From assembly GCF_900110145.1 (NCBI RefSeq), contig NZ_FOCP01000001.1, positions 186,001-250,000 of the forward strand: a stretch of 64,000 nucleotides of DNA, read 5' to 3'. Below the pieces are notes generated by a model. It made no database searches and was not told the origin of the DNA. It saw nothing but the letters and a program-made list of their open reading frames with translations. The position numbers and the translations under genes were made by a program. This DNA is from Nitrosomonas marina. GTDB lineage: Bacteria > Pseudomonadota > Gammaproteobacteria > Burkholderiales > Nitrosomonadaceae. Shown in pieces: positions 1 to 64,000 of the stretch; position 1 is the stretch's first letter, and each line of letters begins with the position of its first letter.

Positions 1-1
1 G

Positions 2-976
2 TTTCACCAGAGTAAACTGACCCTGCTGCTGCGTCAGCACTTTGATGTCGATCTGCTGCTGCGCATGATGGCACAGGAAGTACATCTGCATCCTCATCAT
101 TCACATGACATGGAAAACAGCGCACCGGTCCATTTCGAGCGGCATTTTCGTTTCAAACGCAGGCATCGGAACGCCCTCGACAGGGCTACGATAGAACTGA
201 CGAAGGAGCAGGCAAGTCGGGTGCGCACGCGTAGCCAAAGACATCAGAAACGGGTCACTTATCACAACAATCCATCCGATAAGTCCGGATACGAAATTTT
301 CCGCAAGGTGGCATTGCATCTTTCTGCCATTCAGGACCAAAAACAGCTTTACGTTGAGCCGCTGACCTTTGAACGAAGCTGGACCATTCCAGCCGCGTCT
401 GTGTCAGCGGAGGGATTTCAGGCTCTGGAGAAGGAATTTACCGTGCGTTACAACGCGGAAGACAGCACCTATACACTCAGCAAACAGTCGCTGGGGCCAA
501 TTCTCATTACCAATTATGATCCCGATATCGTCTGCTGCGAGGAACGCGCGGAGCTGTTCGAAATGACCAGTCCGTGGATCACACATGATGTCGCCTTTGA
601 TATCCACCCCGATTATGCAGGGGGAGACTGGCCCATTCAAGGATCTTTCCGGCTCAGAAGTTTTCATTCAATACTTAATTTTCTGGGTCACGCACTCGGC
701 GAAAACCCGGAATACGACATTGAAAAAGATGCACGGACACCACCCATCGCCCACGATGAAAACCCCAGAATGACACTGGACCTTAAGGTATCGGACACAC
801 CGCTGTCAGGCGCCGGACTGACCATCAAATCACACGACAAATACTATGCGATTAACACCGCGGAACCTGACGCGCACTGGAACCGGAACGCCTTTCAATT
901 ACTGTATATTCTTTTTCGCATGACAATTACGGACGCGCCGCTCTTTGGCGCGCCCAGTATTACCATTGCCAAATAG
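2..976 (+). CDS. Unknown protein, 5'-truncated by window start
   Basis: The reading frame is open from base 2, so the gene begins before the window; the first ATG inside (65) is probably internal because the upstream in-frame codons read as ordinary protein (FHQSKLTLLLRQHFDVDLLL). The visible part is about 324 residues. It has a His-rich patch (HLHPHHSHD), then a basic stretch (about residues 50-85), then a soluble mixed alpha/beta-looking region with a Cys pair (IVCCEE). I see no signal peptide, membrane span or motif I recognise, and I do not assign a function. The next gene starts 51 bases downstream with its own ribosome-binding site. Confidence 0.7.
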   Translation, partial: FHQSKLTLLLRQHFDVDLLLRMMAQEVHLHPHHSHDMENSAPVHFERHFRFKRRHRNALDRATIELTKEQASRVRTRSQRHQKRVTYHNNPSDKSGYEIFRKVALHLSAIQDQKQLYVEPLTFERSWTIPAASVSAEGFQALEKEFTVRYNAEDSTYTLSKQSLGPILITNYDPDIVCCEERAELFEMTSPWITHDVAFDIHPDYAGGDWPIQGSFRLRSFHSILNFLGHALGENPEYDIEKDARTPPIAHDENPRMTLDLKVSDTPLSGAGLTIKSHDKYYAINTAEPDAHWNRNAFQLLYILFRMTITDAPLFGAPSITIAK

Positions 977-1027
977 CTAGCCCCCGACTCAGGCGCTATT
1001 GGAATATTTCATTCAGGAGGCTTAGTT

Positions 1028-1450
1028 ATGCACAATCTGACCGAGATTGAAATCAGCGCACTGAACGAGGCGCTGGATGATGAATACATGGCCTGGTCTG
1101 TCTATGATCAGGTAATCGCCGATTTTGGAACGATACAGCCTTTTAGCAATATTCGCGCAGCGGAAGAAAGGCATATCGCAGCGCTGCACACGCTGTTTAC
1201 ACAATACAATCTGCCAATTCCCGATAATTCGTGGCCCGGCAAAGTGGAGCGCTTCGCCAGCATACAAACCGCCTGCGAAGCCGCTGTGGCTGGCGAAATC
1301 GCCAATAGCAAAATGTATGACCGGTTAATGAAAGCAACAGAACGGCCGGACATCCTGGCAGTATTGCAGAACCTTCAGGAAGCATCACAGCAACGTCATT
1401 TGCCGGCCTTTCAGCGATGCCTTGAGCGCCACGTCCGGCAAAAGAAGTAA
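1028..1450 (+). CDS. DUF2202-type ferritin-like protein
   Basis: A 140-residue soluble, helical protein. Early helices read LNEALDDEYMAWSVYDQVI and the next carries AAEERHIAAL, an EExxH arrangement typical of ferritin-like four-helix bundles; a later AVAGEIANSKMYDRLM fits another ligand helix. This pattern matches the DUF2202 family, small diiron-like proteins whose physiological role is poorly known; oxidative-stress or iron handling is an inference. The start is well supported: CAGGAGG at 1014-1020 lies 7 bases before ATG 1028. It stands alone, followed by about 270 bases containing a nested inverted repeat. Confidence 0.8.
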   Translation: MHNLTEIEISALNEALDDEYMAWSVYDQVIADFGTIQPFSNIRAAEERHIAALHTLFTQYNLPIPDNSWPGKVERFASIQTACEAAVAGEIANSKMYDRLMKATERPDILAVLQNLQEASQQRHLPAFQRCLERHVRQKK

Positions 1451-1520
1451 TCCCAGCCGGAAAATATCCCATGATTTACAAAAAAGCAGCGAGCGATAAG
1501 CGGCCAGCGAGCTTCAAAAC

Positions 1521-1579
1521 GTGTATCAAACCATATACGTATTAACACGTATATATTTGCCTAATCTGTTTTGATACAC
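1521..1579. promoter_or_regulatory. Nested inverted repeats
   Basis: Two concentric dyads are seen. The outer pair is GTGTATCAAA (1521-1530) and TTTGATACAC (1570-1579), a perfect 10-bp match. The inner pair is ATATACGT (1533-1540) and ACGTATAT (1547-1554), a perfect 8-bp match around ATTAAC. It lies about 140 bases upstream of the gene at 1720. It may be an operator or cruciform; the binding protein is unknown. Confidence 0.5.
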
Positions 1580-1719
1580 TGAAATACATAGTCTGGTGTT
1601 TATACCATTACAATAATGGATAATCAGCAAATGCTCTTACGAACGGCAAGGCAAAACGAGAAAAGTATCTTAATTGTTTTTTTGAGTTCCAGCTTGCCTA
1701 ATTTCTAAGGAGAAACATC

Positions 1720-2229
1720 ATGCGCAGAATTTATTTTCTTGTTCCGAATCTTTCCGTCACCAGAAAAATTGTCGAGGAATTGCTACTGGCCAAGGTCGAG
1801 GAAAAGCATATTCATGTCATCGCAAAACGCGGCACCCCGCTGGAAGATCTCCCCGAGGCCAACCTGCTACAAAAAAGCGACTTTGTTCCTGCCGTTGAGC
1901 AGGGTGCTGCTTTGGGCGGTGCGACCGGCCTGCTTGCAGGACTGGTTGCCGTGGCATTGCCACCCGCATCAACCGTTATTGCCGGCGGCGTTTTACTCGC
2001 CACTACGCTTGTGGGCGCTGGCGTTGGATCATGGGCGGGCGGCATGGTCGGCATGAGTGTCGGCAATCGCCGCATTAAGGAATTTGAAGATGCTATTGAA
2101 GCAGGAGAATTTCTGGTATTGGCGGATGTTGCATCTGAACGCGTTGATCAGATAGAAGCATTAATCAAGCAACATATACCGCAGGTCGAAGTCGAGCAGA
2201 CCGAGCCGAGAATACCCGCGTTTCCATAA
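1720..2229 (+). CDS. DUF1269-like membrane protein
   Basis: A 169-residue protein starting at ATG 1720 after a good AAGGAGAAAC ribosome-binding site. Residues 1-50 look like a small alpha/beta domain (MRRIYFLVPNLSVTRKIVEE). Residues about 63-118 form a Gly/Ala-rich hydrophobic hairpin (ALGGATGLLAGLVAVALP and GVGSWAGGMVGMSVG), likely two membrane spans. The tail returns to a short soluble domain ending PRIPAFP. This layout is that of DUF1269/general-stress-type membrane proteins. The function is unknown; envelope stress is only a family-level guess. No co-transcribed neighbour is apparent. Confidence 0.7.
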   Translation: MRRIYFLVPNLSVTRKIVEELLLAKVEEKHIHVIAKRGTPLEDLPEANLLQKSDFVPAVEQGAALGGATGLLAGLVAVALPPASTVIAGGVLLATTLVGAGVGSWAGGMVGMSVGNRRIKEFEDAIEAGEFLVLADVASERVDQIEALIKQHIPQVEVEQTEPRIPAFP

Positions 2230-2492
2230 GTCATGCTGCTTTGACAGTGCCCGATAGACGGCAGGTCGTTCGCTCCCGCTACTCACTGCAATTGTGAAGC
2301 GAGGGCGAACAGTATACCATCAGCATGTTTTTTGATCTTTCTGACAGATGCCTAGACATCTGCCATCTTGTTGATCTTATTCGGTCAAAGGCTTGCGTAC
2401 CTGCTGCCAGCTCTGGCCAGATTCTACGAATCAAGGTTGCATTTGCTACGTACGCGCTCAATTGCGGTCATTAGGAAGGCGGCACCGACGTT

Positions 2493-3056
2493 TTACCGTT
2501 GATTACCGGATTGAATAAAACTTACAAATCCATCAAGGAACGCTTCAAGCTGATCCCGTACAGTTTCATCGGTTAATTCACCGGCTTCATCGAAAACCTG
2601 CTGCGCTCTTGAGACCATTAGCTGCCCACCAAACCAGGGACGCGTGCCCAGTCTCTTGAGCACAGGAAGCCAGGCATTCTGTGAAAAAGCTGTACCGAAA
2701 CCGCCCGGCGTTGCCCCAATAACAGCAACCGGACGCCCGCCGAATACTTTTGCAATTGTTTCTGGCGGCCGCGACAACCAGTCGATGGTATTTTTAAAAA
2801 CACCCGGTATCGAATGATTGTACTCAGGTGTGGCCAGCAAAATACCATCGGATTTGGCGATTTTATCCTGCAACATGACAACAGCGCGCGGAACTCCTTT
2901 CTCAGCCTCGAGATCACCGTCATACAGCGGAATATTTGCGGGCGTGACAACTTCAAGCTCAACATCCGCTGGTGTCAGCTTTGCTGCTGCCCGCAGCAAG
3001 GCAGTATTCAGCGAACCTTTACGCAGACTACCCGAAATACCGACGATTCTGTTCAC
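2493..3056 (-). CDS. NAD(P)H-dependent FMN reductase
   Basis: A 187-residue flavodoxin-fold protein with the family hallmarks: GSLRKGS at residues 9-15 (FMN phosphate loop), TPEYN at 76-80 and KNTIDWLSR at 88-96. Length and motifs match the YieF/ChrR/AzoR-like NADPH-dependent FMN reductases, cytosolic enzymes that reduce quinones, chromate or azo compounds using FMN. The start is GTG at 3056, preceded by GAGAGG. It is a single gene; the substrate cannot be told from sequence. Confidence 0.9.
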   Translation of the reverse strand: MNRIVGISGSLRKGSLNTALLRAAAKLTPADVELEVVTPANIPLYDGDLEAEKGVPRAVVMLQDKIAKSDGILLATPEYNHSIPGVFKNTIDWLSRPPETIAKVFGGRPVAVIGATPGGFGTAFSQNAWLPVLKRLGTRPWFGGQLMVSRAQQVFDEAGELTDETVRDQLEAFLDGFVSFIQSGNQR

Positions 3057-3149
3057 AAGTCCTCTCTGGTTAACCTACACCCGTTTTCAGCAAATTGCTG
3101 CTTGATCTGTAGCAATACTGTCTCAGTACTCCCGCATGTCCGGCCACAA

Positions 3150-3413
3150 TCAACGCTGCATATCCCTATATCCCTTTATGGCGTTACGGTCACCTTCCCC
3201 CAGTCCAGTTGGCCAGACAAGATCGCTTGAAGCGGGCGCCACCAAGGCTACCGAGGCGGATTCCGGACCTTCATAAAATACCCGAAACACTCTGACTTCT
3301 GCCCGGTCGGCACCAAGATTCGGTGGCAACAGCACGCGCAGCGGCATACCATCTGTATTGAGTTGCTGAATCATATTTTGCTCGAGAAATACTGCGGCTT
3401 CAGTCGCAAGCAC
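3150..3413 (-). CDS. Small hypothetical protein (weak)
   Basis: An 87-codon frame starting at GTG 3413, with a possible internal ATG at LEQNMIQQL. The body (PLRVLLPPNLGADRAEVRV then FRVFYEGPESASVALVAP) has coding-like composition, but no ribosome-binding site, signal or motif is evident and I do not recognise a family. It lies upstream of the FMN reductase on the same strand, 93 bases away. It could be a short real gene or a remnant of a larger one. Confidence 0.35.
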   Translation of the reverse strand: MLATEAAVFLEQNMIQQLNTDGMPLRVLLPPNLGADRAEVRVFRVFYEGPESASVALVAPASSDLVWPTGLGEGDRNAIKGYRDMQR

Positions 3414-3846
3414 AGCTCTTATCTTGAACCTCTCAATTCAAGATGCAGAGGCAGAAAAAATAGCTATGAAATACAGCAGATTCCACAACATACTAAAGGA
3501 AAAATACGCTTGAGAACAGGCAATGTCAAGAAAATTGACAGCCTGTTCATTGGTGCAGAAACTCGAGAAAGCAGGATCTTCCACATTACAGAGACCGGCA
3601 GCAAACAACAACATTGGCCTTTTCGGACAAAGCAGATAAAATTTCAGGTATGTCGAATATATGTTCTACATCTCGTCCTTTTGCTTATAGCTTCTTTACC
3701 ACCAACACGCCGTGTAACATCAGAATCAAACACAAAAAAACAGATATTCAGCATGCATTAGAACGCACGAATAAACCGCAGATACGTCAACGATAAGCGC
3801 AGCCGACTCACAGGCAATTCGGCAGATCAATATTTGGCACAATTCT
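3414..3846. other. Intergenic region, nothing recognised
   Basis: About 430 bases between divergent genes. It is AT-rich towards the rlmD side. No convincing frame, repeat or terminator was seen; it presumably holds the rlmD promoter. Confidence 0.4.
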
Positions 3847-5157
3847 ATGAAGAAACAGAATGAAATCACCGTAGAGTCACTGGATCAGGAAGGTCGTGGC
3901 GTCGCACGACAAAACGGCAAGGTCATTTTCATCGAAGGCGCATTAACCGGCGAAACAGTGACATATCAAACGTTTAAGCGCAGGCAATCCTACGAAATGG
4001 CGCAGGTTGACCAGATAGGGCATGAATCACCGATGCGTGTTAAACCCAGATGCCGGAATTATGGTGTTTGCGGCGGTTGTTCCATGCAGCATATGGATGC
4101 AGTGACCCAGGTAGCCGTTAAACAGCGTATTCTGGAAGACACCCTCGCGCATATCGGCAAAGTCAAGCCGGATGTGATTCTGCCGCCAGTTTACGGCAGC
4201 AGCTGGGGCTACAGGCAACGCGCGCGTATTTCGGTACGTTATGTCCAGCGCAAGGACAGAACGCTGATCGGTTTCCATGAAAGACACAGCAGTTTTGTCA
4301 CTGATATGCAGCACTGCGAGATTCTGACACCCAGAGTAGCCAGCCTGCTGCCCGACCTCGCAGCCGCCATTGATCAGCTGTCGATTCGCGACCGGCTGCC
4401 GCAGATCGAAGTCGCATCGGGTGATGATATTGACGTTCTGGTCCTGCGCATTATGCAACCGTTAGCCGATACCGACAAGCAACTGCTGCGCGATTTCGCG
4501 GATGAGCACCGGATTCAGTTCTGGCTGCAACCCAAAGGCCCGGACAGCATTTATCCGTTTCACCCGCTGGAAGCAGCACAGTTGTCATACAGCCTGCCGG
4601 AGTTCAATGTGATCATACCATTTGCACCCACCGAATTTACCCAGGTCAACGGCGCGATAAACCGGGTCATGGTCGGTCGCGCGGTACGTCTACTCGAACC
4701 GCAACCAGGCGAACACATTGGCGATTTTTTCTGTGGCCTCGGCAATTTTTCCCTACCGATCGCACGCAGCGGCGCAACAGTCACTGGTATCGAAGGCAAT
4801 GACGCACTGGTAGAACGCGCACAGCAGAATGCGGCGATTAACGGCCTGTCCGCCAGCACCCGTTTTGTAGCAATGAATCTGTTTGAAATGACACCGGAGA
4901 GCTATACCAGCCTGGAATATTTCGATAAGCTGTTGATCGATCCGCCGCGCGATGGCGCAGTCGCGCTGGTCAAATCGCTGGCAGGCAATCATGCACCGCG
5001 ACGTATCGTGTATGTATCGTGCAAGCCTTCCACGCTGGCGCGCGACGCGCAGATACTGGTCCATGATCAAGGTTACCAGCTCAGAGCAGCGGGCGTCATG
5101 AACATGTTTCCGCATACATCACATATAGAATCAATTGCGGTGTTTGAACGCCCATAA
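3847..5157 (+). CDS. rlmD: 23S rRNA (uracil-1939-C5)-methyltransferase
   Basis: A 436-residue protein, the usual length for RlmD (RumA), which uses SAM to methylate U1939 of 23S rRNA. Residues 1-58 form a TRAM RNA-binding domain. The [4Fe-4S] cysteines are C69, C75 and C78 (CRNYGVCGGCSMQH), with a fourth near 157 (MQHCEI). The SAM-binding motif is GDFFCGLGNFSLPIA near 300. The substrate-binding LLIDPPRDG precedes the catalytic cysteine loop VYVSCKPSTLARD, and the C-terminus has FPHTSHIESIAVFER. All key residues are present. The start lacks an obvious Shine-Dalgarno, but the TRAM domain begins right after it. Confidence 0.97.
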   Translation: MKKQNEITVESLDQEGRGVARQNGKVIFIEGALTGETVTYQTFKRRQSYEMAQVDQIGHESPMRVKPRCRNYGVCGGCSMQHMDAVTQVAVKQRILEDTLAHIGKVKPDVILPPVYGSSWGYRQRARISVRYVQRKDRTLIGFHERHSSFVTDMQHCEILTPRVASLLPDLAAAIDQLSIRDRLPQIEVASGDDIDVLVLRIMQPLADTDKQLLRDFADEHRIQFWLQPKGPDSIYPFHPLEAAQLSYSLPEFNVIIPFAPTEFTQVNGAINRVMVGRAVRLLEPQPGEHIGDFFCGLGNFSLPIARSGATVTGIEGNDALVERAQQNAAINGLSASTRFVAMNLFEMTPESYTSLEYFDKLLIDPPRDGAVALVKSLAGNHAPRRIVYVSCKPSTLARDAQILVHDQGYQLRAAGVMNMFPHTSHIESIAVFERP

Positions 5158-5382
5158 AACGATTTCTGCATTCATCTCGTTTACCGCAAACTTCGGCCAT
5201 CGATCAGTATTGAAAACATGTGCGCGAATATGCCTCGCCCAAAACGTGTAAACCATTCATGCTTTGGCATGTCGCACGCCACCCGGCACGTACAGAACTG
5301 ATTAAGATAGAATATTCTATTCCTGCCTTGCTCCATAACACCACGGCAACGCTGTACCTGGCAATATCATATTGATAGAGTA

Positions 5383-5748
5383 CTAGAATGTATTTTCAGA
5401 CAAATAATGAATCGCTTCGTTGTATCTCCCCAGCGATTTGAGATTATCGAATATTTTTTGCTCTTCCTGATCGAGAACCGATTTGAACATCAACGCAACC
5501 ACGCGCATCGAGCGGTTAATGGCGAATACATAGTAAATGGTTAGTCCGGTTGTTTCCGAAGAAACGTGATACACGTCCACGTCAATCGTCCTGGCCCCGT
5601 CACATGCGCGATCATCGCGCACGATGCGCAACAACTCACCCGAGATTATCTGCACAGGCCTTAATTGCCGTTCCAACGCTATTTTTTCCAGTACATCATA
5701 AAGCGGTTCGAATGCGTCGGGTTCAGGCAGTTCGAATCTCGTTTTCAT
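5383..5748 (-). CDS. Conserved-looking hypothetical protein
   Basis: A 121-residue acidic soluble protein with no signal peptide or membrane span. It starts at ATG 5748 after AGGAGAACAGG, 31 bases behind the stop of the sigma-54 activator, so the two are probably co-transcribed. The middle reads as beta strands (TIDVDVYHVSSETTGLTIYY then VFAINRSMRVVALMFKSV) and the end as helices (QEEQKIFDNLKSLGRYNEAI). I do not recognise the family. Its position suggests a role connected to the regulator, but nothing in the sequence proves it. Confidence 0.65.
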   Translation of the reverse strand: MKTRFELPEPDAFEPLYDVLEKIALERQLRPVQIISGELLRIVRDDRACDGARTIDVDVYHVSSETTGLTIYYVFAINRSMRVVALMFKSVLDQEEQKIFDNLKSLGRYNEAIHYLSENTF

Positions 5749-5779
5749 CCTGTTCTCCTCAGCTGTCTATCAGCAACAC

Positions 5780-7639
5780 TCACGGATAATCGGCTTTATT
5801 GATACGATATATCTTCATTCTGTAGGCCAGCGTGGACGGCTTGACACCAAGCAGTTCTGCGGCGCCATCCGTACCGGAAATACGCCAGTTTGTACTTTTG
5901 AGTACGGCGATCATGTTCATTTTCTCCTGCTCACGAAAATCCGCATCGGTTAGAAGTTTTGTTTTTTCTCCCGGCCTGGCAGATAATTGGCCGATCGGCC
6001 TGTTCCGTCGAATATGATCAGGCATTGCAAGATCCAGCCTGAGCCTTTGATTCTTTGTAAGAATAACTGCCCGTTCAATAATATTTTTAAGTTCCCGGAT
6101 ATTGCCCGGCCAGTCGTAGCTGTTTAGCTGGTCAAGCTGCTGGCGAGTCAGTTTGAGCGGCTCGCGGCCGAATTCCTGACAGATATTTTTCAGAAACTGC
6201 ATGGCCAGCGGTCCGATATCATCGATTCGTTCGCGCAATGGCGGCACTTCGACAGGAAAAATACTCAACCGGTAATATAAATCCATACGAAAGCGCCCGG
6301 CTTCGACTTCCGCTTTCAAATCACGATTTGTCGCCGCAACAATGCGAACATCCACTTTAATCGTTTTGTCGTCGCCCACACGTTCGAACTCCTGTTCCTG
6401 TAAAGCCCGCAGCAGCTTTCCCTGCAGATCCACCGGAATCTCGCCCACCTCGTCCAGAAACAGCGTTCCACCATCAGCCAGATGCAACCGGCCTACCCGG
6501 TCACGATGCGCACCTGTGAACGAACCGCGCACATGTCCGAAAAATTCGCTTTCAAAAAGCTCTTTGGGAACAGAAGCGCAGTTAACCTTAACAAGCGGTT
6601 TATCGGCCCGGGAACTGTTGGCATGGATCGCGCGTGCAATCATTTCCTTGCCGACACCCGATTCGCCCAATATCAGAACGCTGGTCGAGGTTTTGGCAAC
6701 GGCCTCTATCTGGGCCAGCGTGCGCATCAAAGCCTGGCTTTTACCGATAATCTCACCAAAATTAGCCGTGATATTGATTTCATCGCGCAAGTAATCACGT
6801 TCCCGTTCCAGCAGTTCCTTCAGTTTTTTTATCTCCAGATAGGCTGCTTCACGCTGCTGCTCGTTTTTTCTTCGCTCTGTAATGTCCCGATAGACAACAA
6901 CCGCCCCTTTCAGTTCACCATTCTCGCGAATAGGTGTGCTGGTATATTCAACGGGAACCGGCGTACCGTCTGTGCGCCAGAAAAATTCGTCATCTCCGCG
7001 GTGTATTTCGCCATCTGTAAATGCGCGATAAATCGGGCATTCGCTGCTTGGGTACGGCCTGCCGTCCGGATAGGAATGATGGTGAATATCGTGCAGCGAC
7101 TTTCCGATAACATCTTCGGCACGCCATCCCAGAATCTGGGTCGCCGCCTCATTGACAAAGGTTGTATTACCCCGCGCATCGACACCGTAAATCCCTTCCC
7201 CTACCGCGTTGAGAATCAGCTCATGCGTTTTTTGCAACTGCTTGAGCTTGGCGACCGCACGACTGTATTCTGATGTCTCGGCAAACACCAGCAACGCGTA
7301 ATATCGCTCGCCGCCGGCCTGTTCTACGCGCCAGGCCGACAGCATACCCTGAAGCCCCGTAGTAGCGGCATCACACTGTTCCCTTTGCTGCCGGCAAAGT
7401 GATACCGGCCTGCCGTTTATTGCAGCGCCGTTCTGTATAACATGCATAATCTGCCGGGCAAGCACGGTATCGTTCTGCCGGTTGAATAATGCCTCGAATG
7501 GGTATGATACGACATCATCGGTAGCCGGCAACCCCAGATATTCTCGCCAGACTGTATTGATATCGCAACAAACGCATGTTTCATCGACAATCGCTGCAAA
7601 CAACGGTGAATGCCGGAAGCACAAATCAAAATTAACCAT
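5780..7639 (-). CDS. PAS-domain sigma-54-dependent activator, Fis-type HTH
   Basis: A bacterial enhancer-binding protein of about 619 residues (630 if the GTG at 7672 were used). A PAS-like sensor occupies roughly 1-120 and a second PAS with PAC 130-260 ([35 protein letters not shown]). A coiled linker ([14 protein letters not shown]) leads to the AAA+ domain with Walker A GESGVGKE, sigma-54 contact loop GSFTGA (Ala replaced by Ser relative to GAFTGA), Walker [12 protein letters not shown] and [10 protein letters not shown]. The end is a Fis-like helix-turn-helix ([17 protein letters not shown]). I prefer ATG 7639 because the GTG would place two operator-like palindromes inside the gene. It diverges from a porin/cytochrome operon with a -24/-12-like promoter, its probable target. 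Confidence 0.92.
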
Positions 7640-7645
7640 CACCAA

Positions 7646-7685
7646 ATCACAAATTTTTGCGAATCTTATCACAAAAATTTGTGAT
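7646..7685. promoter_or_regulatory. Tandem operator-like palindromes
   Basis: 7668-7685 is a perfect palindrome, ATCACAAAAATTTGTGAT. 7646-7663 repeats its left arm (ATCACAAATTTTTG) with an imperfect right arm (CGAAT). They sit 60-100 bases upstream of the -24/-12-like promoter at 7746 and next to the activator's start, as expected for enhancer sites of the divergent activator. Assignment to that protein is inference. Confidence 0.55.
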
Positions 7686-7745
7686 TCATAACTTTTTGAT
7701 ACTGTTATTTTAATTAAACTTATTATTAATCAATGAATTAATAGT

Positions 7746-7761
7746 TGGCACGATTATTGAT
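7746..7761 (+). promoter_or_regulatory. Sigma-54-like -24/-12 promoter
   Basis: TGGCACG at 7746-7752, four bases, then TTGAT at 7757-7761. The -24 box matches the consensus exactly and the spacing is right (GG, ten bases, then G). The -12 box has GA where GC is usual. It faces the porin gene 104 bases downstream, and the divergent gene encodes a sigma-54 activator. Confidence 0.6.
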
Positions 7762-7864
7762 AGATCTATTGCATGAAAAAAATTTTCACCCTTTGCAGTT
7801 TTTTATCAAACACGCGATCACCAATGGCTTCTATTGTCATCATCATTCAAAGGAAATATTTTTT

Positions 7865-9493
7865 ATGCAAACAACTGAAGGACGCATTACACGATCGACC
7901 GGCGCTGCATTCGCGCATTATTCACTGCTATGTTGGCTGACCGGTATCGCAATCCTGGCCTCGCAACCGAATTTCGCGAACACCGCACCAGGTACTGAAA
8001 CAGAACAGAATAAAACTAACACCGACTGGAGCAATGTTCCTCCCGTCACTTCACCGCCCAAACCGGGTATGTTTTCGCGCCCGGCGACGCCCCAGGCAGG
8101 ATATTATTCAATTCTTGATTTGCTGACCGGAAACAAACAGTCACAACCGCCAGTGTCTCCCTACCCTCGATTTGGTTTAATGACAACGCCCCAGTTCGAT
8201 ATCGATTTCCGTTATCTCGAGAAACCGGGGCACGAAACAGATATCTTCGATCCAGTCAAGCGGATCCCGATCGCGGACGACTGGCTTTTGTCATTTGGCG
8301 GCAGCTTCTGGTATCGGTATATGCATGAAACCGATTCCCGTCTGAACGAAAACGGACTGAATAATGATTACCACCTGATCAGGACGCGCCTTCATGCCGA
8401 TTTGTGGTATCGGGACCGCGTGCGCCTGTTCGCCGAATTTATCGATGCGCGATCATTTGATCCCGAACTCGCACCATCGGGAATTGACAGAAATCATACA
8501 GACATGCTGAATCTGTTTGCAGACATCAAGGTAGCCGATGTCAATGGGCCGGTTTATGTACGGGTTGGCCGCCAGGAACTGCTCTACGGTTCCCAGCGTT
8601 TGATTTCCACGCTGGACTGGGCAAATACGCGGCGCACATTCCAGGGTGTCAAGACTTTCTGGCGCAGTGACACGATTGATCTGGATGCATTCTGGGTCCG
8701 TCCCATGCGCACCGAAAAGGGGGACTTCGATAACTGGGATACAAAACAGAATTTCTGGGGCCTCTGGGGGACCATCAAACCACGACCGGATCATTTGATC
8801 GATTTGTATTATTTAGGACTGGATAACAGGCATACCGTGTCCGACGCAAATATAGCAGCGGGTAACATCACGCGGGGCGATACAATTGTCCATACGCTGG
8901 GTGGAAGGCTGGCGGGAAATTTCGATCGCATTCTGTATGAGCTGGAGGGCATGTATCAATTTGGCGAGCGGTCCGGGCTGGACGTGTCGGCATTTGCCGT
9001 GGCGACAGGCGTTGGCTATCAGCTGCCACTCCCGATGAACCCGAATATCTGGATTCGTTACGACTTCGCATCCGGAGACAGTAACCCGCAGGATGGCAGA
9101 AGCAACACATTCAACCATTTGTTCCCATTCGGCCACTACTATCTCGGCTATATCGATCTGGTCGGCAGGCAGAATGTCCACGATATCAATGCGCAGGTCA
9201 CCTTAAAACCGCAGCCCTGGTTTACATTCATCGGACAATATCATCGCTATTACCTGGCAAACGAACGCGATTTCCTGTACAACGCAGGCGGCGTTCCGCT
9301 GCTGCGAGACCCGACGGGGCAGTCCGGCAGTCATATCGGCGACGGCATCGATTTTCTGGCTAATTTTCATATTGCACGCCATCATGACGTCATTGTCGGC
9401 TACTCGAAACTGTTTTCCGGAGATTTCATCAAAAACCAGAGACCCGGCATCAATTCCGATCTGTTTTATGTGCAGTATAATTTCAGATTCTGA
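7865..9493 (+). CDS. Alginate-export-type outer-membrane porin
   Basis: 542 residues from ATG 7865, chosen because AAAGGAAAT lies just upstream and the N-terminus then reads as a signal sequence (HYSLLCWLTGIAILASQPNF); the frame is open further upstream to a TTG at 7745. The mature part is rich in alternating aromatic beta strands and contains alginate-export-family signatures (WLLSFGGSFWYRYMHETDSR; VYVRVGRQELLYGSQRLIS; NTRRTFQGVKTFW), ending in a strand with terminal Phe (DLFYVQYNFRF), the beta-barrel sorting signal. It is likely an outer-membrane channel; the substrate need not be alginate. First gene of an operon with two cytochromes c. Confidence 0.85.
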   Translation: MQTTEGRITRSTGAAFAHYSLLCWLTGIAILASQPNFANTAPGTETEQNKTNTDWSNVPPVTSPPKPGMFSRPATPQAGYYSILDLLTGNKQSQPPVSPYPRFGLMTTPQFDIDFRYLEKPGHETDIFDPVKRIPIADDWLLSFGGSFWYRYMHETDSRLNENGLNNDYHLIRTRLHADLWYRDRVRLFAEFIDARSFDPELAPSGIDRNHTDMLNLFADIKVADVNGPVYVRVGRQELLYGSQRLISTLDWANTRRTFQGVKTFWRSDTIDLDAFWVRPMRTEKGDFDNWDTKQNFWGLWGTIKPRPDHLIDLYYLGLDNRHTVSDANIAAGNITRGDTIVHTLGGRLAGNFDRILYELEGMYQFGERSGLDVSAFAVATGVGYQLPLPMNPNIWIRYDFASGDSNPQDGRSNTFNHLFPFGHYYLGYIDLVGRQNVHDINAQVTLKPQPWFTFIGQYHRYYLANERDFLYNAGGVPLLRDPTGQSGSHIGDGIDFLANFHIARHHDVIVGYSKLFSGDFIKNQRPGINSDLFYVQYNFRF

Positions 9494-9509
9494 CAAGGAT
9501 TCTTTTGAC

Positions 9510-10214
9510 ATGATACAGTTTATTTTGACAGTTTTTTTTCTTATCGCAACCACAGCAAATGCTGCAAGCAACTCGCCTGACGACATGTCAGAGCGCGTTA
9601 AATCCTGCACGATATGCCATGGTGAATCAGACCGTGCCGAGCAGCATGTTTACTATCCGCGCATAGGCGGCAAACCCGTGGGCTATCTGTACAACCAGTT
9701 ACGCAACTTCAGGGACGGTCGGCGCCATTATCAACCAATGGCCATACTGCTGGAGAATATGCCCGACGACTACCTGATGGATATCGCGCGTTATTTTTCA
9801 GCGCAGTCGCTGCCGGCGTATCAGCCGGAACGGCACAACTTGCAGCCTGATGAACGTGAAATGGCCGAAATGATGATTTTTTCAGGTGATTCTGACAGGG
9901 ATATTCCGGCATGCAGCGACTGCCACGGCCGCGCATTGATGGGAAAAGCGCCTTTTATTCCAGGGCTGCTGGGTTTGCCGCGTGCGTATCTGTCCGCTCA
10001 GTTTGGCAGTTGGCGCAACGGTGGACTGGTTCGTGGCCAGGTATCCGACTGTATGTCGAAGATAGCGGAAAAGCTGACAGACCGCGAAATCATCGCGATT
10101 GCAAAGTGGTTGTCAATTCAGGAAGCATCCGACAGCCCGGAACCGGCGGGAAGCCTGTCCCCCGAACTGGCGCATCGTTGCAGCAGTATTGTTGAAGCGG
10201 AGATTTCATCATGA
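9510..10214 (+). CDS. Diheme cytochrome c, periplasmic
   Basis: 234 residues from ATG 9510; the start gives a clean signal peptide (MIQFILTVFFLIATTANA). Two heme-binding CxxCH motifs are visible, CTICHG near residue 35 and CSDCHG near 135, each in a separate c-type fold with downstream Met-rich loops (YQPMAILLENMPDDY; CMSKIAEKLTD). The layout resembles cytochrome c4/c553-type electron carriers. It begins 16 bases after the porin stop and overlaps the next gene's ATG by four bases, so the three genes form an operon. It likely passes electrons between the triheme partner and a terminal oxidase; that role is inference. Confidence 0.9.
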   Translation: MIQFILTVFFLIATTANAASNSPDDMSERVKSCTICHGESDRAEQHVYYPRIGGKPVGYLYNQLRNFRDGRRHYQPMAILLENMPDDYLMDIARYFSAQSLPAYQPERHNLQPDEREMAEMMIFSGDSDRDIPACSDCHGRALMGKAPFIPGLLGLPRAYLSAQFGSWRNGGLVRGQVSDCMSKIAEKLTDREIIAIAKWLSIQEASDSPEPAGSLSPELAHRCSSIVEAEISS

Positions 10215-11509
10215 ACGATTTCACAACCTTGACCGACAGACTTGAAAAGCTGGCTGCGCATTTGGTAACGGGCACTGTATTGCTGTTTCTTGCAACAGGC
10301 ACCGCTGCATATGGTGATTTTGACGATCCGTTCGATCGTGCCGGACTTGATTCGCAGCAGCAGCGCGGCGCATATCTGACACGCGCCGGTAACTGCATGG
10401 GATGCCATACCGCTCGCGGCGGACAACCGTTTGCAGGCGGACGCCGCCTGACCACCGCATTTGGCGTTTTCGTCACACCTAATATCACACCCGATGAAGA
10501 GACGGGAATCGGTAACTGGACCGAAGCGGATTTCTGGCAGGCTTTGCATGAAGGCAAATCGCCCGATGGCCAGTTGCTTTATCCTGCATTTCCCTACACC
10601 GAATACACCAAAGTGACCCGGCAGGACGCCAACGCGATATTTGCCTATTTGCAGTCGCTGCCCGTAATCAGGCAAACCAACCCGCCACATGCCATTCGTT
10701 TTCCGTATAATTTCAGGCCACTGCTGCATATCTGGCGCGCGCTGTACTTCACCCCTGGCGAGTATGTACCCGACTCATCGAAAACAACACAGTGGAACCG
10801 CGGCGCTTATCTGGTACAGGGGCTGGGACACTGTAATGCCTGCCATACCAACCGCAGCCTGCTCGGGGGTGCGGACAATGAACTGGCCGGCGGACAGATT
10901 ATGGGCATGAACTGGTACGCGCCCTCGTTGACATCGCATCTCGAGGCCGGCAGCAGTGACTGGACCATTGATGAAATTGTGGCGCTGCTGTCCATCGGCA
11001 TTACAGACCGCGCGGTGGCTTCAGGGCCGATGGCTACGATTATCCGGCAAAGCCTGCAGCATCTTTCAAAGGAGGACCTGCGCGCCATGGCTGAGTACCT
11101 GCAATCCATATCGGACAGCAAATCGGATTATGCGGCGGCTTCGGCCGCACCTGCGCCGATCAGCGCATACAGCAGCCTGATGCATGGAGAGCAACTGTAT
11201 CAAACCCACTGCCAGGACTGCCACGGCGTCTCGGGAGAAGGCGTGCCAGGTATTTACCCGCCGCTGGCAGGAAACCGCGGCGTAGTCATGACATCACCGC
11301 TCAATACCATTCGCAGCATTCTGGAAGGCGGTTACCCTGCCACGACCAAAGGGAACCCGCGTCCTTACGGTATGCCGCCTTTTCAGCAGATTCTGCACGA
11401 CTACGAGATCGCGAATCTGGTGTCATATATCAGAAACGCCTGGGGTAACAGCGCGGACAGAGTCACAGTGTATGACGTGGAACAGAGCAGGCGTATCGGA
11501 GTTGAGTGA
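10211..11509 (+). CDS. Triheme cytochrome c (alcohol-dehydrogenase subunit type)
   Basis: 432 residues with three CxxCH sites: CMGCH near 63, CNACH near 210 and CQDCH near 335. An N-terminal hydrophobic segment (TGTVLLFLATGTAAYG) acts as signal or anchor. The arrangement, including FGVFVTPNITPDEETGIGNW and FPYTEYTKVTRQDANAIFAY, is that of the cytochrome subunit of membrane alcohol/aldehyde dehydrogenases. No dehydrogenase gene accompanies it here, so the electron donor is unknown. The ATGA overlap with the diheme gene indicates translational coupling. A rho-independent terminator follows at 11584. Confidence 0.9.
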   Translation: MNDFTTLTDRLEKLAAHLVTGTVLLFLATGTAAYGDFDDPFDRAGLDSQQQRGAYLTRAGNCMGCHTARGGQPFAGGRRLTTAFGVFVTPNITPDEETGIGNWTEADFWQALHEGKSPDGQLLYPAFPYTEYTKVTRQDANAIFAYLQSLPVIRQTNPPHAIRFPYNFRPLLHIWRALYFTPGEYVPDSSKTTQWNRGAYLVQGLGHCNACHTNRSLLGGADNELAGGQIMGMNWYAPSLTSHLEAGSSDWTIDEIVALLSIGITDRAVASGPMATIIRQSLQHLSKEDLRAMAEYLQSISDSKSDYAAASAAPAPISAYSSLMHGEQLYQTHCQDCHGVSGEGVPGIYPPLAGNRGVVMTSPLNTIRSILEGGYPATTKGNPRPYGMPPFQQILHDYEIANLVSYIRNAWGNSADRVTVYDVEQSRRIGVE

Positions 11510-11583
11510 TGTTTGAAACATCACGGACGGGCGCTGGATCTTCGGAAACCAGTGTGAATCGCAGGTGTTTCAGGATTTGAAGC

Positions 11584-11605
11584 ACCATATTTTCATATGG
11601 TTTTT
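11584..11605 (+). terminator. Rho-independent terminator of the cytochrome operon
   Basis: Stem ACCATAT / ATATGGT with loop TTTC followed by a T-run, 75 bases past the triheme cytochrome stop. On the other strand it could also end transcription of the metallophosphoesterase gene. Confidence 0.8.
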
Positions 11606-11630
11606 AGCCAAATACACTGAAATTCAGCCT

Positions 11631-12086
11631 TTATGCTATTAGCTGCGTTTCATGGGCTATTCCCGATTTGCTGATATAGAGCTTTCCAAGCGCTACAGGC
11701 AACCTGAACCGACGGGGACCAGCGCTGCCCGGGTTGAAATACAACACTCCCTCCCTGATTTCGGAGCTGGGCATATGTGAGTGCCCGAAGACAACAGCAT
11801 CAAATCCTGCTGCGACCGGGTCGAGATCGATTTCATCAATATTGTGAATCATGTAAATCAATTTTTCATCCGCTTCCACCAATTCAGTCTTTGGGAACTG
11901 ATCTCCGAACGTTCCCCTGTCAATATTCCCACGAATGGCAACGACAGGGCAGACACTCCGCAAATCCCGAATGACATCGCCCGACCCGATGTCGCCCGCG
12001 TGTACGATGATATCTGAACCGGAAAGATATTCCAAAGCTTCCGGACGAACAAGACCATGGGTATCCGAGATGACGCCGATTATCAT
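11631..12086 (-). CDS. YfcE/MJ0936-type metallophosphoesterase
   Basis: 151 residues with all five calcineurin-like blocks: DTHG (8-11), HAGDIGS (about 31-37), GNID (about 54-57), a histidine near MIHN and GHSH (about 98-101), which bind two metal ions. The length and the closing NPGSAGPRRF fit the small YfcE family, cytosolic phosphodiesterases with artificial substrates known but physiological ones uncertain. The ATG at 12086 has no ribosome-binding site, because 4 bases upstream the sequence becomes the end of a dispersed repeat copy. Confidence 0.9.
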   Translation of the reverse strand: MIIGVISDTHGLVRPEALEYLSGSDIIVHAGDIGSGDVIRDLRSVCPVVAIRGNIDRGTFGDQFPKTELVEADEKLIYMIHNIDEIDLDPVAAGFDAVVFGHSHMPSSEIREGVLYFNPGSAGPRRFRLPVALGKLYISKSGIAHETQLIA

Positions 12087-12090
12087 TTTT

Positions 12091-12254
12091 TAGGGTCAAG
12101 TCTATTTATTAATTATATTCTCTACTTCAGACATTAGCTGGATCAGATCTTTGATCCAAATCCGGATTTTATCAATCTTTCAATCAATAATGGACATGGT
12201 ATAAAAGTAAACATATCATATTTTTATTATTAATCAACAGATTTGATATCACTT
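12091..12254. repeat. REPIN-like element, copy A
   Basis: Left end TAGGGTCAAGTCTATTTATT at 12091 and right end AACAGATTTGATATCACTTG at about 12235-12254; the middle has diverged from other copies. It abuts the metallophosphoesterase start codon. Confidence 0.7.
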
Positions 12255-12444
12255 GATAAGCATATCGATTTACCAGTCACTACTGTTTTTCAACATCTAA
12301 AAGGAGCCATACTACGCAGACTGACTGGACCACGTATGCATCACGCTGACGCGCATGGACAGTTTCTTGTATATCACTAGCAGCACAATTTTTACTCGAC
12401 ATCCAAAAACAAAAAAAATCAACCGACTAAAAGGAGAAAAAATC

Positions 12445-13251
12445 GTGGCCTATGTCAAGCCGGAAGAAATCGTTGAAAACATGCTGCAGACTGGCGCCAG
12501 TAAAACCGGCTTATCGGTCAAGAATCTGTTATTGCGTGGTTTTCTTGCCGGCGCTTTTCTCGGTTATGCTACAACACTGGCCATTCTGGCGGCAACACAA
12601 ACCGGTCTCGGTATTGTCGGCGCCCTGATTTTTCCGGTTGGTTTTGTCATGATTGTATTGCTTGGCCTTGAACTGGCAACAGGTAATATTGCACTTATAC
12701 CGATCGCTGTCAAAGATAGGCGAACACATATCGGCGCTTTACTCTATAACTGGTACTGGGTATTAATCGGCAACCTGGTCGGCGGAGTCAGCTATGCCTT
12801 TCTTTATACGATCGTCACAACGAAAATGGGACAAATTGATCCGACAACGATTGCCGCTGCACAACGTCTGATCGATATCGCTGAGAACAAAACACTGGGT
12901 TACGCACAATACGGTTTTGTTGGCACTATCACAGCCTTTACCAGTGCACTGTTATGCAACTGGATGGTTACACTGGGCGCTGTCATGGCCCTCACATCAA
13001 CCACTACAACTGGAAAAATCGCGGCCATGTGGCTACCCATCATGACTTTCTTTGCCCTGGGCTACGAACACGCCATTGTCAATATGTTTTTAATTCCAGC
13101 CGGCATCATGCTGGGCGGAAATATCACAATTGCCGACTGGTGGTTATGGAATGGTTTACCGGTCATTGCCGGTAATATTGTCGGTGGCATGCTCTTTACC
13201 GGTTTTATGCTGTATTGGGCTTATAATACCCGCAAAAAGAAATCTTATTAA
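12445..13251 (+). CDS. Formate/nitrite transporter (FNT) family channel
   Basis: 268 residues from GTG 12445, selected because AAAAGGAG precedes it; an upstream ATG at 12355 would add a tail with no family resemblance. Six hydrophobic spans are evident. FNT signatures include GAFLGYATTLAILAA, the LGLELATGNIALIPI loop (constriction region), NWYWVLIGNLVGG, LCNWMVTLGAVMA and the central histidine in FALGYEHAIVNMFLIP. FNT proteins are inner-membrane pentameric channels for formate, nitrite or hydrosulfide. In an ammonia oxidiser nitrite would be the natural substrate, but the sequence alone does not decide this. Confidence 0.92.
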   Translation: MAYVKPEEIVENMLQTGASKTGLSVKNLLLRGFLAGAFLGYATTLAILAATQTGLGIVGALIFPVGFVMIVLLGLELATGNIALIPIAVKDRRTHIGALLYNWYWVLIGNLVGGVSYAFLYTIVTTKMGQIDPTTIAAAQRLIDIAENKTLGYAQYGFVGTITAFTSALLCNWMVTLGAVMALTSTTTTGKIAAMWLPIMTFFALGYEHAIVNMFLIPAGIMLGGNITIADWWLWNGLPVIAGNIVGGMLFTGFMLYWAYNTRKKKSY

Positions 13252-13414
13252 TGACGCTATACAACCCATACCCAGCCTGTAATCTTTAAAACTCAAAATG
13301 TATCAGTAGCAATACTTGGCAGAAAAATTAACCGCACATGAAATATTTAATAAAAACAAGGATTTGCTATCATTAACAAACGAGTTTGTTTTTTTGCCGT
13401 TGAAAGCACACAGC

Positions 13415-14212
13415 TCACCATGCATACATGCTCGATTTTTTGTTCATGATAGTCAGCCCATATCTCTCTGTACAAGGTGTCTTTGCCACGCCGTAGCACA
13501 CATGCAATGGCAAAAGGTGCTCTTCTCTCGGATGGCAATAACGCGCACCGGGCGCCTCTTCCCATAGAACCAGCAATTCACTTCTCTGCTCCTCTGAGTA
13601 CCCCCTATCAACACAAACGGTCTGCAGCCAATTCTCAAATTTTTCGTTAAGCTGGTCTGGTTCCACGGTATCAGGCGCAAAAAAAGTTTTCAAATTATGA
13701 AAAGAGAAACCGGAACCCATGACCAGCACATTCTGTTTATGCAGATCCCTCAACGCGGATCCGATCTTAATATGCCGGGAGGGGTTCAGTGTGTTAACCA
13801 AAGAAACCTGGACACACGGCATGTCAGCATCGGGATACATGATCTTGAGAGGGACAAAGACGCCATGATCGAATCCCCGGATTTCGTCCAGGCGCGCATC
13901 GATTTCCTCGTTTGCAAACAAACGGAATATTTCCCCAGCCAATGCAGGCTCACCTGGACACGGATATTGAATTTGATATGACCCAGGTGGAAACCCGTAG
14001 TAGTCGTAAATTAATGGTGGATTTCTTGCCGCGGTAATTGTAGGGACCTGTTCTTCCCAATGCGCGCTGAACACCACTATCGCCTCCGGCCTGGGCATGG
14101 TTTCAGCAATACGCTGCAGGTATGCCACCATTTCATCGTGCCGCAGATCTCCCAGCAATGGCAACGGCCCTCCGCCATGGGATATATACAGGGATTTGGG
14201 CAATGTCATCAT
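13415..14212 (-). CDS. LigB-type extradiol dioxygenase (4,5-DOPA dioxygenase-like)
   Basis: 265 residues of the class III extradiol dioxygenase fold. Metal-binding and catalytic residues are seen in ISHGGGP (residues 10-16), FSAHWEE (about 48-54) and GFDHGVFVPLKIMYP (about 113-127), with GSGFSFHNL further on; the pattern matches the YgiD/DODA branch. Such enzymes open catechol-type rings with Fe or Zn. The start is ATG 14212 or 14209; neither has a ribosome-binding site, since the left end of the RAYT element begins directly upstream. Confidence 0.88.
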   Translation of the reverse strand: MMTLPKSLYISHGGGPLPLLGDLRHDEMVAYLQRIAETMPRPEAIVVFSAHWEEQVPTITAARNPPLIYDYYGFPPGSYQIQYPCPGEPALAGEIFRLFANEEIDARLDEIRGFDHGVFVPLKIMYPDADMPCVQVSLVNTLNPSRHIKIGSALRDLHKQNVLVMGSGFSFHNLKTFFAPDTVEPDQLNEKFENWLQTVCVDRGYSEEQRSELLVLWEEAPGARYCHPREEHLLPLHVCYGVAKTPCTERYGLTIMNKKSSMYAW

Positions 14213-15240
14213 GCTAAAACAAATCTATTCATTAATTTTCTTCTCTACCTCGTGCACCAATTCTGTCAACCCTGCATCTTCACAAATCTGCCGCTCAAAT
14301 CTGGCGACCGAACCTGACACACTGCCATAGTGACTGAAGCCAAAGGCTGTTGCTATCTCATTCAGTGACAAGCCTGCAAATTTACGGCAGCAATAAATTC
14401 CTGCAGACCGCGCGTGATTCTTCATTCCACGCCCCCGTACCGCCTGCAATATTTCTTTTTCAGGAGAGGCAAATACAAGTGAAACAGCCTGGATAATGGC
14501 TGAGATTGAGGGAACTGGTCTGAGTTTCTTTATTTCCGGTATTTCCGCATTGACTGGCAACCTGGAACAAATTGATTCTCTGAAACTGTCACTGCCCATT
14601 ACAGCGGGTAATTTATTTTTGCTATAAAACAGCTGCGTTTCTTCATCAACGCCCTTTTCAACAAATAACCGGTAAGATCTCCGCCGTTGCTGCCGCCCTA
14701 GCATATTCAGTAAAAAATTTGTATGCAGCCACTTCGGCATTGCTGTAGTACTTATATAAAACCGGTAGCTGGACCATTGGTACATTTTGGCTGAAGAAGT
14801 CATACCGGCTACAACAGGATTCAAATGAATATACCGGCTTACATTTAACAAATAAGCATCCGGTTCGATAAGGATTGCCTTGTAGCGCCCGCGAAATAAT
14901 GGACCGTCGGTAGCTTCCAAACGGTTATGGCGTTGCGTGTAAACACCATTCAGATGCCGCATCGCCCGTTGCAGGTTACCTTCAGGCGTATGGACCAATA
15001 AGTGATAATGGTTATCCATTAAGCAAAATCCGTGAATTTCTACACGAAACATCTTGCTTATCTGAAACAGCAATTCCAAAAAAAACATACGGTGCGTATC
15101 GCTGCTGAAAATATTGCGATAACCTGCTCCCCGGTTCATTACATGATACCAGGCGTTTGGGTATTCAATTCTTAGCGGACGGGACATAAACGAAAAAATA
15201 CCATAAAATTTATTATAAATAAACAGACTTGACCCTAATT
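14213..15240. mobile_element. RAYT transposase unit with REPIN-like ends (copy B)
   Basis: The transposase gene is enclosed by the ends found in the short dispersed copies: left ACAAATCTATTCATTAATT (from about 14219) and right AACAGACTTGACCCTAATT (15222-15240). Similarity to the short copies extends about 45 bases in from the left end (for example GCACCAATTCTGTCAA) and about 50 from the right. The short copies therefore look like internally deleted derivatives of such a unit. Confidence 0.7.
14225..15187 (-). CDS. REP-associated tyrosine (Y1) transposase, RAYT
   Basis: 320 residues from ATG 15187 (MSRPLRIEYPNAWYHVMNRG, the classic RAYT start; the frame runs further upstream but not as this family). 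Motifs: HVMNRG, the metal-binding His pair in DNHYHLLVHTPEGNLQRAM, PLFRGRYKAILIE, and the catalytic Tyr helix YLLNVSRYIHLNPV. The C-terminal part contains a DnaA-type helix-turn-helix (IYCCRKFAGLSLNEIATAFG). RAYTs are single-copy HUH nucleases that mobilise REP/REPIN sequences. The gene's last codons (ELVHEVEKKINE) lie within the element's left end and have counterparts in the short copies. Confidence 0.93.
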   Translation of the reverse strand: MSRPLRIEYPNAWYHVMNRGAGYRNIFSSDTHRMFFLELLFQISKMFRVEIHGFCLMDNHYHLLVHTPEGNLQRAMRHLNGVYTQRHNRLEATDGPLFRGRYKAILIEPDAYLLNVSRYIHLNPVVAGMTSSAKMYQWSSYRFYISTTAMPKWLHTNFLLNMLGRQQRRRSYRLFVEKGVDEETQLFYSKNKLPAVMGSDSFRESICSRLPVNAEIPEIKKLRPVPSISAIIQAVSLVFASPEKEILQAVRGRGMKNHARSAGIYCCRKFAGLSLNEIATAFGFSHYGSVSGSVARFERQICEDAGLTELVHEVEKKINE

Positions 15241-15350
15241 CCTTTAGAGGAGTTAGTGTTTTGTAGCTAACAGACGCCGATGGCAGAACTGTATTAACGT
15301 ACCAAATGTGGCAACTTTGAGTGACCACGAATTAATACAGGAGAATTCAC

Positions 15351-15737
15351 ATGAAAGTAATTTCACCACGTACACACGGTTATCTTGATTTTTTGACTGT
15401 TGTTATATTTTTACTCGCCCCAATAGTATTAGGATTAAGTGAGTTACCAGCAATTCTTGCTTATAGCCTGGCCGTCGTTCATTTGATTGTTACATTGACT
15501 TCTGATTTTCCCTTTGGGATAGTCAAGTTGATTCCATTTACCATTCATGGCTGGATTGAGCGCCTGGTCGGACCCTCACTAATTGCCTTACCTTTCATTT
15601 TTGGCTTTGCCACTGACGAAATCGCGAGAAATTTTTATATCGGCATGGGTATTGTGATTATCGCTGTTGGTATTCTCACAGACTATCAGGGCCAGCCCAG
15701 ACAAAGAGGCGGTATTGAAAAAGTAAAAACACAATAA
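15351..15737 (+). CDS. Small four-span membrane protein
   Basis: 128 residues with about four hydrophobic segments (FLTVVIFLLAPIVLGLS; AYSLAVVHLIVTL; LVGPSLIALPFIFGF; IGMGIVIIAVGILTDY). Short polar motifs (PRTHGYLDFLT; PFTIHGWIERLVGP) contain histidines near membrane faces. It resembles SPW-repeat-type membrane proteins of unknown function. ATG 15351 follows AGGAGAATTCAC. A 12-bp-stem hairpin follows the stop. It lies just beyond the RAYT element's right end. Confidence 0.75.
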   Translation: MKVISPRTHGYLDFLTVVIFLLAPIVLGLSELPAILAYSLAVVHLIVTLTSDFPFGIVKLIPFTIHGWIERLVGPSLIALPFIFGFATDEIARNFYIGMGIVIIAVGILTDYQGQPRQRGGIEKVKTQ

Positions 15738-15751
15738 GACAATTCGACCAT

Positions 15752-15787
15752 GGTTTTACCCGGGTCAGTGCTTTTCCGGGTAAAGCC
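15752..15787 (+). terminator. Strong hairpin after the membrane protein gene
   Basis: Stem TTTACCCGG (15755-15763) with CCGGGTAAA (15776-15784), extended by three further pairs outwards including a G-T. No T-run follows, so it may be rho-assisted or merely structural. Confidence 0.5.
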
Positions 15788-15836
15788 ACATAACTAAAAC
15801 TAAAAACCAATACTAATGAGCAAGTCTAATAATTAA

Positions 15837-15994
15837 TGGTCAAGTCTATGTATTAATTCATTCCCAAATTTTTGCATCAATTCCGCCATGCGCCAATCGG
15901 GCATCTTGTTTATGACATCGATCAAAAGCAGGTGGGCACAAACCAGAAAACTTCATAGATCTATTATTTAAAAACAGATTTAACACTTATTTTT
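15837..15994. repeat. REPIN-like element, copy C
   Basis: Left end ATGGTCAAGTCTATGTATTA, core with CCAATCGGGCATCTTG, GATCAAAAGCAGGTGGG and AAACCAGAAAA, right end AAAACAGATTTAACACTTAT. A second left-end fragment (GAGCAAGTCTAATAATTAAT) lies directly before it, suggesting nested insertion. Confidence 0.8.
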
Positions 15995-16000
15995 ACAATT

Positions 16001-16019
16001 GAGAATAGTTATCATAATT
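16001..16019 (+). promoter_or_regulatory. Fur-box-like sequence
   Basis: GAGAATAGTTATCATAATT matches the 19-bp Fur consensus (GATAATGATAATCATTATC) at about 13 positions. No clear iron-regulated gene follows, so its target is unclear. Confidence 0.4.
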
Positions 16020-16039
16020 ATTTGCAATTGCAAATAATT
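16016..16039. promoter_or_regulatory. 24-bp perfect palindrome
   Basis: AATTATTTGCAA followed immediately by its reverse complement TTGCAAATAATT, overlapping the Fur-box-like site. It looks like an operator for a dimeric regulator. Confidence 0.5.
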
Positions 16040-16166
16040 GTAGTTATACTGCTCCTGCATTCATTAAGCGTGTTCCTTTTACTGCAAAAAAGACCGCACC
16101 AACCAGCGCAACGTGACTGCGTAGCCGGATGGTTGGAACAGATAAAGTTATGCTGCAGACCTCCTC

Positions 16167-16234
16167 GGCACATCACTTGTTATACATCCTTTCATCGTTC
16201 CCCCATTTCTTGCATGGGCCACAAGTGATGTGCC
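16167..16234. repeat. 14-bp inverted repeat with 40-base loop
   Basis: GGCACATCACTTGT (16167-16180) and its exact complement ACAAGTGATGTGCC (16221-16234). No gene of convincing quality lies in 15995-16620 apart from this structure, the palindrome and a repeat end; two 68-codon frames there lack ribosome-binding sites and recognisable content. Confidence 0.55.
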
Positions 16235-16470
16235 TTTATTCCGTATAAAGCGGAAACTACCCTTTGACCGATTCCATAGTTCAAGATACTGCGGTTTAAT
16301 TCCAAAATTCGATGGCGTTTTTTACAATCCTGTTCTGACACGCAAACCCGGCATTAACGGGCTTGTAGCATATACAACAATGCACAAAAATGTCTGGATC
16401 GCATTTAATTCACAAAAGCCAATCAACAGTAGATAGCATGCAGACAAATGCATATCATATTTATATTATT

Positions 16471-16492
16471 AACAAATAGACTTGACCCTAAT
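16471..16492. repeat. REPIN-like element, right end only (copy D)
   Basis: AACAAATAGACTTGACCCTA plus AT, preceded by CATATCATATTTATATTATT, which also precedes the right end of copy A. No matching left end was found within 160 bases. Confidence 0.6.
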
Positions 16493-16620
16493 CCTCTAAT
16501 CGCCTTGTTGCACTGACACCAAGGAAAACTACACTCATGGGAGCCTTAGTTTGTTGAAGAGGAAGTCCAACCGAGAGTTTAGCGAACGGGTGTCCGGCAA
16601 GCTAGAAGCTGATCTGGCTA

Positions 16621-18075
16621 TTACTTATTGTCCAAAGCAATCCACAACGACATAAATTTCCTCGCCATGTCGGCAATCTCAGCTTTCATCCGTTCATGTT
16701 TTTCATTGTCATTCTCATCGCCAATGGCTACTTGACGATCTTGCAAATAGAATTGCAGCCATCGTGTCGCCAGACTCAGGTACACTTTCATTAATGCACT
16801 TGGCTGTAGGTTGGAAGCTGGCTCGACACCTTTGCGGACGGTTTCATCCTTTATGAATTTTTCTTCAATCACACCATTGATGATGTGCTCTGCGACTGGT
16901 TCCGCTACGCGTCGACTTTTTACTGATGAATGTGCGTTGATGTAGGTAATTAACTGTTTCTTTAATTCCTTATACACATTCTCGTTACGAACAAAACTGA
17001 AATATCCGTGTAGGTCCTTAAGCAATTGAGACTGTCTATTGGAGGGTAATTGACGGTCCACGAATAAATGCATATGCAACCCTTCGTGGAAGAGCGTACG
17101 TGAAAGATAGGTCGTATCGCCTTTGGCCAAATGTGGCGTGATGACAATCTCCATAGCATATATTTTCTGGTTATTTGCGCCTGTTTTCGCATTGGTATTG
17201 GCAGTAAACTCCGCTTTGCTATGACCGCCTTTGGCGGTACCGACTTTAACTTCCAGCATAAATTCATAAACCGTAGTCGCGTTGCCATCCGTGTGCGTCT
17301 CTGTATGAACTTTATGACTTTTTCCATCTACTGGTGCTTTTGAAAGCATTTCTTGCACCAATTTAGGATCCCGCCCCTTGAGCAAGTCAACCGCTTTCCT
17401 GATATTCTTTACCGGATCAACCTGTTTATCTTTGTTGGGCTGACGTTGGACCCGATGGGCAGATGGATTATTGGTTCTGCCACCTCTGGTCTGCTGGATA
17501 ACGTGAGTCAGTTCATGCGCCAACAAGTGTTGGCCTGATTGAGTCTCGGGGGAATATTGACCATCGCCAAAAAAAATATCCTGACCTACCGTGTAAGCCT
17601 TGGCATTAATTGCTTCAGAAGAGTCATTTGCAGATTGGTCATTATGAATACAGACATTGCCAAGGCTTTGTCGAAAACGCGATTCCATCAAAATGCGAGT
17701 TTTTTTATCCAGGGGTTGGCCGGGTTGCTGCAGGGCTTGCTCAACGACCTGTGACACAGCATCTGACTCGATTATGTTTGAAGAAGGATTTACAGGAATA
17801 GTGGCATTTTCCATCCGCTGAAGAATTCTTGTCGCCGAGTTAGGGTTATTGCCGGTCACAATATCTGCAACCTGATCAGCTTCTTGCTCAAGTTTATTCG
17901 AATGAGTTTCTGAGGCATGTTTTGCTTGATGCGTGGAGGTATCCAGGAAACCGCCGTCGGTCAGTTGATGGCGCACGTCCTGCTGCTTTGGCCTGGTATA
18001 GGACGGAGAGCATTTAACTACCGGGCGTCGACTGAAGAGCGATTTGGAGCGACGCTTCCATGCAAAATCAGGCAT
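16621..18075 (-). CDS. DUF4157 (eCIS-core) protein with second HExxH peptidase domain
   Basis: 484 residues from ATG 18075, which has GGAGAAA 8 bases upstream; the frame extends to 18162 without a better start. A basic N-terminus precedes a short EADQVADIV leader (about 65-75) and a DUF4157 domain (about 120-195: MESRFRQSLGNVCIHND, AYTVGQDIFFGDGQYSP, LLAHELTHVIQQ), itself carrying HELTH. Further on, RTLFHEGLHMHLFVDR (HEGLH about 330-334) is a second zinc-peptidase-like motif in a separate C-terminal domain. DUF4157 marks eCIS-associated payloads, yet the structural eCIS operon ends over 15 kb away. It is probably a detached effector; toxicity is inferred, not shown. Confidence 0.85.
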   Translation of the reverse strand: MPDFAWKRRSKSLFSRRPVVKCSPSYTRPKQQDVRHQLTDGGFLDTSTHQAKHASETHSNKLEQEADQVADIVTGNNPNSATRILQRMENATIPVNPSSNIIESDAVSQVVEQALQQPGQPLDKKTRILMESRFRQSLGNVCIHNDQSANDSSEAINAKAYTVGQDIFFGDGQYSPETQSGQHLLAHELTHVIQQTRGGRTNNPSAHRVQRQPNKDKQVDPVKNIRKAVDLLKGRDPKLVQEMLSKAPVDGKSHKVHTETHTDGNATTVYEFMLEVKVGTAKGGHSKAEFTANTNAKTGANNQKIYAMEIVITPHLAKGDTTYLSRTLFHEGLHMHLFVDRQLPSNRQSQLLKDLHGYFSFVRNENVYKELKKQLITYINAHSSVKSRRVAEPVAEHIINGVIEEKFIKDETVRKGVEPASNLQPSALMKVYLSLATRWLQFYLQDRQVAIGDENDNEKHERMKAEIADMARKFMSLWIALDNK

Positions 18076-18235
18076 AAGTTTGTTTCTCCAGCGCGGCAGT
18101 TTGTGAAGTTTCAAATAACCGCCACGTCTATGGGATATACGAAAAATAAACGCCTTTTTCAAGTCTTGAAATTATCAGACACCCAAAATCCTGTCAAACT
18201 GTACAAATAAGTTTAGCGTCTTATCTGCTACCCTT

Positions 18236-18305
18236 AGGTGATGTGGGGGACACAAACAAGAAAATAACCTAGCTTCATTCCGATTGAACAAACTTGATCT
18301 TTTTT
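18236..18305. repeat. REPIN-like element, partial copy J
   Basis: Right half only: GGGGGACACAAACAAGAAAA then AACAAACTTGATCT, matching copies E and I. The left half is missing. Confidence 0.6.
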
Positions 18306-18325
18306 TGTAGCTGCGCAATCTCCCG

Positions 18326-19861
18326 TCATTTTTTTTCAGGCAAGTGGTATCGCCCTTTTTCCGACCTGTCGTATGTGAAGCGCAGTCGGGAAGCATCCAT
18401 CTCGAGCTCTCCCGTTGCGCCTTCCCTTTTTAGCCGCTCAGTCTCCAGAAAATCCATACAAGCGTGATCTATGTAGAACAAGCGACTGAAGTGGACGATC
18501 ACATGATACTCTTTTGGCAGGCTTTCCAACGTGGACGCAAGCTTCGGTAGCGTAACTACGGTAGCGGCTCCAGACAAATGGACATCGATTTGTTTTTCTT
18601 CTTCATCGACCTTTGTCTCAATACTTAGCGCCGAAAAGGTGAATATCAGGCGAATCAATGATGCACCCACGCCTAGCAGCACGCCGGTCAGAAGATCTGT
18701 CGCGACTATTCCGGTTAAGGTTACAAAATAGATGATGAGCGCAGGCCTGCCATATCTGGCAAGGTTTTTGATGATTACCGGGTTGATCAGTTTGTATCCG
18801 GTAAATACCAGTATGGCCGCCAGTGATGCCATCGGAATGAATCGAAGCAGGTGAGGAAAAAGCAGCACAAAAACCAACAACCAGGCTCCATGACAAATTG
18901 CTGCTACACGGGTTTGGCCACCAGCCTTTATGTTTGCAGAACTTCTTACTATCACACCCGTCAAGGGAAGCGTACCAAGCCAGCCGCACACTGTGTTTCC
19001 CACACCTTGCGCAAATAATTCCTTGTCATAGTCAACCTTGGCGTCCAAACGCATCTTGGTCAATGCAGATGCGCAGAGCAAAGTTTCGGCACTTGCAATC
19101 AGTGCAAGCCCAAAAACAAATGGCAGAATATCGGGTTGAAAAACCTGTAGCATCCTGTCCATCGAAGGCCATGTGATTAGAGTCGCAAACGAATCGGGAA
19201 TGGAAACTTTTTTTACCGGCAGATCGAAAATCAGAGTAACCAAGGTGCTCCCGAAACCAGCAATAAGCGGTGCGGGGATCATGCTTAGTGGATTACGCTT
19301 AAAAAACTCCCAGCACCACATAAAGATAAATGTTCCCAAACCCAAAACGCCAGCCAGGATAGCTTCCGACCCTTGTCCATCCGGAGTAAATGTTTTCAAA
19401 AGCGAATGAGGGATGTAAATCAAATTCTGAACACCATTTCCATAGGGGTCTCTGTCCAGCATCACATGAAACTGGCTCGCGAAAATCAGTACTCCGATCC
19501 CTCCTAACATTCCATGAATTACTGCTGGACTGACCGCCCTGAACCATTGTCCGAGTTTAAAAAAACCAGCAATTACCTGAAAAAAACCGGCCAGCAATAC
19601 CACTGGCCCTAGCATTTCTATACCGTGGCTTTGGACAAGTTCATACACGAGTACGGTAAGACCGGCTGCTGGACCGCTGACCTGTAGCGGAGCACCTGCA
19701 AAAAAACCCACGACCAGACCGCCGATGATGCCAGTGATGATTCCCAGCATCGGAGGAACACCGGAAGCGATAGCGATCCCCATACAAAGCGGCAACGCAA
19801 CAAAAAAGACTACGATCGAGGACAAAAGGTCCTTGTGAAAGGTCTGTTTGAAATACTCCAT
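18326..19861 (-). CDS. SulP-family anion transporter with STAS domain
   Basis: 511 residues from ATG 19861 (a TTG two codons upstream is also possible). About 10-12 membrane spans, with SulP landmarks VALPLCMGIAIASGVPP, GAPLQVSGPAAGLTVLV, the ASAETLLCASALTKM segment and VGNTVCGWLGTLPLTGVIVR. The C-terminal 80 residues form a STAS domain (LESLPKEYHVIVHFSRLFYI). SulP proteins carry sulfate, bicarbonate or other anions; substrate not resolvable here. No ribosome-binding site precedes the start, because a repeat copy ends 8 bases upstream. Confidence 0.93.
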   Translation of the reverse strand: MEYFKQTFHKDLLSSIVVFFVALPLCMGIAIASGVPPMLGIITGIIGGLVVGFFAGAPLQVSGPAAGLTVLVYELVQSHGIEMLGPVVLLAGFFQVIAGFFKLGQWFRAVSPAVIHGMLGGIGVLIFASQFHVMLDRDPYGNGVQNLIYIPHSLLKTFTPDGQGSEAILAGVLGLGTFIFMWCWEFFKRNPLSMIPAPLIAGFGSTLVTLIFDLPVKKVSIPDSFATLITWPSMDRMLQVFQPDILPFVFGLALIASAETLLCASALTKMRLDAKVDYDKELFAQGVGNTVCGWLGTLPLTGVIVRSSANIKAGGQTRVAAICHGAWLLVFVLLFPHLLRFIPMASLAAILVFTGYKLINPVIIKNLARYGRPALIIYFVTLTGIVATDLLTGVLLGVGASLIRLIFTFSALSIETKVDEEEKQIDVHLSGAATVVTLPKLASTLESLPKEYHVIVHFSRLFYIDHACMDFLETERLKREGATGELEMDASRLRFTYDRSEKGRYHLPEKK

Positions 19862-19868
19862 AACCAAA

Positions 19869-19989
19869 GGGTCAAGCCTGTTTATTAATTTATTCTCTTT
19901 CTAATGCACCAGCTCTGCCAAGTGTCTATCGGGTATCCTGTCTATGACAACGATCAGAACAGGTGGGACACAAACAAGAAAATATCATT
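19869..19989. repeat. REPIN-like element, copy E (right end replaced)
   Basis: Left end GGGTCAAGCCTGTTTATTAA and core TCGGGTATCCTGTCTATGAC, CAGGTGGGACACAAACAAG are intact, but after GAAAATATCATT the sequence switches to an NmrA-like gene fragment instead of a normal right end. Confidence 0.75.
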
Positions 19990-20127
19990 CTACGGACCTC
20001 AACTTGATCGTTGATATCAGCGGGCCGGAACATCCACGCAGTCCAACCATTCATTTTCAGAAACAGAAGAAACCGCTTGAAATGGACATCTTGCTCATCT
20101 TTCGCAATATACCATTCGCATGAAACG
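19980..20127 (-). pseudogene. Fragment of an NmrA-like gene
   Basis: The minus strand encodes about 49 residues in one frame (SCEWYIAKDEQDVHF ... ADINDQVEVRRMIFS) that align with SCGWHISKDGQDAYS ... FDINDQVEACRMIFS of the NmrA-like gene at 25186-25878. DNA similarity runs the whole length. Only this internal stretch is present, trapped between repeat copies E and F, so it is a dead remnant of a diverged paralogue. Confidence 0.8.
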
Positions 20128-20129
20128 AA

Positions 20130-20290
20130 AGGTTAAACCTATTCACTAATATTTTCTCTACTCTACTACCAATTCCACCAAATGTGAAATGGATCCACTG
20201 GATAAAATACCCGTCAAAGGTAGACGGGGCATCAATGAGAAAATATCAGTACCCTGTTTTATCAATAAACAGATTTGACCCTTATTTTTG
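20130..20290. repeat. REPIN-like element, copy F
   Basis: Left end AGGTTAAACCTATTCACTAA, right end AATAAACAGATTTGACCCTT. The core is diverged (CGGGGCATCAATGAGAAAAT) and resembles the inner flank of the RAYT unit's right end. A duplicated TTGACCCTTATT follows. Confidence 0.7.
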
Positions 20291-20372
20291 ACCCTTATTT
20301 ATTTCTCCTATTTGTCTCTATTTGACTCCGGTTGAACGCCAACCAAACCAAAGAAAGAAATCAATACAGTAC

Positions 20373-21269
20373 TTACTTTACTATTGCCAATTCTGCGATA
20401 CGCCTGCCCGTTTGTAGTGATTTGGCCTGAAACGCTTCAATCAGTGTATCGACCGTTTCAGTAATAAAAAGCTTTCCCTCGGCTGTCTGATAAAATTGAA
20501 TATATTCATTCAGTTCCATATTGGTTAGCTCCTGGTATGAGTACGCCATGATGAAAATCACGCCTTGATAGGTTGTATCTCGAATTTCTATTTTTTGTGC
20601 GCTGATATTTGAATCAAAAGCACTCATCGCTTCGGTATCTCCGTTTACCTTCCCCATCAACAAAGCGCGTCTTGTGCAGATTGAAAGCTCAGTCACAAAT
20701 TCTGTGGTCCGCGTGACAGCTTCAAGATCCTGCAATAATCGCAAACGGTTTGTTGACAATGGTGTACGGACCAGGTTTTCGATAAATACTTCCAACGCAC
20801 CGAGATCGAGCTCACGACTTTCGATTTGAGTGATCTTCTGCATCAAAGGTGTGCTGTACATTTGGACTAATGTTTCCAATTGCGCGTACTTAAAATTCTG
20901 TTTTAGCGAATTTCGAAGCTGACTTAGAAAAAATTCAGGTCTATAGATTTCCGTAACAATTTTTTCGATTTCCTCAACAAGGATTGGATCATCGGGTTTC
21001 TTAGACGACTGATGGATATCTTCTAATAATTTTTCGCCGACATGATCAATCTGTTTCCGTAAACCGGAGACTACGATGATTTTGTCGATCAATACGTCTT
21101 GTGACGCGCCTGAAATGATTGTCGGTGATGGATTAATCGCCGCGTTGGCTAACGGTATGGATAGTGCGAGCTGTTCATTCATCCGGGTTTTTCCGGTAAA
21201 CAGGCCGGCAAGTGTCACGAAACCAATTACACTTACAATTATAAAAATCTGTTTTATATGTAGCTTCAT
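20373..21269 (-). CDS. Exported DUF2059-like protein
   Basis: 298 residues. An N-terminal hydrophobic segment (QIFIIVSVIGFVTLAGLF) is a signal peptide or anchor, and the rest is helical and soluble, so it probably acts in the periplasm. The closing part, NMELNEYIQFYQTAEGKLFI, matches the end motif of DUF2059-type proteins, whose function is unknown. ATG 21269 follows an AGGAAGACC-like site. Repeat copies lie on both sides (20130-20290 and 21481-21637) but no other gene is close. Confidence 0.7.
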   Translation of the reverse strand: MKLHIKQIFIIVSVIGFVTLAGLFTGKTRMNEQLALSIPLANAAINPSPTIISGASQDVLIDKIIVVSGLRKQIDHVGEKLLEDIHQSSKKPDDPILVEEIEKIVTEIYRPEFFLSQLRNSLKQNFKYAQLETLVQMYSTPLMQKITQIESRELDLGALEVFIENLVRTPLSTNRLRLLQDLEAVTRTTEFVTELSICTRRALLMGKVNGDTEAMSAFDSNISAQKIEIRDTTYQGVIFIMAYSYQELTNMELNEYIQFYQTAEGKLFITETVDTLIEAFQAKSLQTGRRIAELAIVK

Positions 21270-21480
21270 AAGGTCTTCCTCATTAAAAAGGGTGATTATT
21301 TTATAAAACTTAAACTAGCCACACGCTGAACAAAGCGCCGAACATGACTGAATAACTATTCATTGATTAACGGCCACTGAGCTGCAGGGCTGGAGTTTCT
21401 TTTTTTGTTTAAAACCAGCCAGCATTTAGACGTGAGATATAAAGCTTTCATCACCAGAAATATTCAATAGGCAGCACATA

Positions 21481-21637
21481 TGGTCAGGTCTGTTTATTAA
21501 TTTATACCTAGTTAAATACATCTTCTGTCAAGAGTAAATCCGGCATCTCATATATGAAACACGGTTCAAAAGCAGGTGAGAAACAATCAAGAACACATAT
21601 TAGGTCTACTATTAAAAAACAGACTTGACACTTATTC
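21481..21637. repeat. REPIN-like element, copy G
   Basis: Left end TGGTCAGGTCTGTTTATTAA, core GTTCAAAAGCAGGTGAG and AAACAATCAAGAA, right end AAACAGACTTGACACTTATT. Confidence 0.8.
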
Positions 21638-21740
21638 TGAAAAAGAAAAGGCGGATCTTGTAGCCTTCCCGGCATCGCTGTAGCGTGGTATATAGTCAAA
21701 AAGCTACATCACTTAATAATGCGGTAGAGCGAATAGGATT

Positions 21741-21770
21741 TAGATCGCGCGCGGAACGCGTTGCGATCTA
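21741..21770. other. Long GC-rich hairpin
   Basis: TAGATCGC (21741-21748) pairs with GCGATCTA (21763-21770) and inside it CGCG GAA CGCG pairs again, giving roughly 13 pairs with a one-base bulge. A second hairpin, TCCGGG / CCCGGA, lies at 21818-21836. The 1-kb gap 21270-22267 otherwise holds only repeat copies G and H; no gene was seen. Confidence 0.5.
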
Positions 21771-21917
21771 ATCATTTATTGGACGAAATCGGTTGTTGCA
21801 TTTGTTATGGATATTTCTCCGGGCAGTTTTCCCGGACTGTGATATCTCGCATGATCTGGAGAGCAGATCGTTAGGTGGTAACATTACATTGCCGTTTTTT
21901 GGGAGAATATGAAAAAA

Positions 21918-22075
21918 TGGTCAAGTCTATTTTTTAATTGAGTCATGACCTTATGCATCAATTCTTCCAAGTGTCAATCGGGCATCTTGTATATGACACC
22001 GATCAAAAGCAGGTGGGAAACAAACAAGAAAACATCAAAAATTTATTATTGGCAAACAGATTTGATGCTAATTTA
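21918..22075. repeat. REPIN-like element, copy H
   Basis: One of the best-preserved copies: left ATGGTCAAGTCTATTTTTTA, core AATCGGGCATCTTGTATATG and GATCAAAAGCAGGTGGGAAA, CAAACAAGAAAA, right AACAGATTTGATGCTAATTT. Confidence 0.85.
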
Positions 22076-22267
22076 TCCTTCTCTATCACTTCATAGTTCT
22101 TCGGCGAAATACCGGTAGTTTATTATTTCAGAGCAGACATTTTTCAACACTCCGCTCCACTCAACCCTAGATAGTTTTGCACGCTGATTGACAGATTACT
22201 ATAAAATATAAGTGGGCAGGTAAGGCTTTTAGCTTTCTTGAAAAATGAATAATGATCGATATTTGTC

Positions 22268-24976
22268 ATGCCGGATGATCAAACAGAAAAAATAAAATTA
22301 GCCTGGCATAACCAACCCTCCGAGAAAACGCTTGGCGCACTGGAAACAGTAGTCACGGGACTAAGCCAGGATGAAGCAGAAAAGCGACTGAATAGCTACG
22401 GCCCTAATCACCTTCCAGAAGCGGCTCGCCCAAATATCCTTACGCGCTTCTTGTTTCAGTTTCATAATATTCTGATTTATGTTCTTCTCGGTTCCGCTGT
22501 TATCACGGCAGTATTGGATCATTGGCTGGACACAATTGTTATTCTGGCGGTTGTAATTGCAAATGCTGTTATTGGCTTTATTCAGGAAGGCAAAGCTGAA
22601 AAAGCCATGGAGGCTATCCGCCACATGTTGGCTCCGAGTGCCAGTGTGTTACGTGATGGTCAGCGAAGAAGCATAGATGGGGAAAAGCTCGTGCCTGGCG
22701 ATATTGTACTATTGGATGCCGGAGATAAGGTACCAGCTGATTTACGCCTGTTGATCGCACACGGTTTGTCGGTACAGGAGTCAATTTTAACAGGAGAGTC
22801 CATTCCTGTAGAAAAACACATCAAACCAGTTGCAGAAAACGTCCCGCTGGGTGACCGTTCCTGTATGGCCTTTTCCGGCACACTTGTAACATCTGGTCAG
22901 GGAAAAGGTGTAGTAGTCTCCACAGGCGCTGCCACTGAAGTCGGACGCATCAGTGGACTGCTTTCCGAAGTAAAGATGCTCACCACGCCATTAGTGCAGC
23001 AGATGGAAGTTTTTGCAAAATGGCTGACGATCCTGATTCTGTTAATTGCCGCCCTGCTGCTGGCCTATGGTTATTTTGTCGGCCACCATGATTTCGCGGA
23101 AATGTTTATGTCCGTTGTAGGATTGTCTGTAGCAGCGATTCCGGAAGGACTTCCTGCTGTGCTGACGATTACATTGTCGGTTGGTGTGCAGGCTATGGCG
23201 CAGCGTAATGCTATTGTACGCCGCTTACCAGCGATCGAAACATTAGGCTCCGTATCCGTCATCTGCACGGATAAAACCGGTACCCTTACTCGCAACGAAA
23301 TGATGGTGGTATCGGTTCTTAGCGGTCCTCACCTGTTTACTCTGGAAGGCGATGGTTACACGCCAAATGGCGCACTCAAGTTGGAAAATACACAAATCTC
23401 GCCTTCCGATCATGCCGTACTTGAAGAACTTGCTCGTGCCGCCGCGTTATGCAACGACGCTCATTTACATGAACATGAAGGGGTATGGAAGATAGAGGGC
23501 GACCCAATGGAAGGTGCGCTGCTAACCTTCGCCGGGAAAATCGACGTGAATACCCGCAGAGAGCAGGCGGTATGGTCACGAACCGATATCATTCCCTTTG
23601 ATACCAAGCATCGCTTTATGGCAACGCTCAATCATGACCATGAGCATCACGCTTTCGTGTTTGTCAAAGGAGCACCTGAGCAAATACTTGCGATGTGCTG
23701 CGACCAACGGAGCATGGACGGAAAAACGGAACCGCTTCATGCTGATTACTGGAGCAAACGGGTGGAAACACAAGCGGCCCTCGGACAGCGTGTATTAGCC
23801 TTTGCTGTAAAATCAGTTAGGCCCGGGCATACTGTGCTGGAACATGAAGATTTGAATCAATCGCTTACGCTGCTTGGCATGGTGGGGATGATCGATCCAC
23901 CACGCACGGAAGCAATTACTGCGGTAAGAGAATGTCATGACGCAGGCATTCGGGTGAAGATGATTACCGGCGATCACGCAAAGACTGCAATGGCCATCGG
24001 CAAACAGATTGGCTTGCGAAACCCGGACCAAGTATTGACTGGAGCCGATCTTGATGGCATGAATAATGCCGAATTGCGTGAAGAGGTGCAGAACTGCGAC
24101 ATTTTTGCCCGTACGAGCCCGGAACATAAACTGCGACTTGTTATGGCGCTGCAATCGCAAGGTATGACGGTAGCCATGACCGGTGACGGAGTTAATGATG
24201 CCCCTGCTTTAAAACGCGCAGATGCTGGCATCGCAATGGGAAAAAAAGGCAGCGAGGCCGCCAAGGAAGCGGCGGAATTAGTTCTAGCGGATGATAATTT
24301 TGCTTCTATTGCCGCCGCCGTACGGGAAGGCCGCACCGTCTATGACAATATCAAGAAAGTCATCAGCTGGACACTACCCACCAGCACAGGCGAAGCAATG
24401 GCGATTATCGTGGCGTTGCTTGCGGGACTTACCTTACCTATTACGCCAATTCAGATTTTATGGATTAACCTCATTACCGCCGCAACGCTGGGCATTGCAC
24501 TTGCTTTTGAGCCAACGGAAGAAAATACCATGCGCCGCCCCCCGCGCCCACGTCATGAACCGTTGCTAAACGGTGAGTTAATATGGCATATCGTGCTAGT
24601 TACAATACTTTTTCTTTTTGGTGTCTACGGTGTTTACTATTACGCCATTGATCGCGGTTATTCTGTCGAGCTTGCACGCACCATCGTGCTTAATACGATA
24701 GTGGTGATGGAAATTTTCCACCTGTTCTTTATACGTAACATCTACGGTACGTCATTGACATGGACAGCAGTTCGCGGCACAAAAGTCGTGTGGATAGTGG
24801 TGATTGTGATTTCTATCGCGCAATTTGGCATTACCTATCAGCCGATACTGCAATCCATTTTTGCCACTCGCCCCATTCCCTTCTGGGACGGTATGCTTAT
24901 CATCGGCATAGGTGCGGCGCTCTTTGCCATTATTGAAACAGAAAAGCAGATTCGTCTGGCAGTAACACGATGGTAA
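22268..24976 (+). CDS. Cation-transporting P-type ATPase (P2 type)
   Basis: 902 residues with all P-type ATPase hallmarks: N-terminal cation-ATPase domain, actuator motif LTGESIPVEK, M4 motif SVAAIPEGLPAVLTI, phosphorylation site CTDKTGTLTRNEM, nucleotide-domain KGAPEQIL, hinge TGDGVNDAPALKRADAGIAMG and about ten membrane spans ending in ILWINLITAATLGIAL and the C-terminal cluster. This is the P2A/P2-like subgroup of Ca2+, Na+ or K+ pumps in the inner membrane. The ion is undetermined. The ATG has little Shine-Dalgarno signal. It sits between repeat copies H and I. Confidence 0.95.
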   Translation: MPDDQTEKIKLAWHNQPSEKTLGALETVVTGLSQDEAEKRLNSYGPNHLPEAARPNILTRFLFQFHNILIYVLLGSAVITAVLDHWLDTIVILAVVIANAVIGFIQEGKAEKAMEAIRHMLAPSASVLRDGQRRSIDGEKLVPGDIVLLDAGDKVPADLRLLIAHGLSVQESILTGESIPVEKHIKPVAENVPLGDRSCMAFSGTLVTSGQGKGVVVSTGAATEVGRISGLLSEVKMLTTPLVQQMEVFAKWLTILILLIAALLLAYGYFVGHHDFAEMFMSVVGLSVAAIPEGLPAVLTITLSVGVQAMAQRNAIVRRLPAIETLGSVSVICTDKTGTLTRNEMMVVSVLSGPHLFTLEGDGYTPNGALKLENTQISPSDHAVLEELARAAALCNDAHLHEHEGVWKIEGDPMEGALLTFAGKIDVNTRREQAVWSRTDIIPFDTKHRFMATLNHDHEHHAFVFVKGAPEQILAMCCDQRSMDGKTEPLHADYWSKRVETQAALGQRVLAFAVKSVRPGHTVLEHEDLNQSLTLLGMVGMIDPPRTEAITAVRECHDAGIRVKMITGDHAKTAMAIGKQIGLRNPDQVLTGADLDGMNNAELREEVQNCDIFARTSPEHKLRLVMALQSQGMTVAMTGDGVNDAPALKRADAGIAMGKKGSEAAKEAAELVLADDNFASIAAAVREGRTVYDNIKKVISWTLPTSTGEAMAIIVALLAGLTLPITPIQILWINLITAATLGIALAFEPTEENTMRRPPRPRHEPLLNGELIWHIVLVTILFLFGVYGVYYYAIDRGYSVELARTIVLNTIVVMEIFHLFFIRNIYGTSLTWTAVRGTKVVWIVVIVISIAQFGITYQPILQSIFATRPIPFWDGMLIIGIGAALFAIIETEKQIRLAVTRW

Positions 24977-25020
24977 GTAATTTAGGACTGGCATAAAAAA
25001 CAGATCTAGCGGTGAACGAT

Positions 25021-25174
25021 CAGGTCAATTGATTAATTTACCCAAAACCTTATGTATTAATTCTACCAAATATCAATCGGGCCTCTGGTATATGACACCA
25101 ATCAAAAGCGGGTGGGGAAACAAACAAGAAAAAATTATAGATTTATTGTTAATAAAACAAACTTGATGCTAATT
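25021..25174. repeat. REPIN-like element, copy I
   Basis: Left CAGGTCAATTGATTAATTTA, core CAATCAAAAGCGGGTGGGGA, CAAACAAGAAAA, right AAACAAACTTGATGCTAATT. It ends about 11 bases from the stop codon of the NmrA-like gene. Confidence 0.8.
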
Positions 25175-25185
25175 TCATCTTTCCT

Positions 25186-25878
25186 TCAGGCTCCACTTTG
25201 CGAAGAATACACCGAGGCAGAACGTGATTGACAACTGACAATCGCTGGAGCCTCATGTATCAGCGTATCGTCAGTCAGAGCGTGAACCATGAACTGTGCA
25301 AAATCTCTTCGACGTGTGTGGTTGCTTCTCAGTACAAAATCCCCAACATGTTTGCTCCATACCGGGAGGCCTTCGCTCTCTCCTTCTTCCAAATCACTAC
25401 CTCGAACCACTGTCCAGTTTCTTTCGCTAGAAAATATCATTCGACAGGCTTCGACTTGATCGTTGATATCAAAGAGCCGGAGCATCCGCGCAGCCCTGCC
25501 ACCAACTTTTAAAAGCAGAAGAAACCACCTGGAGTAGGCGTCTTGTCCATCTTTTGAAATATGCCATCCGCATGAAAAGACAAGACGAGTTGCAGGATCT
25601 GTCAAATCCAGTACTGCCTTAGCGGTCCCCGAAGAATAGTTGTCGACACCCCAAGGAACAAGAACCGTGAGAACACCATCGCAACCTTCAACAGCCTTTT
25701 TTATCACCTCTCGATCATTCGTAAACCCTGGAATGATTTTGATTCTTCCCTTATATGCAGCGAGCTTTTCAACACTCTGATGTCTACATACTCCAACAAC
25801 ATCATAGCCTCGTTCCAAACAATATTGGAGCATGTATTGTCCCAATTTACCGGAAATTCCAACGATACAGATCTTCAT
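25186..25878 (-). CDS. NmrA-like NAD(P)-binding protein
   Basis: 230 residues from ATG 25878, preceded by AGGAAGTGAA; the longer frame to 26031 overlaps the ATPase gene and is not needed. The N-terminus is a Rossmann strand-turn (MKICIVGISGKLGQYMLQYC), then VVGVCRHQ and GCDGVLTVLVPWG, as in atypical short-chain dehydrogenases of the NmrA/SDR5 type, which may sense redox state or act on quinones. No catalytic YxxxK is evident. It follows the P-type ATPase gene by 73 bases on the same strand. A fragment of a relative lies at 19980-20127. Confidence 0.8.
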   Translation of the reverse strand: MKICIVGISGKLGQYMLQYCLERGYDVVGVCRHQSVEKLAAYKGRIKIIPGFTNDREVIKKAVEGCDGVLTVLVPWGVDNYSSGTAKAVLDLTDPATRLVFSCGWHISKDGQDAYSRWFLLLLKVGGRAARMLRLFDINDQVEACRMIFSSERNWTVVRGSDLEEGESEGLPVWSKHVGDFVLRSNHTRRRDFAQFMVHALTDDTLIHEAPAIVSCQSRSASVYSSQSGA

Positions 25879-25951
25879 TTCACTTCCTGCATTGTTAAGG
25901 CGTCGGCAAAAGGTTACAAAAGACAAACACAATGCCCAAGTCATTTGTTTC

Positions 25952-28612
25952 CTACACCCGATTATCATACAACCACCCGCCTCGCACCATCCATTTCTCA
26001 ATCTCCACCACTGCAAATACAACCGATGCAAGCAGCACGCATAGCATCAGATCATCAAGCGGCAGTGGCGCGGTTTTGAAGATGTCGTTCAGGAATGGCG
26101 TGTAAATAACAGCCAGCTGCAGCACTACGGTCAACACGACTGCGCCGATCAGTTGCGGATTGCTGAACAGGCCGATGCTGAACAATGAATCGCGCTCCGA
26201 CCGGATCGCCATGACATGGAACAACTGGGCAAATGTCAGCGTGGTAAAGACGATCGTTTGCCAGTGTTCGATTTGCCGGTCGATGGCCCAGATCTGCGCA
26301 CCGATGGATAGTACGCCAATCAGGATACCGATGAAGACGATATGCTGCCACATGCCGTGCGCGAAAATATTTTCCTGCGGCGAACGCGGGTCCCGCTGCA
26401 TCACCTTACGTTCCGCGGGTTCCGATGCCAGTGCCAGGCCGGGCAGACCGTCGGTAACGAGATTGATCCAAAGGATATGAATCGGCAACAGCGGCAACGG
26501 CAAACCCAGCAGCATTGCCAGCACCAGTGTCCAGATCTCACCGGAGTTGCTGGTCATGGTGTATTTGATGAATTTGCGGATATCATCGAAAATCCGCCGC
26601 CCTTCCCTGATTGCCGAAACGATGGTAGCGAAGTTGTCGTCGAGCAGCACCATATCGGCCGCTTCGCGGGCAACATCGGTGCCTTTTTTGCCCATGGCCA
26701 CACCGATACCGGCGCGTTTCAACGCGGGCGCATCGTTGACGCCGTCGCCGGTCATCGCGACGAACTCGCCCTGCTCCTGCAGTGCTTTGACAATACGGAT
26801 TTTTTGCTTGGGATTCACGCGCGCATAGATACGCAGGTCGCGCGCCTGTTCGTCAAATTCTTCGTCTGACAGTTTCTTCAGTTCCCGCCCGGTCATGACG
26901 CGATCGTGCTCGTCCGCGATACCGAGCCGGCGCGCGATACTGCGGGCCGTTGCCGGATGATCACCCGTGATCATCACCGGCACAATTCCTGCAGCCAAAC
27001 AATCCGCAACAGCCTGCGCCGCTTCCTCGCGCGGCGGGTCCATCATCGCCACCAGTCCCAGAAAAGTCAGTCCGGTTTCTATCGTATCGGGCGAGCGGTC
27101 CTCGGGCAACTCGGAAAATTCTCGGCAGGCTACAGCCAGCACACGGAAACCTTCCGCTGCTAACGCTTCCGCCTGTTCCTGCACCCGGTTCTGATCCAGA
27201 TCACGATTGCCTGCGCCACCGAGTACATCGCTGCACATATCGAGTACGGCTTCGGGTGCACCCTTGGTGAACGCCACGATACCGGCATCACTCTGATGCA
27301 GGGTTGTCATGCATTTACGGTCTTCATCAAAAGCCAGCTCTGCCACCTGCGGCAGCTGCTTTAGCAACGCAGCCTTGTCAAAACCGGCCTGCTGCGCAGC
27401 CTGGTACAGCGCCACTTCGGTCGGATCGCCGGTCACCGATGCCTCGCCGGATTCTCCCGTATTTTCAGGATCGCCGGTCACGGTGTTATTGAGCGCCAGC
27501 GTCTGCCCAAGCCGTTGCCAGAGTCTGCTGCCGTCATTCGCGTCAGGCAGCTTTTCTACTCGTCGATCATCGGCGAACAGCGCTTCCACACGCATGCGGT
27601 TTTGCGTCAGCGTACCGGTTTTGTCCGAGCAGATGTACGTGACCGAACCTAGGGTTTCCACGGCCGGAAGCCGGCGCACCAGCGCATTCCGGCGGCTTAA
27701 TTTGCGTGCACCAAGCGCCAGCGATATTGTCACGACCGCAGGCAAGGCTTCGGGTATCGCAGCGACTGCAAGGCTGACAGCGGTGAGAAACATCAGCAGC
27801 ACAGGCTGGTCCTGCAACAGTCCGGCGGCAAAAATAAAGATACAGACAATCAGTATAGCCACCGCCAGATGCCTGCCGAAACGGGCCAGACGAATCTGAA
27901 GCGGCGTTCTGGCGCTCTCTTCTTTTTTAAGCATTGCCGCGATATGGCCCATTTCACTGTCCATGCCGGTGGCGACCACAATCCCCTTACCATGACCACG
28001 CGTCACCATGGTGCCGTTAAACGCCATATTCCACCTGTCTCCCAACGTCAGGTCAGGCTCTTCAAGCACATCGGGCTGTTTTGATACCGCATGCGATTCG
28101 CCGGTCAGCGCGGATTCATCGACCTGCAACTGGCTGGCGTCAGATAAACGCAGATCGGCCGGCACCACGTTGCCGGCTTCCAGCAACACCAGATCGCCAG
28201 GAACCAGCCGGTCTGCAGAAATGGTTTCAGTTTTTCCACCACGAATAACAGTCGCCTCCGGCGCGGCCATTTTCTGCAGCGCGGCAATCGCCCGTTGCGC
28301 ACGATACTCCTGCACGGTGCCTATAATGGCATTCAGAATGACGATGACAACAATGGCTATTGAATCGCGCAGTTCACCAACCACACCTGATACGATCGCA
28401 GCAACCACCAATACCAGAATCATGAAATCTGCAAACTGAGCCGCAAAAATATACAGTGGGGTTCGTTTTGCGCCGCGCTGGATGCGGTTTGGCCCATGTA
28501 TTTTCAGGCGTTCGGCTGCATTGTCGGCAGTTACGCCGCCGGTCAGATCGGTTTCAAGCGATTGCGCCGCCTTCTCGGCCGACAGGCAATGCCAGGGACT
28601 GTTTTGATTCAT
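25952..28612 (-). CDS. Calcium-type P-type ATPase (P2A)
   Basis: 886 residues, second P2-type pump in the window, only moderately similar to the first. Key motifs: VDESALTGESHAVSK (actuator), SLAVAAIPEALPAVVTIS (M4), CSDKTGTLTQNRM (phosphorylated Asp), FTKGAPEAVLD, MITGDHPATARSIA and TGDGVNDAPALKRAGIGVAMG. C-terminal spans include LLPIHILWINLVTDGLPGLAL, typical of PMR1/SERCA-like Ca2+ or Mn2+ pumps. It is likely to export divalent cations from the cytoplasm. GC content and codon use appear higher than in the first pump, suggesting a different history (visual impression only). Confidence 0.95.
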   Translation of the reverse strand: MNQNSPWHCLSAEKAAQSLETDLTGGVTADNAAERLKIHGPNRIQRGAKRTPLYIFAAQFADFMILVLVVAAIVSGVVGELRDSIAIVVIVILNAIIGTVQEYRAQRAIAALQKMAAPEATVIRGGKTETISADRLVPGDLVLLEAGNVVPADLRLSDASQLQVDESALTGESHAVSKQPDVLEEPDLTLGDRWNMAFNGTMVTRGHGKGIVVATGMDSEMGHIAAMLKKEESARTPLQIRLARFGRHLAVAILIVCIFIFAAGLLQDQPVLLMFLTAVSLAVAAIPEALPAVVTISLALGARKLSRRNALVRRLPAVETLGSVTYICSDKTGTLTQNRMRVEALFADDRRVEKLPDANDGSRLWQRLGQTLALNNTVTGDPENTGESGEASVTGDPTEVALYQAAQQAGFDKAALLKQLPQVAELAFDEDRKCMTTLHQSDAGIVAFTKGAPEAVLDMCSDVLGGAGNRDLDQNRVQEQAEALAAEGFRVLAVACREFSELPEDRSPDTIETGLTFLGLVAMMDPPREEAAQAVADCLAAGIVPVMITGDHPATARSIARRLGIADEHDRVMTGRELKKLSDEEFDEQARDLRIYARVNPKQKIRIVKALQEQGEFVAMTGDGVNDAPALKRAGIGVAMGKKGTDVAREAADMVLLDDNFATIVSAIREGRRIFDDIRKFIKYTMTSNSGEIWTLVLAMLLGLPLPLLPIHILWINLVTDGLPGLALASEPAERKVMQRDPRSPQENIFAHGMWQHIVFIGILIGVLSIGAQIWAIDRQIEHWQTIVFTTLTFAQLFHVMAIRSERDSLFSIGLFSNPQLIGAVVLTVVLQLAVIYTPFLNDIFKTAPLPLDDLMLCVLLASVVFAVVEIEKWMVRGGWLYDNRV

Positions 28613-28661
28613 CGCAGGCTATTAAAATATCAGTGAAATCAAAAGATCGTATAGATACAGG

Positions 28662-29858
28662 CTACATCAGCAAATCGGGTTTCGCAATCAAGACGCAACC
28701 CAGCCCCAGCATAACGACGCCGCTGATCAGTTTCAACCGGCGACCAGCCTGTTCTGTCAATTTGCGGTTGCTCAGGGCGATAACCGCTACCGTGACCATA
28801 AGCGCATCATCCGCCAGATAGGCCAGGATATAAAGTCCCAGATACGCGTAATAGCCGGTTGTGTCCAGCCCCTGTTGCGCCAGTATGGCGGTATACACGG
28901 CCGGAAAGCCCGCGGTACATAGCAATTCGATGAAATTAACCAGCACAGCCAGCGCCGCAACGCCCGTCATGGAAAGCACCAGCCTGTCTGCTGCGAGCAC
29001 CGCTCTCATGCGTGTGTACAACCCCGGTTTTGCGGCGTCCGGTATCGACAAGGAAAAACCCTGTCGCCAGACAAAAGAATCTTTAACATTGAACCCGCCG
29101 ATAGCAAGTGCAATACCGCCCAGTGTCCATCGCAAGGCGGCCGAAAAGCCGACCAGGAGAAAAATATTCAGCCAGGTCGCCATGAATGCATAGTAAACGG
29201 CGCCGCTGGCAAGTACAAAAGTACCCGCGATCAGCGCCATTTTTTTGCGGTCCTGCAGATGAACCAGCAGCGAAAGCAAAAATAAAAGCACCCACATGGC
29301 ACAGGGATTAAATCCGTCAAGCAGACCAATTGCCACCGTGAATAACGGCAGGCCCAGGCGATCTACATGTAGCGTTCCCAGTAGAGTCTTATCCACATGG
29401 TCCTGCTCGATTGCCGTCTGATCAATGACGGCCGTCAGCAAGACGCCTGCATTTTCAGGATTATCGAAACCTACCGTCAGTTGACCGTTAAACTGGAATG
29501 TTGGCACTCCCGGCGGCCAGGCACCGGCCATTTGCGAATAACGCAACAGTCTGTCGAGCGCTTCGGAATCGCGGTCCACCCAGTAGTAAACAATTTTCAG
29601 CCAGGGACGGTCTGCTTGAAGTTTTTCAAGGAATGCTTTCGCTTTCGAGCAGTGGGGACAGCCTTCTCGCACGAATACCTCAAGCACATTATCGTTAATG
29701 GTCAGCTGTGCCTGCTGCTGTTCGTTTGCGGCATACAGCGGTTGAACAGATAGCAGCACCGACAGGCAATAGCACAGCATGAATATTGTAAACAGCCGGC
29801 ACAGTTTCAAAAGATTATTGATGATGTTGCTCCCTTGTATGAATCCATGCAAAACCAT
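28662..29858 (-). CDS. Thioredoxin-like plus DsbD/CcdA-like membrane protein
   Basis: About 398 residues from ATG 29858 (a TTG at 29876 is alternative). A signal/anchor (LFTIFMLCYCLSVLLSVQPL) is followed by a periplasmic glutaredoxin-like domain with CPHC in FVREGCPHCSKAKAFL (about residues 72-87) and a cis-Pro loop VPTFQFNG. The second half holds about six membrane spans with IGLLDGFNPCAMWVLLFLLS and ELLCTAGFPAVYTAIL, whose Pro-Cys sites recall the CcdA/DsbD electron-transfer core. It probably moves reductant across the inner membrane to periplasmic thiols. It diverges from the His-rich protein gene. Confidence 0.8.
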   Translation of the reverse strand: MVLHGFIQGSNIINNLLKLCRLFTIFMLCYCLSVLLSVQPLYAANEQQQAQLTINDNVLEVFVREGCPHCSKAKAFLEKLQADRPWLKIVYYWVDRDSEALDRLLRYSQMAGAWPPGVPTFQFNGQLTVGFDNPENAGVLLTAVIDQTAIEQDHVDKTLLGTLHVDRLGLPLFTVAIGLLDGFNPCAMWVLLFLLSLLVHLQDRKKMALIAGTFVLASGAVYYAFMATWLNIFLLVGFSAALRWTLGGIALAIGGFNVKDSFVWRQGFSLSIPDAAKPGLYTRMRAVLAADRLVLSMTGVAALAVLVNFIELLCTAGFPAVYTAILAQQGLDTTGYYAYLGLYILAYLADDALMVTVAVIALSNRKLTEQAGRRLKLISGVVMLGLGCVLIAKPDLLM

Positions 29859-29960
29859 TGAAAATATATTCAACAAACGTTTATTATGAATGACAGCAAT
29901 AATTTATATAAATTGCTGGCACCCGAATATATTTATCCCGATTTAGAGGAGAACCATACG

Positions 29961-30617
29961 ATGCTCTACAGAAATCCGCTTGTAATCACGCTGTCCTGCT
30001 TCGCATTTTTCATTTTGTCCGGCCCGGCTTCACTTGTATCCGCCAGCCAAGATGCTGCTTTACTTCAGGAAAACCATAACCGTTTTCTGCTTGCGGAAGC
30101 AAACCATCACGGTCATGACAAGGAGACGAAACACGCCAGTAACAAAAAGGATGTCGAAGGCCACGGCAAAGACAGTCACGACAATGATCATAACAGCAAA
30201 AAAGACGACAAGCATGGCGGCAAAAAAGGCGGCATGAAAAAACATATGCACGATTACGCGCACCTGATTATTCCACATGCCGACAAGCTGAAACTGACCG
30301 ATGAACAGCTCGGTAAAATAACCCGCCTGCATCTGAAACATAAAAAATTGCACAAAAAAGTCAAAGATGCATTGCAGGACAGTATGAAAGCATTCAAGAA
30401 AGCAAGCCTGAAGCCCGGCACGAGCGATGCCGAACTGCGCGATCTTGGCAAAGCGGTAACAAAAGCTTTTAACGATATGATTGAACATCACATCAAGGAG
30501 CGCAACGCAGTACATACCGTATTGACCGAGACGCAGTTAAAACAGCTCAACTCGATCAAGATCAAACATGATCATGAATCACATGACGATGAAAATGGTG
30601 GCCACGGCGGTCATTGA
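29961..30617 (+). CDS. His/Lys-rich periplasmic protein, Spy/CpxP-like
   Basis: 218 residues from ATG 29961, chosen for the GAGGAGAAC site and the signal peptide it yields (LVITLSCFAFFILSGPASLV). Residues about 45-100 are full of His, Lys and Asp (HHGHDKETKH; DKHGGKKGGMKKHMHDYAH) and the C-terminus ends DDENGGHGGH, suggesting metal binding. The middle (LTDEQLGKITRLHLKHKKLH; LTETQLKQLNSIKIKH) has the helical LxxxQ pattern of Spy/CpxP periplasmic stress chaperones. Role in metal stress is an inference from composition and the nearby ion pumps. Confidence 0.75.
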   Translation: MLYRNPLVITLSCFAFFILSGPASLVSASQDAALLQENHNRFLLAEANHHGHDKETKHASNKKDVEGHGKDSHDNDHNSKKDDKHGGKKGGMKKHMHDYAHLIIPHADKLKLTDEQLGKITRLHLKHKKLHKKVKDALQDSMKAFKKASLKPGTSDAELRDLGKAVTKAFNDMIEHHIKERNAVHTVLTETQLKQLNSIKIKHDHESHDDENGGHGGH

Positions 30618-30857
30618 TACCGGATAAATCGGACACTGACACCTGTCAGCGTAGTACGGCGGCAGAGCATATCGATGTACTGCAGATCAATTGCCCCTGT
30701 GGCCGCGCAGTCAGAATTCTGGCATAACATATGCTTAACGGCATTTGCCTGTGCACCAGGAGGCTCGGGTTATAATACTACAAAGGTGGCAGGAATTGAC
30801 TTATCATCCATTTTTCAACGATGCACACGATTCAATTACAATAAAACGAGGCTTATT

Positions 30858-31367
30858 ATGAAACATGCTTTTATAATCATTTTGTCAATGATTACACTGC
30901 TTTCCGTTACAGCATACGCCGGGCGGATTCCTTTTGGCCATCAGGTCGAAACTGTCCAAAACTACAATCGTGCAGCACCACAAGTCGCCACATCCGGACT
31001 AATCGGCGATGGCGGCGCACCCGTACTGGCGGCACATGGTTTCAAAACCGTGATTGACATGCGCACTGCCACTGAAGGTACTCGCGAAGAAAAAGCGCTG
31101 GTCGAGGGTGCTGCCATGGTTTATGTCAACATACCCATGACGGTCGCAAATATCAGTAAAGAGCACATAGCAACATTTACGGAAGCCATGAAGAAATCAC
31201 CCAAACCGGTACTGGTACACTGCGGGTCCGGTAACCGTGCGGGAGCTATCTGGGCAAGCTATCTCATCAGTCAGGGCACCGACATGGAAGAAGCAATTGA
31301 AGCCGGCCGTAAAGCTGGCATGAGACCCCCATTGGAAGAAAAAGTCAGAGCACTTTTTGCAGAGTAA
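30858..31367 (+). CDS. Exported DUF442 (BLH) phosphatase-like protein
   Basis: 169 residues from ATG 30858, which begins a signal peptide (FIIILSMITLLSVTAYA). The mature domain has the DUF442/beta-lactamase-hydrolase-like phosphatase pattern: ATSGLIGDGG, GFKTVIDMRT, and the Cys-x5-Arg P-loop HCGSGNRAG (121-129) shared with dual-specificity phosphatases and rhodanese-like enzymes. It would be periplasmic. Substrate unknown; family members are linked to sulfide metabolism, and a second copy of this domain is fused to SQR at 60057. Confidence 0.85.
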   Translation: MKHAFIIILSMITLLSVTAYAGRIPFGHQVETVQNYNRAAPQVATSGLIGDGGAPVLAAHGFKTVIDMRTATEGTREEKALVEGAAMVYVNIPMTVANISKEHIATFTEAMKKSPKPVLVHCGSGNRAGAIWASYLISQGTDMEEAIEAGRKAGMRPPLEEKVRALFAE

Positions 31368-31622
31368 TGTAGCGAACCGTTGAAAAGCGATCAGCCGGCA
31401 TGTCCGGCAGATCTGCTCAATAATGCGTGTCCCTTTTGTTTGGTCCCGTCCGATCTTCCCATTAATCCTCCCAACGTTTTCATTGGACAGCGGTAAGCGC
31501 GTCGGTGAATACCGTCACTATCATTGATGCATTTGATTCCAGCCGATTTCTTTCGTAATTACAAGAATCGCCGTCGCCCGCATGATCGTCGGAAAAATTT
31601 TTTATGTATACCGCGTCAAATC
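31368..31622. other. Intergenic stretch, nothing firm
   Basis: A short stem (GCCGG / CCGGC near 31397) follows the phosphatase-like gene but lacks a T-run. With 31779-31884 this makes up the rest of the 517-base gap before the activator gene; only the small Cys-rich frame at 31623-31778 stands out. Confidence 0.3.
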
Positions 31623-31778
31623 TTATCCATGATGACGCTCGCCGCACATCTTGCAATATTGACAGTATTGCAGATACTCGATATGGTTGAGTAAGGTTTG
31701 GGAAGCAGGATTTTGTTTCGAAGCTGATTGAATCAGCAGACTGGCATTCTCATTCAAGAGTGTCTTGGTATCGAACAT
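31623..31778 (-). CDS. Possible 51-residue Cys-rich protein
   Basis: An ATG at 31778 opens 51 codons (MFDTKTLLNENASLLIQSAS ... LLNHIEYLQYCQYCKMCGER, ending HHG). The tail has CxxCxxC followed by HH, a pattern suited to metal binding. No good ribosome-binding site is seen. Absence of stop codons over 51 codons is weak evidence; the ordered Cys cluster is the main support. It is divergent from the activator gene. Confidence 0.4.
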   Translation of the reverse strand: MFDTKTLLNENASLLIQSASKQNPASQTLLNHIEYLQYCQYCKMCGERHHG

Positions 31779-31884
31779 TCACAGATATGCCTGAACCTGT
31801 TGCGATAGCACAAATGAATCGTAATCGATGTAAGTTGATATTGCCCGTAACCAATTATAATTGTGCTGGGCTAAAAGGATCTTT

Positions 31885-33297
31885 ATGGATAATTTGAATA
31901 TCATCTCATTTGAAAAAAAAAGTCCTCTCCAAAGCTCCTTTTTTTCAGTTTTATCGCAGACCGATTACAACGTTATCAAACTCAAGGACAGCCGCCTCAT
32001 TCAGAGGTTGACCTCTGATCAGACCGATGTCAATGTGTTTGTATTCGACGACCCAAGCACATGCAGCCAGCATATCCGTCAGATTGCCACCGAAATCATC
32101 AAGCGCAATTGTCTGTCAACCAATCTGTGTCTTTCGTACACTTTGCCAGTAACAAACTGCGATACATTTTTTTCACATTTTGATGACCTGTTGTTCTGGC
32201 CATTTGAACAACAGGAGTTAGACCTGCGAATAAAACGATACCGTTCACGTCATAAACAATATAACTCGATTTTTGAGAGAAAAGTGTTCGATGATTTCGC
32301 ATCATTAAATCTGATCGGACGTTCTCCGGTTTTTACACGAATGCTTGCGTTGATCAGGCGTATCGCACAATACGACGCGCCGGTGCTCATTGAAGGCGAA
32401 ACCGGAACGGGCAAAGAGAATGTCGCCCGGTCGATACATCATCTCAGCGACCGTCGTAATCACAACTTTGTACCGCTGAACTGTGGCGCCATTCAGGACA
32501 ACCTGTTTGAATCCGAATTATTCGGGCATGAAAAAGGCGCTTTTACCGATGCAAAAACCCGTCAGGAAGGATTAGTCAGTATTGCAAACAACGGTACGCT
32601 GTTTCTGGACGAGGTAGACTGCCTGTCTCCAAAAGCACAGGTGGCATTACTGCGTTTTCTGCAGACAAAAGAATACAGGCCTGTCGGATGCAGCCGAACT
32701 TGCACATCCAACCTGAGGATAGTGGCAGCCACAAACGCCGACTTGCTGAACAATATCAGTCATCATCTGTTTCGCGAAGACTTATACTTTAGACTGAATG
32801 TACTGAATATCAATCTGCCTGCATTACGCGAAAGAACAATAGACATCCCCATCATTGCAAAAAAACTGCTATCGGACTACTCCAGGCAATATGGACTGTC
32901 ACCCAGGAAACTTTCGAAAGAATCGATCAATACCCTGATGAAACAGCCCTGGCCCGGCAATATCCGCGAACTGGAGAATGTGATATTGCGCGCATGCCTG
33001 TTATCGGACGATCCGGTCATAAACATTGCCCTTGATCAGCAGCACATGCAGGAGTTTGAAGATTTAAGTAAACTGGCACATCAAGAAGGTACTGCCGAAC
33101 TCAAGTTTCAGGAAGCAAAATCTATCGTGATACAAAACTTTGAGCAGGATTATCTTTCAAAAATTCTCAACATTACCGATGGAAACATTACGAAAGCGGC
33201 AGTTATCGCCGGCAAGGAGCGCAGGGCCATCGGAAAATTGATCAAGAAATATAACATGGACACACGCTGTTTTACGTCAAAACCAAGCGAAATCTGA
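31885..33297 (+). CDS. Sigma-54-type activator beside the eCIS cluster
   Basis: 470 residues from ATG 31885 after AAAAGGA. Residues 1-130 resemble a degenerate response-regulator receiver with no clear phospho-Asp set. The AAA+ domain has Walker A GETGTGKE (171-178), the contact loop GAFTDA (218-223, where GAFTGA is usual), Walker B GTLFLDE (237-243) and [10 protein letters not shown]. The C-terminus is Fis-like (LNITDGNITKAAVIAGKERR). The GxFTxA change could alter sigma-54 contact, though related activators tolerate variants. It converges on the DUF4157 genes, and the eCIS operon start carries a -24/-12 promoter, so it is the likely cluster regulator (inference). Confidence 0.9.
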   Translation: MDNLNIISFEKKSPLQSSFFSVLSQTDYNVIKLKDSRLIQRLTSDQTDVNVFVFDDPSTCSQHIRQIATEIIKRNCLSTNLCLSYTLPVTNCDTFFSHFDDLLFWPFEQQELDLRIKRYRSRHKQYNSIFERKVFDDFASLNLIGRSPVFTRMLALIRRIAQYDAPVLIEGETGTGKENVARSIHHLSDRRNHNFVPLNCGAIQDNLFESELFGHEKGAFTDAKTRQEGLVSIANNGTLFLDEVDCLSPKAQVALLRFLQTKEYRPVGCSRTCTSNLRIVAATNADLLNNISHHLFREDLYFRLNVLNINLPALRERTIDIPIIAKKLLSDYSRQYGLSPRKLSKESINTLMKQPWPGNIRELENVILRACLLSDDPVINIALDQQHMQEFEDLSKLAHQEGTAELKFQEAKSIVIQNFEQDYLSKILNITDGNITKAAVIAGKERRAIGKLIKKYNMDTRCFTSKPSEI

Positions 33298-33333
33298 CGT
33301 TGTTTCAGCTTCGATTTCATCGACACTCTTCTA

Positions 33334-33359
33334 ACTCAGGCCTTGATTGCCGGCTGAGT
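33334..33359. terminator. Weak bidirectional hairpin between convergent genes
   Basis: ACTCAG (33334-33339) and CTGAGT (33354-33359) with partial inner GGCC/GCCGG pairing, between the activator stop and the stop of the DUF4157 gene. There is no long T-run. Confidence 0.35.
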
Positions 33360-34606
33360 CAAACGAGACCGCGCACTGCATTACAGTAAGTTTCTGAAAC
33401 ATTATTATTGGTACAGGCAGTAAGACCGCCTTCAGCAGCAACGTGACGCAACGCACCGGCGATATGCCATATTTCATGCGCGATATGGTTACAGTTGCCA
33501 TTGGGGTTAGGCTGATTGACCGCGATAAAGAACATCGAGGGCCCCGTATATTCAACATCATAGTCGTTGCCGCGATCATCCTGTCCACCAAGAATCGTTG
33601 TTCCACCGCCAGTTCCTTCGACTTCGTCGACGACCAGTAACGGAATTCCTCTGGCACCGGCAATGAGATCGCTTTCACCGATTGTTTCCTGCGGTTCCGG
33701 CACATCACGTAAACCAAGGGCGCTACCGGCCGGCCGCGGATGCCTGCTGGCCGTTTCAATAGTCGAAGCATTGGGAATCAGCGTCCAGTTGAAGTCAAAT
33801 TTGAGGTTGATGCAGCAGTTGCGCAAAATGTTTTTTGCGCCATCGATAGCGGTGCGCAAATGCTGCATGGTTGCCCGGTTTGCGCGGCGCGCAAAAAACA
33901 CTGTCACCCATAAATCATGAATTCCACCGGCGCAATCCTCGCAGTTACCATCAAAACAGCTGCGCTGCACCGGTTCGCCTGGCAATTTTCTTTGCTGGAT
34001 AACGTGTGTCAACTCATGTGCGAGTAATTTATCACCATCTCGTGTACCCGGTCTGTACTGTCCTTCGTTGAACACAATATTCGGTCCCAGGGTATACGCA
34101 CGTGCGTTGACAGCACTTGCCAGTCTGACAGCGCTTTTGCCGGTGTGAACACGTACATCGTCGAAACGATGACCCATGCGCGATTCAAAAAAATTACGCC
34201 GTTCAGCGGACAGTTGTTTACCCGTTCCCGATTCAGGCAGCATATTGCCACTCAATCTTGCTGCTGTGTCGCCAGTTGTTCCCGTGTCCGGTTTAAGCTG
34301 CATTTCCTCCTCACATTCCTCGCACATGCGCTGTATGCTGCGCGCACCGTTTTGGAGACGACGCACATTCTGGCAATTCATACCCGCTGCGCCGCTTGAA
34401 ACGACCTGTTCAGCCACCCGGTCCGCTTCCCGCTCTGATTGGTCCTCCGGTCTGGTCATACCAATCTTGGGTTGAATTCTCCGGTCATGAAGAAACGACT
34501 GCACAATAGTCGACTGCCCTCTATGCACGCACTGAACCGATTGTCTACCCGGTGTCTTTCCGAATATTGCCGTCGGCACGGATTTCTTTCGCATCATCAT
34601 TTCCAT
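33359..34606 (-). CDS. DUF4157 protein with C-terminal HExxHxxG peptidase-like domain
   Basis: 415 residues from ATG 34606 (GGAG 8 bases upstream; a TTG at 34633 is less likely). An N-terminal leader contains KIGMTRPEDQSEREADRVAE and MCEECEEEMQLKP, both echoed in the next gene. DUF4157 spans about 130-207 (FFESRMGHRFDDVRVHTG; AYTLGPNIVFNEGQYRPG; LLAHELTHVIQQ). The C-terminal 190 residues end in NHIAHEIWHIAGALRH (HEIWH 377-381), a zincin motif HExxHxxG with a further His three residues past where metzincins place it. Last gene of the DUF4157 group; probably an eCIS cargo protease. Confidence 0.88.
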   Translation of the reverse strand: MEMMMRKKSVPTAIFGKTPGRQSVQCVHRGQSTIVQSFLHDRRIQPKIGMTRPEDQSEREADRVAEQVVSSGAAGMNCQNVRRLQNGARSIQRMCEECEEEMQLKPDTGTTGDTAARLSGNMLPESGTGKQLSAERRNFFESRMGHRFDDVRVHTGKSAVRLASAVNARAYTLGPNIVFNEGQYRPGTRDGDKLLAHELTHVIQQRKLPGEPVQRSCFDGNCEDCAGGIHDLWVTVFFARRANRATMQHLRTAIDGAKNILRNCCINLKFDFNWTLIPNASTIETASRHPRPAGSALGLRDVPEPQETIGESDLIAGARGIPLLVVDEVEGTGGGTTILGGQDDRGNDYDVEYTGPSMFFIAVNQPNPNGNCNHIAHEIWHIAGALRHVAAEGGLTACTNNNVSETYCNAVRGLV

Positions 34607-34671
34607 ATGCGCCACTCCAAATGTCTGTTCCAATGACAGGCATGCAGTTAATGAGCAAACTTCGTATTTGT

Positions 34672-37600
34672 CTACCCTAAACGGCCGCCTGCGATATTTG
34701 CTTCGTCAACATCGCCTGCCGGTTCAACATCCTCACCGGGGTTCTGAGCAGGCCTTTGAAAGACAGGAAAAATAATTCCCTGCCCCGTATCTATCATGCC
34801 CTCCCTGCAGTTATCCGGCAACAACAGGACCGGTTCCCCGCGGGCATTGAAACTGCAGGGTTTTTTCAGGACATTGATATGGAACACATATGCGCCTGAG
34901 GGCAAACGCTCGCCGCGTAAAATTTCCATATCGATAAAAGTTACTACCGGTTCGTTGGCAATGGTTTTACCAACAAAAACTGCATTTGGAACCGTATCGC
35001 CGATTTGCAAGAACAATGTACGGTATTCAGGATAACGCAGTGTCGGTCCGGACGAGATTGTATCCAGCACATCGTTGTAATCACCGCTCCTGAGTTTTTC
35101 CACATGGAAATCCACTATCACAGCATTGTCGGCCTTGAAGCGGTTGCACCGGTCGACGTCAGTGGGGTCGGGCACGGTAATATGCGGTGGCGCAGGTATA
35201 TTGCCGCATTCGACCGGGCTGATTGGTATCAACATACCGTTGATGGAACCACCTTCGCATTCAGCCGCATACGTGCCTGGCAGATTGAACTGAGTCAATG
35301 GCAGATCAATAATCGACAACAGGCCGCCCGTGTCGACAGTAGCCGTCCCGGCAAAATCCGACAGCGAAAACCGGTCATTAGCATCGCCATGCGCCAGTTG
35401 CCGCTCCAGCGTATAGCTTCGGTCCTCGGAACCTCGCACCACAGTAAACGCACAATTGGTATTGAGCCCGACGAAAGCAAACTTGCGGAAAACCGTTGTA
35501 TCATCTTCATCTTCCGACCGTGTGCCGACATTGATAAAAGCCATTGTAGCGCCACAACCGCCCATGGTATCGGCAATTCGCTGTGCCATGCCCGGCAGTG
35601 CGGAATACGATGCCCTGCCAACTTTAATCGTAAAGTCTTCAAAACCGGACAAACGCAAATTTTCCGAGCATTCATCTTCACACTCACGCTCCGGTGGCGG
35701 CGGCAATGCTTCAAGTGCCAAACAGCGGGCGTTAGCCACGGAAAACAGCCTGCCGCGTGCCGTTCTGGTAGCTCCGCCATCACAAGGAAGCCCCCACATC
35801 GGTACTGTTTTGCTGAATCCGTCACCATTGATTGTCAATTCTTCGCGGTTGGTGCCGCCTATAATCGTAATACTGGCCCAACCGGAAAAATCGGAGCCAT
35901 TCAATAACAGACCTGCCTCGTCAGTTTCCAGCTGTTTCGGGATTTCCAGTGTAAAGGGACGGCTGACCAGCAGATTACCACCTATGGGTGCTTCCGCCGC
36001 GCCGCCGATTCCACCGCCAAGAAAAAGAAAGGGGCGCAGTATGGGCTGGTCCAGGTCCTGGCTGCCAATTACGATTGCGCCCCCCCCCAGCAACGCTTCG
36101 ATACCAAAAAAATCCAGCACCCATTCGAGAACCGCTGCAAATTTGGCAATACGTTTGATTTGCTTGATCGCTTCGACAGGATCGCCGGATATGCGCACCA
36201 TGGTGGCGACATATTCCCGTGCGGCGGCCTGACGCACCTCATCGGGACAATCTTCCTCGGTGTCCGAAGGGTAACAGTTTTCACTCACGGGTGGCGCCGG
36301 AACCACGCCGCATTTTACCGGTCCGATCGGGCGCATGACGCCAGGCACTGCTTCATGGTCCGGCAGGCAACCGGCGTTGCTCCAGTCACCGCGCAGACCT
36401 ATCAGATAAGCAGGCAACGCCGTTGTGCTGGCTTTGCGCAAAGCATTGCCACCACTGTCCGACATTAGCAGCACAACACCCTGAAAATCTGAATGGCTAC
36501 CCGTTGCCGTCGGGTTTGTTGCAGCCAGTTGAATCTCTTCGGGCGTTCGTACCGGTATGAATTCATCCGGCAGATTATCCAGACGAAAGAAACAGCCATC
36601 CAGTGTAGGCAGTTGCTGTTGCCAGATAAATTCCCGAAATACAGGCTGTCCCGGATTGCCGAAATTGCCAATATTCACTCGCATGGCCATACTGCCCGCG
36701 CACGCAATTTTGGCGCGGTACGCTGTGGAGGCGAGCGTTTTATCGGCATCGCCGCAATCCTCATCGCCATTCTCGTCAGCGCTCAAGTCGAGAATCACTG
36801 TTACCTTGCGCGCCTTGCGATCTTCCACATTGTCGACCGGCAAACCAGCTGCAGCACGGCGCAGCTGCGCGATTCGCTCACCCAGCGCGGAGGCGGAATG
36901 ATCAAGAATATCTTCAGCGCGAATTCCTTCATCAATTAGTGTTTCGCGTACGCAATGCGTTCGTCTTGCGGACAATCCCAGATTATAAGTGTCGCTGGCA
37001 GTTGTGCTGGCCTCTCCAACCAGACGGATATGCATGCCAGCAGCATCGGGAAAATCCGCCTCAGCATCGCGTACTGCAGGAAGAATCGTATCGCGGATAA
37101 ACCGCCGGTGCTCGGTTTTAACAAATGACGCGTCAATGTCGAAATTCTGCAATTCCCAGGATTTGAACGCCGGAAAAAAAGGAAATAATGGCAACACCTC
37201 GGTTGCTGGTACTGCTCTGGCTTCTCCCGGACCTTCTTCGGCTTCACCATAACACTGTCCGACTTCTTCGGGATCGGCTGCCGGATTGACCGAATCCAGT
37301 TGCAAAATCACATCCATCGCGCTGAGTGTGGCCGGTCCGACATCACCATCGACCACCAGTGGCTCACCATTGGCATCGGTATGACTACGCTGAAACTGCT
37401 CAACAGCGGCATCTGTGTAGCGACCGAAAGTCTGTGTAGTCATCTCGCCGCGCACATTTGCACGATCGAAGCCTGAGCAGTTGGCGTTCAACAGCAACCG
37501 CTGAATCAGTTCAACAGCGGCGCCGCTGTCTCCGCGTTCTACGATCTGCAAGCGTCCCGGCCCGTCAAAAACCGACTGGCGCACATTCTCAAGTGTGGGA

Positions 37601-38355
37601 TCAAGTAAGAAATCTTCGGGATCAGGGCAGTCTGGCGTATCGGGGTCGGCAGCGGCACACCCCGCATCACCACAAGCCCGCTGAATCAACAGTCTGCTAC
37701 CTTGCTGCTGCAAAGTATGGACCAATTCATGGACAATCAACAGTTTCCCGGGACGCGAATAGGGCTGATATTCCCCATCGGCAAAATAAATGTTGGAACC
37801 AAGCGTAAACGCCCGGGCACCAAGTTTTGCGGCCATGTGATCGGCCCGTCTGTCCGTATGGACACGGACTCGGCCGAAACCGCTGCCTAAGCCCGCTTCA
37901 AAAAAACCGCGGTTTTCTAGCGGCCTTCCCCCGAATGAACCTTCGGATAACAATTCCGACGCCCATGCCAGTTCCAGATTCGCCTCATCACGCATTTCCT
38001 GATCTTCTTCATCCGGTTTTCGCTGCAGTTCTTCCTCACATTGACTGCATGCACGCTGTACCTGTGATTTACCTGCCGATATATCGTTTTCAATAACAGG
38101 CGCAACTGCCTGAACGGAGCTTTCATCTGCCGTAACAGCGTGGTTGACAAACTGATCGGCGATACGATCAGCCTCTTTCTCGAACTGATCGTTTGGCTGT
38201 CCGATTCGAAGTTTGGTTTGTATGCAGCGGGATGTGCGCAGAATATCGGCCACCGCACGCTGTTGCTGCGCCTGTGTTCGCTGACGGTTTGTCGCAGTTT
38301 TAGTCTTTTCTCTGGCAGTTGCTGGCTTAGCTGCGTTTTTTACCGCTGTCTCCAC
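34672..38355 (-). CDS. Large DUF4157 protein with peptidoglycan-binding and OmpA-like regions
   Basis: About 1227 residues. I prefer GTG 38355 (GAAGAGG six bases upstream); TTG 38370 is an alternative. Order: leader with LRIGQPNDQFEKEADRIADQ (about 50-70) and CSQCEEELQRKP; DUF4157 (about 150-220, with VHELVHTLQQ); a PG_binding_1-like repeat (about 275-350: AAVELIQRLLLN; VDGDVGPATL); an OmpA-like region (about 440-520: MHIRLVGEASTT; NLGLSARRTHCVRETLIDEG). The remaining 700 residues look like beta-rich modules; PIGPVKCGVVPAPP and PISPVECGNIPAPP show at least one duplication. It may be cargo or a cell-surface/envelope adaptor of the injection system. Confidence 0.85.
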   Translation of the reverse strand: METAVKNAAKPATAREKTKTATNRQRTQAQQQRAVADILRTSRCIQTKLRIGQPNDQFEKEADRIADQFVNHAVTADESSVQAVAPVIENDISAGKSQVQRACSQCEEELQRKPDEEDQEMRDEANLELAWASELLSEGSFGGRPLENRGFFEAGLGSGFGRVRVHTDRRADHMAAKLGARAFTLGSNIYFADGEYQPYSRPGKLLIVHELVHTLQQQGSRLLIQRACGDAGCAAADPDTPDCPDPEDFLLDPTLENVRQSVFDGPGRLQIVERGDSGAAVELIQRLLLNANCSGFDRANVRGEMTTQTFGRYTDAAVEQFQRSHTDANGEPLVVDGDVGPATLSAMDVILQLDSVNPAADPEEVGQCYGEAEEGPGEARAVPATEVLPLFPFFPAFKSWELQNFDIDASFVKTEHRRFIRDTILPAVRDAEADFPDAAGMHIRLVGEASTTASDTYNLGLSARRTHCVRETLIDEGIRAEDILDHSASALGERIAQLRRAAAGLPVDNVEDRKARKVTVILDLSADENGDEDCGDADKTLASTAYRAKIACAGSMAMRVNIGNFGNPGQPVFREFIWQQQLPTLDGCFFRLDNLPDEFIPVRTPEEIQLAATNPTATGSHSDFQGVVLLMSDSGGNALRKASTTALPAYLIGLRGDWSNAGCLPDHEAVPGVMRPIGPVKCGVVPAPPVSENCYPSDTEEDCPDEVRQAAAREYVATMVRISGDPVEAIKQIKRIAKFAAVLEWVLDFFGIEALLGGGAIVIGSQDLDQPILRPFLFLGGGIGGAAEAPIGGNLLVSRPFTLEIPKQLETDEAGLLLNGSDFSGWASITIIGGTNREELTINGDGFSKTVPMWGLPCDGGATRTARGRLFSVANARCLALEALPPPPERECEDECSENLRLSGFEDFTIKVGRASYSALPGMAQRIADTMGGCGATMAFINVGTRSEDEDDTTVFRKFAFVGLNTNCAFTVVRGSEDRSYTLERQLAHGDANDRFSLSDFAGTATVDTGGLLSIIDLPLTQFNLPGTYAAECEGGSINGMLIPISPVECGNIPAPPHITVPDPTDVDRCNRFKADNAVIVDFHVEKLRSGDYNDVLDTISSGPTLRYPEYRTLFLQIGDTVPNAVFVGKTIANEPVVTFIDMEILRGERLPSGAYVFHINVLKKPCSFNARGEPVLLLPDNCREGMIDTGQGIIFPVFQRPAQNPGEDVEPAGDVDEANIAGGRLG

Positions 38356-38416
38356 ATCTAACCTCTTCAAATGGAATTACCATTCTTGAGCCCCGACATC
38401 GCGGGCTCACGACGGA

Positions 38417-39190
38417 TTAAAAATGACCCGAAAGACCGACACCTGCACTCACTTGCCTGACATCGGTCAAATTGTCGGGATCGGCAGTCAGATCAAGCTG
38501 AAAATCCAGATTCAGTCCATTACCCAAAGAAACGGGAATATCGAGTTCGAGCACACCATTCTGAAAAAAATTGTAGGCCTTTAATCCACCACCGGTTCCA
38601 TAGGACAAAACACTGGACAATGTTTCGTTGGTACCGAAAAATCCGAAACCGGTCTGCAGCAGATTCACACCCAGGCCATATCTCAGGAACGTGTCCCACA
38701 TTAAATCGTCATCTCCGGGATACAGTGATGCTACACGATAAAACCGATGTGCATTTACCCGGAGATTATCATCGACATCCAGTTTCAACGCAGAAACAAG
38801 GCAGGGAAAATCGGGAAACTCCGGGCTGGCATGACACCGACTGGTATAGGTCGAACCGTTGCGCGGCGCTGGAACCGAAGCTGAAGGAGCATTGTTTTCC
38901 GATTTAGTCGGACCCGATTGGTGCTGCCGTTGAATAATTGTTCCTATTATTGATGACACCACAGCAGAATTTTGTTCCTGTTGTACGGCTTGCGCTGCAG
39001 TATGGTCTGCTCCCTGATCGTATCGATCATTGGGTTGGCCGATCCGGATTTTAGACTGGGTTCTCTGTTTTCTGAGGAGAGACTGCAAGGATTCAGAGTG
39101 GCGGAGTCTTGACTGCGGGCCCGATCGTCTCACCGGTACCGAAGCCGAAGCGGGTTTGATCTGTTTTCGTTGGTTATACGCCTGCATCAT
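38417..39190 (-). CDS. eCIS-leader protein without DUF4157 peptidase core
   Basis: 257 residues from ATG 39190, seven bases after GAGG. The first 80 residues copy the leader of the neighbouring DUF4157 proteins (KIRIGQPNDRYDQGADHTAA) but no HExxH domain follows. The C-terminal half (SALKLDVDDNLRVNAHRFYR; LSYGTGGGLKAYNFFQNGVL; SLGNGLNLDFQLDLTADP) is beta-rich and hydrophobic in alternation, like a small barrel or pore-forming domain. The function is unknown; the shared leader suggests it is handled by the same machine as its neighbours. It starts the DUF4157 group. Confidence 0.75.
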   Translation of the reverse strand: MMQAYNQRKQIKPASASVPVRRSGPQSRLRHSESLQSLLRKQRTQSKIRIGQPNDRYDQGADHTAAQAVQQEQNSAVVSSIIGTIIQRQHQSGPTKSENNAPSASVPAPRNGSTYTSRCHASPEFPDFPCLVSALKLDVDDNLRVNAHRFYRVASLYPGDDDLMWDTFLRYGLGVNLLQTGFGFFGTNETLSSVLSYGTGGGLKAYNFFQNGVLELDIPVSLGNGLNLDFQLDLTADPDNLTDVRQVSAGVGLSGHF

Positions 39191-39634
39191 CAAGTCACCT
39201 CTCAAGTTGATGATGATTGATAACGTTACGACTCCGACATACCGGCATGGTCAATATGCCAGGGGCTGGGAAAGTCACCTGCAACCCTGTCTGATATCAA
39301 GAAAGATTAAGACGCTGCATGCATATGGGGGGAGAATGAAAAAGCGAACCATTAGCTGCCTCGCTTTTTGCAATCCGATCTCTCAAATCACACTTAAGGG
39401 TATTGAACCCCACATCAAGTCCGTTAAATGCCTGTAAGCTTCAGAACCAAAGCCTCCTCTGTGTACTAACTCTCACAAAACCCGTTCTCAATCTGCCTAT
39501 ACCAATAGGACTGGCGCGTGTTATATCATACTACTCAATCATTTAAAAAAGTCAAGCTTTTTGTTGCTTTAATCATTTCACTTCAATTTCCCAGCCTGTT
39601 TCCCGACAGGAGTGGTCGCAATTCGTAACAAAAT
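39191..39634. other. Spacer between eCIS structural operon and leader/DUF4157 genes
   Basis: 444 bases without a convincing gene, in an otherwise gapless cluster. It holds the hairpin at 39339-39369 and presumably a separate promoter for the downstream genes. I saw no -24/-12 match. Confidence 0.6.
39339..39369 (-). terminator. Terminator-like hairpin of the eCIS structural operon
   Basis: AAAAAGCGA and TCGCTTTTT flank an 11-13-base loop, giving A- and T-runs on both sides, so it can act on either strand. It lies about 270 bases past the fibre-like gene's stop. Confidence 0.6.
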
Positions 39635-42600
39635 TTATTTTAAATTATTAGTTTTCATAACCGAAGACGGCGCCACCACGGCCAGACTGGCCTGTGGCAT
39701 CATGTTATCTGCAACCATCCACTGATTATTGATATCCGGATTGGAACCGATCGGATGTACTCTGACACCAATGGTACAGTTGCTCATATAGTTTTGCCGA
39801 ACAATAAACATACGCCCCATTGTGCCAAAAATCCGAATACCCTCAATCTCGGTCTGACGACTAAATGAAAAACGCTGAATAGTCATATGATTATCAATAA
39901 TCGATAAATGATTGCAGTTGCCGCAAAAAATTCCACCTCTGCGATGGACCGTCACTGGCGGCAGCAATACGTGGATGGTATTGCCTTCTATTGTGACTCG
40001 ACCCGCTTGATAGCGCTGATTTCCGCTCTGTTTGCGGTCGCTGACACCGATGTGTATGCCTTCCTGGACGCCATCCAGAGAATTATTCAAAATACGCACA
40101 TCCTTTGCAGTACGTCCACCACAGACAATACCTTTATAAGCGACAGACGGATTCTGACTGCCTAATGCGGTAAACCAGTTTTCAAATGGAAGAATACCGG
40201 CACGATAAACCGGATCGGTCAGTACTCTGGCAGCAATTGTTCTAGCGGCATTTAACAATACCTGATTACTGGCAACTGTGTTGGCGCCCAGTTCCCGGGT
40301 CAGGCTCGTTTTCCAGACATTACCGGCCACAGGTGATTCAATCATGATGCGGCGATTGCTGTTGGCTGCATCCATTTGAATATTCTTCTTCCCGGCAGCG
40401 CGTGTACTCTCAAAATTTCTGACTTCGCCACTGTTGATCAGCAGACGCCGCGCTCTTGCGGCAAAAAGCCTGTCGCTTAACTGGGTCTGTAGTGTCCAGC
40501 TACGCGGTTTGGGACGTGTTTTTATATGATTGTCCCGAACCGTCAACCGCTCCATATTCAAAAACAGCATACCAATCTGCTGGTGCCCCACATCGCAATA
40601 ACATCCCTGGATTTGCGCCGTGCCTGTTTGCGAATCGGTATGCCGTACTGTTAAACATGTTGCTCCAGGCCGAGTACCGGCCGCATTACGCAACGTCACC
40701 TGATTCAGGTGTACTTGCGCACAGTTTTGAAACGTCAATGCGCCATTAAGTGTTTTTAATTCTCCGGAGTTGCCGGCCGAGCGGGCCTCAACATACATGT
40801 CACGTATCGTAACGCTTGCGCATGACTCGAACCATAACGCCGTTTCACCTGTGCTGGTGACAATGCGCGTACCGGCGCCTGCCCCGGATATTTTCAGATG
40901 GCCCTTGCCCTGTACCTGCTTTTCCGTCGATAGCTGATACTCTCCTTCGCGAAAACACAACGAAGCATCCTGATTGTCAACGATCTGGTCAAACACGGAT
41001 TCCCAGCCTGGACGCGGAAAAACAGTATATGTCGCACATCCGTCAATTTCGCGTTGACATAACAGGTTCAATGCATCCTGAACACTGCGGATTTCAGGCG
41101 CCTGCAATGACTGGCAAAGCGTTTCATCCTTAATAACCGGCAACGTCGTCGCCGCATGATGACATAACAGAGCGTCGATAATCTGTCTTAAATTGGCCCG
41201 CGCATTCGAACCGTCTGGAAAATCAGTCCCCAACAATTGTGCAAGCAGGCTGGCAATTGTAGGCTGGGCGTTGTCTCCACAGTCAGGTACGCGATAACAT
41301 ACATCCCCGGCCTGCAAATCCGTCAATGGTGGAAATCCAAAACGCTGGCAAATCAGACTCTCTTCCGGCGCAAATATACCGCCGCTTATCGTACCCAGCA
41401 ACATGTAATGATGATGAATGCCAGCAGGTTCGGCAGTCGACAACAATATTTCACCCGCCACATTGACCGCCTGCCGCACCACCGCGTACCAGAAATCCCC
41501 GGCCAGCATCTGCCAATCGGCAAGTTCTATGGTCAATGTCATGACGTCATGATTGATTGCTACCGTACTGCCTTCAATCACATGACCGTGGGCATCGGCG
41601 CTTGAGCTGGTAGACAGCGTTACGCCACGGTCGGCTCCTCCAAGCAGCACCCATTCAGTACCGGATTTTTCGAGCTCACAATATCCGTCCCACCGGCGCA
41701 CTGCGGTGAAACCCGAAGGTGCCGAACCTGGATATCCATTGACCAGTTCGCCACGGACCGGTGTAAAGGCCGTTACCAGATGTTTGCCTAAATGCTTTTC
41801 GCTGTCATAGGTCTCGGGCGTCAATGCATCAGGATCGGAGTAACCGTCAAAAAACTCGTACACCCAGTTACTGGAACTGAAACCGGGCGGCTCGTCGTCA
41901 ATTATGTGCTGTTCCGCACCATTTTCCGAAGACCATTTGAGTACCACACGCTGCGGCTGTCCGCTAGTGCCATCGAACTGAACATGGTGTACTTCTACTC
42001 GAAACAGGTAATTTCCAAGCTTGTCCTGCAACACGATCTCATCAGCACAAGGGTCGCATGGGTCAGGTTCGGTGCTGCCCTGGCGCACCGTCAATGTCAG
42101 TTTTGCATTACCCACAGACGGGTTTTGCACATTGTCCTCAGGATCTACACCGGTTTCGCACCACTTGACCTGCGCCATCGTTTGCGTCCGCGTACACGTA
42201 TCTGCACCCTGCAAGCCCGGATCGCGCAGATCAGTATCTTCCAATGCAATAACGGTGCGTTCCCAGATGTCGACATACAATCGATAATCTCCGCCTGGCA
42301 GCGCCGGAGCACCGGGAAAATCTGCCTGGTGCTCATATTCGAAAACAGTTCCACTGGCATCCGACAACGTTGCTGCAGGATCCGGACGCACCTGCGCAAT
42401 CAAACCGTCAACATAACAATAACCCCACTGCAGTGCATAACTTCTGCTGCCATCCGGGTTTTCGGTAATACCGACCAACCCTCGTTCTCGAGGCGTGCCA
42501 CTGCCGATCACATCGATCAGGGCATCGGTCACTCTGCTTTTATCAATATCTGCCAGCTCATTCCAGTCAGCATCGGTCAGCATTCTCCCCATTTGCTGGT

Positions 42601-42658
42601 AAATACCGGAATATCGCTTTTTGGCATCAAAACTGTTTCGTGATATATGTGTTTTCAT
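39635..42658 (-). CDS. DUF6519 / parallel beta-helix protein, likely eCIS fibre
   Basis: 1007 residues. The N-terminus (MKTHISRNSFDAKKRYSGIY; QMGRMLTDADWNELADI) is the DUF6519 start found beside contractile-tail genes. A central jelly-like region (about 90-480) precedes a run of short strands from about 580 on (LKISGAGAGTRIVTSTGETA; VTIRDMYVEARSAGN; LTVRDNHIKTRP; VTIEGNTIHVLLPP; LSIIDNHMTIQRF), the right-handed beta-helix pattern of tail spikes. As last gene of the structural operon it is best read as a baseplate-attached fibre or receptor-binding protein; target unknown. Confidence 0.8.
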   Translation of the reverse strand: MKTHISRNSFDAKKRYSGIYQQMGRMLTDADWNELADIDKSRVTDALIDVIGSGTPRERGLVGITENPDGSRSYALQWGYCYVDGLIAQVRPDPAATLSDASGTVFEYEHQADFPGAPALPGGDYRLYVDIWERTVIALEDTDLRDPGLQGADTCTRTQTMAQVKWCETGVDPEDNVQNPSVGNAKLTLTVRQGSTEPDPCDPCADEIVLQDKLGNYLFRVEVHHVQFDGTSGQPQRVVLKWSSENGAEQHIIDDEPPGFSSSNWVYEFFDGYSDPDALTPETYDSEKHLGKHLVTAFTPVRGELVNGYPGSAPSGFTAVRRWDGYCELEKSGTEWVLLGGADRGVTLSTSSSADAHGHVIEGSTVAINHDVMTLTIELADWQMLAGDFWYAVVRQAVNVAGEILLSTAEPAGIHHHYMLLGTISGGIFAPEESLICQRFGFPPLTDLQAGDVCYRVPDCGDNAQPTIASLLAQLLGTDFPDGSNARANLRQIIDALLCHHAATTLPVIKDETLCQSLQAPEIRSVQDALNLLCQREIDGCATYTVFPRPGWESVFDQIVDNQDASLCFREGEYQLSTEKQVQGKGHLKISGAGAGTRIVTSTGETALWFESCASVTIRDMYVEARSAGNSGELKTLNGALTFQNCAQVHLNQVTLRNAAGTRPGATCLTVRHTDSQTGTAQIQGCYCDVGHQQIGMLFLNMERLTVRDNHIKTRPKPRSWTLQTQLSDRLFAARARRLLINSGEVRNFESTRAAGKKNIQMDAANSNRRIMIESPVAGNVWKTSLTRELGANTVASNQVLLNAARTIAARVLTDPVYRAGILPFENWFTALGSQNPSVAYKGIVCGGRTAKDVRILNNSLDGVQEGIHIGVSDRKQSGNQRYQAGRVTIEGNTIHVLLPPVTVHRRGGIFCGNCNHLSIIDNHMTIQRFSFSRQTEIEGIRIFGTMGRMFIVRQNYMSNCTIGVRVHPIGSNPDINNQWMVADNMMPQASLAVVAPSSVMKTNNLK

Positions 42659-42727
42659 AGTCAGAATTCCGTTAGTAGCAGAATAAAACGCCAGGATCGA
42701 TTTCTACAAACAGCAGTTTCCCTCCGT

Positions 42728-44299
42728 TCATTCAGGAATAGCCAGCAAACGCGAATCGGGAATTACAAGCGCCTGCTTATCCAATGGCAGATAATCACGT
42801 AATTTTTCAACCACGGCATCCGCAAGAAAACTCAAATACTCGCTGTGATACGCACCCATTTCAGTACCGTCCTCCGCACCGCGTGTGATTGTCCTCGGCG
42901 TAGCTGGATGCAACACCCCGCTGCTGCGGTCGCCAAAACGTTTTGACAGCATGACCGGTAAATCCCGCGTGGTATGAATCAGCCGCATATTGCCCGCATC
43001 CTGATTCCGCGCTATGCGCGAATATCGTAAGCAGTGCTGCTCCGGCGGCGACAAATCGGGCAAATGATGCCGGTGTATCAACCCCAGAAAAATACAGTCG
43101 CTGGCAAGAAGGTATTCGCTGAGCGTGGATTCCAGAACCGTGCAGTATGCCAGTTTGACCCGCCCGCGTGCCGCCTGTATCTGTCTGAACAAACAATCCT
43201 GCGCAGTAATCACGGCAGACACTTTATCGATACTGTGCACTTCCACCTTGCGCGCGGCACATTTCACCAGTTCCACGCGACCCGAATCCAGTTCCAGTGT
43301 ATTCAGCAAATTGACGCCCTCAAAGCGCCAGGTATGAAAATCAGGATCGCCCACGCCATCTTCGACCTGACCAAGCTGAATCGTACGGCGGATATTGACC
43401 GGAACAAAGTTGTCTTTACCGAATGTTTTGTTCCGATAGACCGTCGTATTGTTTTCGGTAATTACATTGATAAGCCTCAAAAACGCTTCACTCGGTTCTT
43501 GAGACCAGTTCACCGTTTGTATCCGGTCCGGAAAAAAACCGGCTGGCGGCACTGTGTAAAGCAGAATCCTGTCTGGATGGAAATGGCCAGAACGCCAGTC
43601 ACCGCTGCGAAAATCGACTGTACGGCGAGACACATCCTCAAAGCTGTTCGGGTAACATGGTGCGCCATGAAAACTCACTTGGCGCCAGGTTCGTGTATCG
43701 CCATCGATACTGCTTTGTTGCGCGGCAGGATTGCTGGTGTTTGATTTTACCGCTCCTGAAGGACATCTGAAGTCAGGCGTCACCGCCGGCAAGCCAGGAT
43801 GGCGGGCGGCAACTGAAGGTGGCGCCAAAGGCACTGCTCCTGACAAACCATAATGAATCTCAGGCATTAGCGGCACATTCAGCCGGGGCGTTACAGCAAC
43901 ACGCTTCCAGCCTTCCTGAAGCATCACTTCCAGCTGCGCAACCGATTCGGCAATTTCTTCTACAACACGCAGTGTACCCTTTCCCTGACGCCAGCGTATC
44001 GCTCTGGCGATTTCATCGCGCCGTCCTTTTGTAAGCGGTGAAACCAGGCGCACATCAAACAAATCAGCAAAATACGGCAACAGCCAGTCCTGGCAAGCCG
44101 GCGCGCCAGCATTCGGATTATCCGGAAAATGATCGGCCAGAAACTGTTCCAGCGTCGCATGCAGTTGATTCAGCAAAACTGCATTACCGGAAAAATATTT
44201 CTTCAGATCACCACTGCCTCCGTATTGCCTGCTGTCACGATTACGGTAAACAGCCGGTATTATCCGGAAAAGCGTTTCTGCATGATTTTTGTCAGCCAT
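42728..44299 (-). CDS. gpI-like phage tail protein, eCIS baseplate
   Basis: 523 residues. The first 150 (LFRIIPAVYRNRD; LLNQLHATLEQFLADHFP; WLLPYFADLFDVRLVSP; AIRWRQGKGTLRVVEEIAES) match the P2 gpI/TIGR02242 tail-protein family, which joins the baseplate wedge to fibres. About 200-420 are additional, with repeated beta-type segments (VELVKCAARKVEVHSID; VKLAYCTVLESTLSEYLL) not found in the phage protein and perhaps a fibre-docking domain. ATG 44299 follows the wedge gene's stop by 8 bases. 69 bases separate it from the fibre gene. Confidence 0.85.
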   Translation of the reverse strand: MADKNHAETLFRIIPAVYRNRDSRQYGGSGDLKKYFSGNAVLLNQLHATLEQFLADHFPDNPNAGAPACQDWLLPYFADLFDVRLVSPLTKGRRDEIARAIRWRQGKGTLRVVEEIAESVAQLEVMLQEGWKRVAVTPRLNVPLMPEIHYGLSGAVPLAPPSVAARHPGLPAVTPDFRCPSGAVKSNTSNPAAQQSSIDGDTRTWRQVSFHGAPCYPNSFEDVSRRTVDFRSGDWRSGHFHPDRILLYTVPPAGFFPDRIQTVNWSQEPSEAFLRLINVITENNTTVYRNKTFGKDNFVPVNIRRTIQLGQVEDGVGDPDFHTWRFEGVNLLNTLELDSGRVELVKCAARKVEVHSIDKVSAVITAQDCLFRQIQAARGRVKLAYCTVLESTLSEYLLASDCIFLGLIHRHHLPDLSPPEQHCLRYSRIARNQDAGNMRLIHTTRDLPVMLSKRFGDRSSGVLHPATPRTITRGAEDGTEMGAYHSEYLSFLADAVVEKLRDYLPLDKQALVIPDSRLLAIPE

Positions 44300-44307
44300 A
44301 GTTAGTC

Positions 44308-47166
44308 CTATAAATCGAAGGCCTGCACCGTGATATCGATTACCGATAATGCTCTGTCGATGTATACCGCCTGATAGTCAAATACCGATACGCGTTTAAT
44401 GGCGCCGTCAATACCCCGGGTGATCAATCGGGTTGTAACCGGATTACCGTCAGCACCGAAAAACCCGTCAGGATTCATCGCACATTGGCTGTTTGCAACA
44501 CCCGTAACACCTTCCACGACTTTGAACACGGCACTGAGGTAGAACGGTTGTCCCAGTTTTGAGTTTTTCAGAGAAAACGCAGATGCCAGTGCCTGCAGTA
44601 CATTTTCGTTTACCAGATCCGGATCAAACTCATCGGCTTTGACACGAATGACAACTTTGATGTCGAGAATGACCGACTCAAATGGCTTCACTTGAATAGT
44701 AATACCCGGCAGGGCATGGTTCCGCAGATACGCACTCACTGCATCCACAAGGCCACCCGGCTTGCCACCACCAGCCGGAACAATCGCAACTTCAACCTGT
44801 TTTTTGCGTACTGATGATTTTTGGAAAGCCCGTGCCTGCCACACGCCGCTATAACGTGCTGCAAGATGTGAAAAATCAGCAAGCGACACTGCGCGATCAA
44901 GCGCCAGAATACTACCGGGCGCATTGTCACGCATCGATTCAACGGCTTCCATATCATTTCCACCGCTCGACGTTATCGGCTGGTATATTGCTTCAACGAG
45001 TGGATCGGGTTTGACTGTTTTCTTCAAACTGTTTGCAGCCAGATTTCCGGACAGGCCGCCGCCAACGCGATGTACGATACGAACATTATTACTGCCGGTG
45101 GGCAAACGACGGCCATGCACCCCGTCACCGAATTCGACCTGCAACGTGCCATCCTCCTTCATCCGCACGGCGTAGTGCGGATCTTCCGGGCCGGAATCGT
45201 TCAGCGTGGCCACCTGCTGCCAGGTCCGGTTTTCAACCTGAATGGTGATTGCTGAACGCACGCCGTTGGGGAATTTCGGATCTGCAACGAAACTAATCTG
45301 TTCAACATCAAAATCGAATTGCTGATTCAGTCGCGTAGCGTCTCCCGAGCCCAGGATTTTTTCCTTTCGCGTTTCCCCATGTCCGGATTGCACTACATTG
45401 CCGTAAATTTTGGTGTAATAGCGGGTATAGTCATTTGTGGTACCACTGCCGGTCAATTCGCTGCCGGGAATGGCCGGTTCAATCTTGATCCGTTTGTTTA
45501 ATATGTCAATATCCTTGACCATTACCGCCATTGCGCTGCTTTTGCCCTCGACAATCAACCTCCTGCCGACAGACAGTAACTGCGGAAATTGTGCCAGCGC
45601 CAAAGGCAAAAAACTGTGATTGTCAGAGCGGTACTGCGGCTCGATCAAAAAACCGGGAGTTTCGTTGATATCATAATTTGACGGTCGCAATTCCATTTCA
45701 AACCGGGCGAACAACGTTATCCCATCCGCGAAAAAAACACCCGAAAGCTCCAGCTGATATTCATGTTCATATTCAACGAGGGTGGTCACAACCGCCGCAC
45801 GTCCACCGGTGCTTGTCTGCACAATCACCCAGTCGCCAGTCGAAAGCATTCCCGGGTCGCCATCGAATGACATATACAGAGGTTTGCTCTCGAGCACTGT
45901 CGCAACAGCTACCGCAGTTACTGAGGCACTGTCTTTCGGGATGAAATACACCCGATCATAATAATCGCCATTTTGGTAGGTATATACAGGCTGTCCGTCC
46001 TGGTTATACGTTGCATAACTGTTAATCTTTTGCAAATTTTCATCGAACAGGCCCCATTGCTCCCGATGATCAACCAGCGGCAGAATCACGCGGCGCACGC
46101 TACTGCCACTCACATTCATATCGCGCGCATCAGAAAAAGAAGTCAAATAAAGCGCCGTGCCCGGAACGGGGGCCGAACGCGACAACCGTACACGATCATT
46201 CTGAACTTCCTGGACGATCGCTGCTATCCAGGTTGCTCCCGATTTCCAGGCTATCACCGCATTCTCGCTCAGACCGTGATCGGATTTTAATATCGCCACA
46301 TTATCTCCGCTGATTCTGGGCATCTGCTTGAAATCGGGCTTGAGCAAAAGCCGAACCTGGTGTCTTTTGCTAATCTGCGGGAAACCGGCCGGTCTGCTTT
46401 CTCCCTGCAATATGACCTGCTGATCGGAAACACTGGCGACTTTAACCGCCAGCCCTTTGGTCTGTGTGCCGACATCAACCAGCAACATGCCAAGAGTACC
46501 GGTTGATATGTCCTCAACCGGCGCACTCAAGGGAAAAACAGCAGAACGGGTACTATCGTTGTACACAAAATCAATTTGTGATTTATTCCAGTTAAGGATC
46601 CGAATCTCATTCATCCTGCTGTCGACATCCAGATCGTTCAGCGTTTCAAAAACGGAAGGCTTGCTGCCGTCTTCGGGCGCATTCTTGAAGGCCAAACCGG
46701 CTGTAAGCACCCCTGATTTGCCATCCTTGGCAATAATTACGATCGGTGTCTGGGCAGAAGCTGGTGGCGCCGGATGGTAATCGAGCATATTCACGAGCCG
46801 CCGCACATGTCGCCACTGCGTCGCGGTTCGAATAAACGTCTCGTTGGCGTAAACATCGAGATACTCACCAAGTACATGAACTGCCCTGGCATAGCTGCGC
46901 AAAATCTCCCAGGCGTAATCACGACGCTCAGCGCGATATTGCTGCAACCAGCGTGCCTGGCGCTGCTCAGCCGATTCACTTAATGGCTGCACTATGGCCG
47001 TTTCCAGCGACTGCCACTGTAATTGGCCACTCTCGGTGAACGCATCACGCTGAGCCTGCCGCAATGTTTCCAGGAATGTAATGGCGTTACCATCCACATA
47101 ACGGAACCGTCGCAAACCGGAACGGTTCCAGCGCGTCAAATCTTTTTTATCGGGCAGCCCATTCAT
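44308..47166 (-). CDS. Baseplate J-like wedge protein (Afp12-like)
   Basis: 952 residues, TIGR02243/gpJ-type putative baseplate assembly protein. Hallmarks: an N-terminal helical part (YAWEILRSYARAVHVLGEYL; WRHVRRLVNMLDYHPAPPAS), a middle of small beta modules, then VEFGDGVHGRRLPTGSNNVR and VGGGLSGNLAANSLK, SGGNDMEAVESMRDNAPGSI and VSLADFSHLAARYSGV, the conserved J-like core. It forms baseplate wedges around the hub. ATG 47166 overlaps the stop of the upstream wedge gene by 4 bases. Confidence 0.92.
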   Translation of the reverse strand: MNGLPDKKDLTRWNRSGLRRFRYVDGNAITFLETLRQAQRDAFTESGQLQWQSLETAIVQPLSESAEQRQARWLQQYRAERRDYAWEILRSYARAVHVLGEYLDVYANETFIRTATQWRHVRRLVNMLDYHPAPPASAQTPIVIIAKDGKSGVLTAGLAFKNAPEDGSKPSVFETLNDLDVDSRMNEIRILNWNKSQIDFVYNDSTRSAVFPLSAPVEDISTGTLGMLLVDVGTQTKGLAVKVASVSDQQVILQGESRPAGFPQISKRHQVRLLLKPDFKQMPRISGDNVAILKSDHGLSENAVIAWKSGATWIAAIVQEVQNDRVRLSRSAPVPGTALYLTSFSDARDMNVSGSSVRRVILPLVDHREQWGLFDENLQKINSYATYNQDGQPVYTYQNGDYYDRVYFIPKDSASVTAVAVATVLESKPLYMSFDGDPGMLSTGDWVIVQTSTGGRAAVVTTLVEYEHEYQLELSGVFFADGITLFARFEMELRPSNYDINETPGFLIEPQYRSDNHSFLPLALAQFPQLLSVGRRLIVEGKSSAMAVMVKDIDILNKRIKIEPAIPGSELTGSGTTNDYTRYYTKIYGNVVQSGHGETRKEKILGSGDATRLNQQFDFDVEQISFVADPKFPNGVRSAITIQVENRTWQQVATLNDSGPEDPHYAVRMKEDGTLQVEFGDGVHGRRLPTGSNNVRIVHRVGGGLSGNLAANSLKKTVKPDPLVEAIYQPITSSGGNDMEAVESMRDNAPGSILALDRAVSLADFSHLAARYSGVWQARAFQKSSVRKKQVEVAIVPAGGGKPGGLVDAVSAYLRNHALPGITIQVKPFESVILDIKVVIRVKADEFDPDLVNENVLQALASAFSLKNSKLGQPFYLSAVFKVVEGVTGVANSQCAMNPDGFFGADGNPVTTRLITRGIDGAIKRVSVFDYQAVYIDRALSVIDITVQAFDL

Positions 47167-48569
47167 CCGCGTTGACCTCCGTGCAGTATAACGCGCAGAA
47201 TCCCCAGCGCCGGCTGCTGCGCATCGTTATTGCATGTAGCGATTTCCAACCCTTCCAGACGAATGCGTCCTGAATCGGCCTGATTCGGATAACGCCGGCC
47301 GACACGTTTAAACCGGTTCAGGCAGACCGCATCCACTCCGTCCAGACTCATAATCGCTTCGATAATATCACCCGCATGTACATCCTCGCCGAAAGCCAGC
47401 CGCCCCGGTGCAAAAAAGCCGCCAAGCTCCGTGCCCAGCGAGAAGTTAATATCGCGACGGATTTCAGATTGAAAATAATTTCCGGCCACACGCACAGAAA
47501 GCGCAATATTGATACCGACAAACCGCGCATCCTGTAAAAAAACTTCCTGAGCAGCCATTCTGTATGCATCCAGGTATGGACGCAGAATGATCCGTGGGGT
47601 GGGTTCTGCCATCCAGTCAACATCATCGAGTTCATAACGGCGGTTGAACTGATCGACTGACGCCTGCAGCAATTGAAATGAATCAACACCGCCAACCGCA
47701 GCCACCGTCAATGGACTGTCGAGCATCAAGTTCTCCGATATCACCACAGCGGTATACACAGTATTCCATGATCCTGTCCAGCAATTGTATGCATGCGCAC
47801 GTAACACCAGCGGATGGTCTTCCAGCCTTTCGGCGTAGTCATCTTCGGTCACCATCCGTTTTTGCATATGAATAGAGCGCGGACCAAGCGTACGGGCTTT
47901 TTCCATTTCATGCGGATATAGCGTCCAAAAACTGTGCAGTGTTTCATTGCGTGCGCGCAGGACAAAATCCGGCGCGTTATCAAGAAACTGCTGTACCGCA
48001 TCAAGCGCTGCGACTGTGGCGCTTAAAGGATTGTCAATAAATGCCTGTAGACCGGACTGTTGTGCCGGCGTCAATTCGTCCACAACATCCTGATAGTCGG
48101 AGAGATATCGTTGTAATGGCAAATGAAATGCCCGTAACCGTATTCTTCTGGCCGCATCACTTTCACCAGCAGCGCCATCAGCGTCAGGAATCTTTGCCTC
48201 TGCTGCAGCCTGACTGACTGCATCGTAACCGATCATTGCCAGTAACCGCCGTACTGACTCCGGCCGCCGCGCTGTCTCGAGAAACGCCTCAGCCTGTACA
48301 CGATCAAGCATATCAGACAATTGATCCAACACTACCGACAGCGTTTCTACAATCACCACTTCCATGTCAGCCGGCGTCCAGCGTCGCCGTTGTGGAAAAC
48401 GCGCTGCCAGTTCCTCGAGCATAAACAGGCGGAAGCCGTCATAATCGCGTACCAGCCAGTCGAAGTCATCACCAACAACCGGCAATGGCTCGGGCAACTT
48501 TACCTGCCGATATCCGCAGTCGCTGCAGGCATCATTAAAAAATAACTCGGATGACGGTTGTTCTGCCAT
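47163..48569 (-). CDS. Baseplate J-like wedge protein (Afp11-like)
   Basis: 468 residues of the gpJ/gp6-like wedge family: LVRDYDGFRLFMLEELAARF, DMEVVIVETLSVVLDQLSDM, AFLETARRPESVRRLLAMIG at the N-terminus; RSIHMQKRMVTEDDYAERLE mid-protein; and DAVCLNRFKRVGRRYPN near the end. Two Cys (CSDC) open the protein. In Afp-like systems two unequal wedge proteins form heterodimers, here this one and the 952-residue neighbour. The start directly abuts the gp25 stop. Confidence 0.9.
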   Translation of the reverse strand: MAEQPSSELFFNDACSDCGYRQVKLPEPLPVVGDDFDWLVRDYDGFRLFMLEELAARFPQRRRWTPADMEVVIVETLSVVLDQLSDMLDRVQAEAFLETARRPESVRRLLAMIGYDAVSQAAAEAKIPDADGAAGESDAARRIRLRAFHLPLQRYLSDYQDVVDELTPAQQSGLQAFIDNPLSATVAALDAVQQFLDNAPDFVLRARNETLHSFWTLYPHEMEKARTLGPRSIHMQKRMVTEDDYAERLEDHPLVLRAHAYNCWTGSWNTVYTAVVISENLMLDSPLTVAAVGGVDSFQLLQASVDQFNRRYELDDVDWMAEPTPRIILRPYLDAYRMAAQEVFLQDARFVGINIALSVRVAGNYFQSEIRRDINFSLGTELGGFFAPGRLAFGEDVHAGDIIEAIMSLDGVDAVCLNRFKRVGRRYPNQADSGRIRLEGLEIATCNNDAQQPALGILRVILHGGQRG

Positions 48570-48959
48570 TTATTTGCTCCCTCCCACAACAAACTCGAGC
48601 TGCTCGCCTTGATTCAGGGTCGCCAGCGTATAGGCAATCGTGATATAGAGTTTTTCTCCATCTCCCGTCACACTCACTTCAAGACTTGCCGGCGCGACCT
48701 CTCCTGCCAGTGTTTCATTAAGCGATGCGGACAGGCGTTTTTTGGTCACTTCCCACAACGCCTGGCTGTTTGGCTCAAATACCAGCGCCCGAACACCGAT
48801 ACCGAATTCCGGCCGATACCATCGTTCCCCCGTATCTGTATACAGCACCTGTTCGATCTGTTCACGCACATGACGCTGACGAGTGCTTACTGCAGCACCG
48901 TTTTCTCCGATCTGCAGCGGAAACTTCATGTAATCGGGATTATTCAACCGGGTCGCCAT
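48570..48959 (-). CDS. gp25-like baseplate protein (Afp9-like)
   Basis: 129 residues, GPW/gp25 family. Typical features: FPLQIGENGAAVSTRQRHVR, EQIEQVLYTDTGERWYRPEF and the EFGIGV-type motif, then helical LWEVTKKRLSASLNETL and a final strand pair. In contractile tails this protein links sheath initiation to the wedges. Start chosen at ATG 48959, eight bases after AGGAGG, rather than GTG 48962. Confidence 0.93.
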   Translation of the reverse strand: MATRLNNPDYMKFPLQIGENGAAVSTRQRHVREQIEQVLYTDTGERWYRPEFGIGVRALVFEPNSQALWEVTKKRLSASLNETLAGEVAPASLEVSVTGDGEKLYITIAYTLATLNQGEQLEFVVGGSK

Positions 48960-49007
48960 CACCTGCCCCTCCTGTAATTTTCTCCATTGTGTTCATCCGT
49001 CATCCGC

Positions 49008-49826
49008 TCACTGCGCCTTGGTTTTAGTGGTTAGTACAACCGGTGTCAGCGGTGGCACTGGCGGCCCAGATGGCGCCCCCGGTGCTGTACAAACATGCGT
49101 ATGTGCGTTGAACAAAGACAGAAATGTCTGTGCCTTAATCAACGGTTCACCTCCCTGACCCGCCACATCGACTGTTGTGCCTTTGATAACGATCTGAACA
49201 CCCTCGACCGTAATGCCGCTGGCGGCCATCTGTATGGTATTACCGTTACTGTCTTTAATTTCTGTACCGCTGCTATCCATCGTCAGGCGGTTGCCGTTGG
49301 CATCTTCCAGCGTAACAGTATTGCTCTGTGCGTCGAGCGTCATGGAATTGCCCGCGGCATCCGTGGTGTTGACAGTTCCTTGCGGATCAATGGTCATTTC
49401 GGTACCGGATGGGTGCGCCAGACGGAATTGCTCTTCTCCACTGGCATCATCAAACTGAAGCACATGCCCGGACGGAGTGCGAATAATCCGCGTCGTCGGT
49501 TCATCCAGCGCAGCTTCCTCCGGCGTGTCGCTCTCCTGCTGCCAGAAAACGCCAACCCAGATTGGATGGTCCAGATTGCCTTCTTCGAACTCCACCCATA
49601 CCTGAGCATCCACTTCCGGAATCATAAATACTCCCTGATTGGTCAGGCCGCCAAACGGCAGACAAGGCAGCGCCCAGCCAGTATCCTGGTCACCCAGTAC
49701 CGAAGGCACACTCACCTTCAGCCGGCCACGTTTCTCGGGATCCTGGTTATCAGTCACAAAACCGCGATATTTTCCATAGTAACGTTGCTGTGACTGCTGT
49801 GCGATTTGATGAATCAGTTGTTCCAT
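49008..49826 (-). CDS. gpV/gp5-like spike protein
   Basis: 272 residues. An OB-fold (about 15-110: YRGFVTDNQDPEKRGRLKVS; GVFMIPEVDAQVWVEFEEG; WVGVFWQQE) leads into a strand-repeat region (about 130-235) with about ten short repeats such as MTLDAQSNTVTLEDANGN, forming the trimeric beta-prism needle. The end reads FNAHTHVCTAPG, an HxH near the tip, as in phage spikes that bind iron at the apex. No separate PAAR gene is seen, so this may be its own tip. Start overlaps nothing; the gpD gene's stop is adjacent. Confidence 0.92.
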   Translation of the reverse strand: MEQLIHQIAQQSQQRYYGKYRGFVTDNQDPEKRGRLKVSVPSVLGDQDTGWALPCLPFGGLTNQGVFMIPEVDAQVWVEFEEGNLDHPIWVGVFWQQESDTPEEAALDEPTTRIIRTPSGHVLQFDDASGEEQFRLAHPSGTEMTIDPQGTVNTTDAAGNSMTLDAQSNTVTLEDANGNRLTMDSSGTEIKDSNGNTIQMAASGITVEGVQIVIKGTTVDVAGQGGEPLIKAQTFLSLFNAHTHVCTAPGAPSGPPVPPLTPVVLTTKTKAQ

Positions 49827-50960
49827 TTACACCACTCCCGCTAGCGGATTATCAGACTCGCCCAGATCATCGCCGTAGGCATTTCGCAGCAGACGGAAAG
49901 ATACTTTATATCCGTTGATGTCAAAACGGTGCGTCGCCGAATCGACATAATATGTACCGCTGTAACGTTCCCCGACACCATCTACGCCGACGGGTTCGCC
50001 AATACGCAATACATGACCGTACAAACTGCCGTCGAGCTCGCCATCCACATTGATTTTCATCGATTGTTCATTGGCCATGCGCTGGGCGATGGCTTCCATT
50101 TGCGTCGCATCACTGACACCCTGACGCTGCGGTCGCCAGATAAAATCATTTAATCCCGCACCGGTACTGTCAGCCCATTCGTTGCCAAGTCTGCGCAGAT
50201 TCGGCGTTACTTCGGTTGCCGGTTCTTCGGCACCGACTTCTGCCGCTACCTGATACGCTACACTGTCCGGTTTATGACCGTCGTCCTGAATATTAAAGCT
50301 GATGCAGTTGGTGTCCGGGCCTGCGTATACCATAATTGTCGGCTGCGTCTCGGCATCAAGGCGCATTTCGCCGAAATGCAGCATGCCTTCCTGAAAAATG
50401 ATTTCGTACCCATTAGCCTGAGCTCGGCGCTGCAAAAATTTAATGTCGGTCGTATTCTGCAGTACATCCTGTACTGTCTGACCTTCACCAATCTCCCCAA
50501 GTATGCCGAGATCGTTTCGGATCGCTATTTCGGTTGCAATCGCACCGTCCGTTGTCGGCGCATCCTGTCCCCAGCGCTGCTCGACGTGTTCACGATCCAG
50601 TTGCAGCGAGTGATCCTGACACGATACCGTCACCTTTGCGCCACCACGCTCCGGCGGATATTCAGCGCGCACTTCTTTGATGTAGCCACGCATCACTTCT
50701 TCCGCTTCATCACCGAATACAGCCTCGATTCTGACGGGCACCCACGGTTTGAAGCGATCGTCATCCTGCACAGTCCAAAGTCCGTCCTCCAGTCGACGTG
50801 CCTCAAACACCAGTGTTGCTGTTGTGGCACGACTGCGGTCGGCTTCCACAGTCACTTCAACCAGTGCCGGATACATATCATCGATTTCCTCGTTATCGAG
50901 TTTGACGACGCACTCGGCCGGTTGCAGTTTCTTTTTACTGAGCAGATCCAGAAGTCCCAT
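49827..50960 (-). CDS. gpD-like baseplate hub protein
   Basis: 377 residues of the phage late-control D / VgrG N-terminal family (DQDSLQLD-type hub region: VSCQDHSLQLDREHVEQRW; DIKFLQRRAQANGYEIIFQE; VLRIGEPVGVDGVGERYSG). In VgrG or Afp8 hub and spike are one chain; here they are two genes (this and the spike gene at 49008). It starts with MGLLDLLSKKKLQPAECVVK. ATG 50960 follows a GGAAACGG-like site. It sits between the LysM protein and spike. Confidence 0.9.
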   Translation of the reverse strand: MGLLDLLSKKKLQPAECVVKLDNEEIDDMYPALVEVTVEADRSRATTATLVFEARRLEDGLWTVQDDDRFKPWVPVRIEAVFGDEAEEVMRGYIKEVRAEYPPERGGAKVTVSCQDHSLQLDREHVEQRWGQDAPTTDGAIATEIAIRNDLGILGEIGEGQTVQDVLQNTTDIKFLQRRAQANGYEIIFQEGMLHFGEMRLDAETQPTIMVYAGPDTNCISFNIQDDGHKPDSVAYQVAAEVGAEEPATEVTPNLRRLGNEWADSTGAGLNDFIWRPQRQGVSDATQMEAIAQRMANEQSMKINVDGELDGSLYGHVLRIGEPVGVDGVGERYSGTYYVDSATHRFDINGYKVSFRLLRNAYGDDLGESDNPLAGVV

Positions 50961-50990
50961 TTCCGTTTCCGTTATTCGTTAAACTTCAAC

Positions 50991-51281
50991 TCATTCCTTT
51001 AATCTTGGAATCAGCAATACCGATCCCTGCATGGTCTCATCGAGCATATCGCCGGCAAACAGAAAAGCCGGGTTGGCATCGACGATGCGCCACCATAGCC
51101 GATCATCGTTATAATAGTGGCGCGCCAGTTGATCGAGCCGGTTACCGGTCTGGATTTCATGCTCGATCATGCCGGCCGCCGGACCGATTTCGCGTGCTCG
51201 TACCCCCGGGAACACATCATCGCCGTCATTCTCAGGTTGAAAAAAACCGGCATTTTTGTACCGTGATTTTTTTAATAACAT
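50991..51281 (-). CDS. LysM tail protein (Afp7 C-terminal-like)
   Basis: 96 residues. The final 55 (HEIQTGNRLDQLARHYYNDD; WWRIVDANPAFLF; GSVLLIPRL) form a LysM-type module like gpX/Afp7 tail-tube connectors. A 40-residue extension precedes it. In Afp7 this domain is fused to the tube-like N-terminal domain; here it is separate, the partner being the gene at 51311. It likely joins inner tube to hub. Confidence 0.88.
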   Translation of the reverse strand: MLLKKSRYKNAGFFQPENDGDDVFPGVRAREIGPAAGMIEHEIQTGNRLDQLARHYYNDDRLWWRIVDANPAFLFAGDMLDETMQGSVLLIPRLKE

Positions 51282-51310
51282 CGCACCTGTCCTTTTTTAA
51301 AAATTCATCT

Positions 51311-51988
51311 CTAAAATGACGCACCGAAAGACGCCGAGAACGACACCGACACGCCACTGGCCAGATTGATCGCCGCACCGGCCGTCTGGCGTATTTTTTC
51401 CACCTGATAAAACGGATTGTTGCTTTCAATCACCTGAAAACTGAGTGTCACATTCGCACGGTAGGGCATGAGCGTCGGCAAATGCGCCACTTCCTCTACT
51501 TGTACGCTGGTCAAAAACACCGGCAGTACATGCGTACCCCAGATTAGCAACAATACCGAAGGATGTTCATCACGCTGAAATGCCTTGTTGCCCCCAAGGC
51601 CGAGGCTGGACAGCATTTGCACGCCCCCGGGTCCCTGCGTCTTGGGTTCGACCATACTGCGCAGCGTATCCAGTTCAGGCTCTATACCAAAAGCAACCGC
51701 TGGGCCATGACCTGGAGAGGACGGGTCGCTCATGCGGTCGGTGGCATCTATCAGGATTTGCATACTGAATTGCTCAGGTTCTATTGTGACACCTTGCGCT
51801 ACGCGCGGCGTTTCAGTGGGCAGGGCGAAGTCGTAACCGCCGCGTGTTCCCGGTGCGTTTCCAGTCACAATATTGATTGAGCGCGTGCGCGAGAGAGTCT
51901 GGGGATTAAATTCAAATTGCAACACCAGCGGTGGTATCGACAATCCGTACTCAATCAGAATGCCTCGGGTTAAATTAATCAATGCCAC
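51311..51988 (-). CDS. CIS tube-like protein (Afp7 N-terminal-like)
   Basis: 225 residues from GTG 51988 (GGAG just upstream); the frame reaches 52123 but those codons overlap the previous gene. It begins ALINLTRGILIEYGLSIPPL and has VLQFEFNPQTLSRTRSINI, EQFSMQILIDATDRM, and HPSVLLLIWGTHVLPVFLTS, the CIS_tube N-terminal-domain pattern used at the tube-baseplate junction. It overlaps the preceding small gene's stop by 14 bases, indicating coupling. Confidence 0.85.
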   Translation of the reverse strand: MALINLTRGILIEYGLSIPPLVLQFEFNPQTLSRTRSINIVTGNAPGTRGGYDFALPTETPRVAQGVTIEPEQFSMQILIDATDRMSDPSSPGHGPAVAFGIEPELDTLRSMVEPKTQGPGGVQMLSSLGLGGNKAFQRDEHPSVLLLIWGTHVLPVFLTSVQVEEVAHLPTLMPYRANVTLSFQVIESNNPFYQVEKIRQTAGAAINLASGVSVSFSASFGASF

Positions 51989-52313
51989 GTTTTTTCTCCA
52001 TCGATGGGTTGTCAGCGTTTTGAGCGGAAAATCTTTCAGTATCCTGGCTGTATAGACCGGACTGTTTCGATTGAACGGGGGTGTGCAGTTGCCGGTGAAT
52101 TGACTGGGCAATCCGTCCGGCAATCACCTGATCGGTTTCGCCATTGAAAACAACCACACCGGGAATCATGAGTGTTTTGTATTCATACGATTGTGTCAGC
52201 GGCATGCGTGCAAGCTGTCGCGCCACTTCGCGCGCGATCGCATCGGCCCGCTTTTCAAAACCTCGCGGCAGCTTCAGGTTCATTTTTTCGATCGTTAACA
52301 TGCGCTCGTTCAT
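51975..52313 (-). CDS. Small eCIS-operon protein, unknown
   Basis: 112 residues from ATG 52313 (GGAG 10 bases upstream). Visible: MNLKLPRGFEKRADAIAREV, LARMPLTQSYEYKTLMIPGV, and IAGRIAQSIHRQL, then a polar tail. Mostly helical, no membrane span or Cys. The start overlaps the AAA+ gene's end region and its own stop lies inside the next gene's start, so it is expressed with the machine. I do not recognise it; an assembly or adaptor role is only suggested by position. Confidence 0.7.
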   Translation of the reverse strand: MNERMLTIEKMNLKLPRGFEKRADAIAREVARQLARMPLTQSYEYKTLMIPGVVVFNGETDQVIAGRIAQSIHRQLHTPVQSKQSGLYSQDTERFSAQNADNPSMEKKRGID

Positions 52314-52314
52314 A

Positions 52315-53667
52315 TCAGGTGTTCTCCATTCCGCATACAAACTGCGGCAGATAATTTGCCAAAGGACCAAGGTCATTTTTATTCAGTTGTTGCCGGTCTT
52401 TGGCCAGTTCACGGTAAACGGCAATGGCGATATGCTCCAGCGAAATCGGTTGTCTCTCTTCAGCCGCAAGATACGCTGCGTGCAGCCCGGCATTACGAAT
52501 ATTGCCGCCGGTCAGATTGACTGCCTGCGACAAAAAACTGATATCCAGGTCGTCAGCACGCGGCGCGCGCGGAGGCAGCATCCGCTGCCATAGCTGCGCA
52601 CGTGCCTTGTGATCAGGCCTTGGGAATTCGACAACGACCTGAAACCGGCGCGAAAAAGCCTTGTCAATCTGGCTGCGCAAATTGGTTGTCAAAATGCACG
52701 GACCGTGATGATCCTCAATGCGTGCCAGCAGATAGCTTACTTCCATGTTCGCGTACCGGTCTCGCGCCTCCTTGATTTCACCACGCTTACTCATCAGCGC
52801 ATCGACCTCATCGAATTGCAGTACCATTTCCCTGCCGTGCGCCGCGTCGAACAGCTTGCCGATGTTTTTTTCGGTCTCGCCGATATACTTACTGACCAGG
52901 CGCGCCAGATCGACGCGATACAGCGGCCAGTCCATTTCATTGGCAATCACGGTTGCCGCAAACGTCTTGCCGGTACCCGATGAACCACTGAACAGCGCCA
53001 CCGGGCCACCCAGCTCATAGCCACCCCACCGGTCGACCACAGTCTCACGGTGACGCAGCCACATCAGATATTCACGCAGAATACGTTCGCGATCAGGTGG
53101 TAAAACCAGATCGTCCCACACTGCGCGCTGCCTAACCGGATAGGCGCCGGGCGGCGTTTCCTCGGATTCCGGCAAATCCATCAGGCATGCCAGCGCCTTT
53201 TTCCCAGGACGTAACAACGCAAACGCACTGTCCTGATCCGATTCGATCAGATTGAGCCGCCGTAATTCTCCACCAGCCGCGGTCAGTTGCCGAACATGAT
53301 GAAATTCGTTGTAATCCAGCGCCAGTATCTGCTGTAGCAACGCGGCAGTTACAAACGGTTGCGGGTTTGCCGGCTGCAGTTCCTGATACAGCCAGCCGGT
53401 TTTCGGTAGCGCTTCGCTAGCCAGCACACAGGCCAGTACGTCAATACCAAGCGGCGTCAACTGCCGGACAGGCAGTTTGGCCCATGGAGTGTTGGCTGAT
53501 TGACGCAACCGGTCAACCTGGGACTGAAGCTGTTCAAGCCGTTTCAGCACATCTTCCTGCGGCTGTCGTCCGGTACGCGATAATAACAGGCAGTGCGCAA
53601 GCATTTCGACGCGTTCCCATTCGGCCTGCAAATTTACGGGTGAGATGGCTTCAACGGCGGCGTTCAT
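52315..53667 (-). CDS. AAA+ ATPase of the eCIS (Afp15-like)
   Basis: 450 residues. The N-terminal 200 are helical (LQSQVDRLRQSANTPW; LRRLNLIESDQDSAFALLRP). The AAA+ core has Walker A GSSGTGKT (about 234-241), Walker B VLQFDEVDAL, sensor ILTTNLRSQIDKAFSRRF with the arginine finger, and a small C-terminal lid (LTGGNIRNAGLHAAYLAAEE). Afp15/Pvc15-type ATPases are hallmark eCIS genes implicated in particle assembly or cargo loading; they are not ClpV. ATG 53667 lies 3 bases from the DUF4255 stop. Confidence 0.93.
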   Translation of the reverse strand: MNAAVEAISPVNLQAEWERVEMLAHCLLLSRTGRQPQEDVLKRLEQLQSQVDRLRQSANTPWAKLPVRQLTPLGIDVLACVLASEALPKTGWLYQELQPANPQPFVTAALLQQILALDYNEFHHVRQLTAAGGELRRLNLIESDQDSAFALLRPGKKALACLMDLPESEETPPGAYPVRQRAVWDDLVLPPDRERILREYLMWLRHRETVVDRWGGYELGGPVALFSGSSGTGKTFAATVIANEMDWPLYRVDLARLVSKYIGETEKNIGKLFDAAHGREMVLQFDEVDALMSKRGEIKEARDRYANMEVSYLLARIEDHHGPCILTTNLRSQIDKAFSRRFQVVVEFPRPDHKARAQLWQRMLPPRAPRADDLDISFLSQAVNLTGGNIRNAGLHAAYLAAEERQPISLEHIAIAVYRELAKDRQQLNKNDLGPLANYLPQFVCGMENT

Positions 53668-53669
53668 CT

Positions 53670-54716
53670 CTAGGTTGTCCTGTACAGACTGATCAGTAGT
53701 GGGTTACTGCGAATCTCGACAGTCGGTTGTCCTTCGATCACGACTATACTGCGGGTTGCATACAGCAAACCCTGAGCGGCATTCTCATCGACAGGAATAC
53801 TCACAGGCAACGGAAGCGGCAGCGTTTCCGGAAAGAGACCCGGAACCGGTGCCGGAATCTGCACGGGATCGATAGTATCGTTAAACGGGGTAACCACATG
53901 CGGCGCGCCTACCTGGCGCCAACCACTGGAATCCCATACTTCCCAGACCAAACTGACATTCTCGCCGCTATCGCCGGCTATCCATAAGTCCGGCGAGAAG
54001 CCGGCAAACTCTGGGCTGTCTATTTCAAAACTGAGCGTCTGCACACACGTATTCTGGTAAATCCAGCAAATTTGTGGCACCCATTGCGGATTGGCTATAT
54101 CAACACGCCGTAACGGCACTCGCGGCCCGGATACATTGCCGGAAAATCCGATGTAGCGCTGCGCCCGGTCACCAAACACCTGGTGTCCCAAGCTACCCAC
54201 CAGCGGCGGCTCGGTTCTGAGCTGCGATGGTATAACCGGCGCGAGCGCCAGTTCATAAAGCACCGACGGCCTGTACACTGTATCGCTTTGCGTTGACCAG
54301 ATCTGATTGATTTGCTCATCCGTTACCGGGGTAAAAACCACCTGTAATCGTACGCTAACCGTGCCGATGTTGACTGCGGCCAATACGGGGCGCTCATGAA
54401 AAATACGCATGACCTCTCCAAGCATGCGCAAATCATTTTCACCTGCAGGAATATCGTCCTCGTCAATGCCGAATGTCGTAATCAGGCAATACATGCGCAT
54501 ACGCCAGAATTCATCAGGTCGAACCGACGATTGAATTCCCGCGGGCTCAAAGCGGTAAAAAAATAGATTGATACGGTGCTGATCATCGTCCTCCGCGACT
54601 TCTGCAGGCGCCGCGATACTGACAGTAATATTGTTGGTCGCCGCATTGACGCCATTGCGAACAAAATCGCCAATCGAGGCACAGATAATGGACAATGACG
54701 ATTCCGGCAGCGGCAT
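53670..54716 (-). CDS. DUF4255 (Pvc16/Afp16-type) tail terminator
   Basis: 348 residues. The first 200 match the DUF4255/Pvc16_N family (ASIGDFVRNGVNAATNNITV; RINLFFYRFEPAGIQSSVRP; LRMLGEVMRIFHERPVL; VRLQVVFTPVTDEQINQIW), which caps the tail end of eCIS. The C-terminal 150 form a beta-rich extension (VSLVWEVWDSSGWRQVGAPH). ATG 54716, 4 bases after the preceding stop. It identifies the cluster as eCIS rather than type VI secretion. Confidence 0.92.
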   Translation of the reverse strand: MPLPESSLSIICASIGDFVRNGVNAATNNITVSIAAPAEVAEDDDQHRINLFFYRFEPAGIQSSVRPDEFWRMRMYCLITTFGIDEDDIPAGENDLRMLGEVMRIFHERPVLAAVNIGTVSVRLQVVFTPVTDEQINQIWSTQSDTVYRPSVLYELALAPVIPSQLRTEPPLVGSLGHQVFGDRAQRYIGFSGNVSGPRVPLRRVDIANPQWVPQICWIYQNTCVQTLSFEIDSPEFAGFSPDLWIAGDSGENVSLVWEVWDSSGWRQVGAPHVVTPFNDTIDPVQIPAPVPGLFPETLPLPLPVSIPVDENAAQGLLYATRSIVVIEGQPTVEIRSNPLLISLYRTT

Positions 54717-54719
54717 AAT

Positions 54720-55748
54720 TCACAGGCTCCGTAAAAAACGACGGCTGGTCTGGTCGTCATGCCGTACAACACTTGAAGTATCGCGTGATTGTTTTGGTCC
54801 TTCTACAATGACATTGACCACACCGATATTTACTTGTGGGTTTTGCGCAGTGCGATTTTCCCTGGCCAGCCTGAGATCATTTGTTTCGGCACGCGTTTTT
54901 TGCCTGGCGGCAGACAGTTTAGTCACCTCACCATTCTGCTGCAACTCGGACACACCCAAGTCTTTTTTCACATGAACAGGCCGGGGCCGTTGTGCCTCGT
55001 TACCGTTGCGCTGCGCAGCGCGCGATTTCACGCCAGAGAAATTGTCACTGCTATATGCAGCCGTAACCATTTCATCTGACTTAACTTCATTTAATGAGGC
55101 CGACCGGTTTGTATTAGTTTTATCATTTGTTACATGCTGGGTCGTTCGCTGTCCAGTGTATTCAAAATCGACCGGAACATTCATTCGGGTTTTCAACAAA
55201 TACGGCGAGGTGTTTTTTTCCGCACCGTTTCCCTGCTTGTTCACACCGCTTTCTTCTGCACGATCCAGTCGTGATATCTCAGTATGCAGCTGCTCGAATT
55301 CTCCGTTTGCTTTCTGCTGGTTGGTCTGCTGTCGCGACTCTTTCGGGCCGTGAAACTGACACTCGCTATCATCTGGTGTACCGATATTAGTCAGCGATTC
55401 CGCTGTTGAATCAACCCGGTCCCGGTACACAACTACAGGCTGCTTATCAGACAAGTCATGCAACCCTGCCGCATCAGCGAATGACTGTGCTTCGTGATAT
55501 TCATCTGGAAAATGACCGATGTAATTATCACCCGTAATACCCGTATTTTCTGTCATACCGGCGCTGATATTTTGGCTATCGATCTTCGTTGCAGTAGCAA
55601 TATCGGTCGTAAAGGGCGCTGCCTTGGTCTCATGAACCATTGCCAATTCGACATTTTGCATTGGCTGCGTATTGCGCTCCGGGATTTGCGCAATTGAAGA
55701 CATGCCATGGCGACCGTCGTGAATAATACTTCTGAAAAAATTACCCAT
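54720..55748 (-). CDS. Disordered protein with C-terminal VNIGVVNV-type motif
   Basis: 342 residues from ATG 55748 (GGAGG five bases upstream; an upstream start at 55760 is less good). Most of it is polar, Asn/Gln/Thr/Lys-rich and low in hydrophobics (KESRQQTNQQKANGEFEQLH; NDKTNTNRSASLNEVKSDE), so probably unfolded. Near the end NPQVNIGVVNVIVEGPK resembles the VNVTIGRIEV-like strand that ends many tail-cluster proteins near DUF4255. It may be an adaptor or ruler-like component; not a normal coiled-coil tape measure. Confidence 0.65.
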   Translation of the reverse strand: MGNFFRSIIHDGRHGMSSIAQIPERNTQPMQNVELAMVHETKAAPFTTDIATATKIDSQNISAGMTENTGITGDNYIGHFPDEYHEAQSFADAAGLHDLSDKQPVVVYRDRVDSTAESLTNIGTPDDSECQFHGPKESRQQTNQQKANGEFEQLHTEISRLDRAEESGVNKQGNGAEKNTSPYLLKTRMNVPVDFEYTGQRTTQHVTNDKTNTNRSASLNEVKSDEMVTAAYSSDNFSGVKSRAAQRNGNEAQRPRPVHVKKDLGVSELQQNGEVTKLSAARQKTRAETNDLRLARENRTAQNPQVNIGVVNVIVEGPKQSRDTSSVVRHDDQTSRRFLRSL

Positions 55749-56598
55749 GCAGTCCTCCATGAACCAGCTTCTGACGGTCGATCATGCCGCGGCTGCAGTC
55801 GATTAATTGTAAATAATGCTGGCGTCTTGTACTTGGCAGAGCCAGAATATCCTGTTCGCTCCAGTGATAATACAGTGCGATGGTATGGACCTCGTTGAGC
55901 AGGTCATCGGCAGAGCGATCGAAACAACTATAGGGAGTAACCGGCAGTCGGTTCTCAGCCTGGCAATTCGGACAGTTGGCTGACAGTTCTGTTGCAATTT
56001 CAGGTGACATGGATTCAGCTGCGATTTCAATTTGCTCGATATCTTCCGTTGTCAACTGTTCAGGCTGCAATTGCTGCCGGCGGCCCTTCCTCCTGACCAA
56101 ACGTGTAATCAATCGCCACATGGCCTGTTGCTGATTCGCGATATTAACGACTGCCAGCTGGTCGTTCCCCGTCGGTACGGAAACTGTCACCTTGCCCAGA
56201 CTGATTTCGATAACTTTGTTCGGATAGTGTTCTCCCGCCGGTTTTACCGGCAACTCGGAATGTCTGAAGGATACATCGAATTTTTCTGCGCATTGACCAC
56301 AAACCGCAGTCAACCAGACAACACCATCGTCAATGTATACAGCCAGTTGACGCATCAGAAACTGACGATCACCAACGCTCAGCGCATTCACCGTCTCCCT
56401 GTTCACTGACTGACCTCCGATACTCGCAAGATTTTGACATAACACATGCGTTACCCGTTGCGCATGACAAAACACATCATCCTGAGCCGGAATCGACTGC
56501 TCGCACAGCATGAGTTCGCATTCACCCGTCAATTCACGGAATTTAAAATCTCGTCTGCGCTCGCCGTTTACTATCAACCCGCCCGGTAGCTCAATCAT
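55741..56598 (-). CDS. Zinc-ribbon eCIS assembly protein (gp26/gp51-like hub chaperone?)
   Basis: 285 residues. Two Cys pairs, CGQC (about 100) and CPNC (about 209), suggest a zinc ribbon. The C-terminal LLNEVHTIALYYHWSEQDIL and LPSTRRQHYLQLID are typical of T4-family hub-assembly proteins of contractile systems, where they occur without entering the particle. The start MIELPGGLIVNGERRRDFKF also fits. It overlaps the next gene's start by 8 bases. Role as an assembly chaperone is inferred from family and position after the tube gene. Confidence 0.75.
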   Translation of the reverse strand: MIELPGGLIVNGERRRDFKFRELTGECELMLCEQSIPAQDDVFCHAQRVTHVLCQNLASIGGQSVNRETVNALSVGDRQFLMRQLAVYIDDGVVWLTAVCGQCAEKFDVSFRHSELPVKPAGEHYPNKVIEISLGKVTVSVPTGNDQLAVVNIANQQQAMWRLITRLVRRKGRRQQLQPEQLTTEDIEQIEIAAESMSPEIATELSANCPNCQAENRLPVTPYSCFDRSADDLLNEVHTIALYYHWSEQDILALPSTRRQHYLQLIDCSRGMIDRQKLVHGGLHG

Positions 56599-56618
56599 GT
56601 TCTATCCTGAAATCGAAA

Positions 56619-57128
56619 CTAGGTTTCAGTTGGTTCTGTCACACTGGTATCACGCTCCCAGCCGTTATGCTGAAGCGTCAGCATCTGGATACCCACCGAA
56701 TTCATCGTACCCGCATCGAATTCAGGCAGTGCCTGAAACTCCGACACCCAGGCACCGTAAACCCGGTACGACATTGCCAGCGCGCCTTGAAGATTCAGAA
56801 CATTTAATACAATGTCCTTACGATAATTCACCAGGGACATTGCCGCGTTACCCTGAATATTGTTCACCAGATTCGCCCAGTTTTCGAAAACCGGATCGTG
56901 TGTCAATCCCTGTTCAAGAGTAATCGGCTCATAACTGGTACCGCCCGGCATCACGCGCTCGTGAGCCGAATCACCGGCAGAACGCCACTTTACCGCTTCA
57001 GTCGACTTCTTCAACACACTCATTTTTCTAAGACCGGCAACTGGCGCACCGTCTATAATCACCTGAAACATAAATGTACGATAGGGATCGTAGCGATGCG
57101 CGTTAGCCGGGAACATTGGTGCAGCCAT
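56619..57128 (-). CDS. Inner tube protein (gp19/Afp1-like)
   Basis: 169 residues of the phage T4 gp19-like tube family: FMFQVIIDGAPVAGLRKMSV, SAHERVMPGGTSYEPITLEQ, GLTHDPVFENWANLVNN and SYRVYGAWVSEFQALPEFDA. It polymerises into the inner tube through which cargo passes. Only one tube gene is present, whereas Afp has several. A strong AGGAGG precedes ATG 57128. 107 bases separate it from the sheath gene. Confidence 0.95.
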   Translation of the reverse strand: MAAPMFPANAHRYDPYRTFMFQVIIDGAPVAGLRKMSVLKKSTEAVKWRSAGDSAHERVMPGGTSYEPITLEQGLTHDPVFENWANLVNNIQGNAAMSLVNYRKDIVLNVLNLQGALAMSYRVYGAWVSEFQALPEFDAGTMNSVGIQMLTLQHNGWERDTSVTEPTET

Positions 57129-57235
57129 AAAAACCTCCTTTTAACAATATCCGGTTCTCGATATCCTGCTGATAGAACTGCGGCCTTATTAATAAGAAAA
57201 GACGCAAATCGATAATATTCAACAATTAGCATTCA

Positions 57236-58789
57236 TTACTGTTCGCCAACCTTCTGCTGAATTCGAACAATCACAAACTCCGCAGGCTTTAGCGGCGCAA
57301 AACCAACGATCACTATCACCTGACCCCGATCGATATCACCTTGTGTCATGGTGTCGCCCAATCCGCAACGGACAAAATAGGCATCCTTGGCTGTAGCGCC
57401 TTGAAATGCACCGGCACGGAACAATCCATCCATAAAAGAACCGATATTTGCGCGCAACGCTCCCCACAGCGGATGATCATTCGGTTCGAACACCGCCCAT
57501 TGGATGCCGTTGTAAATGCTTTGTTCGATATAAATAGCCGTCCGCCTGACGGGGACATAACGCCACTCCGGATCAGCCCGCGTAGCCAGCGTTCTTGCGC
57601 CCCAGAACACCGGACCGAAACCCGGACGGTTACGGATACAGTTCACACCCGCAGGATTCAGACCATCCTGCTCCAGATCTTCTACATTAAACTGCAATCC
57701 GCTGACATTGATTCGTGTCTCGACGCCTGCCGGTGCTTTCCAAACACCGCGTTTACCGTCGATTTTTGCCCACATTGCAGCGGCAATAGCCGAAGGTGGA
57801 ATATTCAATGTCTTGCTGGCGGTCGGATTGGAATCCACGTGATACAGTGGATTGCTCACTGCCACCCAGGGATAGTACAGCACCGAGTAAGTCGATGTCG
57901 GCAGGCTCAACGACGATACATCATTGCCTGTTTCAAGCTCCGTATCGACCGGGGGATCGACAATCACTACACGACTCATGGTCGCTTCACAATGTGTAAT
58001 CGTATTGGTAATAAAATCGTTAGTACTGCCATCGTCGGGCCACTGTTGGCCTGGCAGCACCATGATCGACACATCACGAAATTTGCGCAGTACGTCGTTA
58101 TAAAAATTTAAATAATCATCGGCAGTCGGTCCGGTCTCGGAACCACCGGCCAACGTACTGAAACTGGTAAAATTCCCATCTGCATCCTGCGTATTTGCAT
58201 CTGGCAGCGCAGTCACGCCATCCTCGACTGTTATCCGAATCAGGTTGGAACTTGCATTAATGACTTTCTCGACAAAATTATCATCAGTTGGGTTCATACT
58301 CATTCCGAGAAAAACCTCAGACGGAACAGGCACAAAATCACCGGCGACCTCGGTTCCGACATGAAGATCAAAACTGGCACCATCAACGGCGATGGCAACA
58401 CGCAGCGCATCTCCCCAGTCACCTTCGCTGGAGGCTGTAACTGTCATGACATCCACGGGCGTAGTATCCTGCAAGACTACCGAGGCAACCACAGGCGCGG
58501 GATTACTGTCAAGAACACGGCAAATATATGCCGCTTTGCCACCATTCTGATAAAACGCACGAACAGCCAGCGCCATATGGTCATTTTCATTCTCCACGCC
58601 GGAAGACTGAGCATAATCACCAAACTGGGAAATATACGCTTCCCATGTACCAATCAGTGTAGGTGTATTCGCCGGGCCTCTGAAAGGCGAACCGACAAAT
58701 GCCGCAGTTGACGTAGATACACCCTCTATCGCTCTGGAACCACTGGGTATTTCTTCAATGTAAACACCCGGATGTAAATAACTAGGCAT
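57236..58789 (-). CDS. Contractile tail sheath protein
   Basis: 517 residues from ATG 58789 (GGGAG six bases upstream; the 14-codon upstream extension lacks family character). Hallmarks: LHPGVYIEEIPSGSRAIEGV, STSTAAFVGSPFRGP, MVLPGQQWP region, VWKAPAGVETRINVSGLQF, WGARTLATRADPEWRYVPVR and the C-terminal FAPLKPAEFVIVRIQQKVG used to link sheath subunits. A single sheath gene; Afp has three. First gene of the operon, 120 bases downstream of a sigma-54-type promoter. Confidence 0.96.
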   Translation of the reverse strand: MPSYLHPGVYIEEIPSGSRAIEGVSTSTAAFVGSPFRGPANTPTLIGTWEAYISQFGDYAQSSGVENENDHMALAVRAFYQNGGKAAYICRVLDSNPAPVVASVVLQDTTPVDVMTVTASSEGDWGDALRVAIAVDGASFDLHVGTEVAGDFVPVPSEVFLGMSMNPTDDNFVEKVINASSNLIRITVEDGVTALPDANTQDADGNFTSFSTLAGGSETGPTADDYLNFYNDVLRKFRDVSIMVLPGQQWPDDGSTNDFITNTITHCEATMSRVVIVDPPVDTELETGNDVSSLSLPTSTYSVLYYPWVAVSNPLYHVDSNPTASKTLNIPPSAIAAAMWAKIDGKRGVWKAPAGVETRINVSGLQFNVEDLEQDGLNPAGVNCIRNRPGFGPVFWGARTLATRADPEWRYVPVRRTAIYIEQSIYNGIQWAVFEPNDHPLWGALRANIGSFMDGLFRAGAFQGATAKDAYFVRCGLGDTMTQGDIDRGQVIVIVGFAPLKPAEFVIVRIQQKVGEQ

Positions 58790-58907
58790 TAGCTTCTCCC
58801 AAAGAAAATGAAATGATTGTGCTTTTAACATCGGAAGCGTATCGGTTCACGGTCAAAGGCAATGCCATGCGTACACCCAATAAAAACCAATACTGCTTAT
58901 TGAACAC

Positions 58908-58924
58908 ATGCAAAAAACATGCCG
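58908..58924 (-). promoter_or_regulatory. Sigma-54 -24/-12 promoter of the eCIS operon
   Basis: Reading leftwards the minus strand gives CGGCATGTTTTTTGCAT: GG (58923-58922), ten bases, GC (58911-58910), the exact spacing of sigma-54 promoters; consensus is TGGCACGNNNNTTGCA, with mismatches at the first T and one base of the -24 box. Transcription would start near 58898, about 110 bases before the sheath ATG. Confidence 0.75.
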
Positions 58925-59007
58925 GAATTACCCCATATTAAGTCACTGTTTTATATGTACAAGAAAAATACAATCCGCAACAATACGGGGCGTTTCTTAC
59001 CCGGTTG

Positions 59008-59021
59008 TTGCTCAAGAGCAA
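59008..59021. promoter_or_regulatory. Palindrome, candidate activator site 1
   Basis: TTGCTCAAGAGCAA, a perfect 14-bp palindrome about 110 bases upstream of the predicted start, where enhancer-binding proteins usually bind. Confidence 0.5.
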
Positions 59022-59073
59022 ACTGGTAATCAGGAAATTTCTATTTTGATAGACGTTTTATAATCAATATCAA

Positions 59074-59147
59074 CCGGGTAATAATTGACCCGGCAATGAT
59101 CTTGATGTGTCTGGACACATGACACGGTAACGTTGTGTTACCGTGTC
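59074..59147. promoter_or_regulatory. Cluster of three further dyads upstream of the eCIS promoter
   Basis: CCGGGT/ACCCGG (59074-59093), ATGTGTCTGGACACAT (59105-59120, perfect) and GACACGGTAAC/GTTACCGTGTC (59121-59147, perfect 11-bp stem with loop GTTGT). The last could instead end transcription of the TauE/SafE gene, but no T-run follows. The stretch 58790-59228 holds no gene. Confidence 0.5.
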
Positions 59148-59228
59148 ACTTGTATTTGGAATATTTTCAGGAAAGAAATGTGTGAAAGAAAAAACAACGC
59201 AAAAATATACGATTACACGCAGCTTCTG

Positions 59229-60050
59229 CTAAATAAATAATTGAAACACCATTCCCATTGCAATGATGATCGCCATCCAGGCAAACCCCTGTTGCAACCT
59301 TGATGCAGAAAAAAATGTCGAGAGCTTAAAACCCAGCATCATGCCGGCCAGTGCACCAACGCCAAACGGGATTCCCACAGACCAGTTCATCGAACCCAGC
59401 ATGACTGCAGACCCGGCGCCGACCACTGAAACCAGCGCAATAACCGCAAGCGACGTAGCCAGAATTGATTGCATATGGAGATAGGTCGCCTTTTTGAGCG
59501 CCGGCACAATGACAAAGCCGCCACCTACTCCAAGCAGACCGGACAGAAAGCCAGCCAGCGTGCCTGAATAACACAGCACGCGAGCGCAAGGCCAGGTCCA
59601 TATCAAACGGCCATCCCTGTTTTCAGACTGACAGGGGATATCCGGTGATGGATGATACGCCGCTCCGGCTTGAACTTCAGGATCAAGCTGCCGATTAAGT
59701 CGCAGCATTTTGATCGCCACATAGAAGAGCATCAAGGCAAACAATAAAACCAAAGGCTCATGCGGCAATTGTTGTGAGAACCAGAGCCCTGCCGGCGCCG
59801 CCAGCGCGCCTGTCAGAGCGATTAACCCGGCGGCACGGTAGCGCAGCTTTTTCTGTTTCAGCCCAATCAATGCGCCCACAGTTGCCGATATACAGACAGC
59901 CAGCAACGCAACGGGAACAGCTTCGGACATGTCCATGTGTAGCCCGAAAACCAGAAGCGGCACCGCCAGAATCGCTCCACCTGCACCTGTCAGCCCAAGC
60001 ACGATGCCGGTAAATGCTCCCAGCAGACAACTGACCAAAAATGTTTCCAT
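59229..60050 (-). CDS. TauE/SafE-family sulfite exporter
   Basis: 273 residues with about eight membrane spans. The family's two repeats open with LLGAFTGIVLGLTGAGGAIL and, in the second half, LAGFLSGLLGVGGGFVIVPA, the conserved GxxxGxxGxGGGxxxVP pattern. TauE/SafE proteins export sulfite or sulfoacetate-type anions. It starts 6 bases after the SQR fusion gene, and with it would remove the sulfite produced by persulfide oxidation; that link is inferred from context. Confidence 0.92.
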   Translation of the reverse strand: METFLVSCLLGAFTGIVLGLTGAGGAILAVPLLVFGLHMDMSEAVPVALLAVCISATVGALIGLKQKKLRYRAAGLIALTGALAAPAGLWFSQQLPHEPLVLLFALMLFYVAIKMLRLNRQLDPEVQAGAAYHPSPDIPCQSENRDGRLIWTWPCARVLCYSGTLAGFLSGLLGVGGGFVIVPALKKATYLHMQSILATSLAVIALVSVVGAGSAVMLGSMNWSVGIPFGVGALAGMMLGFKLSTFFSASRLQQGFAWMAIIIAMGMVFQLFI

Positions 60051-60056
60051 GCCTGC

Positions 60057-61664
60057 TTAGTGCTTTTTACGTGGACTTGCAAGCCACTCGTGACCCTTCA
60101 ACATACCATGCCAGTAAAGCCATGGAAACACGGTAGTTTTAAAAAACCAATACAGTTTTCTTGGCACTGCCGGCTTTAAAGGAAAGGTAGGCATCAATTT
60201 ACCGCCAAATCCGAATTCTGCCAGCACAACTTTGCCTTTTTCAACAGTCAGTGGACACGCGCCATATCCATCGTAAACCATTGGCAATTCCTCGTCTTCC
60301 TTGCTTGCCAGCAGATTCTCAGCGACCACAACAATCTGCTTTCTGATTGCTGCGACAGTTTTCGCATTCGGTGATGCACAGGCATCACCCAGCGCAAAGA
60401 CATTGTCATAGTCAGGATGCTGTAACGTTTTTTCATTCACTTTACAAAACCCTGAAGCATCCGCCAAAGGACTGTCTCGCAAAAAATCCGGAGCCACTTG
60501 CGGTGGTGTTACATGCAGCATGTCAAACTGCTTTTCTACAGTATGTACATTGCCATCCGCGTCTTTACTCTCGAAACAGGCTATTCTATTGCGTCCGTCC
60601 ACACTGATCAGATTCGAATTAAAGCTAAGCTGTGCATGGTATCGTTCGACATATTCCATGAGTGACGGCACAAAATCCGCCACACCAAACAGCACTGCGC
60701 CAGCAGTATGAAACTCTACCTCAATATCACCCAGACATCCGTTAGTTAACCAGTGGTCACAAGATAAATACATTGCTTTCTGAGGTGCGCCAGCACATTT
60801 GATCGGCATCGGCGGTTGTGTAAACAGTGCTTTTCCCTGCTTTAATTGTTGTACCAGCGACCAGGTATAAGGTGCCAGATCATATCGGTAATTAGAAGTC
60901 ACGCCATTTTCTCCCAGCGTCTCCTCGACACCCGCAATTTTTTCCCATGCCAGACGGATTCCGGGACAGACTACTAGCTGGCGATAACCGATCTTGCGCC
61001 CATCTACAAGCTTTACCAGATTACTCGCCGGATCGAAACCCGATGCTTCAGCATGTATCCACTCCGCATGCTCAGGAATTACATCTGCCATTCTGCGCCT
61101 CGTCTGATTAACATCATATGCACCGCCACCCACCAGCGTCCACGCTGGCTGATAATAATGCTTATCATTTGGTTCGATAATTGCAATTCGCAAAGCTGGC
61201 CGCCGTCTCAGCAAGCTGGCTGTAACCCCGATACCAGCAGACCCACCGCCGACAACCACCACATCGAAGACATTTCCCCAGTTACAGGCATCGACAGTGG
61301 ATTGATGTATTCTGGACGCCTCATCATCGGATTTGGACATGGCGTGCAGTGCTGTCGCTCGTTTGCCTGAGCCACAAAACGCTAATACAGGTCCGGGCAA
61401 CTCAGTCAGCAGTCTATGAAATGCTTCACTTCGCTCTGCTGGTATGTTTCCTAATCGAACCGGCAAGTATGCAAACTCCATTCCAAGCACTCTGGCCTGT
61501 TGTTCCAGCTGCTCGCTGGTTGGCTGGTTCTCCCCGCCCTCGAAATCGGGCCGGTTGCAGATTATCGAATTAAATCCGGATTCAGCGATGATAGTCAAAT
61601 CATCCACGCTGATTTGACCGGTGACCGACAATTTTTCGTCCAGTCGTTTAATTTCCAAACCCAT
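60057..61664 (-). CDS. BLH (DUF442) phosphatase-like domain fused to sulfide:quinone oxidoreductase
   Basis: 535 residues from ATG 61664 after AGGAGAAAGG. Residues 1-110 are a DUF442 domain (SVTGQISVDDLTIIAESGFN) with P-loop FCGSGKRA (about 95-102). Residues about 130-535 are an SQR: FAD motif VVVVGGGSAGIGVTASLL, IIEPNDKHYYQPAWTLVGGG, VVCPGIRL, PIKCAGAPQKAMYLSCD, DMLHVTPPQVAPDFLRDSPL, ALGDACASPNAKTVAA, YDGYGACPL. The PIKCAGAPQK and YDGY-x-x-CPL segments are those of the mitochondrial-type (type II) SQR. It oxidises sulfide at the membrane, forming persulfide and reducing quinone. Confidence 0.95.
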   Translation of the reverse strand: MGLEIKRLDEKLSVTGQISVDDLTIIAESGFNSIICNRPDFEGGENQPTSEQLEQQARVLGMEFAYLPVRLGNIPAERSEAFHRLLTELPGPVLAFCGSGKRATALHAMSKSDDEASRIHQSTVDACNWGNVFDVVVVGGGSAGIGVTASLLRRRPALRIAIIEPNDKHYYQPAWTLVGGGAYDVNQTRRRMADVIPEHAEWIHAEASGFDPASNLVKLVDGRKIGYRQLVVCPGIRLAWEKIAGVEETLGENGVTSNYRYDLAPYTWSLVQQLKQGKALFTQPPMPIKCAGAPQKAMYLSCDHWLTNGCLGDIEVEFHTAGAVLFGVADFVPSLMEYVERYHAQLSFNSNLISVDGRNRIACFESKDADGNVHTVEKQFDMLHVTPPQVAPDFLRDSPLADASGFCKVNEKTLQHPDYDNVFALGDACASPNAKTVAAIRKQIVVVAENLLASKEDEELPMVYDGYGACPLTVEKGKVVLAEFGFGGKLMPTFPLKPAVPRKLYWFFKTTVFPWLYWHGMLKGHEWLASPRKKH

Positions 61665-61756
61665 AGCCTTTCTCCTGTAGAAAAGTCATTGCCACACACA
61701 AACTGATATCAAAGACTCGAACCCGGATGCGAATTACAGTTTTAGCGCAGACGAGG

Positions 61757-62122
61757 TTAGCTGGCAGACTGATTGCTGTTTGCATGGTGACCACAATATA
61801 GATCGAACAGCGTCTGCATGATACGTATTGCTTCCTTGCTGGCCAGACTATAATAAATATATTTTCCTTGACGCTGCGTCGTTACCAGCCCTTCTTCGCG
61901 CAATACTGAAAGCTGCTGGGAAAGCGTTGGTTGACGAATGTCCAGCATACCCTCCAGCTCTCCCACATTTCTTGCGCCCTGACTAAGCTGGCAGAGGATC
62001 AGCAAACGGTCTTCATTTGCCAGCACCTTCAGAATCGCGCATGCCTGTGATGCTGATTCGCGCACTTCATCCATCTCGGGAAGCGCCAATTCTTTTTTTG
62101 CTTTAAATGATTCATTATTCAT
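61757..62122 (-). CDS. ArsR-family repressor, BigR/SqrR/YgaV-like
   Basis: 121 residues with the ArsR winged helix (LKVLANEDRLLILCQLSQG; QPTLSQQLSVLREEGLVTTQ; GKYIYYSLASKEAIRIMQTL). Cys near 44 (LILCQL) and near 109 (LYCGHH) sit where BigR and SqrR carry the pair that forms a sulfur link upon persulfide sensing; a third Cys lies near 28. It likely represses the sulfide genes on both sides until sulfide appears. Located between the SQR fusion and the dioxygenase gene. Confidence 0.9.
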   Translation of the reverse strand: MNNESFKAKKELALPEMDEVRESASQACAILKVLANEDRLLILCQLSQGARNVGELEGMLDIRQPTLSQQLSVLREEGLVTTQRQGKYIYYSLASKEAIRIMQTLFDLYCGHHANSNQSAS

Positions 62123-62255
62123 TGATTATCCGCAGTATCGCTTTGTTTTGTTTTCACACCCATCAGGCATTTAATGCATGTTACTGCAAATACCCGACTT
62201 AAACTCACTATCGTGATAACAATAAAGTAGCCTAATAAATATGTTTAAATAAAAT

Positions 62256-62314
62256 GTTGATAGATGATATATATACTGATATATTATTGTCAAGTATATT
62301 ATTAACATATCAAC
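62256..62314. promoter_or_regulatory. AT-rich nested dyad, candidate BigR-type operator
   Basis: GTTGATA (62256-62262) / TATCAAC (62308-62314) and ATATACT (62271-62277) / AGTATAT (62293-62299) share the same centre near 62285. It lies just upstream of the dioxygenase start codon, in the divergent region 62123-62336. Assignment to the ArsR protein is inferred. Confidence 0.55.
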
Positions 62315-62336
62315 TCTGCTCAAAAAGGAGAACACA

Positions 62337-63197
62337 ATGCCACCTAATATTACTCCGTTTTTTGATACGACAACCTGCACGATCAGCTATGTCGTATATG
62401 ACGAGAGCACCGGGGGTTGCGCCATTATTGATCCAGTTCTCGACTATGAACCCAGGTCAGGCCGTATTCACACAGATTTTTCCGACAAACTGATTGATTT
62501 CATTCAACGCCAGCATCTGAGTGTTGAGTGGATTCTTGAAACACATGCACATGCTGATCATTTATCCTCCGCGTATTACCTAAAAAAGAAGCTGGGTGGC
62601 AGAATCGCCATAGGTGACCGGATCCCTGCAGTGCAAACAACCTTTAAAAAAATTTTCAATTTGGGAGATGAATTCATACCGGATGGCCATCACTTCAATC
62701 ACTTGCTGGCAGACGAGGAAACATTCCATATTGGAAAATTATCTGCCAGGGCGCTATTTGTTCCCGGGCATACCCCGGCTGACATGGCTTATCAAATTGA
62801 TGACGCAATTTTTGTAGGCGATACGCTTTTTATGCCGGATGTTGGTACCGCGCGCGCCGATTTTCCAGGCGGCAATGCACAAACGCTTTATCGTTCCATT
62901 CAAAAAATACTGGCTTTTCCTTCACAAACACGGTTGTTCATGTGCCACGACTACCCGCCTGACGGACGTGACCCTGCGTGGGAAACAACCGTTTCCCAGC
63001 AGCGCAAGGAGAATATCCATGTGCATGACGGTATTGATGAACAGACGTTTATTGAAATGCGCAACAAAAGAGACGCGACACTTGAAGCGCCTGTATTGTT
63101 ATTGCCATCAATCCAAACCAATATCCGGGCAGGAGATTTACCACCACCCGAAAATAATGGAGTATCCTATTTTAAGATACCGATAAAGACATCCTGA
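62337..63197 (+). CDS. MBL-fold persulfide dioxygenase-like protein (Blh/ETHE1 type)
   Basis: 286 residues from ATG 62337 after AAAAAGGAGAACAC. Metal-binding set: THAHADHLSS (near 70-79), PGHTPADM (near 145), GDTLFMPDVGTARADFPGG (near 160-178) and MCHDYPPDG (near 203). MBL persulfide dioxygenases bind one iron and turn glutathione or protein persulfide to sulfite. The N-terminal TTCTISYVVYDESTGGCAII is typical of this group. It is induced with SQR in BigR systems. Next gene follows by 41 bases. Confidence 0.92.
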   Translation: MPPNITPFFDTTTCTISYVVYDESTGGCAIIDPVLDYEPRSGRIHTDFSDKLIDFIQRQHLSVEWILETHAHADHLSSAYYLKKKLGGRIAIGDRIPAVQTTFKKIFNLGDEFIPDGHHFNHLLADEETFHIGKLSARALFVPGHTPADMAYQIDDAIFVGDTLFMPDVGTARADFPGGNAQTLYRSIQKILAFPSQTRLFMCHDYPPDGRDPAWETTVSQQRKENIHVHDGIDEQTFIEMRNKRDATLEAPVLLLPSIQTNIRAGDLPPPENNGVSYFKIPIKTS

Positions 63198-63238
63198 TTA
63201 TCGGAATACGTATCCTGTTAGTTTTCGAGGAGAACACC

Positions 63239-64000
63239 ATGACTCATCCCGAAATAACCCGCCGAAAATTTCTGCAATACACCATCCTGGGCACGCTGGC
63301 ATCGGCTATTCCCGGTTTAAACAGGGCTGAAAACCGATTGATTAATAAAGAACCTGATAAAAACTTCAGGCCGGATGTCGAACTGGAGCTGTATGCGCAA
63401 AATGCGGAAGTGCCAATTCTGCCCGGCGCCCACACGCACGTATACCAATATACCTGCAAATTGCTCAAGGGTCCGGCCCATACGGTCAAAACATTACCAG
63501 GCTACCTGGGGCCGATTCTCAACTTTGAGCGCGGTCAGAAAGTACGAATCTTCTTTTACAACAGAATTGCCGAACCGGTCATCACGCACTGGCATGGGCT
63601 GCATGTGCCACAAAAAATGGACGGCCACCCTATGTATGAAATTTACAATGGAGAGCGATACGTATACGAATTCGAGATCGACAACCCGGCCGCGACTTAC
63701 TGGTACCACTCCCATACCCACGAGATGACGGCAACACAGGTTTATCAGGGACTTGCTGGCCTGATTACCGTTCGCGATGCGGCCGAGCAGAAACTTGAAC
63801 TGCCAGCCGATGAATATGAAATACCCCTGATCATCCAAGACAGGACTTTTACAAGGGGCAATCAACTGCAATATCTACACGGCAGGCATCGACGCATGAT
63901 GGGATTTCTGGGCGACACCATTTTGATCAATGGGCAGGCAAACGCGACCTTTCCCGTTAAATCGAGAGCTTATCGCTTGCGTCTGCTGAATGGATCCAAT
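63239..64000 (+). CDS. Multicopper oxidase, Tat-exported, 3'-truncated by window end
   Basis: The frame opens at ATG 63239 after a GAGGAGAACACC site and is unbroken to the last base (254 codons). The N-terminus MTHPEITRRKFLQYTILGTL is a twin-arginine signal. Copper motifs HWHGLHV and WYHSHTHE are those of cupredoxin domain 1 in CueO/CotA-like oxidases, followed by GLAGLITVRD and ILINGQANATFPV of domain 2. The type-1 copper site lies beyond the window. Exported copper or laccase-type oxidase; possibly in the same operon as the dioxygenase. Confidence 0.93.
   Translation, partial: MTHPEITRRKFLQYTILGTLASAIPGLNRAENRLINKEPDKNFRPDVELELYAQNAEVPILPGAHTHVYQYTCKLLKGPAHTVKTLPGYLGPILNFERGQKVRIFFYNRIAEPVITHWHGLHVPQKMDGHPMYEIYNGERYVYEFEIDNPAATYWYHSHTHEMTATQVYQGLAGLITVRDAAEQKLELPADEYEIPLIIQDRTFTRGNQLQYLHGRHRRMMGFLGDTILINGQANATFPVKSRAYRLRLLNGSN

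Follow-up and report, generated by a model that had tools for sequence, protein, structure and literature searches.

A candidate contractile injection module with linked regulator and DUF4157 genes in Nitrosomonas marina

Among the described contractile injection systems (CIS), that of Streptomyces coelicolor is reported to comprise one sheath gene, a Pvc16-type cap and an AAA+ ATPase, with no conventional tape-measure gene, and its description reports neither a Cis10 nor a conventional fibre (PMC10066040); the particles are given as 230–268 nm long (PMC10066040, PMC12237407). In AlgoCIS, DUF4157 proteins are described as filling the tube, and the Afp7 equivalent as being cleaved between its barrel and LysM domain (PMC8894135), while in PVC the AAA+ protein Pvc15 is reported to assist loading (PMC11495950). 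DUF6519 has been described as a fibre anchor of extracellular contractile injection systems (eCIS), with eBAP5 fibres combining this N-terminus with a variable C-terminus (PMC12923769). An HxH apex on an OB-fold spike is reported for P2 gpV, Mu gp45 and the phi92 needle, the motif being iron-binding in P2/Mu-type phage needles (PMC11448403, PMC11821841).

Here we describe an eCIS-type locus in the window, the whole 64,000-nucleotide stretch of the Nitrosomonas marina genome that was analysed (all coordinates refer to it). We consider it probable that this locus is a laterally acquired module that carries its own regulator and cargo and acts as an extracellular injector. The genome contains an AMO-family gene (ammonia monooxygenase, 2.2e-118), in agreement with the putative nitrifier of a preliminary description of this DNA, and the locus thus places a CIS in ammonia-oxidising bacteria. 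A literature search at the level of titles and abstract beginnings found no paper on CIS in Nitrosomonas or ammonia oxidisers; in a passage of PMC10553843, the mention of Nitrosomonas concerns a cytochrome.

The operon and its sheath lineage

The minus strand between 39635 and 58789 carries 16 consecutive genes, each without an internal stop and, with the chosen starts, separated by 15 gaps of −14 to 107 bp (Table 1); the preliminary description had placed 16 eCIS genes here, and both its coordinates and the integrity of the genes were borne out. Fourteen of the 16 match tail, baseplate or CIS families, including Pvc16_N, and the remaining two, g4 and g7, had no match above cut-off among the Pfam, NCBIfam and phrog profiles. 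Comparison with the close relative G066 yields dN/dS of 0.03–0.22 in 14 of the 16 genes, which are under purifying selection (0.59 for g4 and 0.37 for g7). Because other genera and phyla share this gene order and dN/dS is low in these 14 genes, the gene set is not a chance assemblage, and we regard it as confirmed, at the level of predicted genes, that a complete eCIS-type contractile injector is encoded in this operon. Two of the three eCIS marks named previously, the AAA+ ATPase and DUF4255, are indeed in the operon, whereas the third, DUF4157, lies outside it, just downstream.

The operon includes one sheath gene, and the general (not dedicated) family profiles gave no match to a tape measure (Afp14). 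The position of g4 is the usual one of a phage tape measure, and its N- and C-terminal motifs are conserved, as judged by eye; ORFs that carry the C-terminal one measure 185 aa (Kitasatospora) and 529 aa (Streptomyces), with unsure starts, and a Nostoc ORF has 1116 aa. Set beside the S. coelicolor particle length given above, the lengths do not fit, and a tape-measure role of g4 is not supported.

Table 1 Features of the inserted block and its upstream region (window coordinates)
Feature	Length (aa)	Coordinates	Strand	Evidence
g1 sheath	517	57236..58789	-	PF17482 2.6e-13; PF04984 1.4e-11; PDB CIS sheaths
g2 tube	169	56619..57128	-	PF06841 2.7e-36
g3 T4_baseplate-like protein	285	55741..56598	-	PF12322 (T4_baseplate) 2.1e-5; phrog_150
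g4 low-complexity-looking linker	342	54720..55748	-	
g5 Pvc16/DUF4255 cap protein	348	53670..54716	-	PF14065 (Pvc16_N) 3.1e-23
g6 AAA+ ATPase (Afp15 position)	450	52315..53667	-	PF00004 1.8e-24
g7 small conserved protein	108	51975..52301	-	kept in G066, G006, G014; start chosen by comparison
g8 CIS_tube (Afp7 N-terminal half)	225	51311..51988	-	PF19266 6e-8; GTG start, taken from G006 protein
g9 LysM-like (Afp7 C-terminal half)	96	50991..51281	-	phrog_7145 2.9e-13; Pfam/NCBIfam below cut-off
g10 hub (Afp8 N-terminal half)	377	49827..50960	-	phrog_52 9.1e-14; VgrG_rel 4.2e-12, below cut-off; PDB 9rce, 7aef
g11 spike, HxH near C-terminus	272	49008..49826	-	PF04717 (Phage_base_V) 1.9e-25; PDB matches
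g12 gp25 wedge	130	48570..48962	-	PF04965 3.2e-11
g13 wedge J1	468	47163..48569	-	TIGR02243 partial, 2e-18, below cut-off
g14 wedge J2	952	44308..47166	-	PF04865 (Baseplate_J) 1.7e-8; TIGR02243 6.4e-44, below cut-off
g15 gpI-like	523	42728..44299	-	PF09684 (Tail_P2_I) 1.9e-4
g16 DUF6519 (eBAP5) fibre	1007	39635..42658	-	PF20129 4.6e-20
A17 possible cargo, leader-like stretch	262	38417..39205	-	no DUF4157; kept in G066, G006
A18 DUF4157 cargo candidate	1232	34672..38370	-	PF13699 1.4e-23; PF01471 (PG_binding_1) 1.1e-5; PF00691 (OmpA-like) below cut-off
A19 DUF4157 cargo candidate	up to 424	33359..34633	-	PF13699 1.3e-31; second HExxH near C-terminus
NtrC-type sigma-54 activator	478	31861..33297	+	PF00158 1.3e-63; HTH_8 below cut-off
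Candidate sigma-54 -24/-12 element, GG-N10-GC		58909..58925	-	~120 bp before sheath start; kept in G066, G006
Dyad CCGGGT-N8-ACCCGG, candidate activator site		59074..59093	-	in G000 and G066

In the sheath tree, g1 belongs to a supported CIS clade with representatives in Pseudomonadota, Thermodesulfobacteriota and Nitrospirota, and falls outside a separate, likewise supported clade (type IId) that contains Streptomyces; the neighbouring lineage includes Streptomyces and Chloroflexota. One sheath gene, one tube gene and separate genes for CIS_tube and LysM proteins and for hub and spike, which had been taken as an oddity of this locus (split Afp7 and Afp8 equivalents), turned out to be usual in its lineage and are also found in the neighbouring one. 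That the architecture is common across phyla had gone unmentioned, as had two further CIS loci in the source genome; up to four sheath matches were found per ammonia-oxidiser genome.

The structural components have their origin in phage tails, and 27 phage records contain distant sheaths; nevertheless, a prophage remnant or R-type tailocin is highly improbable. All 27 matches are below 60% identity (the best of the matches listed being about 32% identical across 78% of the query), and the sheath was not found within phage or tailocin sheaths but grouped with CIS sheaths, apart from 11 viral-contig sheaths, in a tree built without tailocin sheaths. Its best PDB matches are CIS sheaths, with the R-pyocin sheath reaching only 1.4e-6, the family matches of the inserted block include no head gene, and Pvc16, AAA+ and the linked DUF4157 genes are marks of CIS. 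The sheath phylogeny, proposed as a check in the preliminary description, accordingly upholds its rejection of a prophage; its rejection of a type VI secretion system (T6SS) fits the lack of any IcmF_C/TssM match in the genome, in a search for this component (as distinct from TssJ, TssL, ClpV and Hcp) that was positive in the E. coli control, which makes a T6SS unlikely. The missing TssM also argues against a membrane-anchored CIS that would work like T6SS-iv or the thylakoid-anchored CIS. Anchored forms are reported among related CIS lineages (PMC8894136), but 19-residue hydropathy means, the only measure applied, revealed no clear anchor segment in the block (the highest being 1.79 in g8, 1.76 in A18 and 1.74 in g1), and we consider this arrangement very unlikely.

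The inserted unit, its cargo candidates and its regulator

The empty site was sought in eight genomes. The genes that flank the block (30675–31367 and 59229–60050) are direct neighbours in two of these (G093 and G008) and are separated by one other gene in G107; in the examined stretch of the other five (G094, G026, G108, G095, G002), no homologue of the gene at 30675 was found. Because the flanks adjoin in related genomes, the extent of the inserted unit is defined, and the module becomes testable as one piece: about 27 kb (31861–58789), consisting of the operon, the NtrC-type activator, two DUF4157 genes and one further gene. No direct repeats were detected within either flank, each searched on its own. 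The preliminary description was right about the operon but drew the unit too small, and the cargo genes and the regulator inserted with the operon were missing from it.

The two DUF4157 genes, A18 and A19, are directly downstream of the operon and hence linked to it. DUF4157 was detected in 14 of the 15 clade genomes searched, the exception being G112, and in Aliiglaciecola (G109) there was a single weak match with no placement near the operon. Adjacency was counted in 13 clade genomes, nine of which have DUF4157 on a contig identified by its length as the operon's (G109, G110, G111 and G112 are outside the nine; in G110, the matches are on another contig). In six of these nine, the DUF4157 gene comes immediately after DUF6519; a 247-aa gene intervenes in G119, the match is about 1 kb further away in G114, and DUF6519 was not picked among the ORFs of G113. 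The third downstream gene, A17, is weak as a leader-only cargo because the leader pattern of the window copy is lacking in the G066 and G006 copies. AlphaFold models had mean pLDDT near 30 for both A19 (3 sequences) and the fibre g16 (4 sequences).

In G006 and G066, the activator likewise stands next to the cargo genes. The usual motif of such activators is GAFTGA; the window protein reads GAFTDA instead, which weakens the sigma-54 step of the model outlined below. We infer that the -24/-12 element upstream of the sheath gene may be a promoter and the dyad a putative activator site; in the aligned G006 dyad (ACGGGT-N8-ACCCGT), both arms are changed together. Over the whole window, -24/-12-like elements show no excess (28 against 23.7 expected).

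Spike tip, fibre and proposed mechanism

Of 20 clade loci surveyed, all but two (L058, L064) yielded a readable spike, and HxH was identified near the C-terminus, at the motif level, in all 18 of these spikes; among nine loci of the neighbouring lineage, four had no spike match and the other five spikes lack HxH. The match of g11 to phi92 gp138 in the PDB is weak (0.026). A PAAR-like (DUF4280) tip protein was found in none of 16 lineage genomes versus 8 of 9 neighbour-lineage genomes, that of Nostoc being the single one without a match; of the five neighbour-lineage loci with a spike that lacks HxH, one (L037) had no tip match. The tip protein of G021 was taken as the query because PAAR_motif (PF05488), a poor test in the neighbouring lineage, missed the G021, Streptomyces and Kitasatospora genomes; the small tip candidates of these three match DUF4280, one of them above the cut-off. 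PAAR_motif itself matches 9 of 15 clade genomes and, in the six where the match was placed relative to the operon (G006, G066, G113, G119, G120 and G121; the remaining three are G109, G112 and G122), it lies in another locus or contig. In the source genome, the G021 query had no match, and a PAAR-type tip, a frequent though not invariable part of eCIS, is absent from the operon, the only PAAR_motif match being in locus C; the spike and gp25 genes are 45 bp apart. The combination of an HxH spike with no PAAR-type partner had not been noted in the preliminary description.

As judged from these searches, the lineage differs from the neighbouring one in its predicted spike tip, which is probably a one-piece, iron-capped needle. 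Because the operon has no PAAR-type tip protein, cargo would need to travel in the lumen and not on the tip, and the locus offers a sharp test of cargo carriage when no such tip exists. Lacking PAAR is not in itself a novelty, since S. coelicolor has been reported without Cis10. The fibre g16 has a DUF6519 N-terminal part that is conserved and a C-terminal part that differs between species, as in the eBAP5 fibres; its C-terminal 468 residues had no PDB sequence match up to E 1 and look like a beta-helix on inspection of the sequence only.

The most likely role of the module is that of an extracellular injector of DUF4157 proteins. A single promoter ahead of the sheath gene would be switched on by the activator together with sigma-54. 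Hub and spike would carry the baseplate, from which tube and sheath would extend to be capped by the Pvc16 protein, and the AAA+ ATPase would help to bring the DUF4157 proteins into the tube. After leaving the producer and docking through the DUF6519 fibre, the particle would contract, so that the one-piece HxH needle, probably capped with iron, is driven across the target envelope and the cargo is set free. A CIS that remains in the cytoplasm and, as in Streptomyces, kills or remodels its own producer under stress is unlikely, although less so than the alternatives above. Studied members of the neighbouring lineage (Streptomyces, Chloroflexota) are described as staying in the cytoplasm (PMC10066040, PMC12998442), a DUF4157 effector is reported to serve a Streptomyces CIS, too (PMC11126660), and the family matches of the block include no release or lysis gene; however, the complete DUF6519 fibre, with C-terminal parts that differ, suits targets outside the producer, S. 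coelicolor being described without a conventional one, and a CisA-like membrane adaptor was not recognised in the block from hydropathy means, as opposed to a dedicated predictor. Counted against the model of an extracellular injector is that the nearest studied lineage member, the Streptomyces CIS, acts inside its producer.

Beyond this locus, we lean towards a broader reading in which a lineage spanning at least three phyla dispenses with a separate tip protein, would pierce with a one-piece, iron-capped needle of the phage type and carry effectors in the lumen only, and moves as a fixed package made up of regulator, cargo and injector, which ammonia oxidisers stack with unrelated CIS in one genome.

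Comparison with known systems

The S. coelicolor CIS and type IId share with the operon the single sheath gene, the Pvc16-type cap and the AAA+ ATPase; a conventional tape-measure gene is not reported there, and the general family profiles showed none in the operon. The operon differs in its own sheath clade, the DUF6519 fibre, the HxH spike and the lack of a DUF4280-like tip. In Streptomyces, locus L101 contains a candidate for such a tip, DUF4280-like, as well as an ORF in which the C-terminal motif of g4 is present. AlgoCIS (Algoriphagus, subtype Ib) resembles the block in having DUF4157 cargo genes in the cluster and in its divided Afp7 equivalent, which is cleaved there and encoded by two separate genes in the operon, but differs in its distant sheath (PDB 7adz, 1.4e-40) and its fused spike-hub with PAAR position Alg10. 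Afp and PVC (subtype Ia) consist of the same classes of part; in the PDB matches, each has three sheath chains (Afp2-4, Pvc2-4), as against one in the operon, which thus lacks the three sheath genes of subtype Ia. Between g16 and the eBAP5 (DUF6519) fibres of eCIS, there is no decisive difference. The P2 gpV, Mu gp45 and phi92 needles share with g11 the OB-fold spike and, at the level of the motif only, the HxH apex, and here the needle belongs to a cargo-carrying CIS without a head.

Operon integrity and extent of the inserted block

The operon in the window (locus A) comprises 16 genes, all on the minus strand, with intergenic gaps of -14 to 107 bp (with the chosen starts); as the preliminary description had it, the sixteen genes are consecutive and all present, and none contains an internal stop. 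Fourteen of the 16 could be assigned to tail, baseplate or CIS families (in some cases with scores below the curated cut-off), and two, g4 and g7, produced no family match in profile searches. Compared with G066, a close relative, 14 of the 16 genes show dN/dS of 0.03-0.22, with g4 at 0.59 and g7 at 0.37; among the cargo candidates downstream of the operon, the values are 0.40 (A17), 0.13 (A18) and 0.19 (A19). The operon is being maintained, and the window locus is real and complete as a CIS module belonging to the eCIS superfamily, the identification made in the preliminary description. The fastest-evolving operon gene, g4, is a member of a widespread family common to this gene position, from Streptomyces to Nostoc, with a conserved N-terminal motif, a very variable linker and a C-terminal end resembling IGRIEVRA...DYLRRR.

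The unit had originally been drawn too narrowly. Homologues of the two flank genes are direct neighbors in the related genomes G093 and G008, and are separated by one gene in G107, whereas in the host genome and G066 (one flank gene of which is 99% identical to that of the window) they enclose the NtrC-type gene, A19, A18, A17 and the operon; the comparison thus delineates an inserted block of approximately 31861-58789. The G+C content of this block is 51.4%, compared with 48.3% outside. Locus A is present in at least four members of the genus, namely, the host, G066, G006 and G014 (in the latter, on a 7.9-kb contig), a lower bound, with a few weak sheath matches of the genus left outside the tree. 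In G006, the sulfide-oxidation side of the locus is the same as in the window and the opposite side is different.

Coordinates of the features discussed (window positions unless a contig or locus is given)
Feature	Location	Remarks
DUF4157 protein	16621-18162	513 aa, second HExxH, outside the inserted block
DUF4157 proteins, two more	L016:7626-9605; L016:18585-19730	on the contig of the window; one matches Bacterial toxin 44 below threshold
Flank gene	30675-31367	
NtrC-type activator	31861-33297	translation reads GAFTDA
Operon (locus A)	39635-58789	sheath start 58789, DUF6519 gene end 39635
g4	54720-55748	
Inverted repeat	59115-59153	17 bases, 5-base loop
Flank gene	59229-60050	
Locus B	L012, G000:C31:23262-34531	Pvc16_N, 410-aa sheath, tube, CIS_tube, hub-spike, gp25, Baseplate_J (wedge) matches
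Locus C	L014 + L015, G000:C32:19306-40209	two tube genes, Pvc16_N, CIS_tube, spike, sub-threshold wedge match
AAA+ of locus C	C32:17945-18697	
Hormoscilla sheath genes	L074:5242-11578	three adjacent genes, 806, 688, then 531 aa

Sheath lineage and gene order

The sheath-alignment scan of named genomes yielded the 80 best-scoring loci among 572 relatives. In the 130-row sheath tree, the window sheath belongs to a 26-row clade (support 97) made up of Pseudomonadota and Thermodesulfobacteriota, together with a single Nitrospirota row and a single Myxococcota row on a long branch. Streptomyces, Cyanobacteria, Chloroflexota and many others fall in a clade of 64 rows, and the tree gives no firm branching order for these two clades and two small lineages. 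A smaller tree that included 11 sheaths from viral contigs recovered the lineage of the window sheath (clade A) with support of 100/99 and joined it to the Streptomyces-containing clade at 97/99. The phylogenetic check proposed for the sheath places it apart from these 11 viral sheaths, which fall outside the two joined clades, and the sheaths of the two other host loci, B and C, are far from that of locus A. The closest PDB sequences are the CIS sheaths 9ezm, linked to a Halogeometricum paper (PMC11566945), and 8bky, from S. coelicolor, followed by chains from PVC, Afp, AlgoCIS and Anabaena, whereas R-pyocin is represented by a sheath match at 1.4e-6.

Among the loci that reach far enough (the fullest being L046 and L049, with others shortened by contig ends or ORF picking), the clade order is sheath, tube, T4bp, g4, Pvc16, AAA+, (g7), CIS_tube, LysM, hub, spike, gp25, J1, J2, gpI and DUF6519. 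Separate CIS_tube, LysM and hub genes are found in the neighbor lineage as well, for example, in G005 and G021, and G005 also has a separate spike gene. As judged from these sequences, the split of CIS_tube from LysM and of hub from spike is a lineage trait; the split Afp7 and Afp8 equivalents, previously singled out as an oddity, were the wrong choice of unusual feature.

The host genome and candidate control elements

The host genome (3.50 Mb, 69 contigs) encodes an AMO-family gene (2.2e-118), which identifies the host, formerly a "putative nitrifier," as an ammonia oxidizer, probably a Nitrosomonas. Whole-genome search detected no IcmF_C. The sheath family is present in 39 of the 85 genus genomes, and 16 of the 85 yielded two to four matches, some of these being adjacent genes of one locus. 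The host itself carries three CIS loci (A, B and C); locus C has its own AAA+ and contains the only PAAR_motif protein in the genome.

Upstream of the sheath gene, the best -24/-12 element was equaled in 3 of 500 letter shuffles for the host, 1 of 500 for G066 and 10 of 500 for G006, where the candidate element is kept despite changed flanking sequence; a dyad upstream of it has changes in both arms at unaltered spacing. A looser scan across the window revealed no excess of such elements (28 vs 23.7 expected, a count reached by 18 of 100 shuffles), so that conservation and position, not count, argue for the candidate. Where sigma-54 activators usually have GAFTGA, the NtrC-type activator of the block has GAFTDA. 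The inverted repeat, located between a TauE/SafE-like gene (named by eye) and the candidate sheath promoter, is possibly a terminator. The hydropathy scan of the inserted block recognized no clear membrane anchor, the top means being 1.79 (g8), 1.76 (A18) and 1.74 (g1, the sheath).

Cargo candidates, fibre and spike tip

DUF4157 is present in A18 and A19; the host genome encodes six DUF4157 proteins, five of them on the contig of the window, and the domain was found in 14 of the 15 clade A genomes searched. In AlgoCIS, the tube is described as filled by DUF4157 proteins (PMC8894135).

DUF6519 is described as the eBAP5 anchor of eCIS fibres, the C-terminal parts of which often adopt beta-helix or lectin folds (PMC12923769). 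Residues 1-460 of the DUF6519 protein g16 are 76% identical to the G006 homolog, the remainder being unalignable by BLAST; with seven clade homologs from other genera, BLAST alignments extend from residue 1 to 460-606 at 27-41% identity. The C-terminal part of the G006 fibre matches a helix-hairpin-helix profile at the cut-off, and beta-propeller profiles scored far below theirs. Under the simplest reading, g16 would be an anchor whose binding part can be exchanged.

In the window operon, only 45 bp separate the spike gene from gp25, the next gene. An HxH motif ends the spike in all 18 readable clade A loci but is absent from the five readable spikes of the neighbor lineage, and four of these five loci encode a small DUF4280-like protein; used as a whole-genome query, this protein produced matches in 8 of 9 neighbor genomes vs 0 of 16 clade A genomes. 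P2 gpV, Mu gp45 and related needles bind iron through an HxH motif (PMC11448403, PMC11821841), and we infer that the clade A spike would bind iron and work alone. Among the papers listed by a literature search on CIS, HxH and Afp10, none concerned an HxH tip in an eCIS, as judged by title or abstract. Locus A is a new eCIS member for ammonia oxidizers, and its spike tip places it in a variant lineage. Because the S. coelicolor CIS is already reported to lack Cis10 (PMC10066040), the novelty lies in the HxH spike across the lineage rather than in the mere absence of PAAR: unlike that system, the window operon combines the lack of a PAAR-type partner with an HxH spike.
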